Positions 1 through 32,956 of a stretch of 32,956 bases of DNA are shown here, in pieces. Positions within the stretch are counted from its first letter, which is position 1. Each line of letters begins with the position of its first letter. The stretch covers positions 1-32,956 of the IMG/VR virus record IMGVR_UViG_3300023118_000023, one strand, 5' to 3'. The position numbers and the translations under genes were made by a program. The notes beneath the pieces are model-generated. The model worked only from the letters and a program-made list of their open reading frames with translations, ran no database searches and was not told the DNA's origin. This DNA is from a virus.

Positions 1-1349
1 GAAGACAGAGTGGCGTTGTCTACTGCAAGTCTCATAAAGCCATTCATGAGAAGCTGTGTATCGAGCATGTTTTCAGCAACACCTACACCAAAGAAGGAGT
101 AAGGGTTGACTTCATAAGGGACGACACAGTAAGGAATACGTGCAGGAGTGAATGGATTGAAGACGATACGGATAACGTGAGAACCAGAGATCCAAACGTT
201 TACCTGTACCTGATCGAAGGACTTAAACTCCTTAGGAATCTTAAGACCAGCTTCCTTCACACATTCTGCATCGACAAGACCCCAGTATTCGAGGACTTCC
301 CAACGTTCATTGATAGTCGTGTCGTTCTGGTTTACTTCTGTGAGTGCAGTCTCCCAGTACTCCTGAGAGTAGTTAGGTCCATCAAGAATGAGCTTCTCGA
401 TGTTCTTACCACGGAAGTAGGGGCGCTTCTTGAGCTGACGTAGTTCACTCTTGGACATACGATGTCTCTGAATGAATTTCTCAGACTCTGCCATGTTACG
501 TGCGTCAGGATCGGGGAATGCATCCCAGACTGATACATATTCCATCCAAGGAATGGTGCGAATCTCAGGGGCATACGTCCCGTCTTCACCCCACTTGGGA
601 TATTCTTTGTCGATGGCAAAAGGGCCTTTAAAGATACCAGTGCCGAGAAGAGCCATTTCAAAGATTGTAGAACGGAGGGATTTAGAAGCATTTGCCTCGT
701 CAAGCTGATCGAGGATCTTCTTTTCCATCTTACGTGCTGCGTCTTTGGCAGGTTCAAAAGTAATGTCTGTAGGAAGAAGACCGGGACCCATCTTGATATC
801 ATCTTTGACGGGTTCAAGCATCTTCTTCTTAGGCCCGAAGAGAGCTGCGATATGTGGGTCCATCTGGGAGCTCTTAGGAGCAGAGCCTGCGGATGCGCCA
901 CCCGGCTGTGCCTGTGGTCCCTGAGACGTCCCTGTAGGATCGATATGGATAGCCTCTGGAACACCAAGGGCTAGGTTCGGAGGATCGACACCGATAGGGA
1001 ATCGATTACCTGCAAAGAGTACGTCACAGATCTGAGCGACAGCGGCCTGAACCTTAGTCTTCGTGATCTTGATGAATGCCTTGGACTTCTCTGTAGAAGT
1101 GAACTGAGTCGTAGGACCATAGGCTCCACGATAGTTTCTGTAGCATTCCAGCCAACGTTGTTCGTCAGCCATACGCTTCCTCTTTGCACGACCATAACTT
1201 TCTTCGATGACTTCAACGAGCTTCGAATACTTCTTGTTGTCGTTAGGAATGTCAGTGGCTTCTGGAATGGCTACTGCAGAAGAAACATCGGCAGAAGTCT
1301 CGACCGAGAGGTCCTTATTTAGTGGCATCTCATTCATAAATGAAGCCAT
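1..1349 (-). CDS. Portal protein (head-tail connector), C-terminus beyond window
   Basis: The portal forms the dodecameric ring at the capsid vertex through which DNA is packaged and ejected. The reading frame stays open from an ATG at 1349 down to the window edge, so 449 residues are visible and the C-terminus is missing. The start is set by an AGGAG five bases upstream. Visible marks are a basic segment near residue 55 (YGRAKRKRMADEQRW), the stretch KAFIKITKTKVQAAVAQICD, a Pro/Gly/Gln/Ala-rich low-complexity insert around residues 135-160, and LLGTGIFKGPF, which is typical of podovirus-type portals. It is the last visible gene of the leftward packaging block that contains both terminase subunits, which fits the assignment. 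Family recognition is by eye. Confidence 0.85.
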   Translation of the reverse strand, partial: MASFMNEMPLNKDLSVETSADVSSAVAIPEATDIPNDNKKYSKLVEVIEESYGRAKRKRMADEQRWLECYRNYRGAYGPTTQFTSTEKSKAFIKITKTKVQAAVAQICDVLFAGNRFPIGVDPPNLALGVPEAIHIDPTGTSQGPQAQPGGASAGSAPKSSQMDPHIAALFGPKKKMLEPVKDDIKMGPGLLPTDITFEPAKDAARKMEKKILDQLDEANASKSLRSTIFEMALLGTGIFKGPFAIDKEYPKWGEDGTYAPEIRTIPWMEYVSVWDAFPDPDARNMAESEKFIQRHRMSKSELRQLKKRPYFRGKNIEKLILDGPNYSQEYWETALTEVNQNDTTINERWEVLEYWGLVDAECVKEAGLKIPKEFKSFDQVQVNVWISGSHVIRIVFNPFTPARIPYCVVPYEVNPYSFFGVGVAENMLDTQLLMNGFMRLAVDNATLS

Positions 1350-1357
1350 GTTATCTC

Positions 1358-1651
1358 CTATTCGTCTTCGTCTGAGTCATACGGATTGGAAGCCACTTCG
1401 ATGAAGGAGCTCATGAGCATGAACTTCGCCCTCTCTAGGTCCCATACGATCTTTGCTGGATCAGGGGAAGAAGAGGCGAAGTATGTATTTGCTTTGTCAT
1501 TGTAGGTACCAATGATGATTACGTCATCGAAGTCCTTCTCTTGTGCTGCCTCGAAAACACTCTTGAGTTCTACGTCCTGATTGAACATTGCCTCCAATTC
1601 GTTATATTCGATTTCTTCTACACCGGGGAACTTGACGACGTTATCATCCAT
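1358..1651 (-). CDS. Small acidic protein of unknown function
   Basis: 97 residues, strongly acidic, starting NVVKFPG and ending DSDEDE. The ATG at 1651 has an AAAGGA six to eight bases upstream. The middle (DDVIIIGTYNDKANTYFASSSPD, then DLERAKFML further on) resembles small proteins I recall from alphaproteobacteria and their phages, in which a VIVIG strand is followed by YFASS and a helix LLERAK. The function of that group is not known to me. It lies between the portal gene and a 67-residue gene with almost no spacing, so it is co-transcribed with the packaging genes. The host hint from this similarity is weak. Confidence 0.7.
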   Translation of the reverse strand: MDDNVVKFPGVEEIEYNELEAMFNQDVELKSVFEAAQEKDFDDVIIIGTYNDKANTYFASSSPDPAKIVWDLERAKFMLMSSFIEVASNPYDSDEDE

Positions 1652-1652
1652 A

Positions 1653-1856
1653 TCAATGGTCCTTTATAGTATGCTTGAAAAATTGTTGATCACGTTCCAT
1701 GGCATCGTCCATCTTATCAAGACCAGCCATTGAAGTCATCTTATCCTCTTTAAATGGGCCAAGGTCCTTAGGAGGAACTCGACCGTTAGGAGGACGATGT
1801 GTGTCGGTAGGCTTAACCTCGATATTCTTCGACTGCCTTTGATCTTTTGTTTTCAT
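1653..1856 (-). CDS. Small hydrophilic protein, unknown
   Basis: 67 residues, highly charged, without hydrophobic segments. The N-terminal half is rich in Lys, Pro and Thr (PTDTHRPPNGRVPPKDLG) and probably disordered; the C-terminal half is acidic and Met-rich. The ATG at 1856 is preceded by AAGGA at good spacing. Its 5' part overlaps the end of the 61-residue gene upstream by 44 bases, and its stop lies one base before the start of the 97-residue gene, a typical translationally coupled arrangement. I do not recognise it. Confidence 0.6.
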   Translation of the reverse strand: MKTKDQRQSKNIEVKPTDTHRPPNGRVPPKDLGPFKEDKMTSMAGLDKMDDAMERDQQFFKHTIKDH

Positions 1857-1998
1857 TGAGTCCGTCCTTGTATCGTTCTACAGAATCTCGTATATCTTCA
1901 AATGTACTTTGTGGGATTAAAACCCAACCGGGATGATGAATCTCACTTGTCATATAATCATCTGCTATATTTTCAGCGGCAATAAAAATACTATCCAT
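1813..1998 (-). CDS. Small protein, unknown
   Basis: 61 residues without a membrane segment. The middle, GWVLIPQSTFEDIRDSVERYKDGL, looks like a strand followed by an amphipathic helix. The ATG at 1998 has AAGGAG about eleven bases upstream, which is slightly long. It lies directly after the PhoH-like gene in the leftward operon and overlaps the next gene by 44 bases. No function can be assigned. Confidence 0.6.
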   Translation of the reverse strand: MDSIFIAAENIADDYMTSEIHHPGWVLIPQSTFEDIRDSVERYKDGLNENKRSKAVEEYRG

Positions 1999-2013
1999 AT
2001 TAGTGGAGACTCC

Positions 2014-2736
2014 TTACGGGCGAAGGCCGTATTCTGATAGAATGAATGCCTTGATAAAGTCAGAGCGAACGATATCTTCTACTCCAAACTCGATGAATGT
2101 GACTGTAGGAATGGGAGTCAGAACCTTAATGAGGCGCTTCAATCCAGTCTCTTCCTTGAATCGTTCAGACGAGAGGTCGTCCTGTTCGAGGTCACCGTTT
2201 ACAATGAAGCGAGAGTTATCACCCAATCGGGTAATGACAGAACGGACTTCCTGATAGCCCATGTTCTGGGCCTCTTCGATAATAATGACTGCATCGTCAA
2301 TCGTGATACCACGGATAAACGAAGTAGGCATGAATTCGATAATCTTCTTTTGCTTGAGAATCTCATATGCGTCACCACGCCCATAGAGCTGTGAGCAGAG
2401 ACCGACATATGGTGCCTCGTATTGCTTCATCTTGTCTGCGGCAGAACCCGGTAGATGACCGATGTCACGCGTAGGGACTGCAGAACGGACAATGACTACC
2501 CTCTTCTGTAGACCGTCCTGTACGGCCTTGAGAGCCAGATACAGAGCCACAAAGGACTTACCAGTACCCGGTAGCCCGTGAAGAACTAAGTGCTTCTCCT
2601 TACTCCAATCTCTGAATGCAATACTCTGATTGAGAGTCTTTGGTCTGATATCGGTGAGGCGGAGATTGAAACTCTGCTCTGAACGTTCAGACTGGAGGTG
2701 CTTGCGTCGGTCCTTACGGGATACCTTAATGGGCAA
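2014..2736 (-). CDS. phoH: PhoH-like P-loop ATPase
   Basis: 240 residues if started at the TTG at 2736, the usual size for phage PhoH-like proteins. Walker A is HGLPGTGKS (about residues 53-61) and Walker B is AVIIIEEAQN (about 150-157), followed by IVNGDLEQDD, the sensor-like segment of PhoH proteins. These are ATPases related to superfamily 1 helicases; in phages their exact role is unsettled, with RNA or nucleotide metabolism suggested. The frame stays open upstream into the large terminase gene, but those residues look like an out-of-frame shadow. The TTG at 2736 has AAGGA seven bases upstream and follows the terminase stop directly, so I prefer it to the in-frame ATG at 2820, which has no ribosome site. 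Confidence 0.85.
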   Translation of the reverse strand: MPIKVSRKDRRKHLQSERSEQSFNLRLTDIRPKTLNQSIAFRDWSKEKHLVLHGLPGTGKSFVALYLALKAVQDGLQKRVVIVRSAVPTRDIGHLPGSAADKMKQYEAPYVGLCSQLYGRGDAYEILKQKKIIEFMPTSFIRGITIDDAVIIIEEAQNMGYQEVRSVITRLGDNSRFIVNGDLEQDDLSSERFKEETGLKRLIKVLTPIPTVTFIEFGVEDIVRSDFIKAFILSEYGLRP

Positions 2737-2752
2737 TGGCAATTCCTTTATG

Positions 2753-4699
2753 TTAATATCCGAAGATTTTGTCTGCGGGACTGTACCTAGAAGTTCTTGT
2801 CTTTCCCCAATCGAGGGCATTCTCTGGTCTAGGACGAGACATAATGCCGTAACGAAGGGCGTCATACGAGTGGTCGTGTGGATAACGACTATCGATGTCT
2901 TCGCCTTGATCTGGGTCGACAGGAATGGCTGGAAGGTCTGAGATGATCTGTCTGCAAGTATTGAAGAATACGATACCTGCCTTCTTTTCACCAAAGGGTA
3001 GTTCTTTAATCTTTAAGAGTTCATGCAATCGGTTCTTACCTGCTGAACGAGATCCCTTGGAACGATCCGAGGGACGCCAACGGCAACCGGCCGCAATCAT
3101 CTCTTCTGCGACTGTCGGGCCGTAGGTTCCACGGTCATGCCAGACAGACGAGTCGAGTACGCCATAAGAGACTTTTTCATTCTCTTCTAGCTTGAGGACT
3201 TTGTCTGCAAGGGCGTTACCGGTCATTCCCGATCCGTAAAGCTCCCTGTAGACATAAAGCGTATCATATGAAGGATCGATCGCAAACCATAGTACACAAG
3301 CCGGTGCGCTATAACCATAGTCAGCAGCTCTAAAACGCCGCCACTCATGAGGGATAGTGAATGGGTCACAAGTGTGGTATTTTGGATTAAATTCTGCAAA
3401 GGCGGCCCCCTCAACGATTGACCAATCCCCTTCGAGCAGCTTACGACGCTGTTCTTCTGGGAGGCCAAGGAGGCTTCGCTCGTAAGCACCATCCTCATAA
3501 AGATACGGATTGTCTTGTAGCTTCGCAGGAATGAACCTACGTTTGAAGAGTGGCTTACCTCTTTTATTCGGATCTTCGTAATCATCCGGATAGGTGAGGA
3601 CTTCACCAGTCTCAATGTCTTTGGCCCAAAAGGCCCGCCCGGCAGGAGCCGGATCGATAAACATCTTCTTAACCCAATGGTGACCTGGGCCACCGGGGTT
3701 AGTCGTGGCTCTCATGTAACCAGTACCACCGATCATCTTCTTGAGTTCGGGGTTGGTAATACGGAGACGTGACTTCAAATATGTGTATGCAAAAGACGTG
3801 GGGTATTGGGTGAGCTCATCCATACCGATCCAAGAGAATGCCTGACCCTGATAACGCATGACGTCTTCGTCACGATCAAGATAGGTAATCCAGAACTTGG
3901 CTCCGGAAGGAAACACCCACATACTTTCTTGTTCTTTCCACTTTGCGTCAGGAAAGACCTTTTGGTAAATCTTCTTAGACTCCCACTTAAGCTCTCGGAG
4001 TTCGTCATTGGTACGACGAAGAAGGAGACCCACAAAGTCTGGGTTGTCAAAATATCTCATAGGGTCGGCGAGCATCGCATAACTCTTCCCGCCTCCGGCG
4101 GAACCACCGTACAAAACTTCTTCTTCTGTTGCGGACAAGAAAGAAGTCTGAGGTCCTGGATTAGGTTTGAACACCCAATTAATATTCTCAGGGACTGGCG
4201 GGGCCGATTTGTATTCTTCCCCATTTGCCAGTGCCTTGAGATACCCACCACGGTTGTCTTCTTTATTCTTCTCAGTCTTGAGCTTCTTGTCTTCATACTT
4301 GAGCTCTAGTTCTGAATATTTCTTACGGGCGTTGGTGATGGCCCTCTTGGCGGCTGCCTTGTCTAGACTCTCCTTGGTACGCTTGGGGGCGTTGTTAGAA
4401 AGGATACGTCTATTCGTCTTCCTGTTGAGGAAGGGCTTCCTATGTTTCTTGTAGAGATTGGAAATTGTTTGATGGACAAGAGATCTGAGGAGTTTCTCAG
4501 AAAGCCATTCACAGACTTCTCGGAGGCTAGAGCCAGCGTCGATATAGTCGAATGCTTGTTCGATGTAGTAGATCTGATTCTCGTCAGGCACGATGTCATA
4601 GCCGGTCTCACCAAGCTTGTATCCGACACCAATCTTCCCATAGGGGAGCTTACGGGTCCATGCCTGCCAGCGGTCTAGGGGAAGTTGATTATTGGACAC
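2753..4699 (-). CDS. terL: Terminase large subunit (packaging ATPase and nuclease)
   Basis: 648 residues, starting at a GTG with AGGA six bases upstream. It pumps DNA into the capsid and cuts it. The N-terminal 90 residues contain a helix-turn-helix-like region (about 42-85) with the phrase GYKLGETGYDIVPDE. A charged coiled region follows (105-150). The ATPase has Walker A GGSAGGGKS (198-206), Walker B SWIGMDEL (289-296) and the coupling motif ATTNPGG (331-337). The C-terminal RNase H-like nuclease shows AADYGYSAPACVLW (458-471), an Asp near 516 (LDSS) and DHSYDALRYG (609-618). The length is above average because of the N-terminal extension. It lies downstream of the small subunit, which supports the call. 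Confidence 0.93.
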   Translation of the reverse strand: MSNNQLPLDRWQAWTRKLPYGKIGVGYKLGETGYDIVPDENQIYYIEQAFDYIDAGSSLREVCEWLSEKLLRSLVHQTISNLYKKHRKPFLNRKTNRRILSNNAPKRTKESLDKAAAKRAITNARKKYSELELKYEDKKLKTEKNKEDNRGGYLKALANGEEYKSAPPVPENINWVFKPNPGPQTSFLSATEEEVLYGGSAGGGKSYAMLADPMRYFDNPDFVGLLLRRTNDELRELKWESKKIYQKVFPDAKWKEQESMWVFPSGAKFWITYLDRDEDVMRYQGQAFSWIGMDELTQYPTSFAYTYLKSRLRITNPELKKMIGGTGYMRATTNPGGPGHHWVKKMFIDPAPAGRAFWAKDIETGEVLTYPDDYEDPNKRGKPLFKRRFIPAKLQDNPYLYEDGAYERSLLGLPEEQRRKLLEGDWSIVEGAAFAEFNPKYHTCDPFTIPHEWRRFRAADYGYSAPACVLWFAIDPSYDTLYVYRELYGSGMTGNALADKVLKLEENEKVSYGVLDSSVWHDRGTYGPTVAEEMIAAGCRWRPSDRSKGSRSAGKNRLHELLKIKELPFGEKKAGIVFFNTCRQIISDLPAIPVDPDQGEDIDSRYPHDHSYDALRYGIMSRPRPENALDWGKTRTSRYSPADKIFGY

Positions 4700-4714
4700 A
4701 CAAAATCCTATCTA

Positions 4715-5131
4715 TCATTCATGATCTATTACTAGGGGTTCTGAATCTTTGGCCGGAAGGATGAACATGTTCCGTACTTCGGTCACATGGACTGCCTCTT
4801 CTTTAAACACACCACCTCTGTCGAGAATGTCTCTAGAAGCAGAGATGATGTTATTTGTTCCGGGGACGTTGGGATTGGTAAGGACATTGACGAGAGAGAG
4901 GGCTGCCTGAGAACTGGCGGCTACGAGGTATTCCTTCGTCCTTTCCTTGATGTGTTTACCAAGGAGTCTCGTGATGTGAGACGTGGGCATAGACTTGGGG
5001 AATCCTGCATCATCCATGGCCGCCCGTACATTGCCTTGGCACTTATCGAAGAGTAGGTCTAGGAACTCTTCTTCTCTAGGTGTCAGTCCTGTCTGGGGGT
5101 TCTTGAGGTTTTCTACGAGATCATTAGTCAT
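4715..5131 (-). CDS. terS: Terminase small subunit (DNA-recognition)
   Basis: 138 residues, first gene of the leftward packaging operon. The phrase LTPREEEFLDLLFDKCQGNVRAAMDDAGFP is the helix-turn-helix typical of small terminases (residues 16-45). The C-terminal half is helical and would form the oligomeric ring. It recognises the packaging site and loads the large subunit. The ATG at 5131 has AAGGAG upstream and lies inside a 12-base perfect palindrome (5126-5137). The stop is 15 bases before the large-subunit start. Sequence identity in this family is low, so the call rests on the helix-turn-helix, size and position. Confidence 0.75.
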   Translation of the reverse strand: MTNDLVENLKNPQTGLTPREEEFLDLLFDKCQGNVRAAMDDAGFPKSMPTSHITRLLGKHIKERTKEYLVAASSQAALSLVNVLTNPNVPGTNNIISASRDILDRGGVFKEEAVHVTEVRNMFILPAKDSEPLVIDHE

Positions 5132-5137
5132 ATGACT

Positions 5138-5419
5138 CCTTCAATACCAAGGTATTTCGACAATGGAATTCTCCTTAAATTTTAAAAATCAGAACTGAAA
5201 ACACCTAGTAGTACTTACTCACCGAGTTCTTAACCAGTACTAGACTGTATAACGGTGATGACTTAATCCGTGTACAAGCGATGATATCAAGCTTGTGTGT
5301 TAATCTAGACCGATTACTGTTGAATGTTCCAAAGCACATAAAAAGAAAACAGTTCTAATACAGTTAAGTTACAAGCTGTAAGGTCATAGCTTGTCTAATT
5401 CTTTTGTTCCTATAGTTTA
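5138..5419 (-). promoter_or_regulatory. 280-base leader of the late leftward operon with two related hairpins
   Basis: Between the leftward promoter and the small terminase start lie about 280 bases without a gene. Two hairpins share nearly the same stem: ACAAGCT at 5371-5377 pairs with AGCTTGT at 5388-5394, and ACAAGC at 5274-5279 pairs with GCTTGT at 5291-5296. Two copies of AGTACT also lie about 20 bases apart near 5208-5240. Such a leader could control readthrough or mRNA stability; that is inference. No T-run typical of an intrinsic terminator follows the hairpins on the transcribed strand. Confidence 0.45.
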
Positions 5420-5448
5420 ATTATACCATTATTACGAAAGTGTGTCAA
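5420..5448 (-). promoter_or_regulatory. Sigma70-type promoter for the leftward packaging genes
   Basis: On the minus strand TTGACA (5443-5448) and TATAAT (5420-5425) are both perfect consensus boxes separated by exactly 17 bases. The surrounding bases (GGGGTTGACAC before, TGGTATAATTAA and CTATAGGAACAAA after) are shared with the rightward promoter at 32264. This suggests recognition by the host sigma70 RNA polymerase and possibly a shared phage control. It would drive the small terminase and everything to its left. Confidence 0.85.
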
Positions 5449-5884
5449 CCCCTATACACGAAAAAAGTGCATAATAATTGAAATAAAGTGATATTTTATA
5501 CAATAAAGTGTAAAAGTAGTAATAGAGTACCCTAAGTACTGAGAGTATGAAGTAGACGAATCAAGTTCTTATACAGAAAATAATGGATACCTAATTATAC
5601 AGCTAAGATATTGAAAAATATATGGAATGTGTATACAACTATAGCTACCCCTCCCTTGGTCCTGCCCGGATAGTACAGATTTTCCCTATACTTTAGGAGG
5701 AAAGTAAAGGAATTGCGAGTTAAATACAAACTCCAAGAGTTAAGCATATCAATACTAGACGTTACTGCTAATACTAGACGCTAATGTATTACTTAAGTAC
5801 AACAATACTTGAACAGAGTATTATGAAGTAAAACAATACTTGGTAAACTTGGGCTAATCTTGTCAACTAACTAGCAGTAGAAAT
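5449..5884. other. AT-rich intergenic stretch with short direct repeats
   Basis: No gene is visible. The stretch is rich in A and T and contains short direct repeats: AATACTAGACG twice (about 5751-5782) and ACAATACTTG twice (about 5803-5843). An AGGAGG-like sequence near 5696 is not followed by a usable reading frame. Placement between divergent transcription units, high AT content and short repeats would suit a replication origin or a regulatory region, but no established origin motif was recognised. Confidence 0.3.
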
Positions 5885-5942
5885 CGGCCAGGAATTGCAA
5901 CTAGACGTCCGTCTTTACTCTGGCCGCCAGTCCTGCTATGAT
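5885..5942 (+). promoter_or_regulatory. Rightward promoter candidate inside a large dyad
   Basis: TTTACT (5914-5919) and TATGAT (5937-5942) are separated by 17 bases and form a moderate sigma70 promoter pointing toward the structured region and the rightward genes. The -35 box lies within an inverted repeat: CGGCCAG at 5885-5891 pairs with CTGGCCG at 5920-5926, with an inner AGACG/CGTCT pair at 5903-5907 and 5910-5914. The dyad could be an operator. ATAGGAATAT occurs twice just downstream (5947-5956 and 5976-5985) and a partial third copy lies near 6015. Confidence 0.5.
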
Positions 5943-6823
5943 AGACATAGGAATATAGTCCTTTATCCTGGTTGTATAGGAATATATTCTTTCAACCTTT
6001 GGTTTGTAGATTATGACAAAGGAATATGCTGTAATAGTATAGTGATAAATAAGTCACACATTAGGTTTATTCTCAAGAGCCTATAGACTTATTTGTTTTT
6101 TGTGTTAACGCGCAAGCGTGGTCAATATCCCCGCGAAAAGGGATTGTTCTTTGATAGCTCAATACGGGGAGGATACGCGGGGAACTGGCTGTCAGAAGGC
6201 CATAGAAGGCCAAGGGAAGGCTTTGAGGCTTAGGACTAGGGATTATGGGGAAAAGGGCGATCGGCAAGCCTGTGAGGACTAAAACCTGGTGTTCATTCCC
6301 CTAATTCCTGGTGGTCATAATCAGGGTAGAAAACAAGAAAGATTTGAGGAAAAACAATGAGATGAAAGAAAGTTGAAAAACCCTCTTGCATCCTTTGCCC
6401 AATTGTATATTCTGCAAATATCGAAAGAGACAAACCAATACACAAAGGCATGTGAGTTGGTGCGAGCATTGGCCTTGGCCTCTAAGCGTTCGGCAGAGTT
6501 TGTTGCTTCAGTAAGCCCACTGGCTTTCGGTGATTTAACTTCAGGGTTCAGGGGATTGGACCTTTCGGCTTTAGGCTTTCTGCCTTTAGTCCTCAAAAAT
6601 CCCCTAAAGTTTTCCGCCCCTTTGGCGGGTTTGTTGACACGGTCTTTGCTAGGCCACTGCGCTGCAGCTTACTAACTAAGGTGAGATAATCGGATATCCG
6701 GTTGCTAAGTCCGAAGGTGCTGCATCAATCTAGCTTAGGGGCGGATAGGTCTTTAGTTGCAACTCGCAAGGCAACACAATCTTTTGAGTTAGCTCTTTCG
6801 TCATTGGCCTGTAATGGGCTCAT

Positions 6824-6888
6824 GATTGGGATTGTAAACAGAAGGTGAAAATCCTTCAAGGATAGGAGCAACGGTTCTCTGTCCAATC
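6824..6888 (+). ncRNA. Repeated RNA element, copy A
   Basis: A closing helix GATTGG (6824-6829) with CCAATC (6883-6888) surrounds a hairpin GAAGG (6841-6845) with CCTTC (6853-6857), followed directly by AAGGATA. The same architecture, with different but still complementary bases, is found in copy B at 7132-7204. Downstream, both copies also share a segment reading roughly AACTAGTNTGG followed by TTNAACCTAG. Confidence 0.6.
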
Positions 6889-7081
6889 TATCGACTTCTT
6901 TCTTTCGAAAGGCTTAGGAAACGGAATACCGTTGGTATACCGAAAGTACGGGCAACTAGTGTGGAAAGCGTTAAACCTAGATAACAGACCTTCTAGGGAC
7001 GGTGGATTGTGCACTGCCTACGTTGCTTTCGGTTCAATGACGACTTTTGATTTCCTTCCTGTATGCCAAGTGGCGGCTATG

Positions 7082-7121
7082 AAGCTATCCCTTTGATGTG
7101 GATTTGTGGATTGTAAAGCTT
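7082..7121 (+). ncRNA. CTTTGATG-loop hairpin, copy 1
   Basis: AAGCT (7082-7086) pairs with AGCTT (7117-7121) and encloses CTTTGATG (7091-7098) followed by TGGATTTGTGGATTGT. About 36 bases here closely match the second copy at 7461-7500, apart from the stem bases, which differ but stay complementary. Confidence 0.55.
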
Positions 7122-7131
7122 GGATAACATT

Positions 7132-7204
7132 ACATGGCGGAATTGACGTGAGAGGGGAAAATCGTCCCTTCAAGGATAACGGATAGCTGGCGGGAATGCC
7201 ATGT
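7132..7204 (+). ncRNA. Repeated RNA element, copy B
   Basis: A closing helix ACATGGC (7132-7138) with GCCATGT (7198-7204) surrounds a hairpin GAGGGG (7152-7157) with CCCTTC (7166-7171), followed by AAGGATA. Compared with copy A, both helices use different bases while remaining paired, whereas the single-stranded AAGGATA is unchanged. That is the pattern expected of a conserved RNA structure. Confidence 0.6.
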
Positions 7205-7460
7205 GAAGCCCGGAATACGTCAAACTAGTTTGGTGGAATGTTGAACCTAGTAGTGCGCTGACAACGCGAGAACGGGGATACTAGCGTAATAGCCCCATCG
7301 CCCGTAAGACGGCGGTATAACCTTTTGGTTATAATCTAGGTGTGATCACTATCCCGGGGAGCGGTTGCAAGCATCGATTTGCACTTAAGCTTACTCACAG
7401 TACGGGATAAGAATAAAGGGGTAATAATGGATATAGCGTTGTTAGGACACGGTTGCTACA

Positions 7461-7533
7461 GACAATGAAGCTTTCACTTTGATGATGTTTGTGGATTGTC
7501 GCCAGCTTGCCAGCCTATGCTTTGATGAAAAGC
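7461..7533 (+). ncRNA. CTTTGATG-loop hairpins, copies 2 and 3
   Basis: GACAAT (7461-7466) pairs with ATTGTC (7495-7500) around CTTTGATG at 7477-7484. Immediately after, GCTTT (7519-7523) pairs with AAAGC (7529-7533), with CTTTGATG again at 7520-7527 forming the 5' arm and loop. Another strong hairpin follows at about 7574-7600, in which TCGCC with AGAC pairs with GTCT and GGCGA. Confidence 0.55.
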
Positions 7534-7691
7534 AACGACGAGAGAAAAAGCCCCAAAAGTTAAATTATAAAGTGATCGCCAGACTGTTTTGGTCTAGGCG
7601 AATTTTCCTGTTAATATCTTTTAAGAGAAAACAGGGGGTCGATTAAGGCATGACACAGAGAGGGTTTTTGTGTCATCAGTATTTGGGAACT

Positions 7692-7812
7692 GAATTGTAA
7701 TTCTCTTGTCACGTCCAATAGTCACTAGATAAATCTAAGCGTCATAAATGATAGGAATATCATTAGGCGTTCACAGTGCTTGTGTGAGAACGTGACAAGA
7801 TTGGTGCAATTC
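7692..7812 (+). ncRNA. Multi-branched RNA domain closed by an 11-base helix
   Basis: GAATTG (7692-7697) pairs with CAATTC (7807-7812). Inside, the 11-base TCTTGTCACGT (7704-7714) pairs perfectly with ACGTGACAAGA (7790-7800). The enclosed segment carries AATGATA (7747-7753) with TATCATT (7758-7764) around a GGAA (GNRA) loop, a small TAGA/TCTA hairpin near 7726-7736, and a CACA/TGTG hairpin near 7772-7784. A chance 11-base exact pairing at this distance is unlikely. Confidence 0.65.
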
Positions 7813-7820
7813 TAAGGATG

Positions 7821-7956
7821 AATTGTCTCGCTTAAACCTGTATGAACTGTCTCGAATATGGTTCCTGAAAATCAAGCCTTACCCTTTGATGTGGTCTAGG
7901 TGTATAGTAAGGTTGCCTTTTCAATTGGGGGATGGAAAGTAAGGCTAGAGACAATT
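7821..7956 (+). ncRNA. Leader RNA domain with two mutually exclusive stems, upstream of the 8080 gene
   Basis: AATTGTCTC (7821-7829) pairs with GAGACAATT (7948-7956). Inside it AGCCTTAC (7875-7882) pairs with GTAAGGCT (7939-7946). The same 5' arm, CCTTAC (7877-7882), can instead pair with GTAAGG (7907-7912), which encloses CTTTGATG copy 4 (7884-7891). The two pairings exclude each other, as in a switching leader. Two more small hairpins, GGGC/GCCC (about 8010-8023) and GACTAT-GGGG-ATAGTC (about 8028-8043), precede the ribosome site of the next gene. Confidence 0.5.
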
Positions 7957-8079
7957 AACCTAGATGTTTCACTGTGACTTCCGGAGGCAAAAACCTTTGG
8001 TGGTCATAGGGCAACATCGCCCGTGTCAGACTATGGGGATAGTCCACATAGCTGGAAACCTTTGAAAGAGGATACCACA

Positions 8080-8838
8080 ATGGCTAAGAACACAAACGCA
8101 CCGCGCGAACTTTCCATGTCGGAAAAGATCGATGCCGCAATTCAGAATATCGTCACTCGCGGCACTTCACTTCGCAATGATTGCCACACGACACTTGTCA
8201 TGATCATGGACCACTACATTGGTCTTGGCAACGGCGACACGACGAAAATCAAGCCATTCCTTGATGCCGTCAAGGGCTCTTTGGGCTCTTCGCTCTCACA
8301 GGCGGCAATGAACTGGATTGCGATTTCCATGCCGACACTCATGTTCGATGATCGTCCGGGCTCGAAAACCCGTGGTACGTTCGTCCACATCAAGGGCTCG
8401 AAAGAGCGCGTCTATGCCGAACTGAAAGACGTGACTTGCGTCTCCACCATGCCCGGTACCAACGACAAGCGCAAGTTCTCGGGTGCGCCTCGTGATCTGC
8501 CCTTCTTTGAATTGGAACGTATCCAGACACAGAAGCCTTTCAACCTCACGGCGGCTATCATTGCCCTTGTGAAGCGTGCCGACGCGGCAAAGGAAGCTAA
8601 TGAGAAAGACGACGCCGAGAATGTCATCAACGATGACGCTCTTGAAGTCCTGCATTCTCTGGCGAACAAGCTTGCACCAAGTCAGGTGACGGCACCAACG
8701 GCTCAACAGGTCGGCGCCAATCGTACGGCATCAACCGAAGGCAAGCCCGTCGCCATTGAAGAGCTTCGCGCCGAAACCCCTGTCAAGGCAGGTCGCAAGC
8801 CGAAGGCAGACAACACACAGAAGGCAGTAGCCGCCTAA
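8080..8838 (+). CDS. Unknown protein, first rightward gene
   Basis: 252 residues from the ATG at 8080, which has AAAGAGG eight bases upstream; the GTG at 8023 further up has no ribosome site and lies in a hairpin. Residues 10-90 look helical and globular (ending SQAAMNWIAISMPTLMF), and a segment rich in strands follows. The C-terminal 70 residues are low-complexity, with Ala, Lys, Thr and the AT-hook-like AGRKPKADN close to the end, which suggests nucleic-acid contact. G/C-ending codons look more frequent here than in its neighbours. As the first gene behind the structured RNA leader and ahead of a terminator, it is probably a separately regulated early gene. I do not recognise the family. 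Confidence 0.8.
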   Translation: MAKNTNAPRELSMSEKIDAAIQNIVTRGTSLRNDCHTTLVMIMDHYIGLGNGDTTKIKPFLDAVKGSLGSSLSQAAMNWIAISMPTLMFDDRPGSKTRGTFVHIKGSKERVYAELKDVTCVSTMPGTNDKRKFSGAPRDLPFFELERIQTQKPFNLTAAIIALVKRADAAKEANEKDDAENVINDDALEVLHSLANKLAPSQVTAPTAQQVGANRTASTEGKPVAIEELRAETPVKAGRKPKADNTQKAVAA

Positions 8839-8889
8839 TCGGCTGATAATCCCCCAACGGCTTCCCAAAGGCCGCTTGTCAGCCCATAG

Positions 8890-8917
8890 CACCCCCAGGA
8901 TTAAGTTCTTGGGGGTG
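8890..8917 (+). terminator. Strong GC hairpin after the 8080 gene
   Basis: CACCCCCA (8890-8897) pairs perfectly with TGGGGGTG (8910-8917) across a 12-base loop. No T-run follows, so it may protect the mRNA end or work with the terminator at 8962-9037. Confidence 0.45.
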
Positions 8918-8961
8918 ACTTCATGTCTACGCTATCGCTTGCCGATAGATGCATTGAAATG

Positions 8962-9037
8962 CCTATGTCAGTTGTCCACCCGCTTTTGGACGTAAAAAGT
9001 GGTTCGCCGCACACAGCCACGCCTGACATAGGTTTTT
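8962..9037 (+). terminator. Composite intrinsic terminator
   Basis: CCTATGTCA (8962-8970) pairs with TGACATAGG (9024-9032), followed at once by TTTTT (9033-9037). The long loop contains a second hairpin, CCGCTTTT with AAAAGTGG (one G-T pair). It separates the 8080 gene from the small-gene operon that starts at 9078. Confidence 0.6.
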
Positions 9038-9077
9038 GAGTGCATACTAGATCAACCATGACTTAGGGGATAATGTC

Positions 9078-9257
9078 ATGATTAAGTTTACCTTTGATAC
9101 CAAATGGCCCGTGCCTTTTGATCAAGAATGGAAGCGTTCTTCCAAGCGTTTCGACACAATCGAACAAGCCGCTAAGGCCATGTCAGATTGGATGATTGTT
9201 TCATATGAGAATGGCACACACATGTCTTGCCGTCTCGTGTCGTTGCGGGAGGAATAG
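9078..9257 (+). CDS. Small soluble protein, unknown
   Basis: 59 residues from the ATG at 9078, with AGGGGA seven bases upstream. The sequence has a beta-like start (IKFTFDTKWPVPFD) and a helix (TIEQAAKAMSDWMI), and could be a small alpha/beta fold. It is the first gene of a tight rightward series of very small genes. Confidence 0.65.
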   Translation: MIKFTFDTKWPVPFDQEWKRSSKRFDTIEQAAKAMSDWMIVSYENGTHMSCRLVSLREE

Positions 9258-9260
9258 GAC

Positions 9261-9368
9261 ATGCTTAACCATTCCGACTATACGTTGATACTCGTGGCAA
9301 TTCTTATCGTGATTGGCGCGGCTCTATTCGCCTATTATGAAGATGTAAGGGATAATCTAGATGACTGA
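9261..9368 (+). CDS. Tiny membrane protein
   Basis: 35 residues with one hydrophobic segment (LILVAILIVIGAALFAYY) and an acidic tail. GGAGG lies about eight bases before the ATG. It overlaps the next gene by eight bases. Probably a single-pass inner membrane protein; function unknown. Confidence 0.6.
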   Translation: MLNHSDYTLILVAILIVIGAALFAYYEDVRDNLDD

Positions 9369-9567
9369 TAAGCTTTGCAATCCGCTCGAACGTGTCGCTA
9401 TCAATAAGCGCGACTTTGAAAAGGCGGCAAATGTCCTTAATCAGATCACGTTCATGCATGTCCATGGTGACAGTGTGTCATTCGAATGTGACAAGTTTGG
9501 GCGCCGTCAATTAACCCGCTATGGTGTTTCCTTCACCTATGCTCACACACATGAAAGGATGCAGTAA
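9361..9567 (+). CDS. Small protein, unknown
   Basis: 68 residues from the ATG at 9361, with AAGGGA upstream. It is mixed alpha/beta, basic and without membrane segments. It contains HVHGDSVSFECDKFGRR, in which the strand pair and small hydrophilic turns suggest a compact fold. It is coupled to its neighbours by overlaps at both ends (its stop TAA shares a base with the next ATG). Confidence 0.65.
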   Translation: MTDKLCNPLERVAINKRDFEKAANVLNQITFMHVHGDSVSFECDKFGRRQLTRYGVSFTYAHTHERMQ

Positions 9568-9683
9568 TGGCCGCGATATTCGGTTTTCTCGCATTGGGGC
9601 TTTTCTTTGCGGGGTTCTTTGCCCCTCCACTCTGGATTGCAATGATCCTTTGCGGTCTGTTGTGTTGTGCATTCGACGGGTGA
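9567..9683 (+). CDS. Tiny membrane protein
   Basis: 38 residues, almost entirely hydrophobic, with two apolar stretches divided by a Pro-Pro turn (FFAPPLW) and a Cys-rich C-terminal part (ILCGLLCCAFDG). AAAGGA lies just upstream and the ATG overlaps the previous stop. A small hairpin-like inner membrane protein is likely; no family recognised. Confidence 0.55.
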   Translation: MAAIFGFLALGLFFAGFFAPPLWIAMILCGLLCCAFDG

Positions 9684-9866
9684 TTGACAGATGTAAACCC
9701 CCTTGTGAAAGCTTGTGGGGTTTATTTGTGTCAATGATAAAGGTTGCTAGAGGCTCATGCGGCTAGTGCACGTAAAAAGGCCAAATCTTGTGTTACTCGA
9801 TATTCTGGTTATTCGCGATAACTCCAGTGAGAGTGCATAGTAAACCTCTAGCATCCTGTATCATTG
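9683..9866 (+). ncRNA. Structured intergenic RNA element (candidate)
   Basis: Between two small genes lie about 200 non-coding bases with two large helices. The first pairs ATTGACA (9683-9689) with TGTCAAT (9729-9735) and, inside it, TAAACCCC with GGGGTTTA (9717-9724). The second pairs CAATGATA (9732-9739) with TATCATTG (9859-9866) and GCTAGAGG (9746-9753) with CCTCTAGC (9845-9852), enclosing a CTGGTTAT/ATAACTCCAG hairpin and a TGCAC/GTGCA pair. The first can act as a terminator. Because 9732-9735 belongs to both helices, they may compete. Confidence 0.55.
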
Positions 9867-9890
9867 TCAACATCATCAAGGGGATTTGTG

Positions 9891-10100
9891 ATGACACTCC
9901 TAACACTGCTTTTCATCGTGCTTGTGACGGCTCTTGTCTTCTTTCATATAGGGGCGTGGGCCACTCTTTCTGCTTGTGAGGATGAAGGTTTCGTCATTCC
10001 TTCAAAACGCTCCCCACGGCCTTCTATGAGGCAACCAGAACCTGTCTATGCAGGTAATGTGATCGAGTTCCGTCGTGGCCAGGATTTTGTGAGGGTCTAA
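9891..10100 (+). CDS. Small membrane-anchored protein
   Basis: 69 residues. One N-terminal hydrophobic segment (LLTLLFIVLVTALVFFHIGAW) is followed by a hydrophilic, basic C-terminus ending FRRGQDFVRV. The ATG at 9891 has AAGGGG seven bases upstream and lies just after the structured element. Probably a bitopic inner membrane protein. The stop shares a base with the next start. Confidence 0.65.
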   Translation: MTLLTLLFIVLVTALVFFHIGAWATLSACEDEGFVIPSKRSPRPSMRQPEPVYAGNVIEFRRGQDFVRV

Positions 10101-10249
10101 TGGTTTCGTGGAACCGTATCATCTGGAATGTTAATGTCTTTCTTGTCTTCCTTAATGTGTTGTCTTTTGCAGCACGAGGACAGACATGGAACCTCGCTGT
10201 GGCACTGGTTGTCGCTCTTGTCGTTTGGATAAATCAAGATGAAGAATAG
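10100..10249 (+). CDS. Small membrane protein
   Basis: 49 residues with two hydrophobic segments (about 8-24 and 31-43) and a short acidic tail ending NQDEE. The ATG overlaps the preceding TAA, so translation is coupled. Function unknown. Confidence 0.6.
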   Translation: MVSWNRIIWNVNVFLVFLNVLSFAARGQTWNLAVALVVALVVWINQDEE

Positions 10250-10318
10250 GTATTTCATCTTTAGTACCATTAACGTGGTGCTAATGGGGCAATACCGCCC
10301 GCCTATCAGGGGATGACA

Positions 10319-10483
10319 ATGGCAAAGTATGAATTTCATCGTGAGTATGTAGGCCCACGCGGCCCTCACCTCAATCACCTGACAAAGTACACGTTGACGA
10401 AAGAGCGTCGCATGACAGGCAGTGCCAAACCGGCAAAGCTTGCCTCCGGCCGTTCTGTCCAACGGTCGCAGTCCAATGACTAG
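10319..10483 (+). CDS. Small basic protein, unknown
   Basis: 54 residues, strongly basic, with many Arg, Lys and His and a Ser/Arg-rich end. GGGG lies six bases before the ATG at 10319; an in-frame ATG two codons earlier is less well placed. A nucleic-acid-binding role is possible from charge alone. It overlaps the next gene by eight bases. Confidence 0.55.
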   Translation: MAKYEFHREYVGPRGPHLNHLTKYTLTKERRMTGSAKPAKLASGRSVQRSQSND

Positions 10484-10715
10484 CCTTGTGGAAAAGGCTA
10501 TGCCGCCGGAAGGCTTCAAGCCTTATGAGCGTAAAGGTGAAAAGATTGGCGGCGGTTTCTTTGTTATCCGCCGTGGTCGCATTGCAGGACGTATCAAACC
10601 ATCTGAACGTCCCTTCGAGCATCCAAATCTCAGTAGTGCTATAGATGAACGGAATAGGCTTCGAAAGCTTTATCCCGATTGTAAGTACTCTATCCTCATG
10701 GATGTGGAGTTTTAG
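10476..10715 (+). CDS. Small protein, unknown
   Basis: 79 residues from the ATG at 10476, which overlaps the previous stop in an ATGA-type junction; the in-frame ATG at 10500 is an alternative. The phrase GGGFFVIRRGRIAGRIKPSE looks like two strands of a small beta fold, and a helix (SSAIDERNRLRKLYPD) follows. It resembles short phage proteins of unknown role. No membrane segment. Confidence 0.6.
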   Translation: MTSLVEKAMPPEGFKPYERKGEKIGGGFFVIRRGRIAGRIKPSERPFEHPNLSSAIDERNRLRKLYPDCKYSILMDVEF

Positions 10716-10760
10716 CCTCCCAAGGCAGTGGTGCCTTTACCTAATGCATGTAGCAGCGCA

Positions 10761-10889
10761 ATGATAAGGCGTGAGGCTCTTGCAGGGATAAGTAAGGTTA
10801 AATGGATAGCCGCAAGCACAATGTTCGCCCGGCAAATCTGCAGCCACAATCATCGCTGTGACGCTGCCAAGGCTGTTTACCTTGGTTAG
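10761..10889 (+). CDS. Doubtful small reading frame
   Basis: A 42-residue frame with three Cys and several His and basic residues, but no clear ribosome site before the ATG; GTG starts at 10728 or 10731 are equally possible. It lies in the 262-base gap between 10715 and 10978, which otherwise holds only a 24-codon hydrophobic frame starting at a GTG at 10894. I list it because the neighbourhood is otherwise packed with genes. Confidence 0.25.
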   Translation: MIRREALAGISKVKWIAASTMFARQICSHNHRCDAAKAVYLG

Positions 10890-10977
10890 AGACGTGACAA
10901 CGGCAATCATAGGGCTAGTGGGGAGTATAGTTGTCTCTTCCGCGACTAGCATCAATTCAAACCCATAGGAGGTTGTC

Positions 10978-11157
10978 GTGGGTTATTTCTATCTCGTGAT
11001 ACTGATGTACTACGGCGGCACTGGTTCCACGGCTGTCATTCCGAAGCCTTACTATGGGTTTGAAGCTTGCCAAGCGGCGGGTGAAGTAACAAAGGGTCAA
11101 TCAAGCCGTGTCGACGAGTACGTATGTGTCCCCGGCAAACCATTGGAAAGTGACTAA
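10978..11157 (+). CDS. Small exported or membrane-anchored protein
   Basis: 59 residues from a GTG at 10978 with a strong AGGAGG seven bases upstream. The N-terminus is hydrophobic (YFYLVILMYYGG) and weakly signal-like; the remainder has two Cys (about 31 and 50) that could form a disulfide, with the pattern FEACQAAGE and YVCVPGK. Small two-Cys periplasmic proteins of this type are common in phages. It lies 21 bases before the probable lipoprotein gene. Confidence 0.6.
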   Translation: MGYFYLVILMYYGGTGSTAVIPKPYYGFEACQAAGEVTKGQSSRVDEYVCVPGKPLESD

Positions 11158-11178
11158 CGTCACGTAGGAGAATGATTA

Positions 11179-11616
11179 ATGTTGAAGAAAGTCATTTGGG
11201 GAGCGATGGCAGTTGTCGCTCTTGTGTCTATGGGTGCACAGTCGGGTTGTAATGACGCTGACATTGCATCCAGGAATTTGTCAGTTGCTGCCGATAACTT
11301 CGAAGTCATGCGTCGTGTTGTCTTCTATAACGGCATTACGGGTGACTATATCTTGTCTGTCGAGGGGCTTTGCTCATTGGGCAATCAAGACAGTCAAGGT
11401 CAACTGTCTGTCACCTGTAAGACGGGACCACGGGCATTTACGAAACACTTTCTCGGGCTGTCTGACAACGTGACGTATTTCGCCCAACAGCTTGAGAATG
11501 TCGATGTGAGTACGTATCATCATCGTATCATCTTCAAGCCTCAATCCATCCTACCTGATATCGACTTCAAGGGTAGTGGGAACGAACTCCTGAACAATCA
11601 CAACAACGACGGGTGA
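11179..11616 (+). CDS. Beta-sandwich lipoprotein-like phage protein
   Basis: 145 residues. A signal peptide (KKVIWGAMAVVALVSMGAQSGC) ends in a Cys in a lipobox-like setting, so lipid anchoring is likely though the -3 position is not ideal. The mature part, with NFEVMRRVVFYNGITGDYIL, LSVTCKTGP, FLGLSDNVTYFAQQL and RIIFKPQSILPDI, matches from memory a protein widespread in phages, annotated in some actinobacteriophages as a beta-sandwich lipoprotein. Its function is unsettled. The last ten residues are Asn-rich. AGGAGAA precedes the ATG. Recognition of the family is fairly strong; lipidation is inference. Confidence 0.75.
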   Translation: MLKKVIWGAMAVVALVSMGAQSGCNDADIASRNLSVAADNFEVMRRVVFYNGITGDYILSVEGLCSLGNQDSQGQLSVTCKTGPRAFTKHFLGLSDNVTYFAQQLENVDVSTYHHRIIFKPQSILPDIDFKGSGNELLNNHNNDG

Positions 11617-11619
11617 CAC

Positions 11620-11838
11620 ATGGATAAGATCCAAGAGATCACCCACAAGATGAGGAATGTCATTCGTGACCATCCTCTAGCGTTCCTGACAGAGCGCAAC
11701 GACTACCTCTATTCCTCTCAGGTGGATGACTACAACGTCCAAAAGAGGAAAGCTTTCGACGGCAATCGTGGGGCATTGTTGGCTAGTGTCCTCTTTGTTG
11801 CCGCCGTTCTCGTGGCCATCGTGTCGGCCATCATCTAG
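11620..11838 (+). CDS. Tail-anchored small membrane protein
   Basis: 72 residues. The first 50 are hydrophilic and helical with many charged residues; the C-terminal 22 (ALLASVLFVAAVLVAIVSAII) form a single membrane segment that ends at the stop codon. The start lies three bases after the previous stop. Such topology leaves the soluble part in the cytoplasm. Function unknown. Confidence 0.7.
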   Translation: MDKIQEITHKMRNVIRDHPLAFLTERNDYLYSSQVDDYNVQKRKAFDGNRGALLASVLFVAAVLVAIVSAII

Positions 11839-12090
11839 CGGCATTCGCTACAACAAGGGGAGTTTCCCACATGGCAAGAGACAGTCCTTAAAGTCACCCG
11901 ATAGGGTAACACTCCGGTTATATTCGACGATATGAGAGCGCCTGTCCAGTGAGGGCGTGTTGACATAAGTACATGGACGTCAAGCATGGAACATAGGAGA
12001 GTGCCCAAATGACCCGTTAAGCGAACTCGCAGCATCATAGGGATTACTGGCTGCAATATGAACGGTAATCCCACCCATCTACTTATCTAA
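11839..12090. other. Intergenic stretch without recognisable gene
   Basis: About 250 bases with only micro-frames of 3 to 7 codons, two of them behind purine-rich sequences. A TTGAC/GTCAA dyad lies near 11958-11982. TTGACA near 11960 has no -10 box at a proper distance. I see no clear feature. Confidence 0.3.
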
Positions 12091-12120
12091 CCTCTAGGAT
12101 CACTAGGGGTTTATTAATTT
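12091..12120 (+). terminator. Intrinsic terminator
   Basis: CCTCTAG (12091-12097) pairs with CTAGGGG (12103-12109), with one G-T pair and a five-base loop, followed by TTTATTAATTT. It ends the 9-12 kb small-gene block. Confidence 0.6.
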
Positions 12121-12134
12121 GATGGGAGTGGTGA

Positions 12135-12335
12135 ATGTTTACAGCATGGCAGACAGTGGGTGATGCATTCGTCGAGGTTGATGCACTACCCGTTTTGGTC
12201 ACTGTGGCGGATGACGTAATTTTTGATATGTCAAAAGCCTATTTCGATAATCTTGTTTCTCTGTCGGCTGACCCACGAGACATTGCACTCGTTGAAGCTC
12301 TGTCAGAGACATATATTGGGGAGTATGTGATTTGA
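12135..12335 (+). CDS. Small acidic protein, unknown
   Basis: 66 residues, acidic, with alternating strands and helices (FVEVDALPVLVTVADDVIFDMSK, then DIALVEALSETYIGEYVI). A GGGAGTGGTGA ribosome site precedes the ATG at 12135. Its stop overlaps the probable TTG start of the acetyltransferase-like gene. No family recognised. Confidence 0.6.
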   Translation: MFTAWQTVGDAFVEVDALPVLVTVADDVIFDMSKAYFDNLVSLSADPRDIALVEALSETYIGEYVI

Positions 12336-12670
12336 TCGATGCTAAGATGGAAAATACGGGTTGGGGTTCCATATCTATTAGAGTGGGTAACGCCTCTGTA
12401 TCAATGAACAAGTCACAAGGCGGTTATCACCTTTTTAGCCTCAGGTCCAATGACCGGTATAAGGGTGAGGCAACAAAAGTCCTCACAGTGTGCAAGCGTA
12501 TTTGTCGCCGATTGAACAAGCCTCTGACACTCACAGCCGCGCCATTCGATGACATGCCTATGGACACAAAGCGGCTAGTCGGTTGGTACTCCAAGAGGGG
12601 TTTTGTACCTCTGAAAGAGATGCCAGACGGCAAGGGCTACTTCACGATGCCGATGGAGTATCGGGCATGA
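12332..12670 (+). CDS. Small GNAT acetyltransferase-like protein
   Basis: 112 residues from a TTG at 12332 with GGGGAG eight bases upstream; the ATG at 12347 lacks a ribosome site. The order of elements fits the C-terminal half of the GNAT fold: a strand (YHLFSLRSN), then RYKGEATKVLTVCKRICRRLNKP as the acetyl-CoA-binding loop and helix (a relaxed R-x-x-G-x-A form), then LVGWYSKRGFVPL, the usual Y-x-K-x-G-F end. It is shorter than typical GNAT enzymes (140-180 residues), so it may be reduced or inactive. A full GNAT gene with a C-terminal tail lies at 16436. Confidence 0.6.
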   Translation: MIDAKMENTGWGSISIRVGNASVSMNKSQGGYHLFSLRSNDRYKGEATKVLTVCKRICRRLNKPLTLTAAPFDDMPMDTKRLVGWYSKRGFVPLKEMPDGKGYFTMPMEYRA

Positions 12671-12741
12671 AGATTGTCAATTATTTGTTTATCGCAGCCG
12701 CCGTCATCCTAATTGGTGGCATAACCATGGGGCCGTGGTGA
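12667..12741 (+). CDS. Micro membrane peptide
   Basis: 24 residues, one hydrophobic segment (NYLFIAAAVILIGGITMG). The ATG overlaps the stop of the gene before (ATGA), and its stop overlaps the next ATG (TGATG), so it sits exactly within the chain of coupled genes. That exact fit is the main support. Confidence 0.5.
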   Translation: MKIVNYLFIAAAVILIGGITMGPW

Positions 12742-13055
12742 TGTATGAATGGGCAAAACCTGGGGCTAAGGTAGTTTCTATCAACAGCGACTGGTCAGTT
12801 GTAGATGATGGAAAGGATGCTGAGGGTCCGTTTGAAGGAGAAATCCTAACCATCGAACAAGTGATGCCTTTCGTTGGAGAGGGTATTTACCTTAGATTTC
12901 TTCCATTTGGGGAAGATCTGTATCACATCAATGGGTTCAAACCCCTCGTTGAACCGAAGGCTCTCCCCTCTGTTCTCACGACACTCCTCATCGCTCCGGG
13001 GAAGCGTATCAAGAACGATCAGTTCGATAAGGGGCGGGTTCATGACCCTGTTTAA
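12741..13055 (+). CDS. SH3-like small protein without tail
   Basis: 104 residues. The start is the ATG at 12741 that overlaps the preceding TGA. The N-terminus PGAKVVSINSDWSVVDDG, then FEGEILTIEQV and IYLRFLPFGEDLYHINGFKPL, has the strand pattern of an SH3/KOW-like barrel. It resembles the tailed proteins of the 16-30 kb cluster in layout, but it ends KGRVHDPV and lacks the shared C-terminal sequence. It overlaps the next gene by 14 bases. Confidence 0.6.
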   Translation: MYEWAKPGAKVVSINSDWSVVDDGKDAEGPFEGEILTIEQVMPFVGEGIYLRFLPFGEDLYHINGFKPLVEPKALPSVLTTLLIAPGKRIKNDQFDKGRVHDPV

Positions 13056-13314
13056 GTCAAAGGTTGTCCTCATGGAAAACAAGATGGACAATTCTTACGA
13101 AATCTATCTCAATGGTCATCCTCTTTGTGGTCCAGATGGGCGCATGGAGGATTTGACTAATGATATGTGGGACAGAAACAGCCGAGTTCTCAGCATGGAA
13201 TATTGGGAAAGGGTGGCTGATAACTTTAGGGATATAAATCGATGGGCAAGAAAACCGGTAAACACGGTCTTATCTGGAGTCGTGTTGACAGAATCCAAAC
13301 GGCACCTGACATGA
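13042..13314 (+). CDS. Small protein, unknown
   Basis: 90 residues from the ATG at 13042, which has AAGGGG seven bases upstream; ATG at 13072 is a weaker alternative. A beta hairpin (SYEIYLNGHPLCGPDGR) is followed by helices rich in Trp, Arg and Asp (MEYWERVADNFRDINRWARKP). Its 3' end overlaps the next small gene by more than 70 bases in another frame, which is unusual even for this dense region. Confidence 0.5.
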   Translation: MTLFKSKVVLMENKMDNSYEIYLNGHPLCGPDGRMEDLTNDMWDRNSRVLSMEYWERVADNFRDINRWARKPVNTVLSGVVLTESKRHLT

Positions 13315-13391
13315 GGCGCATCGAGGAACAACGGGCGATCCGTATCCTCCAGGAAAATGAGAGGGAACTCAAAAATGCGTACCGTCTATAA
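13242..13391 (+). CDS. Small basic helical protein
   Basis: 49 residues, very basic (begins GKKTGKHGLIWSRV) with an Arg/Glu-rich helix at the C-terminus. It overlaps both neighbours: 73 bases with the 90-residue gene and 17 bases with the following gene. No strong ribosome site is visible before the ATG at 13242. Either it or the end of the previous frame may be incorrect. Confidence 0.4.
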   Translation: MGKKTGKHGLIWSRVDRIQTAPDMRRIEEQRAIRILQENERELKNAYRL

Positions 13392-13686
13392 GAATAAAAG
13401 ATCGGGTGAATTTTACGAAGTCGTCTGGTCTGACGATGACGGAGCGTTGCTCTGTAATAAAGCGAACCCCATCTCCCATAGGTTCTGGTGGAGGAATTCT
13501 CTGATCAACGAGCACCTCGAAGAGTACCGTGAGCCTGTCGTCGAGAAGATCATTCGTCATGTGTATCAGCATGGCAAGGGTATCTACACCTCTGACAGTA
13601 GTGCTTTTCGTGAACCCAAATTGGGGAAGATCGAGTTCACCATCACCGATGGGAAATTAACCGGAGTGGAGATCCTCGATGTTTGA
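13375..13686 (+). CDS. Small protein with beta-rich N-terminus, unknown
   Basis: 103 residues from the ATG at 13375, behind GAGAGGGAA. It begins RTVYKNKRSGEFYEVVWSDDDGALLC, a beta-strand pattern, then has a Trp-rich segment, a helix, and a final strand pair (GKIEFTITDGKLTGVEILDV). It overlaps the next gene by eight bases. No family recognised. Confidence 0.65.
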   Translation: MRTVYKNKRSGEFYEVVWSDDDGALLCNKANPISHRFWWRNSLINEHLEEYREPVVEKIIRHVYQHGKGIYTSDSSAFREPKLGKIEFTITDGKLTGVEILDV

Positions 13687-14029
13687 GGTCGGGAAGAAGT
13701 ACAAGAGTAAGTACGGTGGTAATACCATAACCCCTGTAGCCATTGCCAATGGTGGTGAGTTTGCATGGGCCGAAATCCACACAGGCTATGGGACATATCA
13801 GTGGGGTACTTCGAACGTTTGGCAAGAAGTCGTTGAGCCTCGTAAAGAGTACTTCAATGCGTACAAGAATGCTGTTGATCAAACTCTATACTCTGGTCCA
13901 CACTACTCTCAAGAAGAGGCTGATCGTAAGAGGAGAGAAGAGATGAGCCATCGTTTCTACGGCACTCTCATCGTGACCCATCATTCGGAAACCAAGGTGG
14001 AGACTGAGTTCCATCTAAAGAGGAAGTGA
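13679..14029 (+). CDS. SH3-like small protein without tail
   Basis: 116 residues. It begins FEVGKKYKSKYGGN, the G-x-x-Y/V pattern seen at the start of the tailed proteins downstream, followed by further strands (TITPVAIANGGEFAWAEI). The C-terminal half is charged and helical and ends FHLKRK, so it lacks the shared tail. The ATG overlaps the previous stop and GGAGTGGAG supplies the ribosome site. It directly precedes pnuC. Confidence 0.65.
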   Translation: MFEVGKKYKSKYGGNTITPVAIANGGEFAWAEIHTGYGTYQWGTSNVWQEVVEPRKEYFNAYKNAVDQTLYSGPHYSQEEADRKRREEMSHRFYGTLIVTHHSETKVETEFHLKRK

Positions 14030-14030
14030 T

Positions 14031-14681
14031 ATGAACATCTGGTACAAATCTTCGGCCCTCGCATTCATTGCGACAGGGGTCTCTTATCTCGTCGCTGTCC
14101 TCGCAGGGTGGGTCAATATAGTCGACCCCCTTGAAGTCGTCACTGTCTTCTTTTCGTATATGTCTGTCATCCAGGCAGTCGATGAACGGCGGGCGAACTA
14201 CGTCACCGGCATCATAGGGACGCTTCTGTACTCCCTACTCTTCTATAAGTGGGAGATGTATGCCGTCGCCGCATTCAACCTCTATCTCGTCGGCTCTCAA
14301 GCCTATGGATGGTGGCGTTGGGGGTCTGACGATCAGACACGTCCCATCAGTACCGTCAAAGGTGTCCGTGGGTGGTCTGCCTATGCCGTGCTAGGGGCTG
14401 TCGTTTGGTTACTTCTCTCTGGTGTCAACAGTTATTTCGACTATTCACCCTCGGGATTGGAAATATTTATTGTCGTCGCCTCGTCAGTCGCACAGTTTCT
14501 TCTTGACAACAAAAAGAAAGAGACTTGGGTCGCTTGGGGCCTCGTCAATATTGTCTCCATCGCCTTCTACTTCCATGGCGGCCTCTACCTCGTAGCCATC
14601 CAGTACGTCTTTTTCCTTATCAACGTCTTCTACGGCTGGTTCGTATGGACTATTAAATTTGCATGGGATGACAGAATATGA
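14031..14681 (+). CDS. pnuC: Nicotinamide riboside transporter PnuC
   Basis: 216 residues with about seven hydrophobic segments. PnuC proteins let nicotinamide riboside cross the inner membrane by facilitated diffusion, trapped inside by phosphorylation. Typical marks are the segment VVTVFFSYMSVIQAVDERRANYVTGIIGTLLYS, the aromatic run NLYLVGSQAYGWWRWG, and the Trp/Tyr-rich C-terminal half. AAGAGGAAGTG precedes the ATG. The gene overlaps the NadR-like gene by four bases (ATGA), so the transporter and its partner enzyme are made together. This pair occurs in several large phages and supports NAD supply during infection. Confidence 0.9.
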   Translation: MNIWYKSSALAFIATGVSYLVAVLAGWVNIVDPLEVVTVFFSYMSVIQAVDERRANYVTGIIGTLLYSLLFYKWEMYAVAAFNLYLVGSQAYGWWRWGSDDQTRPISTVKGVRGWSAYAVLGAVVWLLLSGVNSYFDYSPSGLEIFIVVASSVAQFLLDNKKKETWVAWGLVNIVSIAFYFHGGLYLVAIQYVFFLINVFYGWFVWTIKFAWDDRI

Positions 14682-15742
14682 CCGCACTGATCCTGATGAC
14701 TGCAATGCCTCCGACGATCGGTCATGAGTACCTCATCGATTGGGCAGAGACATTCATACACTCAATCAATCCGTACCATGGGTGGCCATATGTCCATGTA
14801 GTCGTCGGGACCCAGCCTCATGAGCCTATGTGTGAAGAGAGGTACGAAGCCTTATCAGCGCACTTCTCTGAGAGTGAGGTTTATGTAAGCCATCTTCATC
14901 AAGTATTGCCGCAGAAGCCTGATCCTCGATATGGTGTCAATGACCTGAATTTCTGGTCTAAGTGGAAAGTTGCCCTCAAGGCTCAGATGTACGAACACGC
15001 CAAGTACACTCATCTGATTTCCTCGGAAGAGTATGGCCCACGACTGGCGAAAGAGTTAGGTCTGATCCATGTCCCTTACGACACAGACAGGGCCATCGTC
15101 GACGCCAAGGGGACTAAGGTCCGTAATAAGGAGCAGGGGTTACAGTACGTCATCCCTGAGTTCCAGAAGTATCTCCGGAAGAAGATCGTCCTCTTCGGTG
15201 CCGACAGTTGTGGCAAGAGTACACTCACAAAGGCTCTAGGAAGGGCACACAAGAGCCCCGCCGTCCCTGAGTGGGCACGTACCTATCTGGAGTCCCTCGG
15301 CTCTCCTGAGGTCACTGTCGACCATATGGAGACTATCGTCCATGGACAGGCTGCGTCACAGTCGGTAGCCAATCATCCGGGACGACATCCTTTCGTCTTC
15401 TTTGACACAGACACGCTGACGACAATCGGCTACTACCGTCTGTATATCAAGGACTACCAGAATGATCCGGGGTATCAGAGAGCCCTTGAGATTATGAGAT
15501 GGTGGAAGCCTGATCTCTACCTCGTCTGTGACACCAACATACCCTTCGAACCCGATCCATTGAGATATGGTGACGGTAAGAGAGAGAGTGATACAGCTTT
15601 TTGGATTGACCTTTTGGAGGAGTTCAAAAGACCCTATCGTCTTCTTAGTCACTCTGATCGTGGCTGGAGACAGATGGAGGCGTCAAGTATTGTGACTGAC
15701 CTCTACAATTCATCACCAATTTGGAATTACAAAAGAGATTAA
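14678..15742 (+). CDS. nadR: NadR-like NMN adenylyltransferase / ribosylnicotinamide kinase
   Basis: 354 residues in two domains. The N-terminal nucleotidyltransferase starts ALILMTAMPPTIGHEYLI, the T-x-x-P/HxGH class of nucleotide-binding motif, and has GTKVRNKEQG (about 145-154) in the place of the family's S-x-T-x-I-R motif. The C-terminal kinase domain begins at KKIVLFGADSCGKSTLTKAL, with the P-loop at about 174-181, and carries FVFFDTDTLTT and the lid-like segment later. The kinase phosphorylates nicotinamide riboside to NMN and the transferase makes NAD. It lacks the N-terminal DNA-binding region of the enterobacterial repressor NadR. It is coupled to pnuC and followed one base later by a gamma-glutamylcyclotransferase-like gene. 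Confidence 0.88.
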   Translation: MTALILMTAMPPTIGHEYLIDWAETFIHSINPYHGWPYVHVVVGTQPHEPMCEERYEALSAHFSESEVYVSHLHQVLPQKPDPRYGVNDLNFWSKWKVALKAQMYEHAKYTHLISSEEYGPRLAKELGLIHVPYDTDRAIVDAKGTKVRNKEQGLQYVIPEFQKYLRKKIVLFGADSCGKSTLTKALGRAHKSPAVPEWARTYLESLGSPEVTVDHMETIVHGQAASQSVANHPGRHPFVFFDTDTLTTIGYYRLYIKDYQNDPGYQRALEIMRWWKPDLYLVCDTNIPFEPDPLRYGDGKRESDTAFWIDLLEEFKRPYRLLSHSDRGWRQMEASSIVTDLYNSSPIWNYKRD

Positions 15743-15743
15743 T

Positions 15744-16160
15744 ATGAAATGTTTTGTATATGGGACCCTCAAGCAGGGTCATGGCAATGGTGAACGTATC
15801 CTCAAGGGGAACAGCCAGTTCATCACCAAGGGTATCGTCCGTGAGTTCCGTCTGATGGACAGTGGTTTTCCTGTCGCAATCCACAATGCAGGGACTTGCA
15901 TCACTGGTGAACTCTTTGACATTGGTGATCCCGAGACAGACACCAATTCTAAGGCCACTCTGAGCCGTCTGGACAGCCTCGAAGGGTATAACCCTAACCA
16001 CCATAGCGGAATGTATCTCCGTGAGGGTGTGACCGTGTATGGCGACGACGGTGAGACCTATGAAGCTTCCATGTATGTCGGAGGTCCCGGATGGCGACCC
16101 GAAACGATGAAGGAAATGCCCTATGACCCTTCGACCAACACATATTCCTGGCCCCGATGA
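15744..16160 (+). CDS. Gamma-glutamylcyclotransferase-like protein (AIG2 fold)
   Basis: 138 residues. The start CFVYGTLKQGHGN is the substrate-binding YGxL loop of the family, and SLEGYNPNHH contains the conserved catalytic Glu (about residue 78). Enzymes of this fold cyclise gamma-glutamyl groups to 5-oxoproline, cutting amide bonds; relatives act on gamma-glutamylamines. The C-terminus reads KEMPYDPSTNTYSWPR: the first part equals the MPYDP of the shared tail, but the remainder differs. The next gene starts inside the PYDP codons, with AAGGA eight bases ahead. First member of the amide-bond cluster; a second copy is at 28259. Confidence 0.85.
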   Translation: MKCFVYGTLKQGHGNGERILKGNSQFITKGIVREFRLMDSGFPVAIHNAGTCITGELFDIGDPETDTNSKATLSRLDSLEGYNPNHHSGMYLREGVTVYGDDGETYEASMYVGGPGWRPETMKEMPYDPSTNTYSWPR

Positions 16161-16449
16161 TCCCTATGTGGTGATGAAGTCACCCGAAGAGCTCAATGTG
16201 GGTGACATCTTTGCCTACAGCACCATCCCAGACAGTCCGTACCTTTGCACTGGGAAGTCCCAGAAGAATGGACGGACATACTGGAAGTTAGATGGGTGGC
16301 TTCCACACTCGAAGTCTTGGACCACTCTCACTGGTGAGTTCGACGAGTTTGGATGGTGGTCAAGATCTGGGGTACAGAATCATCGGTTGTATTCCTCTGA
16401 AATCCCTTATGATCCTAACGGAGAAGGAGAGACGGATGACGACATATAA
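16123..16449 (+). CDS. Tailed SH3-like protein 1
   Basis: 108 residues from the ATG at 16123 (AAGGA eight bases upstream, inside the previous gene); GTG 16168 or ATG 16174 are alternatives without ribosome sites. LNVGDIFAYSTIPD and the following short strands fit a small SH3-like barrel. The last 15 residues are IPYDPNGEGETDDDI, the shared tail in its N-G-E-G-E form. The start of the GNAT gene lies within the tail codons (ATG at 16436), and the GAAGGAGA codons for E-G-E give its ribosome site. Function unknown; see the tail finding. Confidence 0.75.
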   Translation: MTLRPTHIPGPDDPYVVMKSPEELNVGDIFAYSTIPDSPYLCTGKSQKNGRTYWKLDGWLPHSKSWTTLTGEFDEFGWWSRSGVQNHRLYSSEIPYDPNGEGETDDDI

Positions 16450-16828
16450 CTGGAGTCGTGGAATAGGGTCGACCATAACCGCTGTCCATGACCATGGGCT
16501 TGCCTACATGACAGAAATTCCGGGGACTGCATTCTGTTACCACATCAGTCATTCAAATGTCGTTCCCACACACAGGGGTAAAGGTCTCGGTTCGTTGTAT
16601 CACCGGGAACGTTTGGACCACATTGAGACACTCGGTGCAACCCTAGCGACTTGTGTCGTCAACAAGAATAACGTAGCTGAAATCAAAATCCTCCAAAGGA
16701 ATGGGTGGAAGTTTCTTCATGAGTTTCCTGACAAGGAAAGAGAAGAGACCCTCATCCTTTGTTGTCGTGATATCGGTGAAGTTCCCTATAAAGCGGATCA
16801 ACAAGGGGAGAGTGAGAATGACATATGA
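16436..16828 (+). CDS. GNAT acetyltransferase with C-terminal tail
   Basis: 130 residues. The acetyl-CoA-binding motif NVVPTHRGKGLGSLYHRERL (about 41-60, R-G-K-G-L-G) and the later NKNNVAEIKILQRNGWKFLHEF (N-x-x-A then G-W) are typical GNAT features. GNAT enzymes acetylate or, in some lines, transfer aminoacyl groups. The C-terminus is VPYKADQQGESENDI, the shared tail with K-A in place of D-P. It is the only protein with a recognisable enzyme fold that carries the full-length tail. The next gene starts inside the tail codons at 16818. Confidence 0.85.
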   Translation: MTTYNWSRGIGSTITAVHDHGLAYMTEIPGTAFCYHISHSNVVPTHRGKGLGSLYHRERLDHIETLGATLATCVVNKNNVAEIKILQRNGWKFLHEFPDKEREETLILCCRDIGEVPYKADQQGESENDI

Positions 16829-16967
16829 TCTGAGGAACCTCGACTATGTGGCTCAGTCTACTATCGAGGGTCGTTCCTTAAGGACTGTCTCATTTGAGAG
16901 GATCAAAGAGATTGTCAAGAGGGCAAAAGAAGAAAGGGTAACCAAATGGTCCGTTACACAACAATAA
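16818..16967 (+). CDS. Small helical protein
   Basis: 49 residues: a short N-terminal part (TYDLRNLDYVAQ) and a basic amphipathic helix (SFERIKEIVKRAKEERV). The start lies in the tail codons of the GNAT gene, behind AAGGGGAG. It has no tail of its own. It overlaps the lipoprotein gene by 22 bases. No function assigned. Confidence 0.6.
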   Translation: MTYDLRNLDYVAQSTIEGRSLRTVSFERIKEIVKRAKEERVTKWSVTQQ

Positions 16968-17230
16968 TAGGGTTGACTTCTGTGTTAGCCCTCGTTGGTT
17001 GTGATGAAATCAGATCAGCCAAGGTCATGGTTGATCAAGAGTTGAGGACAAAACTCTTTAATGAGTGCCTATCCTCTGTCCCTGCCGGTCCATTGGTGAC
17101 AAAATACAATGACTGGGATGAAGTCGTCGACTCCTGTAGTTCATCTGCATATAACAGAAGTCTCTACTGTGTCGCTGATTGTGATGCCAAGTACAACTCA
17201 ATTCCGATGAGGGAAGAACTGAAGAAGTGA
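16946..17230 (+). CDS. Small lipoprotein
   Basis: 94 residues. A short signal peptide (VRYTTIIGLTSVLALVGC) ends in a clear lipobox L-V-G-C, so cleavage by signal peptidase II and anchoring by Cys-19 are expected. Asp directly follows the Cys, which in enterobacteria is the retention signal for the inner membrane; whether that holds in this host is unknown. The mature part has five Cys that could form disulfides. AAAGGG precedes the ATG by seven bases. It could be an outer-membrane spanin-like or an exclusion lipoprotein, but nothing specific supports either. Confidence 0.7.
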   Translation: MVRYTTIIGLTSVLALVGCDEIRSAKVMVDQELRTKLFNECLSSVPAGPLVTKYNDWDEVVDSCSSSAYNRSLYCVADCDAKYNSIPMREELKK

Positions 17231-17298
17231 GGATTTGTTTTTAATGCCTAAGGACCTCGTACTGGTCTAGTGGCCTTGTCCTTTACCTTCTAAGCTTA

Positions 17299-17327
17299 AT
17301 TATCCCACACTTTTTGCCTCTTGTCAA
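17299..17327 (-). promoter_or_regulatory. Antisense sigma70-type promoter
   Basis: On the minus strand TTGACA (17322-17327) and GATAAT (17299-17304) are separated by exactly 17 bases, with GTGG before and TAA after the -10 box, similar to the window's other promoters. It points leftward, against all genes of 8-17 kb. The 140-base gap that holds it (17231-17371) also has an AAGGAC/GTCCTT dyad on its left side. No rightward promoter of similar quality is visible in the gap. Confidence 0.6.
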
Positions 17328-17371
17328 GTCAAGGGGTTCTGACAAATATTTTCAACATTAAAGAGGCTATT

Positions 17372-18037
17372 ATGGCTATTGTTCATTCTGGTGTAGCAAC
17401 CGTGTGCACCGCATCCCATCTGACCAACTGGCATATCCCAGGTTTGGGTAGTGACGACCCGAAGACGAATGTCAACACGAAGCTCCAGACGGTGAACGAA
17501 CTCATCGCCCTTGGCTTCAAGCGTGACTTTGCTCTTCTCGAAGTCATCATCACAGACACTCAGCGGAAGGCCAACAAACTTGACGACTTCCTTCCGAAGA
17601 TTGGCTTCAAGCTGGTGTTCGAAGGCTCGAAGGGTATCGACAAAACCACACAGAGACACCAAGAGACCGGTGACCTCTCTGCCTGGATGACGGACCCTGC
17701 GACATACGAGAAGTCCCTCGTGTCGTACAAGGAAGAGCTCATTGCTCTTAAGGACAAGATCGACCCCCCGAAGAAACCCGACCCCAAGCGCCTCGCCATC
17801 GAGGACCTCAAGTGGAACCATCTGGTCAAGGCCGGTATGATCCAGCCAAACTCCAAGGTCGCCAACCCCCTGTGTGACATTCTTCTTGTCAAGCCTGAGG
17901 TCTTCCTCAAGTTCGTCAAGATCAAGTATGGCATGGATATCACCCGACAGGTCAAGACGGCCTCTGGTGACTGGACCCGTGTCACTACTCGTCAACTCAA
18001 GGATGCACACACAGCATGGAAAAACGAGCTCTTCTAG
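17372..18037 (+). CDS. Unknown protein of the amide-bond cluster
   Basis: 221 residues from the ATG at 17372, behind AAAGAGG. The N-terminal 110 residues are mixed alpha/beta (ALGFKRDFALLEVIITDTQRKANKLDDFLPKIGFKLVFEGS); the R-K-A-N...F-L-x-K-I-G-F order recalls the last helix-strand pair of GNAT folds, but an acetyl-CoA loop is not evident. A Lys/Pro/Asp-rich linker (KIDPPKKPDPKR) follows and then a helical C-terminal part. First gene after an intergenic gap and the first of the series that includes the ligases. No tail. Family not recognised. Confidence 0.75.
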   Translation: MAIVHSGVATVCTASHLTNWHIPGLGSDDPKTNVNTKLQTVNELIALGFKRDFALLEVIITDTQRKANKLDDFLPKIGFKLVFEGSKGIDKTTQRHQETGDLSAWMTDPATYEKSLVSYKEELIALKDKIDPPKKPDPKRLAIEDLKWNHLVKAGMIQPNSKVANPLCDILLVKPEVFLKFVKIKYGMDITRQVKTASGDWTRVTTRQLKDAHTAWKNELF

Positions 18038-18276
18038 ACCCAGTCGTCTGCATCGATAACAAACGGATTTACCTATCTCCGTTCTGGGATGACAGAACAA
18101 GTGTATGTGGCTTTGAGATTGGTTCTGTCTATTACCCAACGGCAGAAGACGGCTCTTGCTATCTGTTTGTCGATAGTCATGGTAATGGCATCTGGCTAGG
18201 CAAGAAGAGGTTCGTCCCTCATGTCGAGACACCGTATGACCCCAACCAACAGGGTGAGACAGATGACGACATTTAA
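18016..18276 (+). CDS. Tailed small protein 2
   Basis: 86 residues. The ATG at 18016 lies within the last codons of the previous gene. The fold appears beta-rich (KRIYLSPFWDDRTSVCGFEIGSVYY, SCYLFVDSHGNGIWLG), with less of the G-D-x-V signature than its relatives. It ends TPYDPNQQGETDDDI, the Q-Q-G-E form of the tail. The next gene starts at 18263, inside the tail codons. Confidence 0.75.
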   Translation: MEKRALLDPVVCIDNKRIYLSPFWDDRTSVCGFEIGSVYYPTAEDGSCYLFVDSHGNGIWLGKKRFVPHVETPYDPNQQGETDDDI

Positions 18277-18514
18277 CGTCGGTACCCAAGTACAATACAA
18301 CCGAAAACACGACCGCCTCTACAATGGTTCTGTAGGGACAGTCATCTCCCAGAGGGGTGATAGAGTTAATGTAGACTGGCACTCTGGTGAGGTCCGTAAA
18401 TTTGCTGAGAGATTTCATGGAGGTACACTATACGTGGTTGACGACCGCAATCTTGTATCTCTTGAAATTCCATATGACCCCCACGGTGAAGGAGAAACGG
18501 ATGACGACATTTAA
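18263..18514 (+). CDS. Tailed SH3/KOW-like protein 3
   Basis: 83 residues, starting within the previous tail. TFNVGTQVQYNRKHD, SVGTVISQRGDRVNVDWHSG and LYVVDDRNLVSL show the five-strand layout of a small SH3/KOW barrel (V-G-x-x-V, then G-T-V, then V-x-V-D-W). The tail is IPYDPHGEGETDDDI. Chained with the next gene by a start at 18501 inside its tail codons. Confidence 0.8.
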   Translation: MTTFNVGTQVQYNRKHDRLYNGSVGTVISQRGDRVNVDWHSGEVRKFAERFHGGTLYVVDDRNLVSLEIPYDPHGEGETDDDI

Positions 18515-18749
18515 GAAGGGTGATCGTGTTCGTATCAAGACTATCCCTCTCTTAGAGAATAGTGGTCGAGTCCTGCCTGATGCCGGTAAGACTGGTGTCA
18601 TCAGTAGTAAGTATGGCGGCGGGTATGATGCTTGGCATGTCACATTTGATGGTGATGACTTCGAGAGCGGAAGATACACTTGGGCAATCGAGCTCGATGA
18701 AATCCCATATGACCCCAATGGGGAAGGAGAAACAGAAAATGACATCTAA
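18501..18749 (+). CDS. Tailed SH3/KOW-like protein 4
   Basis: 82 residues. TFKKGDRVRIKTIPLL, KTGVISSKYGGGYDAWHVTFDGDDF and RYTWAIELDE give the barrel strands: G-D-R-V-R, T-G-V-I, then W-H-V-x-F. The tail is IPYDPNGEGETENDI. The start of the class I amidotransferase gene lies in its tail codons at 18739, so the tail gene and the enzyme are translated in a coupled way. Confidence 0.8.
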   Translation: MTTFKKGDRVRIKTIPLLENSGRVLPDAGKTGVISSKYGGGYDAWHVTFDGDDFESGRYTWAIELDEIPYDPNGEGETENDI

Positions 18750-19344
18750 AAAGGTGTTTATTGTAGGCCAAGATCGTGTGGTCACAAGCATGTGGTATGT
18801 CAAGGGATTCAACATCGTCAGCGAACAGAACGATGCCGATATCCTTTGCTTCATCGGTGGCTCTGACATCAATCCGAGCTACTATAATCAGCGTGTCAAC
18901 CCTGACGCCAAGGTCCATATTCATGCGGCGTCTGACACTCGGGACGAGAATGCATGGAAAGCTAAGAAGCCTCGTCAACTCGCCGTTGGTATCTGCCGTG
19001 GTGGCCAGTTCATCAATGTCATGTCGGGCGGTAAGATGCTCCAGCATGTCGACAACCACACGACGTCCCATCAGGTGTTCGACACACTCTGGAACTCGAC
19101 ACCTGTCGTCGCTTCTTCTCACCACCAGCTCATGGTTCCGGGTGAAGGTGCCGAAGTCCTCGCCTATTCCGAAGGTCGGATCAAGACAGCGATGAATGAT
19201 AAGGGCCAGGTTCAACCACCCCAGTTCGAGTCGGAAGTCCTGTTCTATGAGAGCACAAACTCTCTCTGCTATCAGGGTCATCCCGAGTGGCATCCACAGT
19301 CAGGGACCGACTACTTCTTCAAACTCATCGATCAGGTGGCGTGA
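18739..19344 (+). CDS. Class I glutamine amidotransferase (gamma-glutamyl hydrolase-like)
   Basis: 201 residues. The nucleophile elbow is GICRGGQF with Cys-86, and the His-Glu pair is in QGHPEWHP (H181, E183), completing the triad. CFIGGSDINPSYY near residue 40 is the oxyanion-strand region typical of the gamma-glutamyl-GABA hydrolase (C26) branch. Such enzymes release ammonia from glutamine or cut gamma-glutamyl amides. The start lies in the tail codons of the previous gene. It has no tail itself and ends KLIDQVA. Its stop overlaps the next start (TGATG). Confidence 0.85.
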   Translation: MTSKKVFIVGQDRVVTSMWYVKGFNIVSEQNDADILCFIGGSDINPSYYNQRVNPDAKVHIHAASDTRDENAWKAKKPRQLAVGICRGGQFINVMSGGKMLQHVDNHTTSHQVFDTLWNSTPVVASSHHQLMVPGEGAEVLAYSEGRIKTAMNDKGQVQPPQFESEVLFYESTNSLCYQGHPEWHPQSGTDYFFKLIDQVA

Positions 19345-19577
19345 TGGACGAGTTTCCTCTTGTACTGGAAAGTGTGTCCACAGGAAATGTCTACCGCTTC
19401 ATTAATTCGAGCACAGGTTTGTGTCTCAGTCTTGGTGATGATCATGGTGGTACTCGTGTAGTCGGTAGGCTTTACAAAGATCTATATCCTGTTGATCATC
19501 CAAACTGGATACGAGTGGAACCTGAACTCATCCCGTATGATCCAACCCAACAAGGGGAGACTGAGGATGATATTTAA
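19344..19577 (+). CDS. Tailed small protein 5
   Basis: 77 residues, beta-rich (FPLVLESVSTGNVYRFINSS, LCLSLGDDHGGTRVVGRLY). It lacks a strict G-D-x-V start but has a comparable strand pattern. It ends IPYDPTQQGETEDDI. The ATG overlaps the stop of the class I amidotransferase gene, and the next gene starts within its tail codons at 19567. Confidence 0.75.
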   Translation: MDEFPLVLESVSTGNVYRFINSSTGLCLSLGDDHGGTRVVGRLYKDLYPVDHPNWIRVEPELIPYDPTQQGETEDDI

Positions 19578-19809
19578 GAAAGGTGACAGGGTCAGATACA
19601 ACCTTACTCAGTTCCCAGGGTTGGGCTTTAGTGAGTACCGTGCTGGCCACGAGGGGACTGTTATGTCAAGTGACTTCTCTGACACCAGAGTGACGTGGGA
19701 CATTCCACACAAGGGTGTTACACAGAGTGGTCACTACACAAAGAATTTCCAATTGGCCGAAGTGCCATACGATCCGACACAGCAAGGTGAAACCGATGAC
19801 GATATCTAA
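19567..19809 (+). CDS. Tailed SH3/KOW-like protein 6
   Basis: 80 residues. IFKKGDRVRYNLTQF, HEGTVMSSDFSDTRVTWDI and HYTKNFQLAE show the barrel signature. The tail is VPYDPTQQGETDDDI. The next start, of the 301-residue unknown protein, is inside the tail codons at 19796. The upstream ribosome site AAGGGGAG also codes for part of the previous tail. Confidence 0.8.
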   Translation: MIFKKGDRVRYNLTQFPGLGFSEYRAGHEGTVMSSDFSDTRVTWDIPHKGVTQSGHYTKNFQLAEVPYDPTQQGETDDDI

Positions 19810-20701
19810 GCGCGACTTCCTGACCCTCAAGGGTATCTCGTACATCATCTATACCGATGGTGGCATTCAGAACGTACGTGAGAACCAGCCGTGCTACGGT
19901 GAACTTCGTAAGTACGAGAAGACCCATCCGGGTGAGTGCACACAACCTGCCAATGCAAAACCTGGTGACCTCCATTCTCCGTTCCCGGCGGGTACACCCA
20001 CGATGCTGGAGGTTCCGTTCTTCACCAGTACCTATGGTGCGTCCACCCCTTCCGAAGCGACAGACAAGCTCTTCCTTGCCTTCTTTGGTGTCACATCACC
20101 TTGGTTGGCTGGCTTTGGTGAAGTCGAATTCGTCAAGGGTTCCAAGGATCACATCGAGGGTATTCGTATCCCCGACCTTACCATTGACGCGACCGTCACG
20201 GTGAACTCATTCAAGAACTTTCGTCAGTGCCTCTCGAAGGCGACAGACTTCGTTGAACTCACCGAGGCTGGCCTGACGGGTAACGAGGCAATCGCCGTCA
20301 TGATGCTCAACGGTGGTGTCTCCTACAAGCAGGGTATCGCCAACACGAGTACCTATTCTGCCTGCAAGTACTTCTCTCCGAAGAGGTTCTTCCGTCAGAC
20401 ACCGAACGATCTCACGGGTGGTTTCCTCAAGGACCGTATCGACTACAACCGGACACTGATGCAGGACCCATTCCAAGGTTCTCTTGAGACTGGTGGTTGG
20501 GAGTGGAACACCAAGATGACGTCTCTCGGTCTGCCTCGCTATGGGACGGGAACCATTCAGACCAAGGACCTTGTTCCTATTGTCAAGAAAGCCTTCGGTG
20601 AGGGTCTCGACAATGAGCAGGAACCAGTCCTGACACCCTTCGTCTGGAAGACAACATCAGGGAAGACCCGCAATGAGCACACCATTTCAGCCGGGCGATA
20701 G
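19796..20701 (+). CDS. Unknown 301-residue protein of the amide-bond cluster
   Basis: No family recognised. It starts ISKRDFLTLKGISYIIYTDGGIQNVRENQPC and has two Cys near residues 33 and 49. GWEWNTKMTSLGLPRYGTGT lies in the C-terminal third, which is rich in Gly, Thr and aromatic residues. A segment of the centre (LTGNEAIAVMMLNGGVSYKQGIANTS) is helical and small-residue-rich. Codon use looks like that of the neighbouring enzymes, so a main-line function is likely, perhaps structural or as ligase partner. It is placed between tailed genes and has no tail. Its end overlaps the next gene by 29 bases. Confidence 0.75.
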   Translation: MTISKRDFLTLKGISYIIYTDGGIQNVRENQPCYGELRKYEKTHPGECTQPANAKPGDLHSPFPAGTPTMLEVPFFTSTYGASTPSEATDKLFLAFFGVTSPWLAGFGEVEFVKGSKDHIEGIRIPDLTIDATVTVNSFKNFRQCLSKATDFVELTEAGLTGNEAIAVMMLNGGVSYKQGIANTSTYSACKYFSPKRFFRQTPNDLTGGFLKDRIDYNRTLMQDPFQGSLETGGWEWNTKMTSLGLPRYGTGTIQTKDLVPIVKKAFGEGLDNEQEPVLTPFVWKTTSGKTRNEHTISAGR

Positions 20702-20915
20702 GGTCCGGTATAAAACCACAAAGACTGGTCCTTCTTATAACGAGAACATCGCCGGGACTGAGGGTGAAATCATAACCAGTGCCGATGACGGCTATGTCAT
20801 CAAACCCGACGACAAATTCCTTGGTCGTACTATGTGGTGCTGTTCGTACAATCTCGAACTTTGTGAAATGAAGTACGACCCTAATCAACAGGGCGAAACG
20901 GAAGAGGATATTTAA
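20673..20915 (+). CDS. Tailed SH3/KOW-like protein 7
   Basis: 80 residues. PFQPGDRVRYKTTKTGPSY, GTEGEIITSADDGYVIKPDD and MWCCSYNLELC fit the barrel. The tail is MKYDPNQQGETEEDI, with K for P before Y-D-P. The tail codons here contain no ATG; the next gene starts two bases after the stop. The tail is nevertheless kept, which argues that it is conserved as protein. Confidence 0.8.
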   Translation: MSTPFQPGDRVRYKTTKTGPSYNENIAGTEGEIITSADDGYVIKPDDKFLGRTMWCCSYNLELCEMKYDPNQQGETEEDI

Positions 20916-20916
20916 T

Positions 20917-22074
20917 ATGTGCGGCCATTTTGGATGCATGGGTCCCGGCATTGTCGGGAAAGACTTAGAGATCCTCGAACAGCTTGGCATCGTAAGCCAG
21001 CTCAGGGGTCGTGACGGGGCAGGTGTCTTCCAAGTGAGGTCGACTCGTTGGGGACACAACCAGAACACATACAGTGACGAGGCGCTCTACAAGACGTATA
21101 TGCCGTTCTCGTCAATGCTTCACGAGGTGGCTGGTCACAAGGAATACCAGAAGCGCGCCGTCCTGAACTCCATCCAAGTAGACGTCATCATGGGCCATGT
21201 CCGTGCATCGACGAAGGGTGTGATCTCTGACGGTAATGCCCACCCGTTCAACATGGTGAACATCGTCGGTGCCCACAACGGGACACTCAAGGATCAGAAG
21301 TATCTCGGTGATCCTCGTAAGACGGACAGTGAACTCATGTTCCGTGACATTGATACTCACGGACTCTCGACGACACTCAATCAGATGGACAACGACAGCG
21401 CCTTTGCCATCGTTCTCTATGACCGGACAGAGCGGGCAATGTTCTTCACGAGGAACGAACTTCGCACCCTTTCCTTTGCATTCATCAAGGGTCGTTCTGT
21501 CATGTACTGGGCGTCCGACAGTGACATGCTTCGTTATATCCTTCATCGGAATGGCGAGACAGACTACAAGATGTACCACCTGAGACCTCGTGTCGTCATC
21601 AAGATCAAGGCTTCTGACATCAACCAGTCCAAGTTCGATGACCCCCTCGAAGCCATGGAACTGACAGAAGACCTCACCATCGGTATCCCTACCATATGGA
21701 AGAAGATCTACGACGACCGTGAGAAGAAGCGTCTCGAAGAAGAGGCCAAGAAGAACGTCGTTGTCATCACACCTCCACCAGTCAATACGGAGGCGACAGG
21801 TCAGACTTCTTTTTTGGACAAGAAGGCTCCGGGTCCGAACCTCAAGGTCAAGAAGCAAGAGGTCCAGAAGGACACGGGGAAGTTCTCCCCGAAGGGCAGC
21901 TATACTCGCTGTGCCTGTGGCTCAACTACTTTGAACTTGTTGCAGGGGAACGTGGCAATGAGGGGTCTCCACAAGAGTGTGACCTACAACAAGACGTCTG
22001 ACACCTTCCATTGCGATTTGTGCAGGGAGGAACCTGGAAAGGAAATTCAGCATGAAGAACGGGCTGTTGGGTAA
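20917..22074 (+). CDS. Class II glutamine amidotransferase-like protein with zinc-ribbon-like C-terminus
   Basis: 385 residues. It begins with Met-Cys (MCGHFGCMGPG), so removal of Met leaves the N-terminal Cys nucleophile of class II (Ntn) amidotransferases. LRGRDGAGVF, GHVRASTKGVISDGNAHPF and GAHNGTL are the glutamine-binding and oxyanion segments. Residues up to about 240 form the Ntn domain. A charged linker follows, then CACGSTTLN...FHCDLC (about 325-370), which resembles a zinc ribbon. No synthase domain is fused, so the ammonia or glutamyl acceptor must be a partner, most simply one of the ligases nearby. No tail; ends EERAVG. Confidence 0.85.
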   Translation: MCGHFGCMGPGIVGKDLEILEQLGIVSQLRGRDGAGVFQVRSTRWGHNQNTYSDEALYKTYMPFSSMLHEVAGHKEYQKRAVLNSIQVDVIMGHVRASTKGVISDGNAHPFNMVNIVGAHNGTLKDQKYLGDPRKTDSELMFRDIDTHGLSTTLNQMDNDSAFAIVLYDRTERAMFFTRNELRTLSFAFIKGRSVMYWASDSDMLRYILHRNGETDYKMYHLRPRVVIKIKASDINQSKFDDPLEAMELTEDLTIGIPTIWKKIYDDREKKRLEEEAKKNVVVITPPPVNTEATGQTSFLDKKAPGPNLKVKKQEVQKDTGKFSPKGSYTRCACGSTTLNLLQGNVAMRGLHKSVTYNKTSDTFHCDLCREEPGKEIQHEERAVG

Positions 22075-22345
22075 GTTCAAAGTCGGTGATCGTGTCATTC
22101 TGACAGAGGATCAGAACTTCCACGGTAAAGGTATGACTGGTGTCATCATCGGAAATACTAGACACCTGTGGGGTATCCAGTTTGACACTAAACCTGATTG
22201 GGACGAGGCTCATGATTGTGGGTCGATGACGAATGGAAAGAGGGGTAAGGATGGTTGGTGCTGGTATGTAGATGCCAAAAGGCTCATGATCGCAGAAATT
22301 CCCTATGATCCTAACGGTGAGGGAGAAACCGATGAAGATATTTAA
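22052..22345 (+). CDS. Tailed SH3/KOW-like protein 8
   Basis: 97 residues, starting within the end of the class II amidotransferase gene. KFKVGDRVILTEDQNF, MTGVIIGNTRHLWGIQFD and WCWYVDAKRLMI give the barrel strands. The insert between the third and last strands is longer (DEAHDCGSMTNGKRGKDG). The tail is IPYDPNGEGETDEDI. The next start is inside it at 22332. Confidence 0.8.
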   Translation: MKNGLLGKFKVGDRVILTEDQNFHGKGMTGVIIGNTRHLWGIQFDTKPDWDEAHDCGSMTNGKRGKDGWCWYVDAKRLMIAEIPYDPNGEGETDEDI

Positions 22346-22586
22346 TATCGGTGATCGTGTTCTCTATAAGGATGAGTACTCCGAGACGGCAGACACTGGC
22401 ACTGTCTGTGAAATTCCTCCAGAATTCGTGAGCCCTAGTATGGAAAAGGCTGTTGAAACCGGGGCACGAGTTTGGGCTGACTGGGACGGCGATGGGTGTA
22501 AACTCTACTGTGACGCTAGGAATGTAAGTCACCTCGAAATCCAGTACGACCCGACACAACAAGGGGAGACTGACGATGACATATAG
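22332..22586 (+). CDS. Tailed SH3/KOW-like protein 9
   Basis: 84 residues. IFNIGDRVLYKDEYSET, DTGTVCEIPPEF and ARVWADWDGDGCKLYCDARNV fit the barrel. The tail is IQYDPTQQGETDDDI, with Q in place of P. The gene for the next tailed protein starts inside its tail codons at 22576. Confidence 0.8.
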   Translation: MKIFNIGDRVLYKDEYSETADTGTVCEIPPEFVSPSMEKAVETGARVWADWDGDGCKLYCDARNVSHLEIQYDPTQQGETDDDI

Positions 22587-23058
22587 GGATCGAAAGAAAC
22601 CTTGGGAGAGTCGTGAGAGGTTCCGGAAGGATGCCCAACGTGAGGTCAAGAAAAGAAACTTTGCGGCTCAGTACGGAGGTGGTCTTGCTTCTCTCAAAAG
22701 AAGGTGGGCCATGGTTGAAGAAGAACCCGAACTCGTCCTAGAAGAATTTACTTCTTGGGATCAGCTCAGTCCGGGTGATGAACTCATGTGGGTCGTAGAT
22801 GGTAAACCAAATGATGACTATCATATGGAATTTATCTCTAGGTTCTCATCTGATGGTTCATCTCAACTAATAAGGGCAAAGTACCTTTCGGGGTCTCCAG
22901 GCTGGGGTCTGCATCAGGGTCAAGAAGACGATGTAGATGCGAGGATCTACCCCGATAACACTGCAACCTGGGCTAATTCTGTACTAGGTTGGAAGCGTGT
23001 AGTGAAAGAAATCCCTTACGACCCTAATGGTCAAGGTGAAACGGAAGACGATATTTAA
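22576..23058 (+). CDS. Tailed protein 10, with basic N-terminal extension
   Basis: 160 residues, the longest of the small tailed proteins. The first 55 residues are strongly basic and helical (YRDRKKPWESRERFRKDAQREV). The remainder, LSPGDELMWVVDGKPNDDY then strands, looks like the SH3-like unit. The tail is IPYDPNGQGETEDDI. The following ligase gene starts 11 bases after its stop, so here too the tail is not needed to encode a start codon. The basic extension could bind nucleic acid. Confidence 0.75.
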   Translation: MTYRDRKKPWESRERFRKDAQREVKKRNFAAQYGGGLASLKRRWAMVEEEPELVLEEFTSWDQLSPGDELMWVVDGKPNDDYHMEFISRFSSDGSSQLIRAKYLSGSPGWGLHQGQEDDVDARIYPDNTATWANSVLGWKRVVKEIPYDPNGQGETEDDI

Positions 23059-23069
23059 AAGGTTTTAAA

Positions 23070-23786
23070 ATGACAACGATTCGTATTGGTGCCGACCCTG
23101 AGGGTTTCCTTGTGGATGGTAATGGTGATTTCGTTCCGGCGTTCGGTTACGTACCCGGAGACAAGCATAATCCGTACAAACTCGATGGCGGTGCCGTTCA
23201 GGTCGATGGCCTGGCTGTCGAGTTTAACATTGATCCTGTCGAGACGGCAGACGAGTTCCACAAGAACATCAAGAAGGTCCTCTACCAGATCAATGAAATG
23301 ATCCATTCGGTGGACAAGACTTTGTCCCTTCGTTGGACCCCTGTGGCTAAGTTTCGTCCGACCATCTGGAACATGGCCCCAGAAGAGAGTAAGGAGCTAG
23401 GCTGCGACCCTGACTATGACGTCAAGGGGAATGTCAACCCCAATCCAACGGCGAAGTTGGCCAATAGCCCCCTCAGGACTGCCGCCGGTCATATCCATAT
23501 CGGTTGGCTGGACGAACTGATCGAAGATCCGACAGAGCCTGAGCACTTCGGTCTTTGTGTCGATATCGCCAACGGCTTCTTCAAGGCTGGACTGTCGTCA
23601 TACAATCCTTACACCAAGGAAGAGCATGAGCGACTGAACTACTACGGGCATAGTGGTTCGTTCCGTCCCAAGAAGTATGGCGTTGAACTCCGTTCCCCTA
23701 GCAATATCTGGGTGGCACACGAAGAGAGCCAGAAGCTCATCTTTAACCAGACAAGGACTAAGTTCCATGAGCTCACAGGACTCTAA
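23070..23786 (+). CDS. phiEco32-type COOH-NH2 ligase (type 2, glutamine synthetase fold)
   Basis: 238 residues. The start RIGADPEGFLVD (ligand strand), GHIHIGW (about 140-146, metal-binding His) and YGVELRSPSNIW (about 203-214, with the Arg of the GS-like active site) agree with the Pfam family named after phage phiEco32. These enzymes are predicted to join a carboxylate to an amine using ATP. It stands alone without a fused domain, flanked by tailed proteins on both sides. No tail of its own; ends FHELTGL. The start has AAAAGG upstream. Family recognised with good confidence; substrate unknown. Confidence 0.88.
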   Translation: MTTIRIGADPEGFLVDGNGDFVPAFGYVPGDKHNPYKLDGGAVQVDGLAVEFNIDPVETADEFHKNIKKVLYQINEMIHSVDKTLSLRWTPVAKFRPTIWNMAPEESKELGCDPDYDVKGNVNPNPTAKLANSPLRTAAGHIHIGWLDELIEDPTEPEHFGLCVDIANGFFKAGLSSYNPYTKEEHERLNYYGHSGSFRPKKYGVELRSPSNIWVAHEESQKLIFNQTRTKFHELTGL

Positions 23787-24060
23787 CAAGAAGCGTGGCG
23801 ATCAACTTATGGTGGGTGACATCGTCATTGGTGTCAACGAGAGTGTCTGGGATACCGAGTACGAAATTGTTCAGGTCAAGCAAGGCTGCCCAGGTGGTTC
23901 TGGGTCTCTCAATTTCCAACTATCTATCGTGAAGTCACCTAGACATAAGATGGGTAGTGTATACCCTTGGAATATCTTTCCAGAAACGACAGTTCTTGTC
24001 AAATTTTTAGAGATTCCATACGACCCCAATGGGGAAGGTGAAACAGAGGATGATATTTAA
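23767..24060 (+). CDS. Tailed SH3-like protein 11
   Basis: 97 residues from the ATG at 23767, inside the end of the ligase gene; an internal ATG at 23809 just before VGDIVIG is an alternative. VGDIVIGVNESV, YEIVQVKQG and FQLSIVKS suggest the barrel. The tail is IPYDPNGEGETEDDI. The stop shares a base with the next ATG (TAATG). Confidence 0.75.
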   Translation: MSSQDSNKKRGDQLMVGDIVIGVNESVWDTEYEIVQVKQGCPGGSGSLNFQLSIVKSPRHKMGSVYPWNIFPETTVLVKFLEIPYDPNGEGETEDDI

Positions 24061-24689
24061 TGCGTCAGAAGTATAAAGGCGAAGATATTAAGGCTCGTCT
24101 CCATAACACCATCATCCGTTATAAGGATGAACCATACCTTGCAGACGTCGACAGTGCCGGTACCATTGGTCTGAATGACCTCGCCTCTGGCACCTGCATC
24201 GGTCGTGTCTCTGCCGACGATGAACTCCTCGATATTTCGAGCATCAGTATCGGCTATGTGAACATCATCCACCCGGACTACAAACTCGCCGTCTACTTGA
24301 AGCGGGAGCCCTACCGGAAGTTCAAGCAGGGCATCGAGTTTCCTTCTCTGACACAGAAGGCTCTCCGTGATAACATCTCGGGTGTCTCTCACCATATCCT
24401 GCATTCGAAGCAGTTCGTCGATGCGGTACACGGGAAGTTTCCGTCCTACAAGGATGCATTCGACCTCCTGACCAAGAAGTCGTTCCACTCTGTGGCTGTC
24501 TCTCGTGACATTGCCCTCAAAAAGGAGCGTGACGTCCTCAAGGTTTACCTCAAGGATACCGAGGTCGGCTTCATCCGTCTGACGGGAGACCATAACAAGG
24601 TCTATGTCCCGAAGTCTGAACAGAGTTACTACTATATCCTTCTCCTTGACGGGATTAAGGATTGGACAATCATTGAAGGTGTCAAATGA
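24060..24689 (+). CDS. Unknown 209-residue protein between two ligases
   Basis: No family recognised. It has strands at the start (LHNTIIRYKDEPYLADVDSAG, TCIGRVSADDELLDISSISIGY), a helical middle (TQKALRDNISGVSHHILHSKQF), and a strand-rich end (VLKVYLKDTEVGFIRLTGD, YYYILLLDGIKDWTII). It overlaps the second ligase gene by four bases, and its start overlaps the stop of a tailed gene. Constant placement between the two GS-fold ligases would suggest a partner subunit or substrate; that is inference. No tail. Confidence 0.75.
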   Translation: MRQKYKGEDIKARLHNTIIRYKDEPYLADVDSAGTIGLNDLASGTCIGRVSADDELLDISSISIGYVNIIHPDYKLAVYLKREPYRKFKQGIEFPSLTQKALRDNISGVSHHILHSKQFVDAVHGKFPSYKDAFDLLTKKSFHSVAVSRDIALKKERDVLKVYLKDTEVGFIRLTGDHNKVYVPKSEQSYYYILLLDGIKDWTIIEGVK

Positions 24690-25732
24690 GCCAGCAAGTT
24701 TCTACAATTTATGACATCATGAGGTCCACCGGCAAGTACGGTGGTGATCGTCTTCGTGGTGAAGTCGGTGTCGAAATCGAGACAGAGACAGAGAAAGCCT
24801 ACGACTATCCCAAGATGAAGTTCTGGAATACGACGAAGGACAACTCTCTTCGTGACTTCGGTGTCGAGTACATCCTCAAGCAGCCGATGGACATTCCGGA
24901 CTTCGAGAAGGCCCTGTCTGAGTTCGACCTCGCAGAGAAGAAGTACAAGTTCCGCAAGGGCAGTATCTCCACCTCTGTCCACGTCCACTTGAACTTCCTC
25001 AACGACACGTACCTCACGATGGCTAACTTCGTGACTGCCTACGCCCTCGTTGAGAATCTCCTCATCAGGTACTCGGGTCCAGACCGTCTGTCGAACCTCT
25101 TCTGCCTCCCGATGTGTGACGCCGAGGGTGTCAAGGACCATATCGTCACTCTTCTGTCGTATGTCAACCGGAACATGTTCGCCAAGGTTTCCGTACCGGC
25201 AGAGAAGTGCAAGTATGGTGGCCTCAACCCTAGCCCACTGTCGACACTCGGTACTCTGGAAGTACGAACCTTCCGTGGCGAGACGGACACAAAGATCATT
25301 CTTCGGTGGATTGAAATCCTCATGAAGCTCAAGACCTTTGCCCGTCGTACCAACCTCACACCTGTCGACATCATGCATATGTGGAAAGACCACCGTGCAG
25401 GTATCCTCGATCTCATCTTCCATGAGTATGCCGCAGAGCTCCGTTGGAAGGACCCGAAGACCAAGAAGGATGTGACCGACGATCTGATCCGTCAGAACTT
25501 GAAGTTCGCAGCCGACTTCGCTTGTGTCTCCAAGGACTGGACGAAGTTTGGTCTACTCAAGATCAAGCCGGTCTACAAAGAGAAGTGCAAGGAAGCCCTC
25601 GACGAGATCGCCCAACGGAAGTTCAAGGGTCCGTTCGACAGTCTCCAGTATCAGGAACGTGTAGCCGTGATGGAGTCCTATCACAACCTCTACCCCAACC
25701 AGAAGATTGTCGACGCCGATGGAGACATTTGA
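24686..25732 (+). CDS. Amidoligase (GS-fold, Amidoligase_2-like)
   Basis: 348 residues. The active-site strands are GEVGVEIETE (about 25-34), STSVHVHLNF (about 95-104) and LEVRTFRG (about 191-198). Glu and His bind metal and the Arg binds phosphate, as expected for the family. Members are predicted to form amide bonds, for example between peptides and amino acids or amines. It follows a different GS-fold ligase and precedes an ATP-grasp ligase, so three ligases are co-produced. It ends KIVDADGDI: the last four residues equal the end of several tails (S-D-G-D-I), and the next gene starts inside those codons at 25719, but Y-D-P and G-E are missing. Confidence 0.88.
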   Translation: MSQQVSTIYDIMRSTGKYGGDRLRGEVGVEIETETEKAYDYPKMKFWNTTKDNSLRDFGVEYILKQPMDIPDFEKALSEFDLAEKKYKFRKGSISTSVHVHLNFLNDTYLTMANFVTAYALVENLLIRYSGPDRLSNLFCLPMCDAEGVKDHIVTLLSYVNRNMFAKVSVPAEKCKYGGLNPSPLSTLGTLEVRTFRGETDTKIILRWIEILMKLKTFARRTNLTPVDIMHMWKDHRAGILDLIFHEYAAELRWKDPKTKKDVTDDLIRQNLKFAADFACVSKDWTKFGLLKIKPVYKEKCKEALDEIAQRKFKGPFDSLQYQERVAVMESYHNLYPNQKIVDADGDI

Positions 25733-26021
25733 TCAGTACGGGCTGATAGAACTCACCGACCCTTCTCAACTAGATATTGGCACAAAGATAGTCGCCAATG
25801 TTTGGTTGGGTAAAGAAACCATGTACGGTTACTACGAAATGACCAGTGGTTGGGATGGCTCTGAAATAGCAATGACCTATCATGCCCCTGACGGTTCGAC
25901 CTTCAACTCCAATTTTGGTAGCGGTGGTTGTAAGAGACAGACCAATATCTGGTGGTACGTAATCAATGAAGAAATGCCTTATGACCCTAATGGGGAAGGC
26001 GAAACTGATCAAGACATTTAG
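25719..26021 (+). CDS. Tailed SH3-like protein 12
   Basis: 100 residues. LDIGTKIVANVWLG, YGYYEMTSGW and SEIAMTYHAPDGSTF are barrel-like strands. The tail is MPYDPNGEGETDQDI. The next gene (ATP-grasp) starts ten bases after the stop with its own GGAGA site, so no start codon is embedded in the tail. Confidence 0.78.
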   Translation: METFDQYGLIELTDPSQLDIGTKIVANVWLGKETMYGYYEMTSGWDGSEIAMTYHAPDGSTFNSNFGSGGCKRQTNIWWYVINEEMPYDPNGEGETDQDI

Positions 26022-26030
26022 GAGATAACA

Positions 26031-26843
26031 ATGTCTATTACTGCGATGTTTGCATACAATATGGCTTCCGAAGGTGGTAAGGCTCTTGCTGATGCACTGA
26101 GCATCCCACGTATCAAGCACACCGGCTCGAAGTTCGTCGGTGCATCCTCCAAGACCATCCTCAACTGGGGTGCCACGACAGACAGGTTCTCTGCCCAGTC
26201 TGCATCTTGGATGAACTGCCGTCTGCTCAACCCACCGGCTCGTGTCGATGTGGCTGTCGACAAGGTTCGTGCCTTCGAAGCATTCCGTGCGGGTAACGTT
26301 TCGATCCCCGAGTTCACGACAGACAAGAACACTGCCAAGGCTTGGTGTGAAGCAGGTTCCATGGTCTTTGCGAGGACACAGCTTCGTGCCCACTCTGGTC
26401 GTGGTATCGTCATCATGGACCCTGACTTCCCTGAGACTTTCGAGAACCAGTCGGCACCCCTCTTCGTCAAGTATATCCCAAAGAAGGATGAGTATCGTGT
26501 CCACGTCCTCCGTGGGAATGTCATCGACGTACAGCGTAAGGGACTCAAGGCTGAACTCAAGGGTACGGAAGGTGTCAACTTCAAGATCCGTAACCTGGCC
26601 AACGGCTTTGTCTACACCCGGTTTGACAACAACAACATTCCTCTGATCGACAGCCCACGAGTACCGACTGCCGTCAAGACTGTTGGCATCGCTGCCGTCA
26701 ACGCTCTGGGTCTCGACTTCGGTGCTGCCGACATCATCTTCAACGAGAAGTCTGGTCAGGCATACTGCCTCGAAGTCAACACTGCACCGGGCCTGACTGG
26801 CACGACTGTCGAGAACTATGCCAATGCCATGGCAGCCCTCTGA
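26031..26843 (+). CDS. ATP-grasp carboxylate-amine ligase
   Basis: 270 residues, RimK-like layout. DKVRAFEAFRAGNVSIPEF (about 78-95) is the first ATP-grasp helix, PLFVKYIPKKDEYRVHVLRGNVIDVQRK (about 143-170) the nucleotide-binding centre, and LGLDFGAADIIFNEKSGQAYCLEVNTAPGL (about 227-255) the metal-binding D-x-x...E-x-N motif. The extreme N-terminus is shorter than in free-standing ligases. Such enzymes activate a carboxylate as acyl phosphate and join it to an amine, as when glutamates are added to a protein C-terminus. No tail; ends YANAMAAL. The stop overlaps the next ATG. Confidence 0.9.
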   Translation: MSITAMFAYNMASEGGKALADALSIPRIKHTGSKFVGASSKTILNWGATTDRFSAQSASWMNCRLLNPPARVDVAVDKVRAFEAFRAGNVSIPEFTTDKNTAKAWCEAGSMVFARTQLRAHSGRGIVIMDPDFPETFENQSAPLFVKYIPKKDEYRVHVLRGNVIDVQRKGLKAELKGTEGVNFKIRNLANGFVYTRFDNNNIPLIDSPRVPTAVKTVGIAAVNALGLDFGAADIIFNEKSGQAYCLEVNTAPGLTGTTVENYANAMAAL

Positions 26844-27106
26844 TGAGAAGGATTGTCTACGGAGATATCCGGGAGGGCGATCTCCTAGAGGTGGTACAAG
26901 GGTCTCGGATAGGTGAAACTGTAACTGCATTCTTCTCTCAAAGACACACAGCGAGGAATGCTTTGAAGGGTCAGATCACCGTCCGAGTGACAGACTATCA
27001 ATATCTCGATGATCAGAATTGCCATGGATGGGATGCTTCGTATTTCCAACTGGCTGAAATTCCCTACGACCCTACACAACAGGGCGAAACTGAGGACGAT
27101 ATTTAA
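26843..27106 (+). CDS. Tailed SH3-like protein 13
   Basis: 87 residues. DIREGDLLEVVQGSRI, GETVTAFFSQRHT and GQITVRVTDYQYL are the barrel strands. The tail is IPYDPTQQGETEDDI. The start overlaps the stop of the ATP-grasp gene, and the stop shares a base with the next ATG (TAATG). Confidence 0.78.
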   Translation: MRRIVYGDIREGDLLEVVQGSRIGETVTAFFSQRHTARNALKGQITVRVTDYQYLDDQNCHGWDASYFQLAEIPYDPTQQGETEDDI

Positions 27107-28290
27107 TGTGTGTAATCTTCCATTTTACTCCAGGTTCTACATTCAACAAGGGACAGTTCTTTAACGCTGTCCACAATAACTGGCACGGCTATGGTCTCAT
27201 CCTTGTCGATGGGAACAACCATATGGCACCAGTCATCAAGGGGTTCGACGAGAACGGTACAGACCCAGAAGTGCTTTGGAAGCTCATTGAAGAGAACAAG
27301 GATATCGATCGGTATCTCCATATCCGTCATTCCACCAAGGGTGCATCAGACGAGACAAACGTCCAGCCGTTCCCTGTGTACAACTCGACGAACCGTGACG
27401 TCTTCTTCATGCACAACGGGACGCTGAGTACCTTTGGTGGTTCCTATCAGAACTCCACTGGTAAGTCTGACACTCTCGACTTCTGTGAGAAGATCCTTCA
27501 ACCGGCTCTCCTTCGTTGGGCTGGTGAGAACGGTAAGGGTGACTATACCGGGGATGAGTTCTGGCGTCTCGTCGTAGAGAAGCAGTGGCAGTCAGGCTCC
27601 ACGGGTCTCTTCGTGTCCAACGATCTACCTCCGAAGCGTATCGGTGGGGGATGGTCGGAATACAAACACCCGGACGAAAGTTCTGAGGGTGTCATCTGGG
27701 TTTCGAACACTTCCTATTTCGAGAAGGTGTCGCGTGGACCGATGTTTCAAAAGCTTGAGGACGAGCGCAAGGCAAGAGAAGCGGCACAAAAAGCAGCGCA
27801 AGAACAAGCCAAAAAGACATCGGGGGTGGTAGAAGAGAATGCCCCTTTTCGCAATTCGCCTACTTGGGAGGATCTGCAGGACGACGAGCTGGCACTGAGC
27901 TACGGCCATTGGCAGGGTGGGGTGCGGAGTGGCAACTTCTCTCAGACAGACCCGAGTGGTAGGGGCATCCGGAAGTTCGAGGAAGGTAATGCCGCCAAGT
28001 CTCAGAAGCTCATCAAGGCCATGTCTGACCTCGCAGACCGTTGGGACTTTGAAGACCCGAATGATCTCAAAGAAATGACTGCTCTGACCTTTGACGAATG
28101 GTGGGAATGGATCGAAGCAGAAGAGACTTGGACCATCGCCGCATTCCTCGGTCATATCTCTGAACACGTCAGTAAGCTGGCTCTCCACAACCGTTTCCTC
28201 GACCGTACAAAGAGGAAGGCAGAGACCCGTATCATCGCACTACAGAAGGAACTCGACAGTGATCGTAAGACAACCTCGAAAGCCGCTTGA
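27106..28290 (+). CDS. Second class II glutamine amidotransferase-like protein
   Basis: 394 residues. Met-Cys start (MCVIFHFTPG), then YLHIRHSTKGASDETNVQPFPV and FMHNGTLSTFGG, the standard Ntn amidotransferase segments; the domain ends near residue 205. The C-terminal half has an Ala/Lys/Glu-rich coiled part (KARKAREA-like, about 222-245) and a helical domain rich in Trp and Glu (FDEWWEWIEAEETW, about 340-353). It differs from the first copy, which has a zinc-ribbon-like end, so the two probably serve different partners. No tail; ends KTTSKAA. Confidence 0.82.
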   Translation: MCVIFHFTPGSTFNKGQFFNAVHNNWHGYGLILVDGNNHMAPVIKGFDENGTDPEVLWKLIEENKDIDRYLHIRHSTKGASDETNVQPFPVYNSTNRDVFFMHNGTLSTFGGSYQNSTGKSDTLDFCEKILQPALLRWAGENGKGDYTGDEFWRLVVEKQWQSGSTGLFVSNDLPPKRIGGGWSEYKHPDESSEGVIWVSNTSYFEKVSRGPMFQKLEDERKAREAAQKAAQEQAKKTSGVVEENAPFRNSPTWEDLQDDELALSYGHWQGGVRSGNFSQTDPSGRGIRKFEEGNAAKSQKLIKAMSDLADRWDFEDPNDLKEMTALTFDEWWEWIEAEETWTIAAFLGHISEHVSKLALHNRFLDRTKRKAETRIIALQKELDSDRKTTSKAA

Positions 28291-28873
28291 GTATGACCCT
28301 TGGCAGGTCCTCAAAGACTCTCGTAGTCACACACCAGACTGGAGGGAACTCAAGAACTCTCCCTATGACGAATTCCATATCTTTGTCACAGGGAACCTCC
28401 GGAAGTTCTGGCCTAAGAATGCACTACTAGAGGGGTGCCACTACTACGGAACTGGCATCTCTTTCCATGACAACTTCATCATGAAGAAGACCAACATTCA
28501 GTCGTCAGACAGGGCCGCCCAACCAGAACCCCTGACCTTCATGCTCGACAAACCAGACTGGTCAAAGTTGAGGTCCATCGGTCTTCTTCCGAATATGACG
28601 AAGCATGTCGAGGGTGACGTCTATGGTGTCCCTCTCCGTAAGATGGCACAGCTTGACAGGTATGAAGGCAACACCGACATGGTTGTCCGACAGAAGACTT
28701 GGATCAAGTTGATGGAACCCATACAGGACGGCAAGAGGGTCAAGTGCTTCATGTGGACAATCCAGACTGACGAGTACAGTCAGGCATTCACCGGTGCTGA
28801 GAGTTCTGTCTGCCGTGCTTCTCAGAGGTGTGACGAAGACGGAGGTTTCCTTGACACATACTACTACGCCTAA
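28259..28873 (+). CDS. Second gamma-glutamylcyclotransferase-like protein
   Basis: 204 residues from a GTG at 28259, with AGAAGGA seven to ten bases upstream. FHIFVTGNLRKFWPKNALLEGCHYYGTG corresponds to the YGxL substrate loop and first strands, and GDVYGVPLRKMAQLDRYEGNTD to the strand and helix with the catalytic Glu (LDRYEG). An insert of about 25 residues (MLDKPDWSKLRSIGLLPN) is not typical. It is longer than the first copy at 15744 and has about 30 extra N-terminal residues. It ends FLDTYYYA without a tail. The two copies bracket the ligase cluster. Confidence 0.78.
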   Translation: MIVRQPRKPLEYDPWQVLKDSRSHTPDWRELKNSPYDEFHIFVTGNLRKFWPKNALLEGCHYYGTGISFHDNFIMKKTNIQSSDRAAQPEPLTFMLDKPDWSKLRSIGLLPNMTKHVEGDVYGVPLRKMAQLDRYEGNTDMVVRQKTWIKLMEPIQDGKRVKCFMWTIQTDEYSQAFTGAESSVCRASQRCDEDGGFLDTYYYA

Positions 28874-29120
28874 ATTAGAGGTTGGTGACAAAGTCTACCT
28901 CTCAGTTGCTGGACGAAGTGGTGGATTCGCTGAAATTCTGAACTTTGAGAATGATAGGGGTACACTCATGGCCGAAGTTGAGTGGGAAGATGGTTGTCGT
29001 GTTGCAAAGACACTTAGAAAGGTCTTCGCTAGGCACAGTCTTGCATACCTTATTTTAGAAGAAAAAGCTTTTCAACCATACGATCCTCTTCAACAAGGAG
29101 AGGAAGACGGAGATATTTAA
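28851..29120 (+). CDS. Tailed SH3/KOW-like protein 14
   Basis: 89 residues from a TTG at 28851 with GGAGG five bases upstream; no better start is available. LEVGDKVYLSVAGRSGG, AEILNFENDRGTLMAEVEWEDG give the barrel. The tail is QPYDPLQQGEEDGDI, the most divergent version, with E-D-G in the variable part. The stop shares a base with the next ATG. Confidence 0.75.
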   Translation: MTHTTTPKLEVGDKVYLSVAGRSGGFAEILNFENDRGTLMAEVEWEDGCRVAKTLRKVFARHSLAYLILEEKAFQPYDPLQQGEEDGDI

Positions 29121-29470
29121 TGGCTCAATTTAAGACTGGTGAGTATGTAAGATACACCAATAAGAATGAGAAGGCTGACATCATGGGCCTTGTGATTGCT
29201 CGTCAGTGGGACAGTCACCTCATCATGATTGACGACGGGTCTAATTTTGGGAGTCTCTACATCCCACCAAATCCCACAGTCCATCCCACCCATGGCAGTG
29301 TCGACCGGAGTTACTTCGTGAAGAGAAATCCTGCCAATGAATACGACAAGTCTCTGTGCCCCAAAGACAAGACCAAGAGATACATCTGGATTGGTAAGAG
29401 TAAGAATCTCGTCTCTGGGATCATCCCTTATGACCCTACACAGCAAGGAGAAAGTGATGGAGATATTTAA
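29120..29470 (+). CDS. Tailed SH3/KOW-like protein 15
   Basis: 116 residues. QFKTGEYVRYTNKNEK, IMGLVIARQWDSHLIMIDDG and SLYIPPNPTVHP are barrel strands, with a long insert (about 55-95) including a His/Pro-rich loop. The tail is IPYDPTQQGESDGDI. The next gene starts within the tail codons at 29457. Confidence 0.78.
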   Translation: MAQFKTGEYVRYTNKNEKADIMGLVIARQWDSHLIMIDDGSNFGSLYIPPNPTVHPTHGSVDRSYFVKRNPANEYDKSLCPKDKTKRYIWIGKSKNLVSGIIPYDPTQQGESDGDI

Positions 29471-29765
29471 GAGAGTCCATCAGTGGTTCCTTCTCAAAAG
29501 GGGTCGTGGTCCTAAGTTTGAGGTCGGTGATCATGTCAGACATATCTTCTGGTACCCAGGGTATAAAGACGATGGTGTAGTGACTAAGGTTTGGTTCGAC
29601 TATAAGATCTACTGGGCTTGGAGATATAAAGTCGAGTGGGATCGTGGCTATATGGATTTCGACTACGGGACAAGTGAAGACTGGCTTACCTTTCTAAAGA
29701 AGGGTGAACCTGAGTTTCTTCCCTATGATCCTCAGCAACAAGGTGAATCAGATGGAGACATTTAA
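29457..29765 (+). CDS. Tailed SH3/KOW-like protein 16
   Basis: 102 residues. A short basic N-terminal helix (IFKRVHQWFLLKRGRGPK) precedes FEVGDHVRHIFWYPGYKDDGVV and YKVEWDRGYMDFD, the barrel. The tail is LPYDPQQQGESDGDI. The next gene starts within its tail codons at 29752. Confidence 0.78.
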   Translation: MEIFKRVHQWFLLKRGRGPKFEVGDHVRHIFWYPGYKDDGVVTKVWFDYKIYWAWRYKVEWDRGYMDFDYGTSEDWLTFLKKGEPEFLPYDPQQQGESDGDI

Positions 29766-30012
29766 GGTAGGTGACCGTCTTGATATTACCTCATGGTGGG
29801 GTCCAGTCAAGGGTAAACCTGCAATTGGAACTATCGTAAAGATGATCCCAGGTAAGTACGGTGGTGTCGGCCTCCACATCGATGGTCATGGGACATATCA
29901 ACCAGAGGACTATCATATCCTCGGCTGGAAGATCATCGAAAGAGAGGGCATCACCTACCAGATGCTTGAGTACGATCCTAACGGTGAAGGAGAAACGGAT
30001 GACGACATATAA
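29752..30012 (+). CDS. Tailed SH3/KOW-like protein 17
   Basis: 86 residues. TFKVGDRLDITSWWG, AIGTIVKMIPGKYGGVGLHIDGHG and the later YHILGWKII give the barrel. The tail is LEYDPNGEGETDDDI, with E for P before Y-D-P. The next gene starts within its tail codons at 29999. Confidence 0.8.
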   Translation: METFKVGDRLDITSWWGPVKGKPAIGTIVKMIPGKYGGVGLHIDGHGTYQPEDYHILGWKIIEREGITYQMLEYDPNGEGETDDDI

Positions 30013-30319
30013 TCTCGGTGACATCGTCACTGTGTATTCAGACGATTGGGGTGCCGAAGAAGACGATGACAAAGAAATCTATACCGGAGAGATCGTCATC
30101 AACAATGACCATGGTATGGGTATCAAAGTGATAGACCCTGTGGACTTCGAAGGTGGTCATGCTCTTCAATACTATGAGGAGGGTGGTGTAGTCAGTCCTA
30201 TGTCTGATGAAGACTATGAGAAGGGTTGGTGGATCAGTCCAGAAGAAATCCTCTCGCATACCCCAAAAGAAATCCCTTACGACCCTAATGGTGAGGGTGA
30301 GACGGACACCGATATTTAA
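29999..30319 (+). CDS. Tailed SH3/KOW-like protein 18, last of the series
   Basis: 106 residues. TYNLGDIVTVYSDDWG, YTGEIVINNDHGMGIKVID and ALQYYEEGG fit the barrel, with an acidic insert. The tail is IPYDPNGEGETDTDI. It is followed by a promoter rather than a coupled gene, so nothing but the protein end can select for the tail here. With the GNAT protein at 16436 this makes 19 tailed proteins. Confidence 0.8.
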   Translation: MTTYNLGDIVTVYSDDWGAEEDDDKEIYTGEIVINNDHGMGIKVIDPVDFEGGHALQYYEEGGVVSPMSDEDYEKGWWISPEEILSHTPKEIPYDPNGEGETDTDI

Positions 30320-30325
30320 TTTCAA

Positions 30326-30354
30326 TTGACTTATTCATTTTAGAATGGTATAAT
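30326..30354 (+). promoter_or_regulatory. Sigma70-type promoter ahead of the replication genes
   Basis: TTGACT (30326-30331) and TATAAT (30349-30354) with a 17-base spacer ending TGG, followed by TAA, as in the other promoters of the window. Transcription should begin near 30361, just inside the next reading frame. Confidence 0.75.
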
Positions 30355-30356
30355 TA

Positions 30357-30608
30357 ATGAGTAGACTTAAGGAATTGCAAGAACTCTCTCTGTCACAGTT
30401 TCGTGACGGCCGACATAGATGTTCCATCTGTAACATTGTCAACAACGAGAGTATCGAAACAGAGATCGGTGACTATCACTCACATATGAGTTTCACCGCT
30501 GACCCCAAAGACCCCCGACACTTTATCTGCATCTCTTGTTCAGAGAGTATCAACGACCAACTCCGTGAGTTCGATGAACGAGACGACTATTATCTTTTGA
30601 ATAATTAA
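30357..30608 (+). CDS. Small zinc-finger-like protein
   Basis: 83 residues with two CxxC pairs: RCSICNIV (C at about 22 and 25) and FICISCSE (C at about 58 and 61), with His residues between them. This fits a four-Cys zinc site in an HNH-like or treble-clef setting, although the catalytic His-Asn of an HNH nuclease is not clear. No ribosome site precedes the ATG at 30357, and the promoter's expected start lies inside the frame, so the true start may be downstream or the frame may be read from transcripts passing through. Function unknown. Confidence 0.6.
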   Translation: MSRLKELQELSLSQFRDGRHRCSICNIVNNESIETEIGDYHSHMSFTADPKDPRHFICISCSESINDQLREFDERDDYYLLNN

Positions 30609-30625
30609 TTTTTGTAAAGGATTGA

Positions 30626-32185
30626 ATGGGAAACTTTGTTAAGAAAGGACTTCCATGCCCATGTGGGGCCTCCTCAGACGCATATGCTATTGACGATGAG
30701 GGCAAAGGTTTCTGTTTTAGTGGGAAATGCGGAGGCAAGTTTTTTAGAAATAATAAAGAAGAGGAAATGGATACTTCAAAATATACTTTCGAAATTTATG
30801 AACATCGTGGATTAAAGAAAAGAACTCTAGAACTCTATGGGACGCGTACTAAGTTCTATGAAGGTACACCCATTGAGACTGCCTTCAACTATCCGAATGG
30901 CTCACTCAAGATCCGTAGTCTGACAGAGAAGAAATTCAAGACTGTCGGTGACATGGCGGGTACACACCTCTTTGGTAAGAACATCTTTGATAAGGGTTCA
31001 CGTCGTGTCCTCACGATTACCGAAGGAGAGTATGACGCAATGGCGGTCGTCCAAATGATTGGAGATGAAACCGCCGCCGTCTCTGTGAGGTCTAGCTCTT
31101 CGGCCAAGGCTGATTGTATTGCCGAACACGACTACATCAATTCGTTCGACAAGATCATCATTAACTTCGACAACGACGAACCTGGTCAGACTGCTGCCAA
31201 GAAGGTGGCGTCTCTCTTTGACTTCAAGAAGGTATACAACCTCTGCCTACAAAAGGGTAAGGATGCCAATGGATACCTACAAGAAGACCTCAACAAGGAG
31301 TACTACGAGGCTTGGAGAGGTGTACGTCGCTATACACCAGACAACCTACTCTCGACCATGGGTGAGTTCGCAGAGGCTCTCAAATCGAAACGTGAAGAGA
31401 AGCTCTTTGACTATCCATTCGAGACACTACAGAGAATGCTTTTTGGTGGACACCGTGGCGAAGTCGTCGTCATTAAGGCACCAGAGGGTGTAGGTAAGTC
31501 TGAGTTCTTCCGTGCCATCGAGAATAATGTCCTCAAGACGACAAAGCATCCGATAGGTCTAATCCACCTTGAAGAGGACAACGGCACGACACTGAGAGCC
31601 ATGGCTGGATACTTCGCAGAAGAACCTATCCTCCATCCAGAGACTGACTCTGACGACGAACACGTCCTTTCAATTCTTAAGGATATCGTGGGTGACGCAG
31701 AGTCCAGGTTTGTACTACACAGTTCCTTTGACGTCGAGGACGAAGACTCGTTCATGGATAACGTCAGGTTCATGGTGGCAGCCTGTGGTGCAGAGGTCAT
31801 CTTCTTCGACCACATCTCGTGGCTGGCGACTGGTTCTGGTGACAAGGGTGATGACGAACGTAAACGTCTGGACCGTATCTCACAGCGTCTCAAGCTCCTT
31901 GCAAAGGAACTCGGGTTCTGTCTGATCATGATCTCACACGTCAACGACGACGGACTGACACGAGGCTCTCGTAACATTTCCAAGGTGGCTAACACAGTCA
32001 TCAGCCTCATGCGTGACAAGACGTCTACCGATCCACTCGAACGTCTCAAGACACATATCCTCATCGAGAAGGCACGACTCATTGGTTCTAAGGAAGGACC
32101 GGCAGGTTATGCCCTATACGATGAAGACAAGTTGATGCTCGTAGATCCCATGAAACAAGGATTGGAAGTACCAAATTATGACTAA
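30626..32185 (+). CDS. DNA primase-helicase (T7 gp4-like)
   Basis: 519 residues. An N-terminal zinc-binding site CPCG...CFSGKC (about 11-35) is followed by a TOPRIM domain with ITEGEYDAMAV (131-141) and IIINFDNDEPGQTAAKK (177-193). The RecA-like helicase has Walker A IKAPEGVGKS (283-292), GLIHLEEDN (311-319), Walker B AEVIFFDHISWL (389-400) and SHVNDDGLTRGSRNISKVAN (437-456), which matches hexameric 5'-3' helicases of the T7 type. It unwinds DNA at the fork; whether it also primes is likely but not certain, as the catalytic part is compact. AAAGGA precedes the ATG. An in-frame ATG at 30767 would give a form without the zinc site. Confidence 0.9.
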   Translation: MGNFVKKGLPCPCGASSDAYAIDDEGKGFCFSGKCGGKFFRNNKEEEMDTSKYTFEIYEHRGLKKRTLELYGTRTKFYEGTPIETAFNYPNGSLKIRSLTEKKFKTVGDMAGTHLFGKNIFDKGSRRVLTITEGEYDAMAVVQMIGDETAAVSVRSSSSAKADCIAEHDYINSFDKIIINFDNDEPGQTAAKKVASLFDFKKVYNLCLQKGKDANGYLQEDLNKEYYEAWRGVRRYTPDNLLSTMGEFAEALKSKREEKLFDYPFETLQRMLFGGHRGEVVVIKAPEGVGKSEFFRAIENNVLKTTKHPIGLIHLEEDNGTTLRAMAGYFAEEPILHPETDSDDEHVLSILKDIVGDAESRFVLHSSFDVEDEDSFMDNVRFMVAACGAEVIFFDHISWLATGSGDKGDDERKRLDRISQRLKLLAKELGFCLIMISHVNDDGLTRGSRNISKVANTVISLMRDKTSTDPLERLKTHILIEKARLIGSKEGPAGYALYDEDKLMLVDPMKQGLEVPNYD

Positions 32186-32249
32186 GGTCATCTTGACAAT
32201 AGGGTTCGGAAGTGCCCTATTTCTCGTTTTACAACAATTACTTAATTAG
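32178..32249 (+). CDS. Micro membrane peptide
   Basis: 23 residues (TKVILTIGFGSALFLVLQQLL core), one hydrophobic segment. The ATG overlaps the stop of the helicase gene by eight bases and GGAAG lies about ten bases upstream. The coding sequence coincides with a terminator-like hairpin, so either or both may be real. Confidence 0.45.
   Translation: MTKVILTIGFGSALFLVLQQLLN
32198..32229 (+). terminator. Terminator-like hairpin after the helicase gene
   Basis: AATAGGG (32198-32204) pairs with CCCTATT (32215-32221), followed by TCTCGTTTT. It lies between the helicase gene and the next promoter, a sensible place for termination. Confidence 0.5.
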
Positions 32250-32263
32250 TTTACCACTAGGGG

Positions 32264-32292
32264 TTGACACCTCTTTTGGTGAATGGTATAAT
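32264..32292 (+). promoter_or_regulatory. Consensus sigma70 promoter before the polymerase block
   Basis: TTGACA (32264-32269) and TATAAT (32287-32292) with a 17-base spacer. The flanks (TAGGGG before, TGG at the spacer end, TAAACTATAGGAACAAA after) are nearly identical to the leftward promoter at 5420-5448. It should drive the two small genes and the DNA polymerase. Confidence 0.85.
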
Positions 32293-32324
32293 TAAACTAT
32301 AGGAACAAAGGAAGTTAGATAGTT

Positions 32325-32462
32325 ATGACATTAGACGAAATGAAAACTGAGTTTCTAAAAACAAAATCAATCAAAGTATATGGAAAGAAGAAGAAGCCTA
32401 AGTTCGAAACTAATGATCTGATTACCTATTACCTTGGTCACACGATTGAGAAGGTTCTTTAA
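32325..32462 (+). CDS. Small basic protein
   Basis: 45 residues, basic in the middle (YGKKKKPKFE), with two short helices. AAGGAAG lies about nine to ten bases before the ATG. It is the first gene after the promoter at 32264 and ends one base before the next start. Function unknown. Confidence 0.6.
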   Translation: MTLDEMKTEFLKTKSIKVYGKKKKPKFETNDLITYYLGHTIEKVL

Positions 32463-32463
32463 A

Positions 32464-32646
32464 ATGATTTCTTATCTGTTCATTGGTGTGTTAGTCGCAT
32501 TTCTGAATTACGTGTATCGTAAGGAAGCCAATAAAGGCTATGATTGTTGTTCAGCAAAACCTACGGTCTTTAAGGTAATCCTTTGGGTTGTCATCTGGCC
32601 TGTGGTTGCTGCTGTCCTCTTCTATGATTTTCTTAAAGGAGAGTAA
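32464..32646 (+). CDS. Small membrane protein
   Basis: 60 residues from the ATG at 32464. Two hydrophobic segments (about 3-16 and 38-54) flank a polar loop with KEANKGYDCCSAKP. The stop shares a base with the polymerase start (TAATG). A role near the replication genes cannot be inferred. Confidence 0.6.
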   Translation: MISYLFIGVLVAFLNYVYRKEANKGYDCCSAKPTVFKVILWVVIWPVVAAVLFYDFLKGE

Positions 32647-32956
32647 TGACAGATGGTATTTGGGTATTTGATTGTGAAGGCGACGGACTAAATCCCACTA
32701 AAATGTATTGCCTTGCTGCTGCCAACCCCCTCGGTGGTAAGGTCTTTGTTACTTCAAATTATAATGACATGCGTAAGTTTTTACTCAGCGCGAAAGTCCT
32801 CATTGGACACAACATCAAGCGTTGGGATATCCCTCACCTAGAACGTATTCTGAACATCAAGATCACAGCCAAGATAGTAGATACTCTTGCTGTCTCTTGG
32901 TACCTATATCCTAGCCGTTTCCAACACGGTCTGGAACAATGGGGTACTGAGCTTGG
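32646..32956 (+). CDS. DNA polymerase (family A, T7-like), N-terminal exonuclease part
   Basis: 103 residues are visible and the gene runs off the right edge. WVFDCEGDGLNPT is the Exo I motif with the Asp and Glu that bind metal; LIGHNIKRWDIPHLER is Exo II. KIVDTLAVSWYLYPS and FQHGLEQWGTELG follow the T7 polymerase order (compare the T7 segment with SHALEAWGYRLG). The protein would replicate the genome with the primase-helicase. The start overlaps the stop of the small membrane protein and has AAAGGAGAG upstream. Confidence 0.88.
   Translation, partial: MTDGIWVFDCEGDGLNPTKMYCLAAANPLGGKVFVTSNYNDMRKFLLSAKVLIGHNIKRWDIPHLERILNIKITAKIVDTLAVSWYLYPSRFQHGLEQWGTEL

Follow-up and report, generated by a model that had tools for sequence, protein, structure and literature searches.

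At 7692-7812 of the virus record analyzed here (the window, 32,956 bases), overwhelming covariation identifies a conserved RNA structure, domain D, that is absent from Rfam. It lies in a gene-free stretch, which separates the terminase genes from the first early gene; within this stretch, upstream of domain D, two similar hairpin sites, copy 1 and copy 2, had been singled out by an initial annotation. The reading favored here, with a probability of about 0.55, is that these two copies are related hairpin modules in an untranslated structured leader of about 2 kb at the start of the rightward early transcript. The element originally drawn at both sites (an outer helix, an inner hairpin and an unpaired AAGGATA) is not established, and the leader with domain D is more interesting than the pair of copies. 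The wider hunch of the annotation, that the non-coding stretch encodes a conserved structured RNA, was well founded, the proof lying in domain D and not at the copies.

The gene-free stretch and its phage clade

The terminase, the primase-helicase and the gene order of the window are as in rhizobial phages of about 68 kb. Its matches among these are the Rhizobium phages RHph_N3_13, I3_11 and N3_19 and the Sinorhizobium phage phiM6, with which the window primase/helicase shares 72-75% identity, and additional relatives were drawn from IMG/VR (those with L numbers). In the window, leftward genes run from 5131 and rightward genes from about 8083, and no large gene lies between them (Table 1). An equivalent gene-free stretch of 2-3 kb is found in every relative whose record reaches both flanking genes, which amounts to 15 records with the window included (the window, N3_13, I3_11, N3_19, phiM6, L010, L012, L015, L018, L019, L090, L169, L180, L183 and L185); nine of the 24 records end within the stretch (L013, L014, L016, L173, L174, L178, L184, L186 and L188).

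A protein-coding reading of 6032-8082 was rejected, as tblastn of its 55 stop-to-stop ORFs of at least 25 amino acids against the stretches of 22 relatives gave just four short matches (E under 0.01, 9-19 residues), two of which are the opposite strands of a near-identical leader preceding the first gene. Known RNA families are likewise not represented: none of 4227 Rfam models matched the window at the gathering cut-off, and with E values up to 5 the sole match in 5132-8090 was a chance-level snoU85 at 5273-5300, with no fitting match in the window stretch or in L010. At gathering level the loci of seven relatives contained only two tRNAs, both outside the gene-free stretch, and a tRNA search of the window returned none. 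Group I and group II intron cores and riboswitches were discarded for lack of a family match. A literature search, from which subscription journals were mostly out of reach, found no paper on the gene-free stretch.

Several other features of this DNA were observed. Across the clade the gene-free stretch is best conserved at 5370-5670, where pieces are about 72-87% identical and where its promoter or origin part probably lies; a perfect 12-of-12 match to a sigma-70 promoter, with TG before the -10, is located at 5448-5420 on the minus strand, facing the terminase genes. A motif of the type ATGAAGCT...CCTTTGATG is present in three copies in the window (7079-7114, 7465-7499 and 7872-7895), with a fourth similar one in L169, and in L012 the gene-free stretch upstream of the terminase genes carries several direct repeats, imperfect and 37-47 nt long. 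Elsewhere in the window, between 16408 and 30319, eighteen ORFs in 18 places end in a near-identical peptide (YDPxxxGExDDDI-like), and 16 of these 18 tails have a potential next-frame ATG in or just past their coding stretch; the shared tail may thus be a repeated cassette of ribosome site plus start. A stricter tail pattern occurs 12 times in the window and not at all in the loci of eight relatives.

Table 1. Coordinates of the features in the window and, where indicated, in related records
Feature	Position	Strand	Remark
Gene-free stretch	5132..8082	+	between small terminase gene (-) and first early gene (+)
Weak promoter-like site for rightward (early) transcript	6013..6040	+	
GTTCTTTGA, boxA-like 9-mer	6146..6154	+	60-106 nt after promoter
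Copy 1 as initially annotated	6824..6888	+	outer helix GATTGG/CCAATC unsupported
Copy 1 inner hairpin GAAGG-TGAAAAT-CCTTC	6841..6857	+	pairing probability; two double changes in L010
AAGGATA after copy 1	6858..6864	+	GGATAG predicted paired with downstream CTGTCC
Downstream repeat of copy 1, ACTAGTGTGG...GTTAAACCTAG	6947..6980	+	
Copy 2 as initially annotated	7132..7204	+	outer helix ACATGGC/GCCATGT only in isolated fold
Copy 2 inner hairpin GAGGGG-AAAATCGT-CCCTTC	7152..7171	+	pairing probability, context-dependent
AAGGATA after copy 2	7172..7178	+	
Downstream repeat of copy 2, ACTAGTTTGG...GTTGAACCTAG	7216..7250	+	
Landmark CATCGCCCGTAAGACGGCGGTAT	7296..7318	+	largely common to L169, partly to L010
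Domain D	7692..7812	+	clade-wide
Domain D	L169:5570-5704	+	
Domain D	L018:6814-6928	-	
Domain D	L010:7337-7456	-	
Domain D	L007:1645-1747	+	
Domain D	L001:1869-1971	+	
Domain D	L019:2948-3047	-	
Domain D	L015:7516-7640	-	
Domain D	L183:2597-2712	-	
Domain D	L180:2631-2732	-	
Domain D	L012:1020-1135	-	
Four-way junction	L010:7899-7963	-	compensatory changes, nearly constant linkers
Four-way junction	L169:5023-5082	+	compensatory changes, nearly constant linkers

Domain D is a conserved RNA structure

In domain D an outer helix of 8 bp leads through an internal loop to an inner helix (P2), which is topped by a branched tip. The inner helix, of 9-12 bp, has a different sequence in nearly every phage; its own arms pair fully in seven of eight phages and to 0.88 in the eighth, compared with 0.38 when arms are swapped between phages (one P2 position of L015 is unpaired). 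In an alignment of nine sequences 93.5% of 138 cells are paired and 12 of 16 pairs are changed on both sides, counts that are lowered by the partial misalignment of the window and L015 rows. None of 500 shuffles reached the covariation score, slid versions of the alignment are only 32-46% paired, and the folding z of the eight copies folded is -3.4 to -7.5 in every case.

Searched against the 24 records, a model built from nine copies (R3) detects domain D in 12 at E ≤2.5e-4 and, at about 0.01, also in L090 and phiM6; among the 15 records spanning the gene-free stretch, 14 thus carry it. Because nine of these copies trained the model and I3_11 and N3_13 have identical domains, only L180 (E 2.6e-7), L012 (E 2.5e-4) and, weakly, L090 and phiM6 count as independent finds. 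The remaining spanning record, L185, gave no R3 match to domain D; two further matches, one antisense in L018 (E 0.014) and an extra one in L012 (E 0.15), were not counted. The phiM6 domain is a minimal version of 53 nt. In several phages some tens of nucleotides separate domain D from the first gene (e.g., in L001 it ends at 1971 and the gene starts at 2018); in the window the distance is about 270 nt. With its lower stem, internal loop and upper stem ahead of an early gene, domain D resembles the RNase III processing hairpins of the T7 early transcript, a likeness in predicted fold that concerns this domain and not copies 1 and 2. Domain D differs from the T7 hairpins in the conserved letters of its outer helix and in the branched tip that it has in most phages. 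No Rfam model matched it.

Two hairpin sites and their counterparts in relatives

The letters at copies 1 and 2 are as the initial annotation quoted them, each site has a hairpin with AAGGATA directly after it, and CTTCAAGGATA occurs in the window at these two places only. The similar downstream segment that was reported for both copies is also real, and the likeness of the two regions sits chiefly there (ACTAGTnTGG...AACCTAG). The local alignment of the regions scores 23, compared with a mean of 14.3 (sd 2.7) for 300 shuffled pairs, one of which reached that value; the alignment sets copy 2 against 6897-6981, not against the hairpin of copy 1 itself. The paired differences between the inner helices, which had been presented as internal covariation from one genome, were not recovered: the 3' arm CCTTC is identical in both, the single change in the 5' arm, A to G, is one-sided and turns A-U into G.U, copy 2 has one additional G-C pair, and no pair is changed on both sides. 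A reading of copy 1 as an FMN-aptamer-like AGAAGG/AGGATA arrangement was dropped, as copy 2 does not contain AGAAGG.

The proposed outer helices, GATTGG/CCAATC and ACATGGC/GCCATGT, are near what chance provides, since in 2000 shuffles of the flanks a 6-bp Watson-Crick helix arises at copy 1 in 15.7% and a 7-bp one at copy 2 in 2.5% (P 0.16 and 0.025), and in context they hardly pair. The pairing probability is 0.00-0.06 in four contexts for copy 1; copy 2, folded alone, reaches 0.72-0.99, versus 0.00-0.01 in four longer contexts, in three of which TTGACGT (7143)/ACGTCAA (7223) is favored instead (0.77-1.00). In the longest context (6600-7700, 1101 nt) this alternative pairing is also at 0.00. 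At copy 1 a stronger hairpin claims the CC of CCAATC and also pairs the GGATAG of AAGGATA with CTGTCC (0.58-0.59 in the longest context, 0.85-1.00 in the three others). A constant, unpaired AAGGATA is therefore not supported. The inner hairpin of copy 1 keeps a pairing probability of 0.94-0.96 in the two longest contexts; that of copy 2 is at 0.9-1.0 up to 551 nt and at 0.07-0.09 in the 1101-nt context. The folding energy of both stretches is modestly under that of shuffles (z about -2; with flanks -1.2 and -0.8).

A single homologue was found, in the IMG/VR contig L010 of a 68-kb relative. It resembles copy 1 (blastn 82% over 39 nt, E 5.6e-4 with respect to the set of 24 stretches) and occupies the corresponding place upstream of the shared landmark CATCGCCC (window 7296). 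The L010 hairpin, AAGGG-TGAAAAT-CCCTT followed by AAGGCTAGGA, shares with copy 1 the TGAAAAT loop and the AAGGnTAGGA tail, and two of its five pairs are changed on both sides (AAGGG/CCCTT vs GAAGG/CCTTC). Counted by hand, copy 1 and L010 differ in 9 of 41 columns, and the four differences in the hairpin make up two complete compensated pairs; of the 210 ways to place four substitutions in ten paired sites, 10 hit two whole pairs, complementarity not yet being required. The L010 hairpin has a pairing probability of 0.79-0.96, and the longest outer helix available to it is 5 bp (P 0.33). Because this lone homologue keeps the hairpin without the outer helix, the inner hairpin is probably a real RNA hairpin in copy 1 and in L010, and the larger element is unsupported. 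What survives of the annotated RNA element is therefore its inner hairpin, by virtue of an outside homologue and not of the two-copy comparison; the outer pairing is missing from that homologue, which counts against the element by the refuting condition that the annotation itself had set.

Further copies were sought with a covariance model of the copy 1, copy 2 and L010 sequences (R1). In 28 loci (297 kb) it found its own three training sequences only (next best E 0.56), and in 16 whole records it was convincing in that of L010 only (next best E 0.026, a single-record value). An exact-match pattern retrieved L010 alone among IMG/VR viral contigs and nothing among GTDB genome contigs, and L169, the closest relative, has no detectable copy.

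At about the place of copy 2, L010 and L169 hold a four-way junction, which lies some 80-116 nt before the landmark. Its outer helix is CAAGG/CCTTG in L010 versus CTAGG/CCTAG in L169, one arm is TCCAT/ATGGA versus CTCGC/GCGAG around the same GAGG loop, with four of five pairs changed on both sides as read by eye, and the linkers GACA, GATAA and GAA are nearly constant. A model of this junction (R2) found its two training sequences and no other locus; matches in L019 (E 0.58) and L183 (E 1.3) were rejected for their wrong orientation. Since copy 2 ends at a similar distance from the landmark, 92 nt, and its hairpin is followed by GGATAACGG, comparison by eye suggests that copy 2 may be a divergent version of the junction.

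A proposed early leader and the alternatives to it

Sites resembling TTGACA-TATAWT are found at the matching place for a rightward promoter, clearly in six of 24 stretches (phiM6, L010, L014, L169, L180 and L186). The window contains as many promoter-like sites as its shuffles, and its own candidate is weak and not above chance. The 9-mer GTTCTTTGA, which we take to resemble the rrn boxA, is identical in four phages (the window, phiM6, L169 and L186) and stands about 690 nt upstream of copy 1. In three phages the whole sense stretch downstream of the promoter has a mean folding z of -0.5 to -1.3, a small advantage over shuffles, and the antisense strand of the gene-free stretch has a similar folding z. 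As the whole stretch is only slightly better folded than shuffles, a fully structured, ornate RNA is not supported.

The reading of the copies as hairpin modules of an early leader draws on the conserved position of the stretch in the clade, on the compensated copy 1 hairpin in L010, on the conservation of domain D, on the junction of L010 and L169 with its two-sided changes and on the 9-mer that four phages have in common; against it speak the restriction of the R1 element to L010 beyond the window, the weak folding of the whole stretch and the weak promoter of the window. We infer transcription, antitermination, processing and any trans function of such a leader from sequence. The host polymerase would start rightward at a sigma-70-like promoter, and the boxA-like GTTCTTTGA may let it cross the untranslated stretch, giving a leader of 1.5-2 kb made as one transcript ahead of the first gene. 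The two copies would be locally duplicated, fast-evolving branch elements, each with a hairpin, a purine-rich linker and a second hairpin, at a place that appears to evolve equally fast in L010 and L169, where the four-way junction would stand instead. Domain D would form the end of the leader, ahead of the first gene, and would most likely serve there in processing or translation control.

Chance is a less probable explanation. Two kilobases of quickly drifting intergenic DNA could yield a short repeat and short helices, the hairpins being functionless, and both the poor conservation and the near-chance outer helices would suit this; among the 19 listed five-bp hairpins between 6100 and 8080 (overlapping registers counted separately), an outer helix of at least 6 bp is within reach for four. 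However, loop, tail and inner helix are kept in L010 with two double changes, and the regional similarity of copies 1 and 2 exceeds 299 of 300 shuffles. That the copies form a true repeated RNA element as first drawn, selected for instance as a protein-binding site, is improbable. Both copies can be drawn in this way with similar spacings, and copy 2 folded alone forms both helices, but the covariation between copies is absent, their outer helices are of near-chance length and yield to other pairings in context, the L010 homologue lacks such a helix, and AAGGATA is partly paired in copy 1.

It is similarly improbable that the copies are antitermination signals of the early operon, of the HK022 put RNA or lambda nut type, with GAAAA-loop hairpins that would act on the host polymerase. 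This analogy has in its favor the location in an early leader, as for the short RNA elements of those phages, the boxA-like 9-mer upstream and the TGAAAAT loop, whose GAAAA is reminiscent of the lambda boxB loop. It is weakened by the absence of this loop from copy 2, by the lack of any Rfam match and by the fact that the hairpins are missing from nearly all relatives, although the function would be required in them too; different from put and nut, the elements described here are not conserved across the clade.

The early leader favored here, with copies 1 and 2 among its hairpin modules, can also be set beside GOLLD and ROOL, described as large, branched, structured non-coding RNAs carried by phages, with unknown function and with profiles of both in Rfam (PMC12286853). 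The likeness lies in a large structured non-coding RNA carried by a phage. In contrast to those RNAs, no covariance-model match was obtained in the window or in the relatives' loci searched, the window has no tRNA, and structure is supported here for domain D and one junction. Tentatively, and with more doubt than confidence, the 2-kb leader might represent a novel kind of large structured phage RNA, produced at an early stage of rhizobial infection. Its conserved frame would end with domain D, and the copies and the junction of L010 and L169 would be branch modules on this frame that can replace one another. Large structured phage RNAs of unknown function are few. An early leader with at least one covariation-proved domain outside Rfam, in cultured Rhizobium and Sinorhizobium phages for which isolates and hosts exist, would be an experimentally accessible case.

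Follow-up and report, generated by a model that had tools for sequence, protein, structure and literature searches.

Why do nineteen proteins of one virus end in the same peptide? The stretch of DNA analysed here (the window; 32,956 nucleotides, positions 1 to 32,956 of IMG/VR record IMGVR_UViG_3300023118_000023) contains 19 plus-strand open reading frames between 16.1 and 30.3 kb whose products share the C-terminal peptide Y-D-P-x4-E-[TS]-[DE]-x-D-I, anchored at the stop codon. This tail had been described in an earlier note made from the letters alone, and our analysis confirmed it: Y(-13), G(-7), E(-6), D(-2) and I(-1) are present in 19/19 proteins, one of which carries a deviant tail (YKADQQGESENDI). 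An ending common to many reading frames is rare by chance, since in controls (169 loci, read at control positions and on their reverse strands) the largest same-ending clusters had at most 5 members, versus 20 in the window. The DNA pattern for Asp-Ile-stop occurs 18 times on the forward strand of the window and once on the reverse.

The tail genes are interleaved with a known phage cassette of GS-fold-type ligases, a RimK-like ATP-grasp ligase, glutamine amidotransferases and a gamma-glutamylcyclotransferase (GGCT). In the following list, the second coordinate of each tail gene is the end of its reading frame.

15744..16160, plus strand: gamma-glutamylcyclotransferase (GGACT/AIG2) of the cassette, E 4e-18; ends MPYDPSTNTYSWPR
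16123..16449, plus strand: tail protein 1, 108 aa, or 91 aa from 16174; ends PYDPNGEGETDDDI
16436..16828, plus strand: tail protein 2, GNAT acetyltransferase-like body (phrog_1249 acetyltransferase, E 4e-4); ends PYKADQQGESENDI
18016..18276, plus strand: tail protein 3; ends PYDPNQQGETDDDI
18263..18514, plus strand: tail protein 4, SH3-like; ends PYDPHGEGETDDDI
18501..18749, plus strand: tail protein 5, SH3/KOW-like (modelled); ends PYDPNGEGETENDI
18739..19344, plus strand: class I glutamine amidotransferase / Peptidase C26-like, no tail, E 2.8e-11; phrog_7218, E 6.7e-35
19344..19577, plus strand: tail protein 6; ends PYDPTQQGETEDDI
19567..19809, plus strand: tail protein 7, SH3-like; ends PYDPTQQGETDDDI
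20673..20915, plus strand: tail protein 8, SH3-like; ends KYDPNQQGETEEDI
20917..22074, plus strand: class II glutamine amidotransferase (GATase_6), no tail, E 1.1e-11
22052..22345, plus strand: tail protein 9; ends PYDPNGEGETDEDI
22332..22586, plus strand: tail protein 10, SH3-like; ends QYDPTQQGETDDDI
22576..23058, plus strand: tail protein 11, 160 aa; ends PYDPNGQGETEDDI
23070..23786, plus strand: COOH.NH2 ligase (phiEco32-type), no tail; phrog_3815, E 1.5e-54
23767..24060, plus strand: tail protein 12; ends PYDPNGEGETEDDI
24060..24689, plus strand: hyp209, conserved cassette protein, no tail, no recognisable fold match
24686..25732, plus strand: Amidoligase_2 ligase, E 6.3e-6; own C-terminus VDADGDI
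25719..26021, plus strand: tail protein 13; ends PYDPNGEGETDQDI
26031..26843, plus strand: RimK-like ATP-grasp ligase, candidate reader, no tail; RimK 5zct, E 2e-8, profile A1
26843..27106, plus strand: tail protein 14; ends PYDPTQQGETEDDI, the same as tail protein 6
27106..28290, plus strand: second class II glutamine amidotransferase, no tail, E 3.9e-5
28283..28873, plus strand: second GGACT-domain protein, no tail, E 1.6e-7
28851..29120, plus strand: tail protein 15, start uncertain; ends PYDPLQQGEEDGDI
29120..29470, plus strand: tail protein 16, SH3-like; ends PYDPTQQGESDGDI
29457..29765, plus strand: tail protein 17; ends PYDPQQQGESDGDI
29752..30012, plus strand: tail protein 18; ends EYDPNGEGETDDDI
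29999..30319, plus strand: tail protein 19, at the end of the array, with a sigma70-like promoter sequence and no overlapping gene after it; ends PYDPNGEGETDTDI

The Amidoligase_2 protein thus likewise ends in D-G-D-I, without the Y-D-P part.

Tail codons overlap a Shine-Dalgarno-like stretch of the next gene and often its start codon too, and the shared ending might be a by-product of such translational coupling. Most tails do contain purine-rich stretches of this kind, many next genes start in or at the tail, and in the cassette-free locus L249 pure overlap with ribosome-binding sites has produced a weak shared ending, EEDDE. Against this, among same-residue pairs from the 19 tails, 0.550 have different synonymous codons, compared with 0.514 (0.462–0.558) for random codon choice, and in group 1 tails pS reaches 0.7–1.1 versus a pN of 0.07–0.20 (pN is biased low, as members were chosen by motif; pS is unbiased). 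An identical peptide is found with the next start at -14, -11, -1, 0, +1, +9 and farther, as well as where an array ends and promoter- or terminator-like sequence follows, while enzyme genes of the same operon, also overlapped by their next genes, have no tail. Because synonymous codons vary as freely as random and next starts lie at many distances, the tail is selected as protein. The codon and geometry tests rule out coupling as the full cause, real though it is in L249, and make it a most improbable reading. Recent gene conversion of tail DNA was also rejected, because synonymous sites in the tails are saturated.

A very unlikely explanation, too, is that the tail is the inherited end of one paralogous SH3-like family. 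The tailed bodies are indeed mostly small and SH3/KOW-like, and a body HMM built with the tails removed partly links them; this HMM detected SH3-like proteins in both main groups of tail genomes but hardly any outside them. For the one modelled body (tail protein 5), structure matches were ribosomal L21e, NusG/Spt5 KOW and YorP (E 2e-3 to 5e-2); the other bodies were assigned as SH3-like by HMM or motif only. Structure-model alignments were made with rows from annotated phage records left out. However, tails are far less diverged than bodies, among which only one pair of the 19 is linked at 1e-3, and one tail sits on an acetyltransferase (GNAT). Moreover, homologous SH3-like bodies of other phages end in unrelated tails, and tails must therefore have been replaced genome-wide. 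Body divergence, the second fold and the replaced tails rule out plain paralogy as a full explanation. The earlier note's reading would have fallen had the tail been the ordinary end of one domain family occurring without the enzymes; instead, the SH3-like family turned up almost exclusively in loci where tails accompany the cassette, and the GNAT fold is tailed too.

In cassette-bearing relatives we observed similar sets of small proteins, and each genome has its own shared ending. At least 8 tail forms occur, all on the same class of small proteins; forms in relatives include YDPTQxGDTDDDI, YRVDQEPMEDEETL, LENE, LENK, LLEENV, FKGN, YEEWFK and FTDEEYEELLV. Of these, YRVDQEPMEDEETL is the tail of phiM6, a phage of Sinorhizobium meliloti 1021. 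The last residue is I in all 19 proteins of the window and I, V, L, E, K or N across tail lineages, and the FKGN and FKGNK tails contain no acidic residue and no carboxylate side chain. Tail identity within a genome is 0.58–0.89, while the tails of reciprocal-best bodies from two genomes resemble each other no more than random cross pairs do. Tails evolve in concert inside each genome while bodies diverge.

The earlier note had proposed that the ending is recognised by something that reads a C-terminus. Peptide-level selection, anchoring at the carboxyl end and concerted change all speak for this part, and one C-terminus-reading partner is therefore what we infer. There is, however, no single tag sequence: the shared tails of other cassette phages differ and FKGN lacks acidic residues, and Asp-Ile is only this lineage's version.

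The enzymes adjoining the tailed proteins correspond to the phage amide-ligase module of the Iyer et al. 2009 type, with a COOH.NH2 ligase, Amidoligase_2, an ATP-grasp ligase and glutamine amidotransferases side by side, together with GGCT. As cited, this module was proposed to modify host peptidoglycan or to prevent superinfection (PMC6256558, PMC10580990); tailed small proteins and shared C-termini go unmentioned in the parts of these two accounts that were available.

We tentatively suggest, with a probability of about 0.4, that each lineage uses its tail as a C-terminal address tag of its own, read by one partner that most likely belongs to the amide-ligase complex. An exposed flexible peptide of 4–14 residues at the free carboxyl end would mark mostly SH3/KOW-like early phage proteins, to be bound by one common partner. 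In one AlphaFold2 model the body has a pLDDT of ~90 and the last 12 residues ~50–61, and the tail is predicted to be disordered. The partner would most likely form part of the amide-bond-forming complex whose genes lie between the tail genes (ATP-grasp ligase, COOH.NH2 ligase, amidoligase, amidotransferases). The fast-diverging bodies may bind different targets, with the constant tail docking them on the complex, either as its clients or as adaptors that can be exchanged. As one reader would see all tails, reader and tails would drift together, giving each phage lineage its own shared tail. A more speculative and doubtful extension is a plug-in adaptor system, in which at least a dozen SH3-like proteins, all small and rapidly evolving and each binding a target of its own, would use a genome-specific docking code to enter one amide-ligase complex that modifies what they bring; the code would drift, so that parts are not interchangeable between phages.

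The cassette itself occurs more widely. The tailed set is absent from most surveyed cassette phages, and the cassette therefore does not need it; the sample was mostly fetched via cassette genes, and its cassette-free controls were 79 primase-matched loci, many of them short. Among these primase-matched relatives we saw neither clear tails nor SH3-like proteins. The regions read of LUZ24, PA11, O4, Slicky01 and Privateer contain no tailed set, nor does phiEco32 at 10–45 kb, a stretch that lacks the cassette and is little informative. Apart from the SH3-like proteins, no gene exclusive to tail phages emerged as a possible reader; the core cassette does not differ between phages that have tailed proteins and phages that lack them. 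Some cassette phages lacking a tailed set have an amidoligase whose C-terminus recurs on a second protein of that genome, as in L072 (SDIESILAELDNFI/ADIESILAELDNFI), L031, L132 and L003. The observed mean of this sharing was reached by 0/2000 shuffles, although part of the signal may reflect shared acidic composition; no more than three or four genomes show the sharing clearly.

Is the tail docked or chemically modified? It is possible, if less probable than not, that the tail is a substrate for covalent modification by a ligase. RimK is the best solved match of the ATP-grasp profile (E 2e-8), placing this ligase in the RimK family. RimK extends the C-terminus of RpsF with glutamates (PMC10092738), and LysX, one motif of which recognises the EDWGE tail of LysW, couples an amino acid to the C-terminal Glu of that protein (PMC10433800). 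The tails are mostly acidic and exactly C-terminal, and the GGCT and peptidase-C26-like enzymes of the set could trim them. As with RimK and RpsF, an ATP-grasp ligase of the same superfamily meets small proteins with a free acidic C-terminus as the point of action; there, however, one substrate is modified, compared with about 20 candidates here, and the lineage-specific shared tag is found only here. LysW/ArgW with LysX/ArgX also pair a short C-terminal motif on a small protein with an ATP-grasp reader, but LysW is a single zinc-binding carrier ending in Glu, whereas here many SH3-like proteins end in I, V, L, E, K or N. The tail proteins have neither an EDWGE-like C-terminal Glu nor zinc-binding cysteines in a small body, and no conserved Cys set of the zinc-binding type was seen in their sequences. 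Against a substrate role, the chemistry of the tails varies, FKGN/FKGNK being non-acidic; 19 carriers per phage would be unusual, and the same enzymes occur in many phages without tailed proteins. Because in other lineages the shared tail sits on an enzyme, the amidoligase itself, we favour docking over covalent modification.

The docking partner could also be something other than a cassette protein, such as a host protein or the phage replisome, which we consider unlikely. The C-terminal tip of SSB and the tails of T7 gp2.5 and gp4 are flexible and acidic with a hydrophobic end, and occur on several proteins that have common partners. An acidic tip with a hydrophobic last residue recalls SSB in group 1, LEENV and L346, but not in LENE, LENK or FKGN. 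In LUZ24 such a tip occurs on both the primase/helicase and a Gp2.5-like protein, and a primase gene lies directly downstream of the tail genes. On the other hand, the primase/helicase of tail phages has no tail, and the cassette-free relatives described above lack the tailed set's hallmarks. SSB-type tips are carried by one or two proteins per genome, in DNA replication; here several tails are non-acidic, and none of the assignable bodies, which are SH3/KOW-like or GNAT, is a replication protein or single-stranded DNA binding protein.

Two candidate clues to the reader were dropped. The hyp209 model has a pLDDT of 94.7, but it has no recognisable fold match and gives no clue. Charge coevolution between tails and cassette enzymes gave correlations for the amidoligase (rho -0.63, p 0.004) and GATase II, both confounded by the two-clade split.

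Short C-terminal tags on several proteins are already known. What is new here is that cassette relatives with similar small-protein sets each have their own shared ending; we found no published description of such a shared phage tail, or of a tag common to ~10–20 proteins of one phage, wholly different between related phages, beside amide-forming enzymes. The tail offers a handle on two old unknowns, the targets of the amide-ligase module and the roles of many small 'hypothetical' early proteins, and can serve directly as bait, the reader being identifiable with a synthetic peptide. Should that reader prove to be the ligase complex, the phage would encode a protein-tagging or adaptor system, and its drifting code would be a natural case of reader-tag coevolution.

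A scan of IMG/VR with a 42-base tail pattern gave matches in this clade only. A single amidoligase sequence gave no match there; scans with alignments succeeded.

The window is a single IMG/VR virus record, 32,956 bases long. Nineteen of its plus-strand ORFs, lying at 16.1–30.3 kb, end in the same C-terminal peptide, Y-D-P-x4-E-[TS]-[DE]-x-D-I, which bears out the residue-level description in the earlier note. Every one of these tails has Y(-13), G(-7), E(-6), D(-2) and I(-1). The C-terminus of the window's Amidoligase_2 protein is also G-D-I, without Y-D-P, and the GGCT protein (15744-16160) ends in MPYDPSTNTYSWPR, having P-Y-D-P in common with the tail and lacking the remainder.

The tail codons overlap the Shine-Dalgarno-like stretch of the next gene and often its ATG too. 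In GGAGAAACGG-ATG-ACGACATTTAA, for example, one frame encodes ...GETDDDI-stop and the next encodes MTTF. A DNA-level cause therefore needed testing. Same-residue tail codon pairs differ at a frequency of 0.550, against 0.514 (95% range 0.462–0.558) for codons drawn at random from the codon usage of the window genome. In phages with tails akin to the window's (group 1), tail pS is 0.7–1.1 and tail pN 0.07–0.20, the choice of members by amino-acid motif lowering pN and leaving pS unaffected; at positions 20 residues upstream, pN/pS is near 1. The next gene, as placed by heuristic start choice, begins at -14, -11, -1, 0, +1, +9 or farther relative to the tail, while the peptide stays constant and anchored at the stop. 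Downstream of the last tail gene (ending at 30319) lies a promoter-like TTGACT...TATAAT with no overlapping gene, and tail-array ends in relatives give a similar picture. The tail is a genuine C-terminal tag, at the protein level and specific to its lineage. The appearance of a pure ribosome-binding-site (RBS) effect is illustrated by L249, a locus without the amide-ligase cassette: seven ORFs (4734-8561) carry a weak common ending, EEDDE, with a nearly invariant GATGAGTAA, arising from Shine-Dalgarno/start overlap (GAGG..GATGAGTAA). It is a useful null example.

Within group 1 genomes, tail identity is 0.58–0.89. Between genomes, tails on reciprocal-best bodies (the proteins without their tails) have a mean identity of about 0.6, which does not exceed that of random pairs drawn across genomes. 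BLAST at 1e-3 connects just 2 of the window's 19 bodies, and an HMM of tail-stripped bodies recovers homologous SH3-like proteins in a second group of tail phages (group 2), whose tails are unrelated. Unrelated tails on homologous bodies and cross-genome identity at the random level indicate that a tail goes with its genome rather than with the descent of the protein. Recent gene conversion of tails was also considered; synonymous saturation speaks against it. The simplest inference is a single reader protein per genome, and we consider it very probable (roughly 0.85) that the tail is read by one partner.

Shared tails also occur in relatives: YDPNQTGDTEDDI or near forms on about 13–15 proteins of Rhizobium phages RHph_N3_19 and I3_11, YRVDQEPMEDEETL on about 14 of Sinorhizobium phage phiM6, LENE on about 18 of Citrobacter phage CVT22, LENK on 13 of Klebsiella phage Asterion and LLEENV on 8 of Salinivibrio phage CW02. 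Further forms come from IMG/VR and genome-collection loci: YDPxQQPDEEDDV, QENE, F[KR]GN, FKGNK, PEIYEEWFK and EFTDEEYEELLV. At the majority of these loci the cassette's own enzymes are tailless. The C-terminus of group 1 amidoligases is [DE]-x-D-[IVL] or a similar ending. Literature searches on shared C-terminal tails in phage proteins turned up no relevant account, which counts as weak evidence that none exists.

For one tail protein (18501-18749), the structural model shows an SH3/KOW-like barrel at pLDDT about 90 and a floppy tail at about 50–61. Its nearest structures, at weak E-values, are ribosomal L21e, NusG/Spt5 KOW domains and phage YorP. Pfam places few other tail proteins (SH3_12 in 5 of 130, plus DUF4314 and DUF7448), and one carrier is a GNAT acetyltransferase.

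The amide-ligase module is itself already known; passages in citing papers, after Iyer et al. 2009, connect it with host peptidoglycan modification or superinfection prevention (PMC6256558; PMC10580990). Cassette genes are present in all loci with a clear, non-RBS-like tail family, a sample biased in this direction because most loci were retrieved through cassette genes. The tailed set is absent from many cassette phages (PA11, O4, LUZ24 and others). Two less biased tests agree with the association. Of 79 loci matched by their primase, just one of which has the cassette, L249 alone shows a tail family. Matches to a 42-base tail pattern over 2.9 million viral contigs were confined to the window's clade: five genomes that are near-complete and have the cassette, and several fragments, the majority of which carry the clade's primase gene. 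Members of the SH3-like body HMM lie in tail loci and almost never in others. A scan of about 85,000 bacterial and archaeal genomes with the ATP-grasp profile yielded 21 matches, all in metagenome-assembled records, and these presumably sit on phage contigs. A core cassette protein (24060-24689) has homologues in over 100 loci; its AlphaFold2 model (pLDDT 94.7) had no recognisable match among solved structures. Directly before the cassette (14031-15742), a PnuC-like transporter adjoins a NadR-like gene, by sequence a possible NAD-salvage pair.

Where a cassette phage lacks the tailed set, its amidoligase often has a C-terminal extension, in many cases finishing in acidic and hydrophobic residues (NEPLEDY, DEPEDDF, EEGVPF); in group 2 the amidoligase stops right after the core. 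At three surveyed loci the amidoligase ending, behind linkers of unlike sequence, is common to a small CCGA-motif protein of the same phage:

L072, 8654-9184: CCGA-motif protein, linker and C-terminal peptide shared with the amidoligase; gene directly after ATP-grasp
L031, 10728-11216: same family; gene directly after ATP-grasp
L132, 5211-5738: same family

At a further locus, L003, the ending recurs on a 323-residue protein. The own-genome mean score for such sharing exceeded all 2000 shuffles, and another ORF matched the amidoligase end in 17 of 162 loci (tail loci included) versus 5 at a control position. A common tail on an enzyme and its neighbour looks like docking.

Covalent modification of the tail is a serious rival, because two ATP-grasp relatives take the C-terminal tail of a small protein as their target (RpsF for RimK, PMC10092738; LysW for LysX, PMC10433800), and the closest solved structure to the RimK-like cassette enzyme is RimK itself. 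However, tail chemistry ranges from strongly acidic to FKGN, other lineages have shared tails on enzymes, and about twenty substrates would be odd for one carrier reaction. For these reasons we favour docking; that the reader sits in the amide-ligase complex and the tail docks there is a tentative proposal, somewhat short of even odds.

Small ORF groups with common C-terminal stretches (GDVVEITF, REYTLSQLQELCK, EEDKxIIGxALCL) occur in other cassette phages (L144 1822-2523, L146 4007-4410, L081 5711-6557, L143 4296-5098), possibly more tails or recent duplications. In LUZ24, the primase/helicase (13453-15162) and a Gp2.5-like protein (20375-20929) have a common acidic C-terminal tip (DEVPADDDTPI and DEVFDDEDAPI), with weaker versions in loci L106 and L161.
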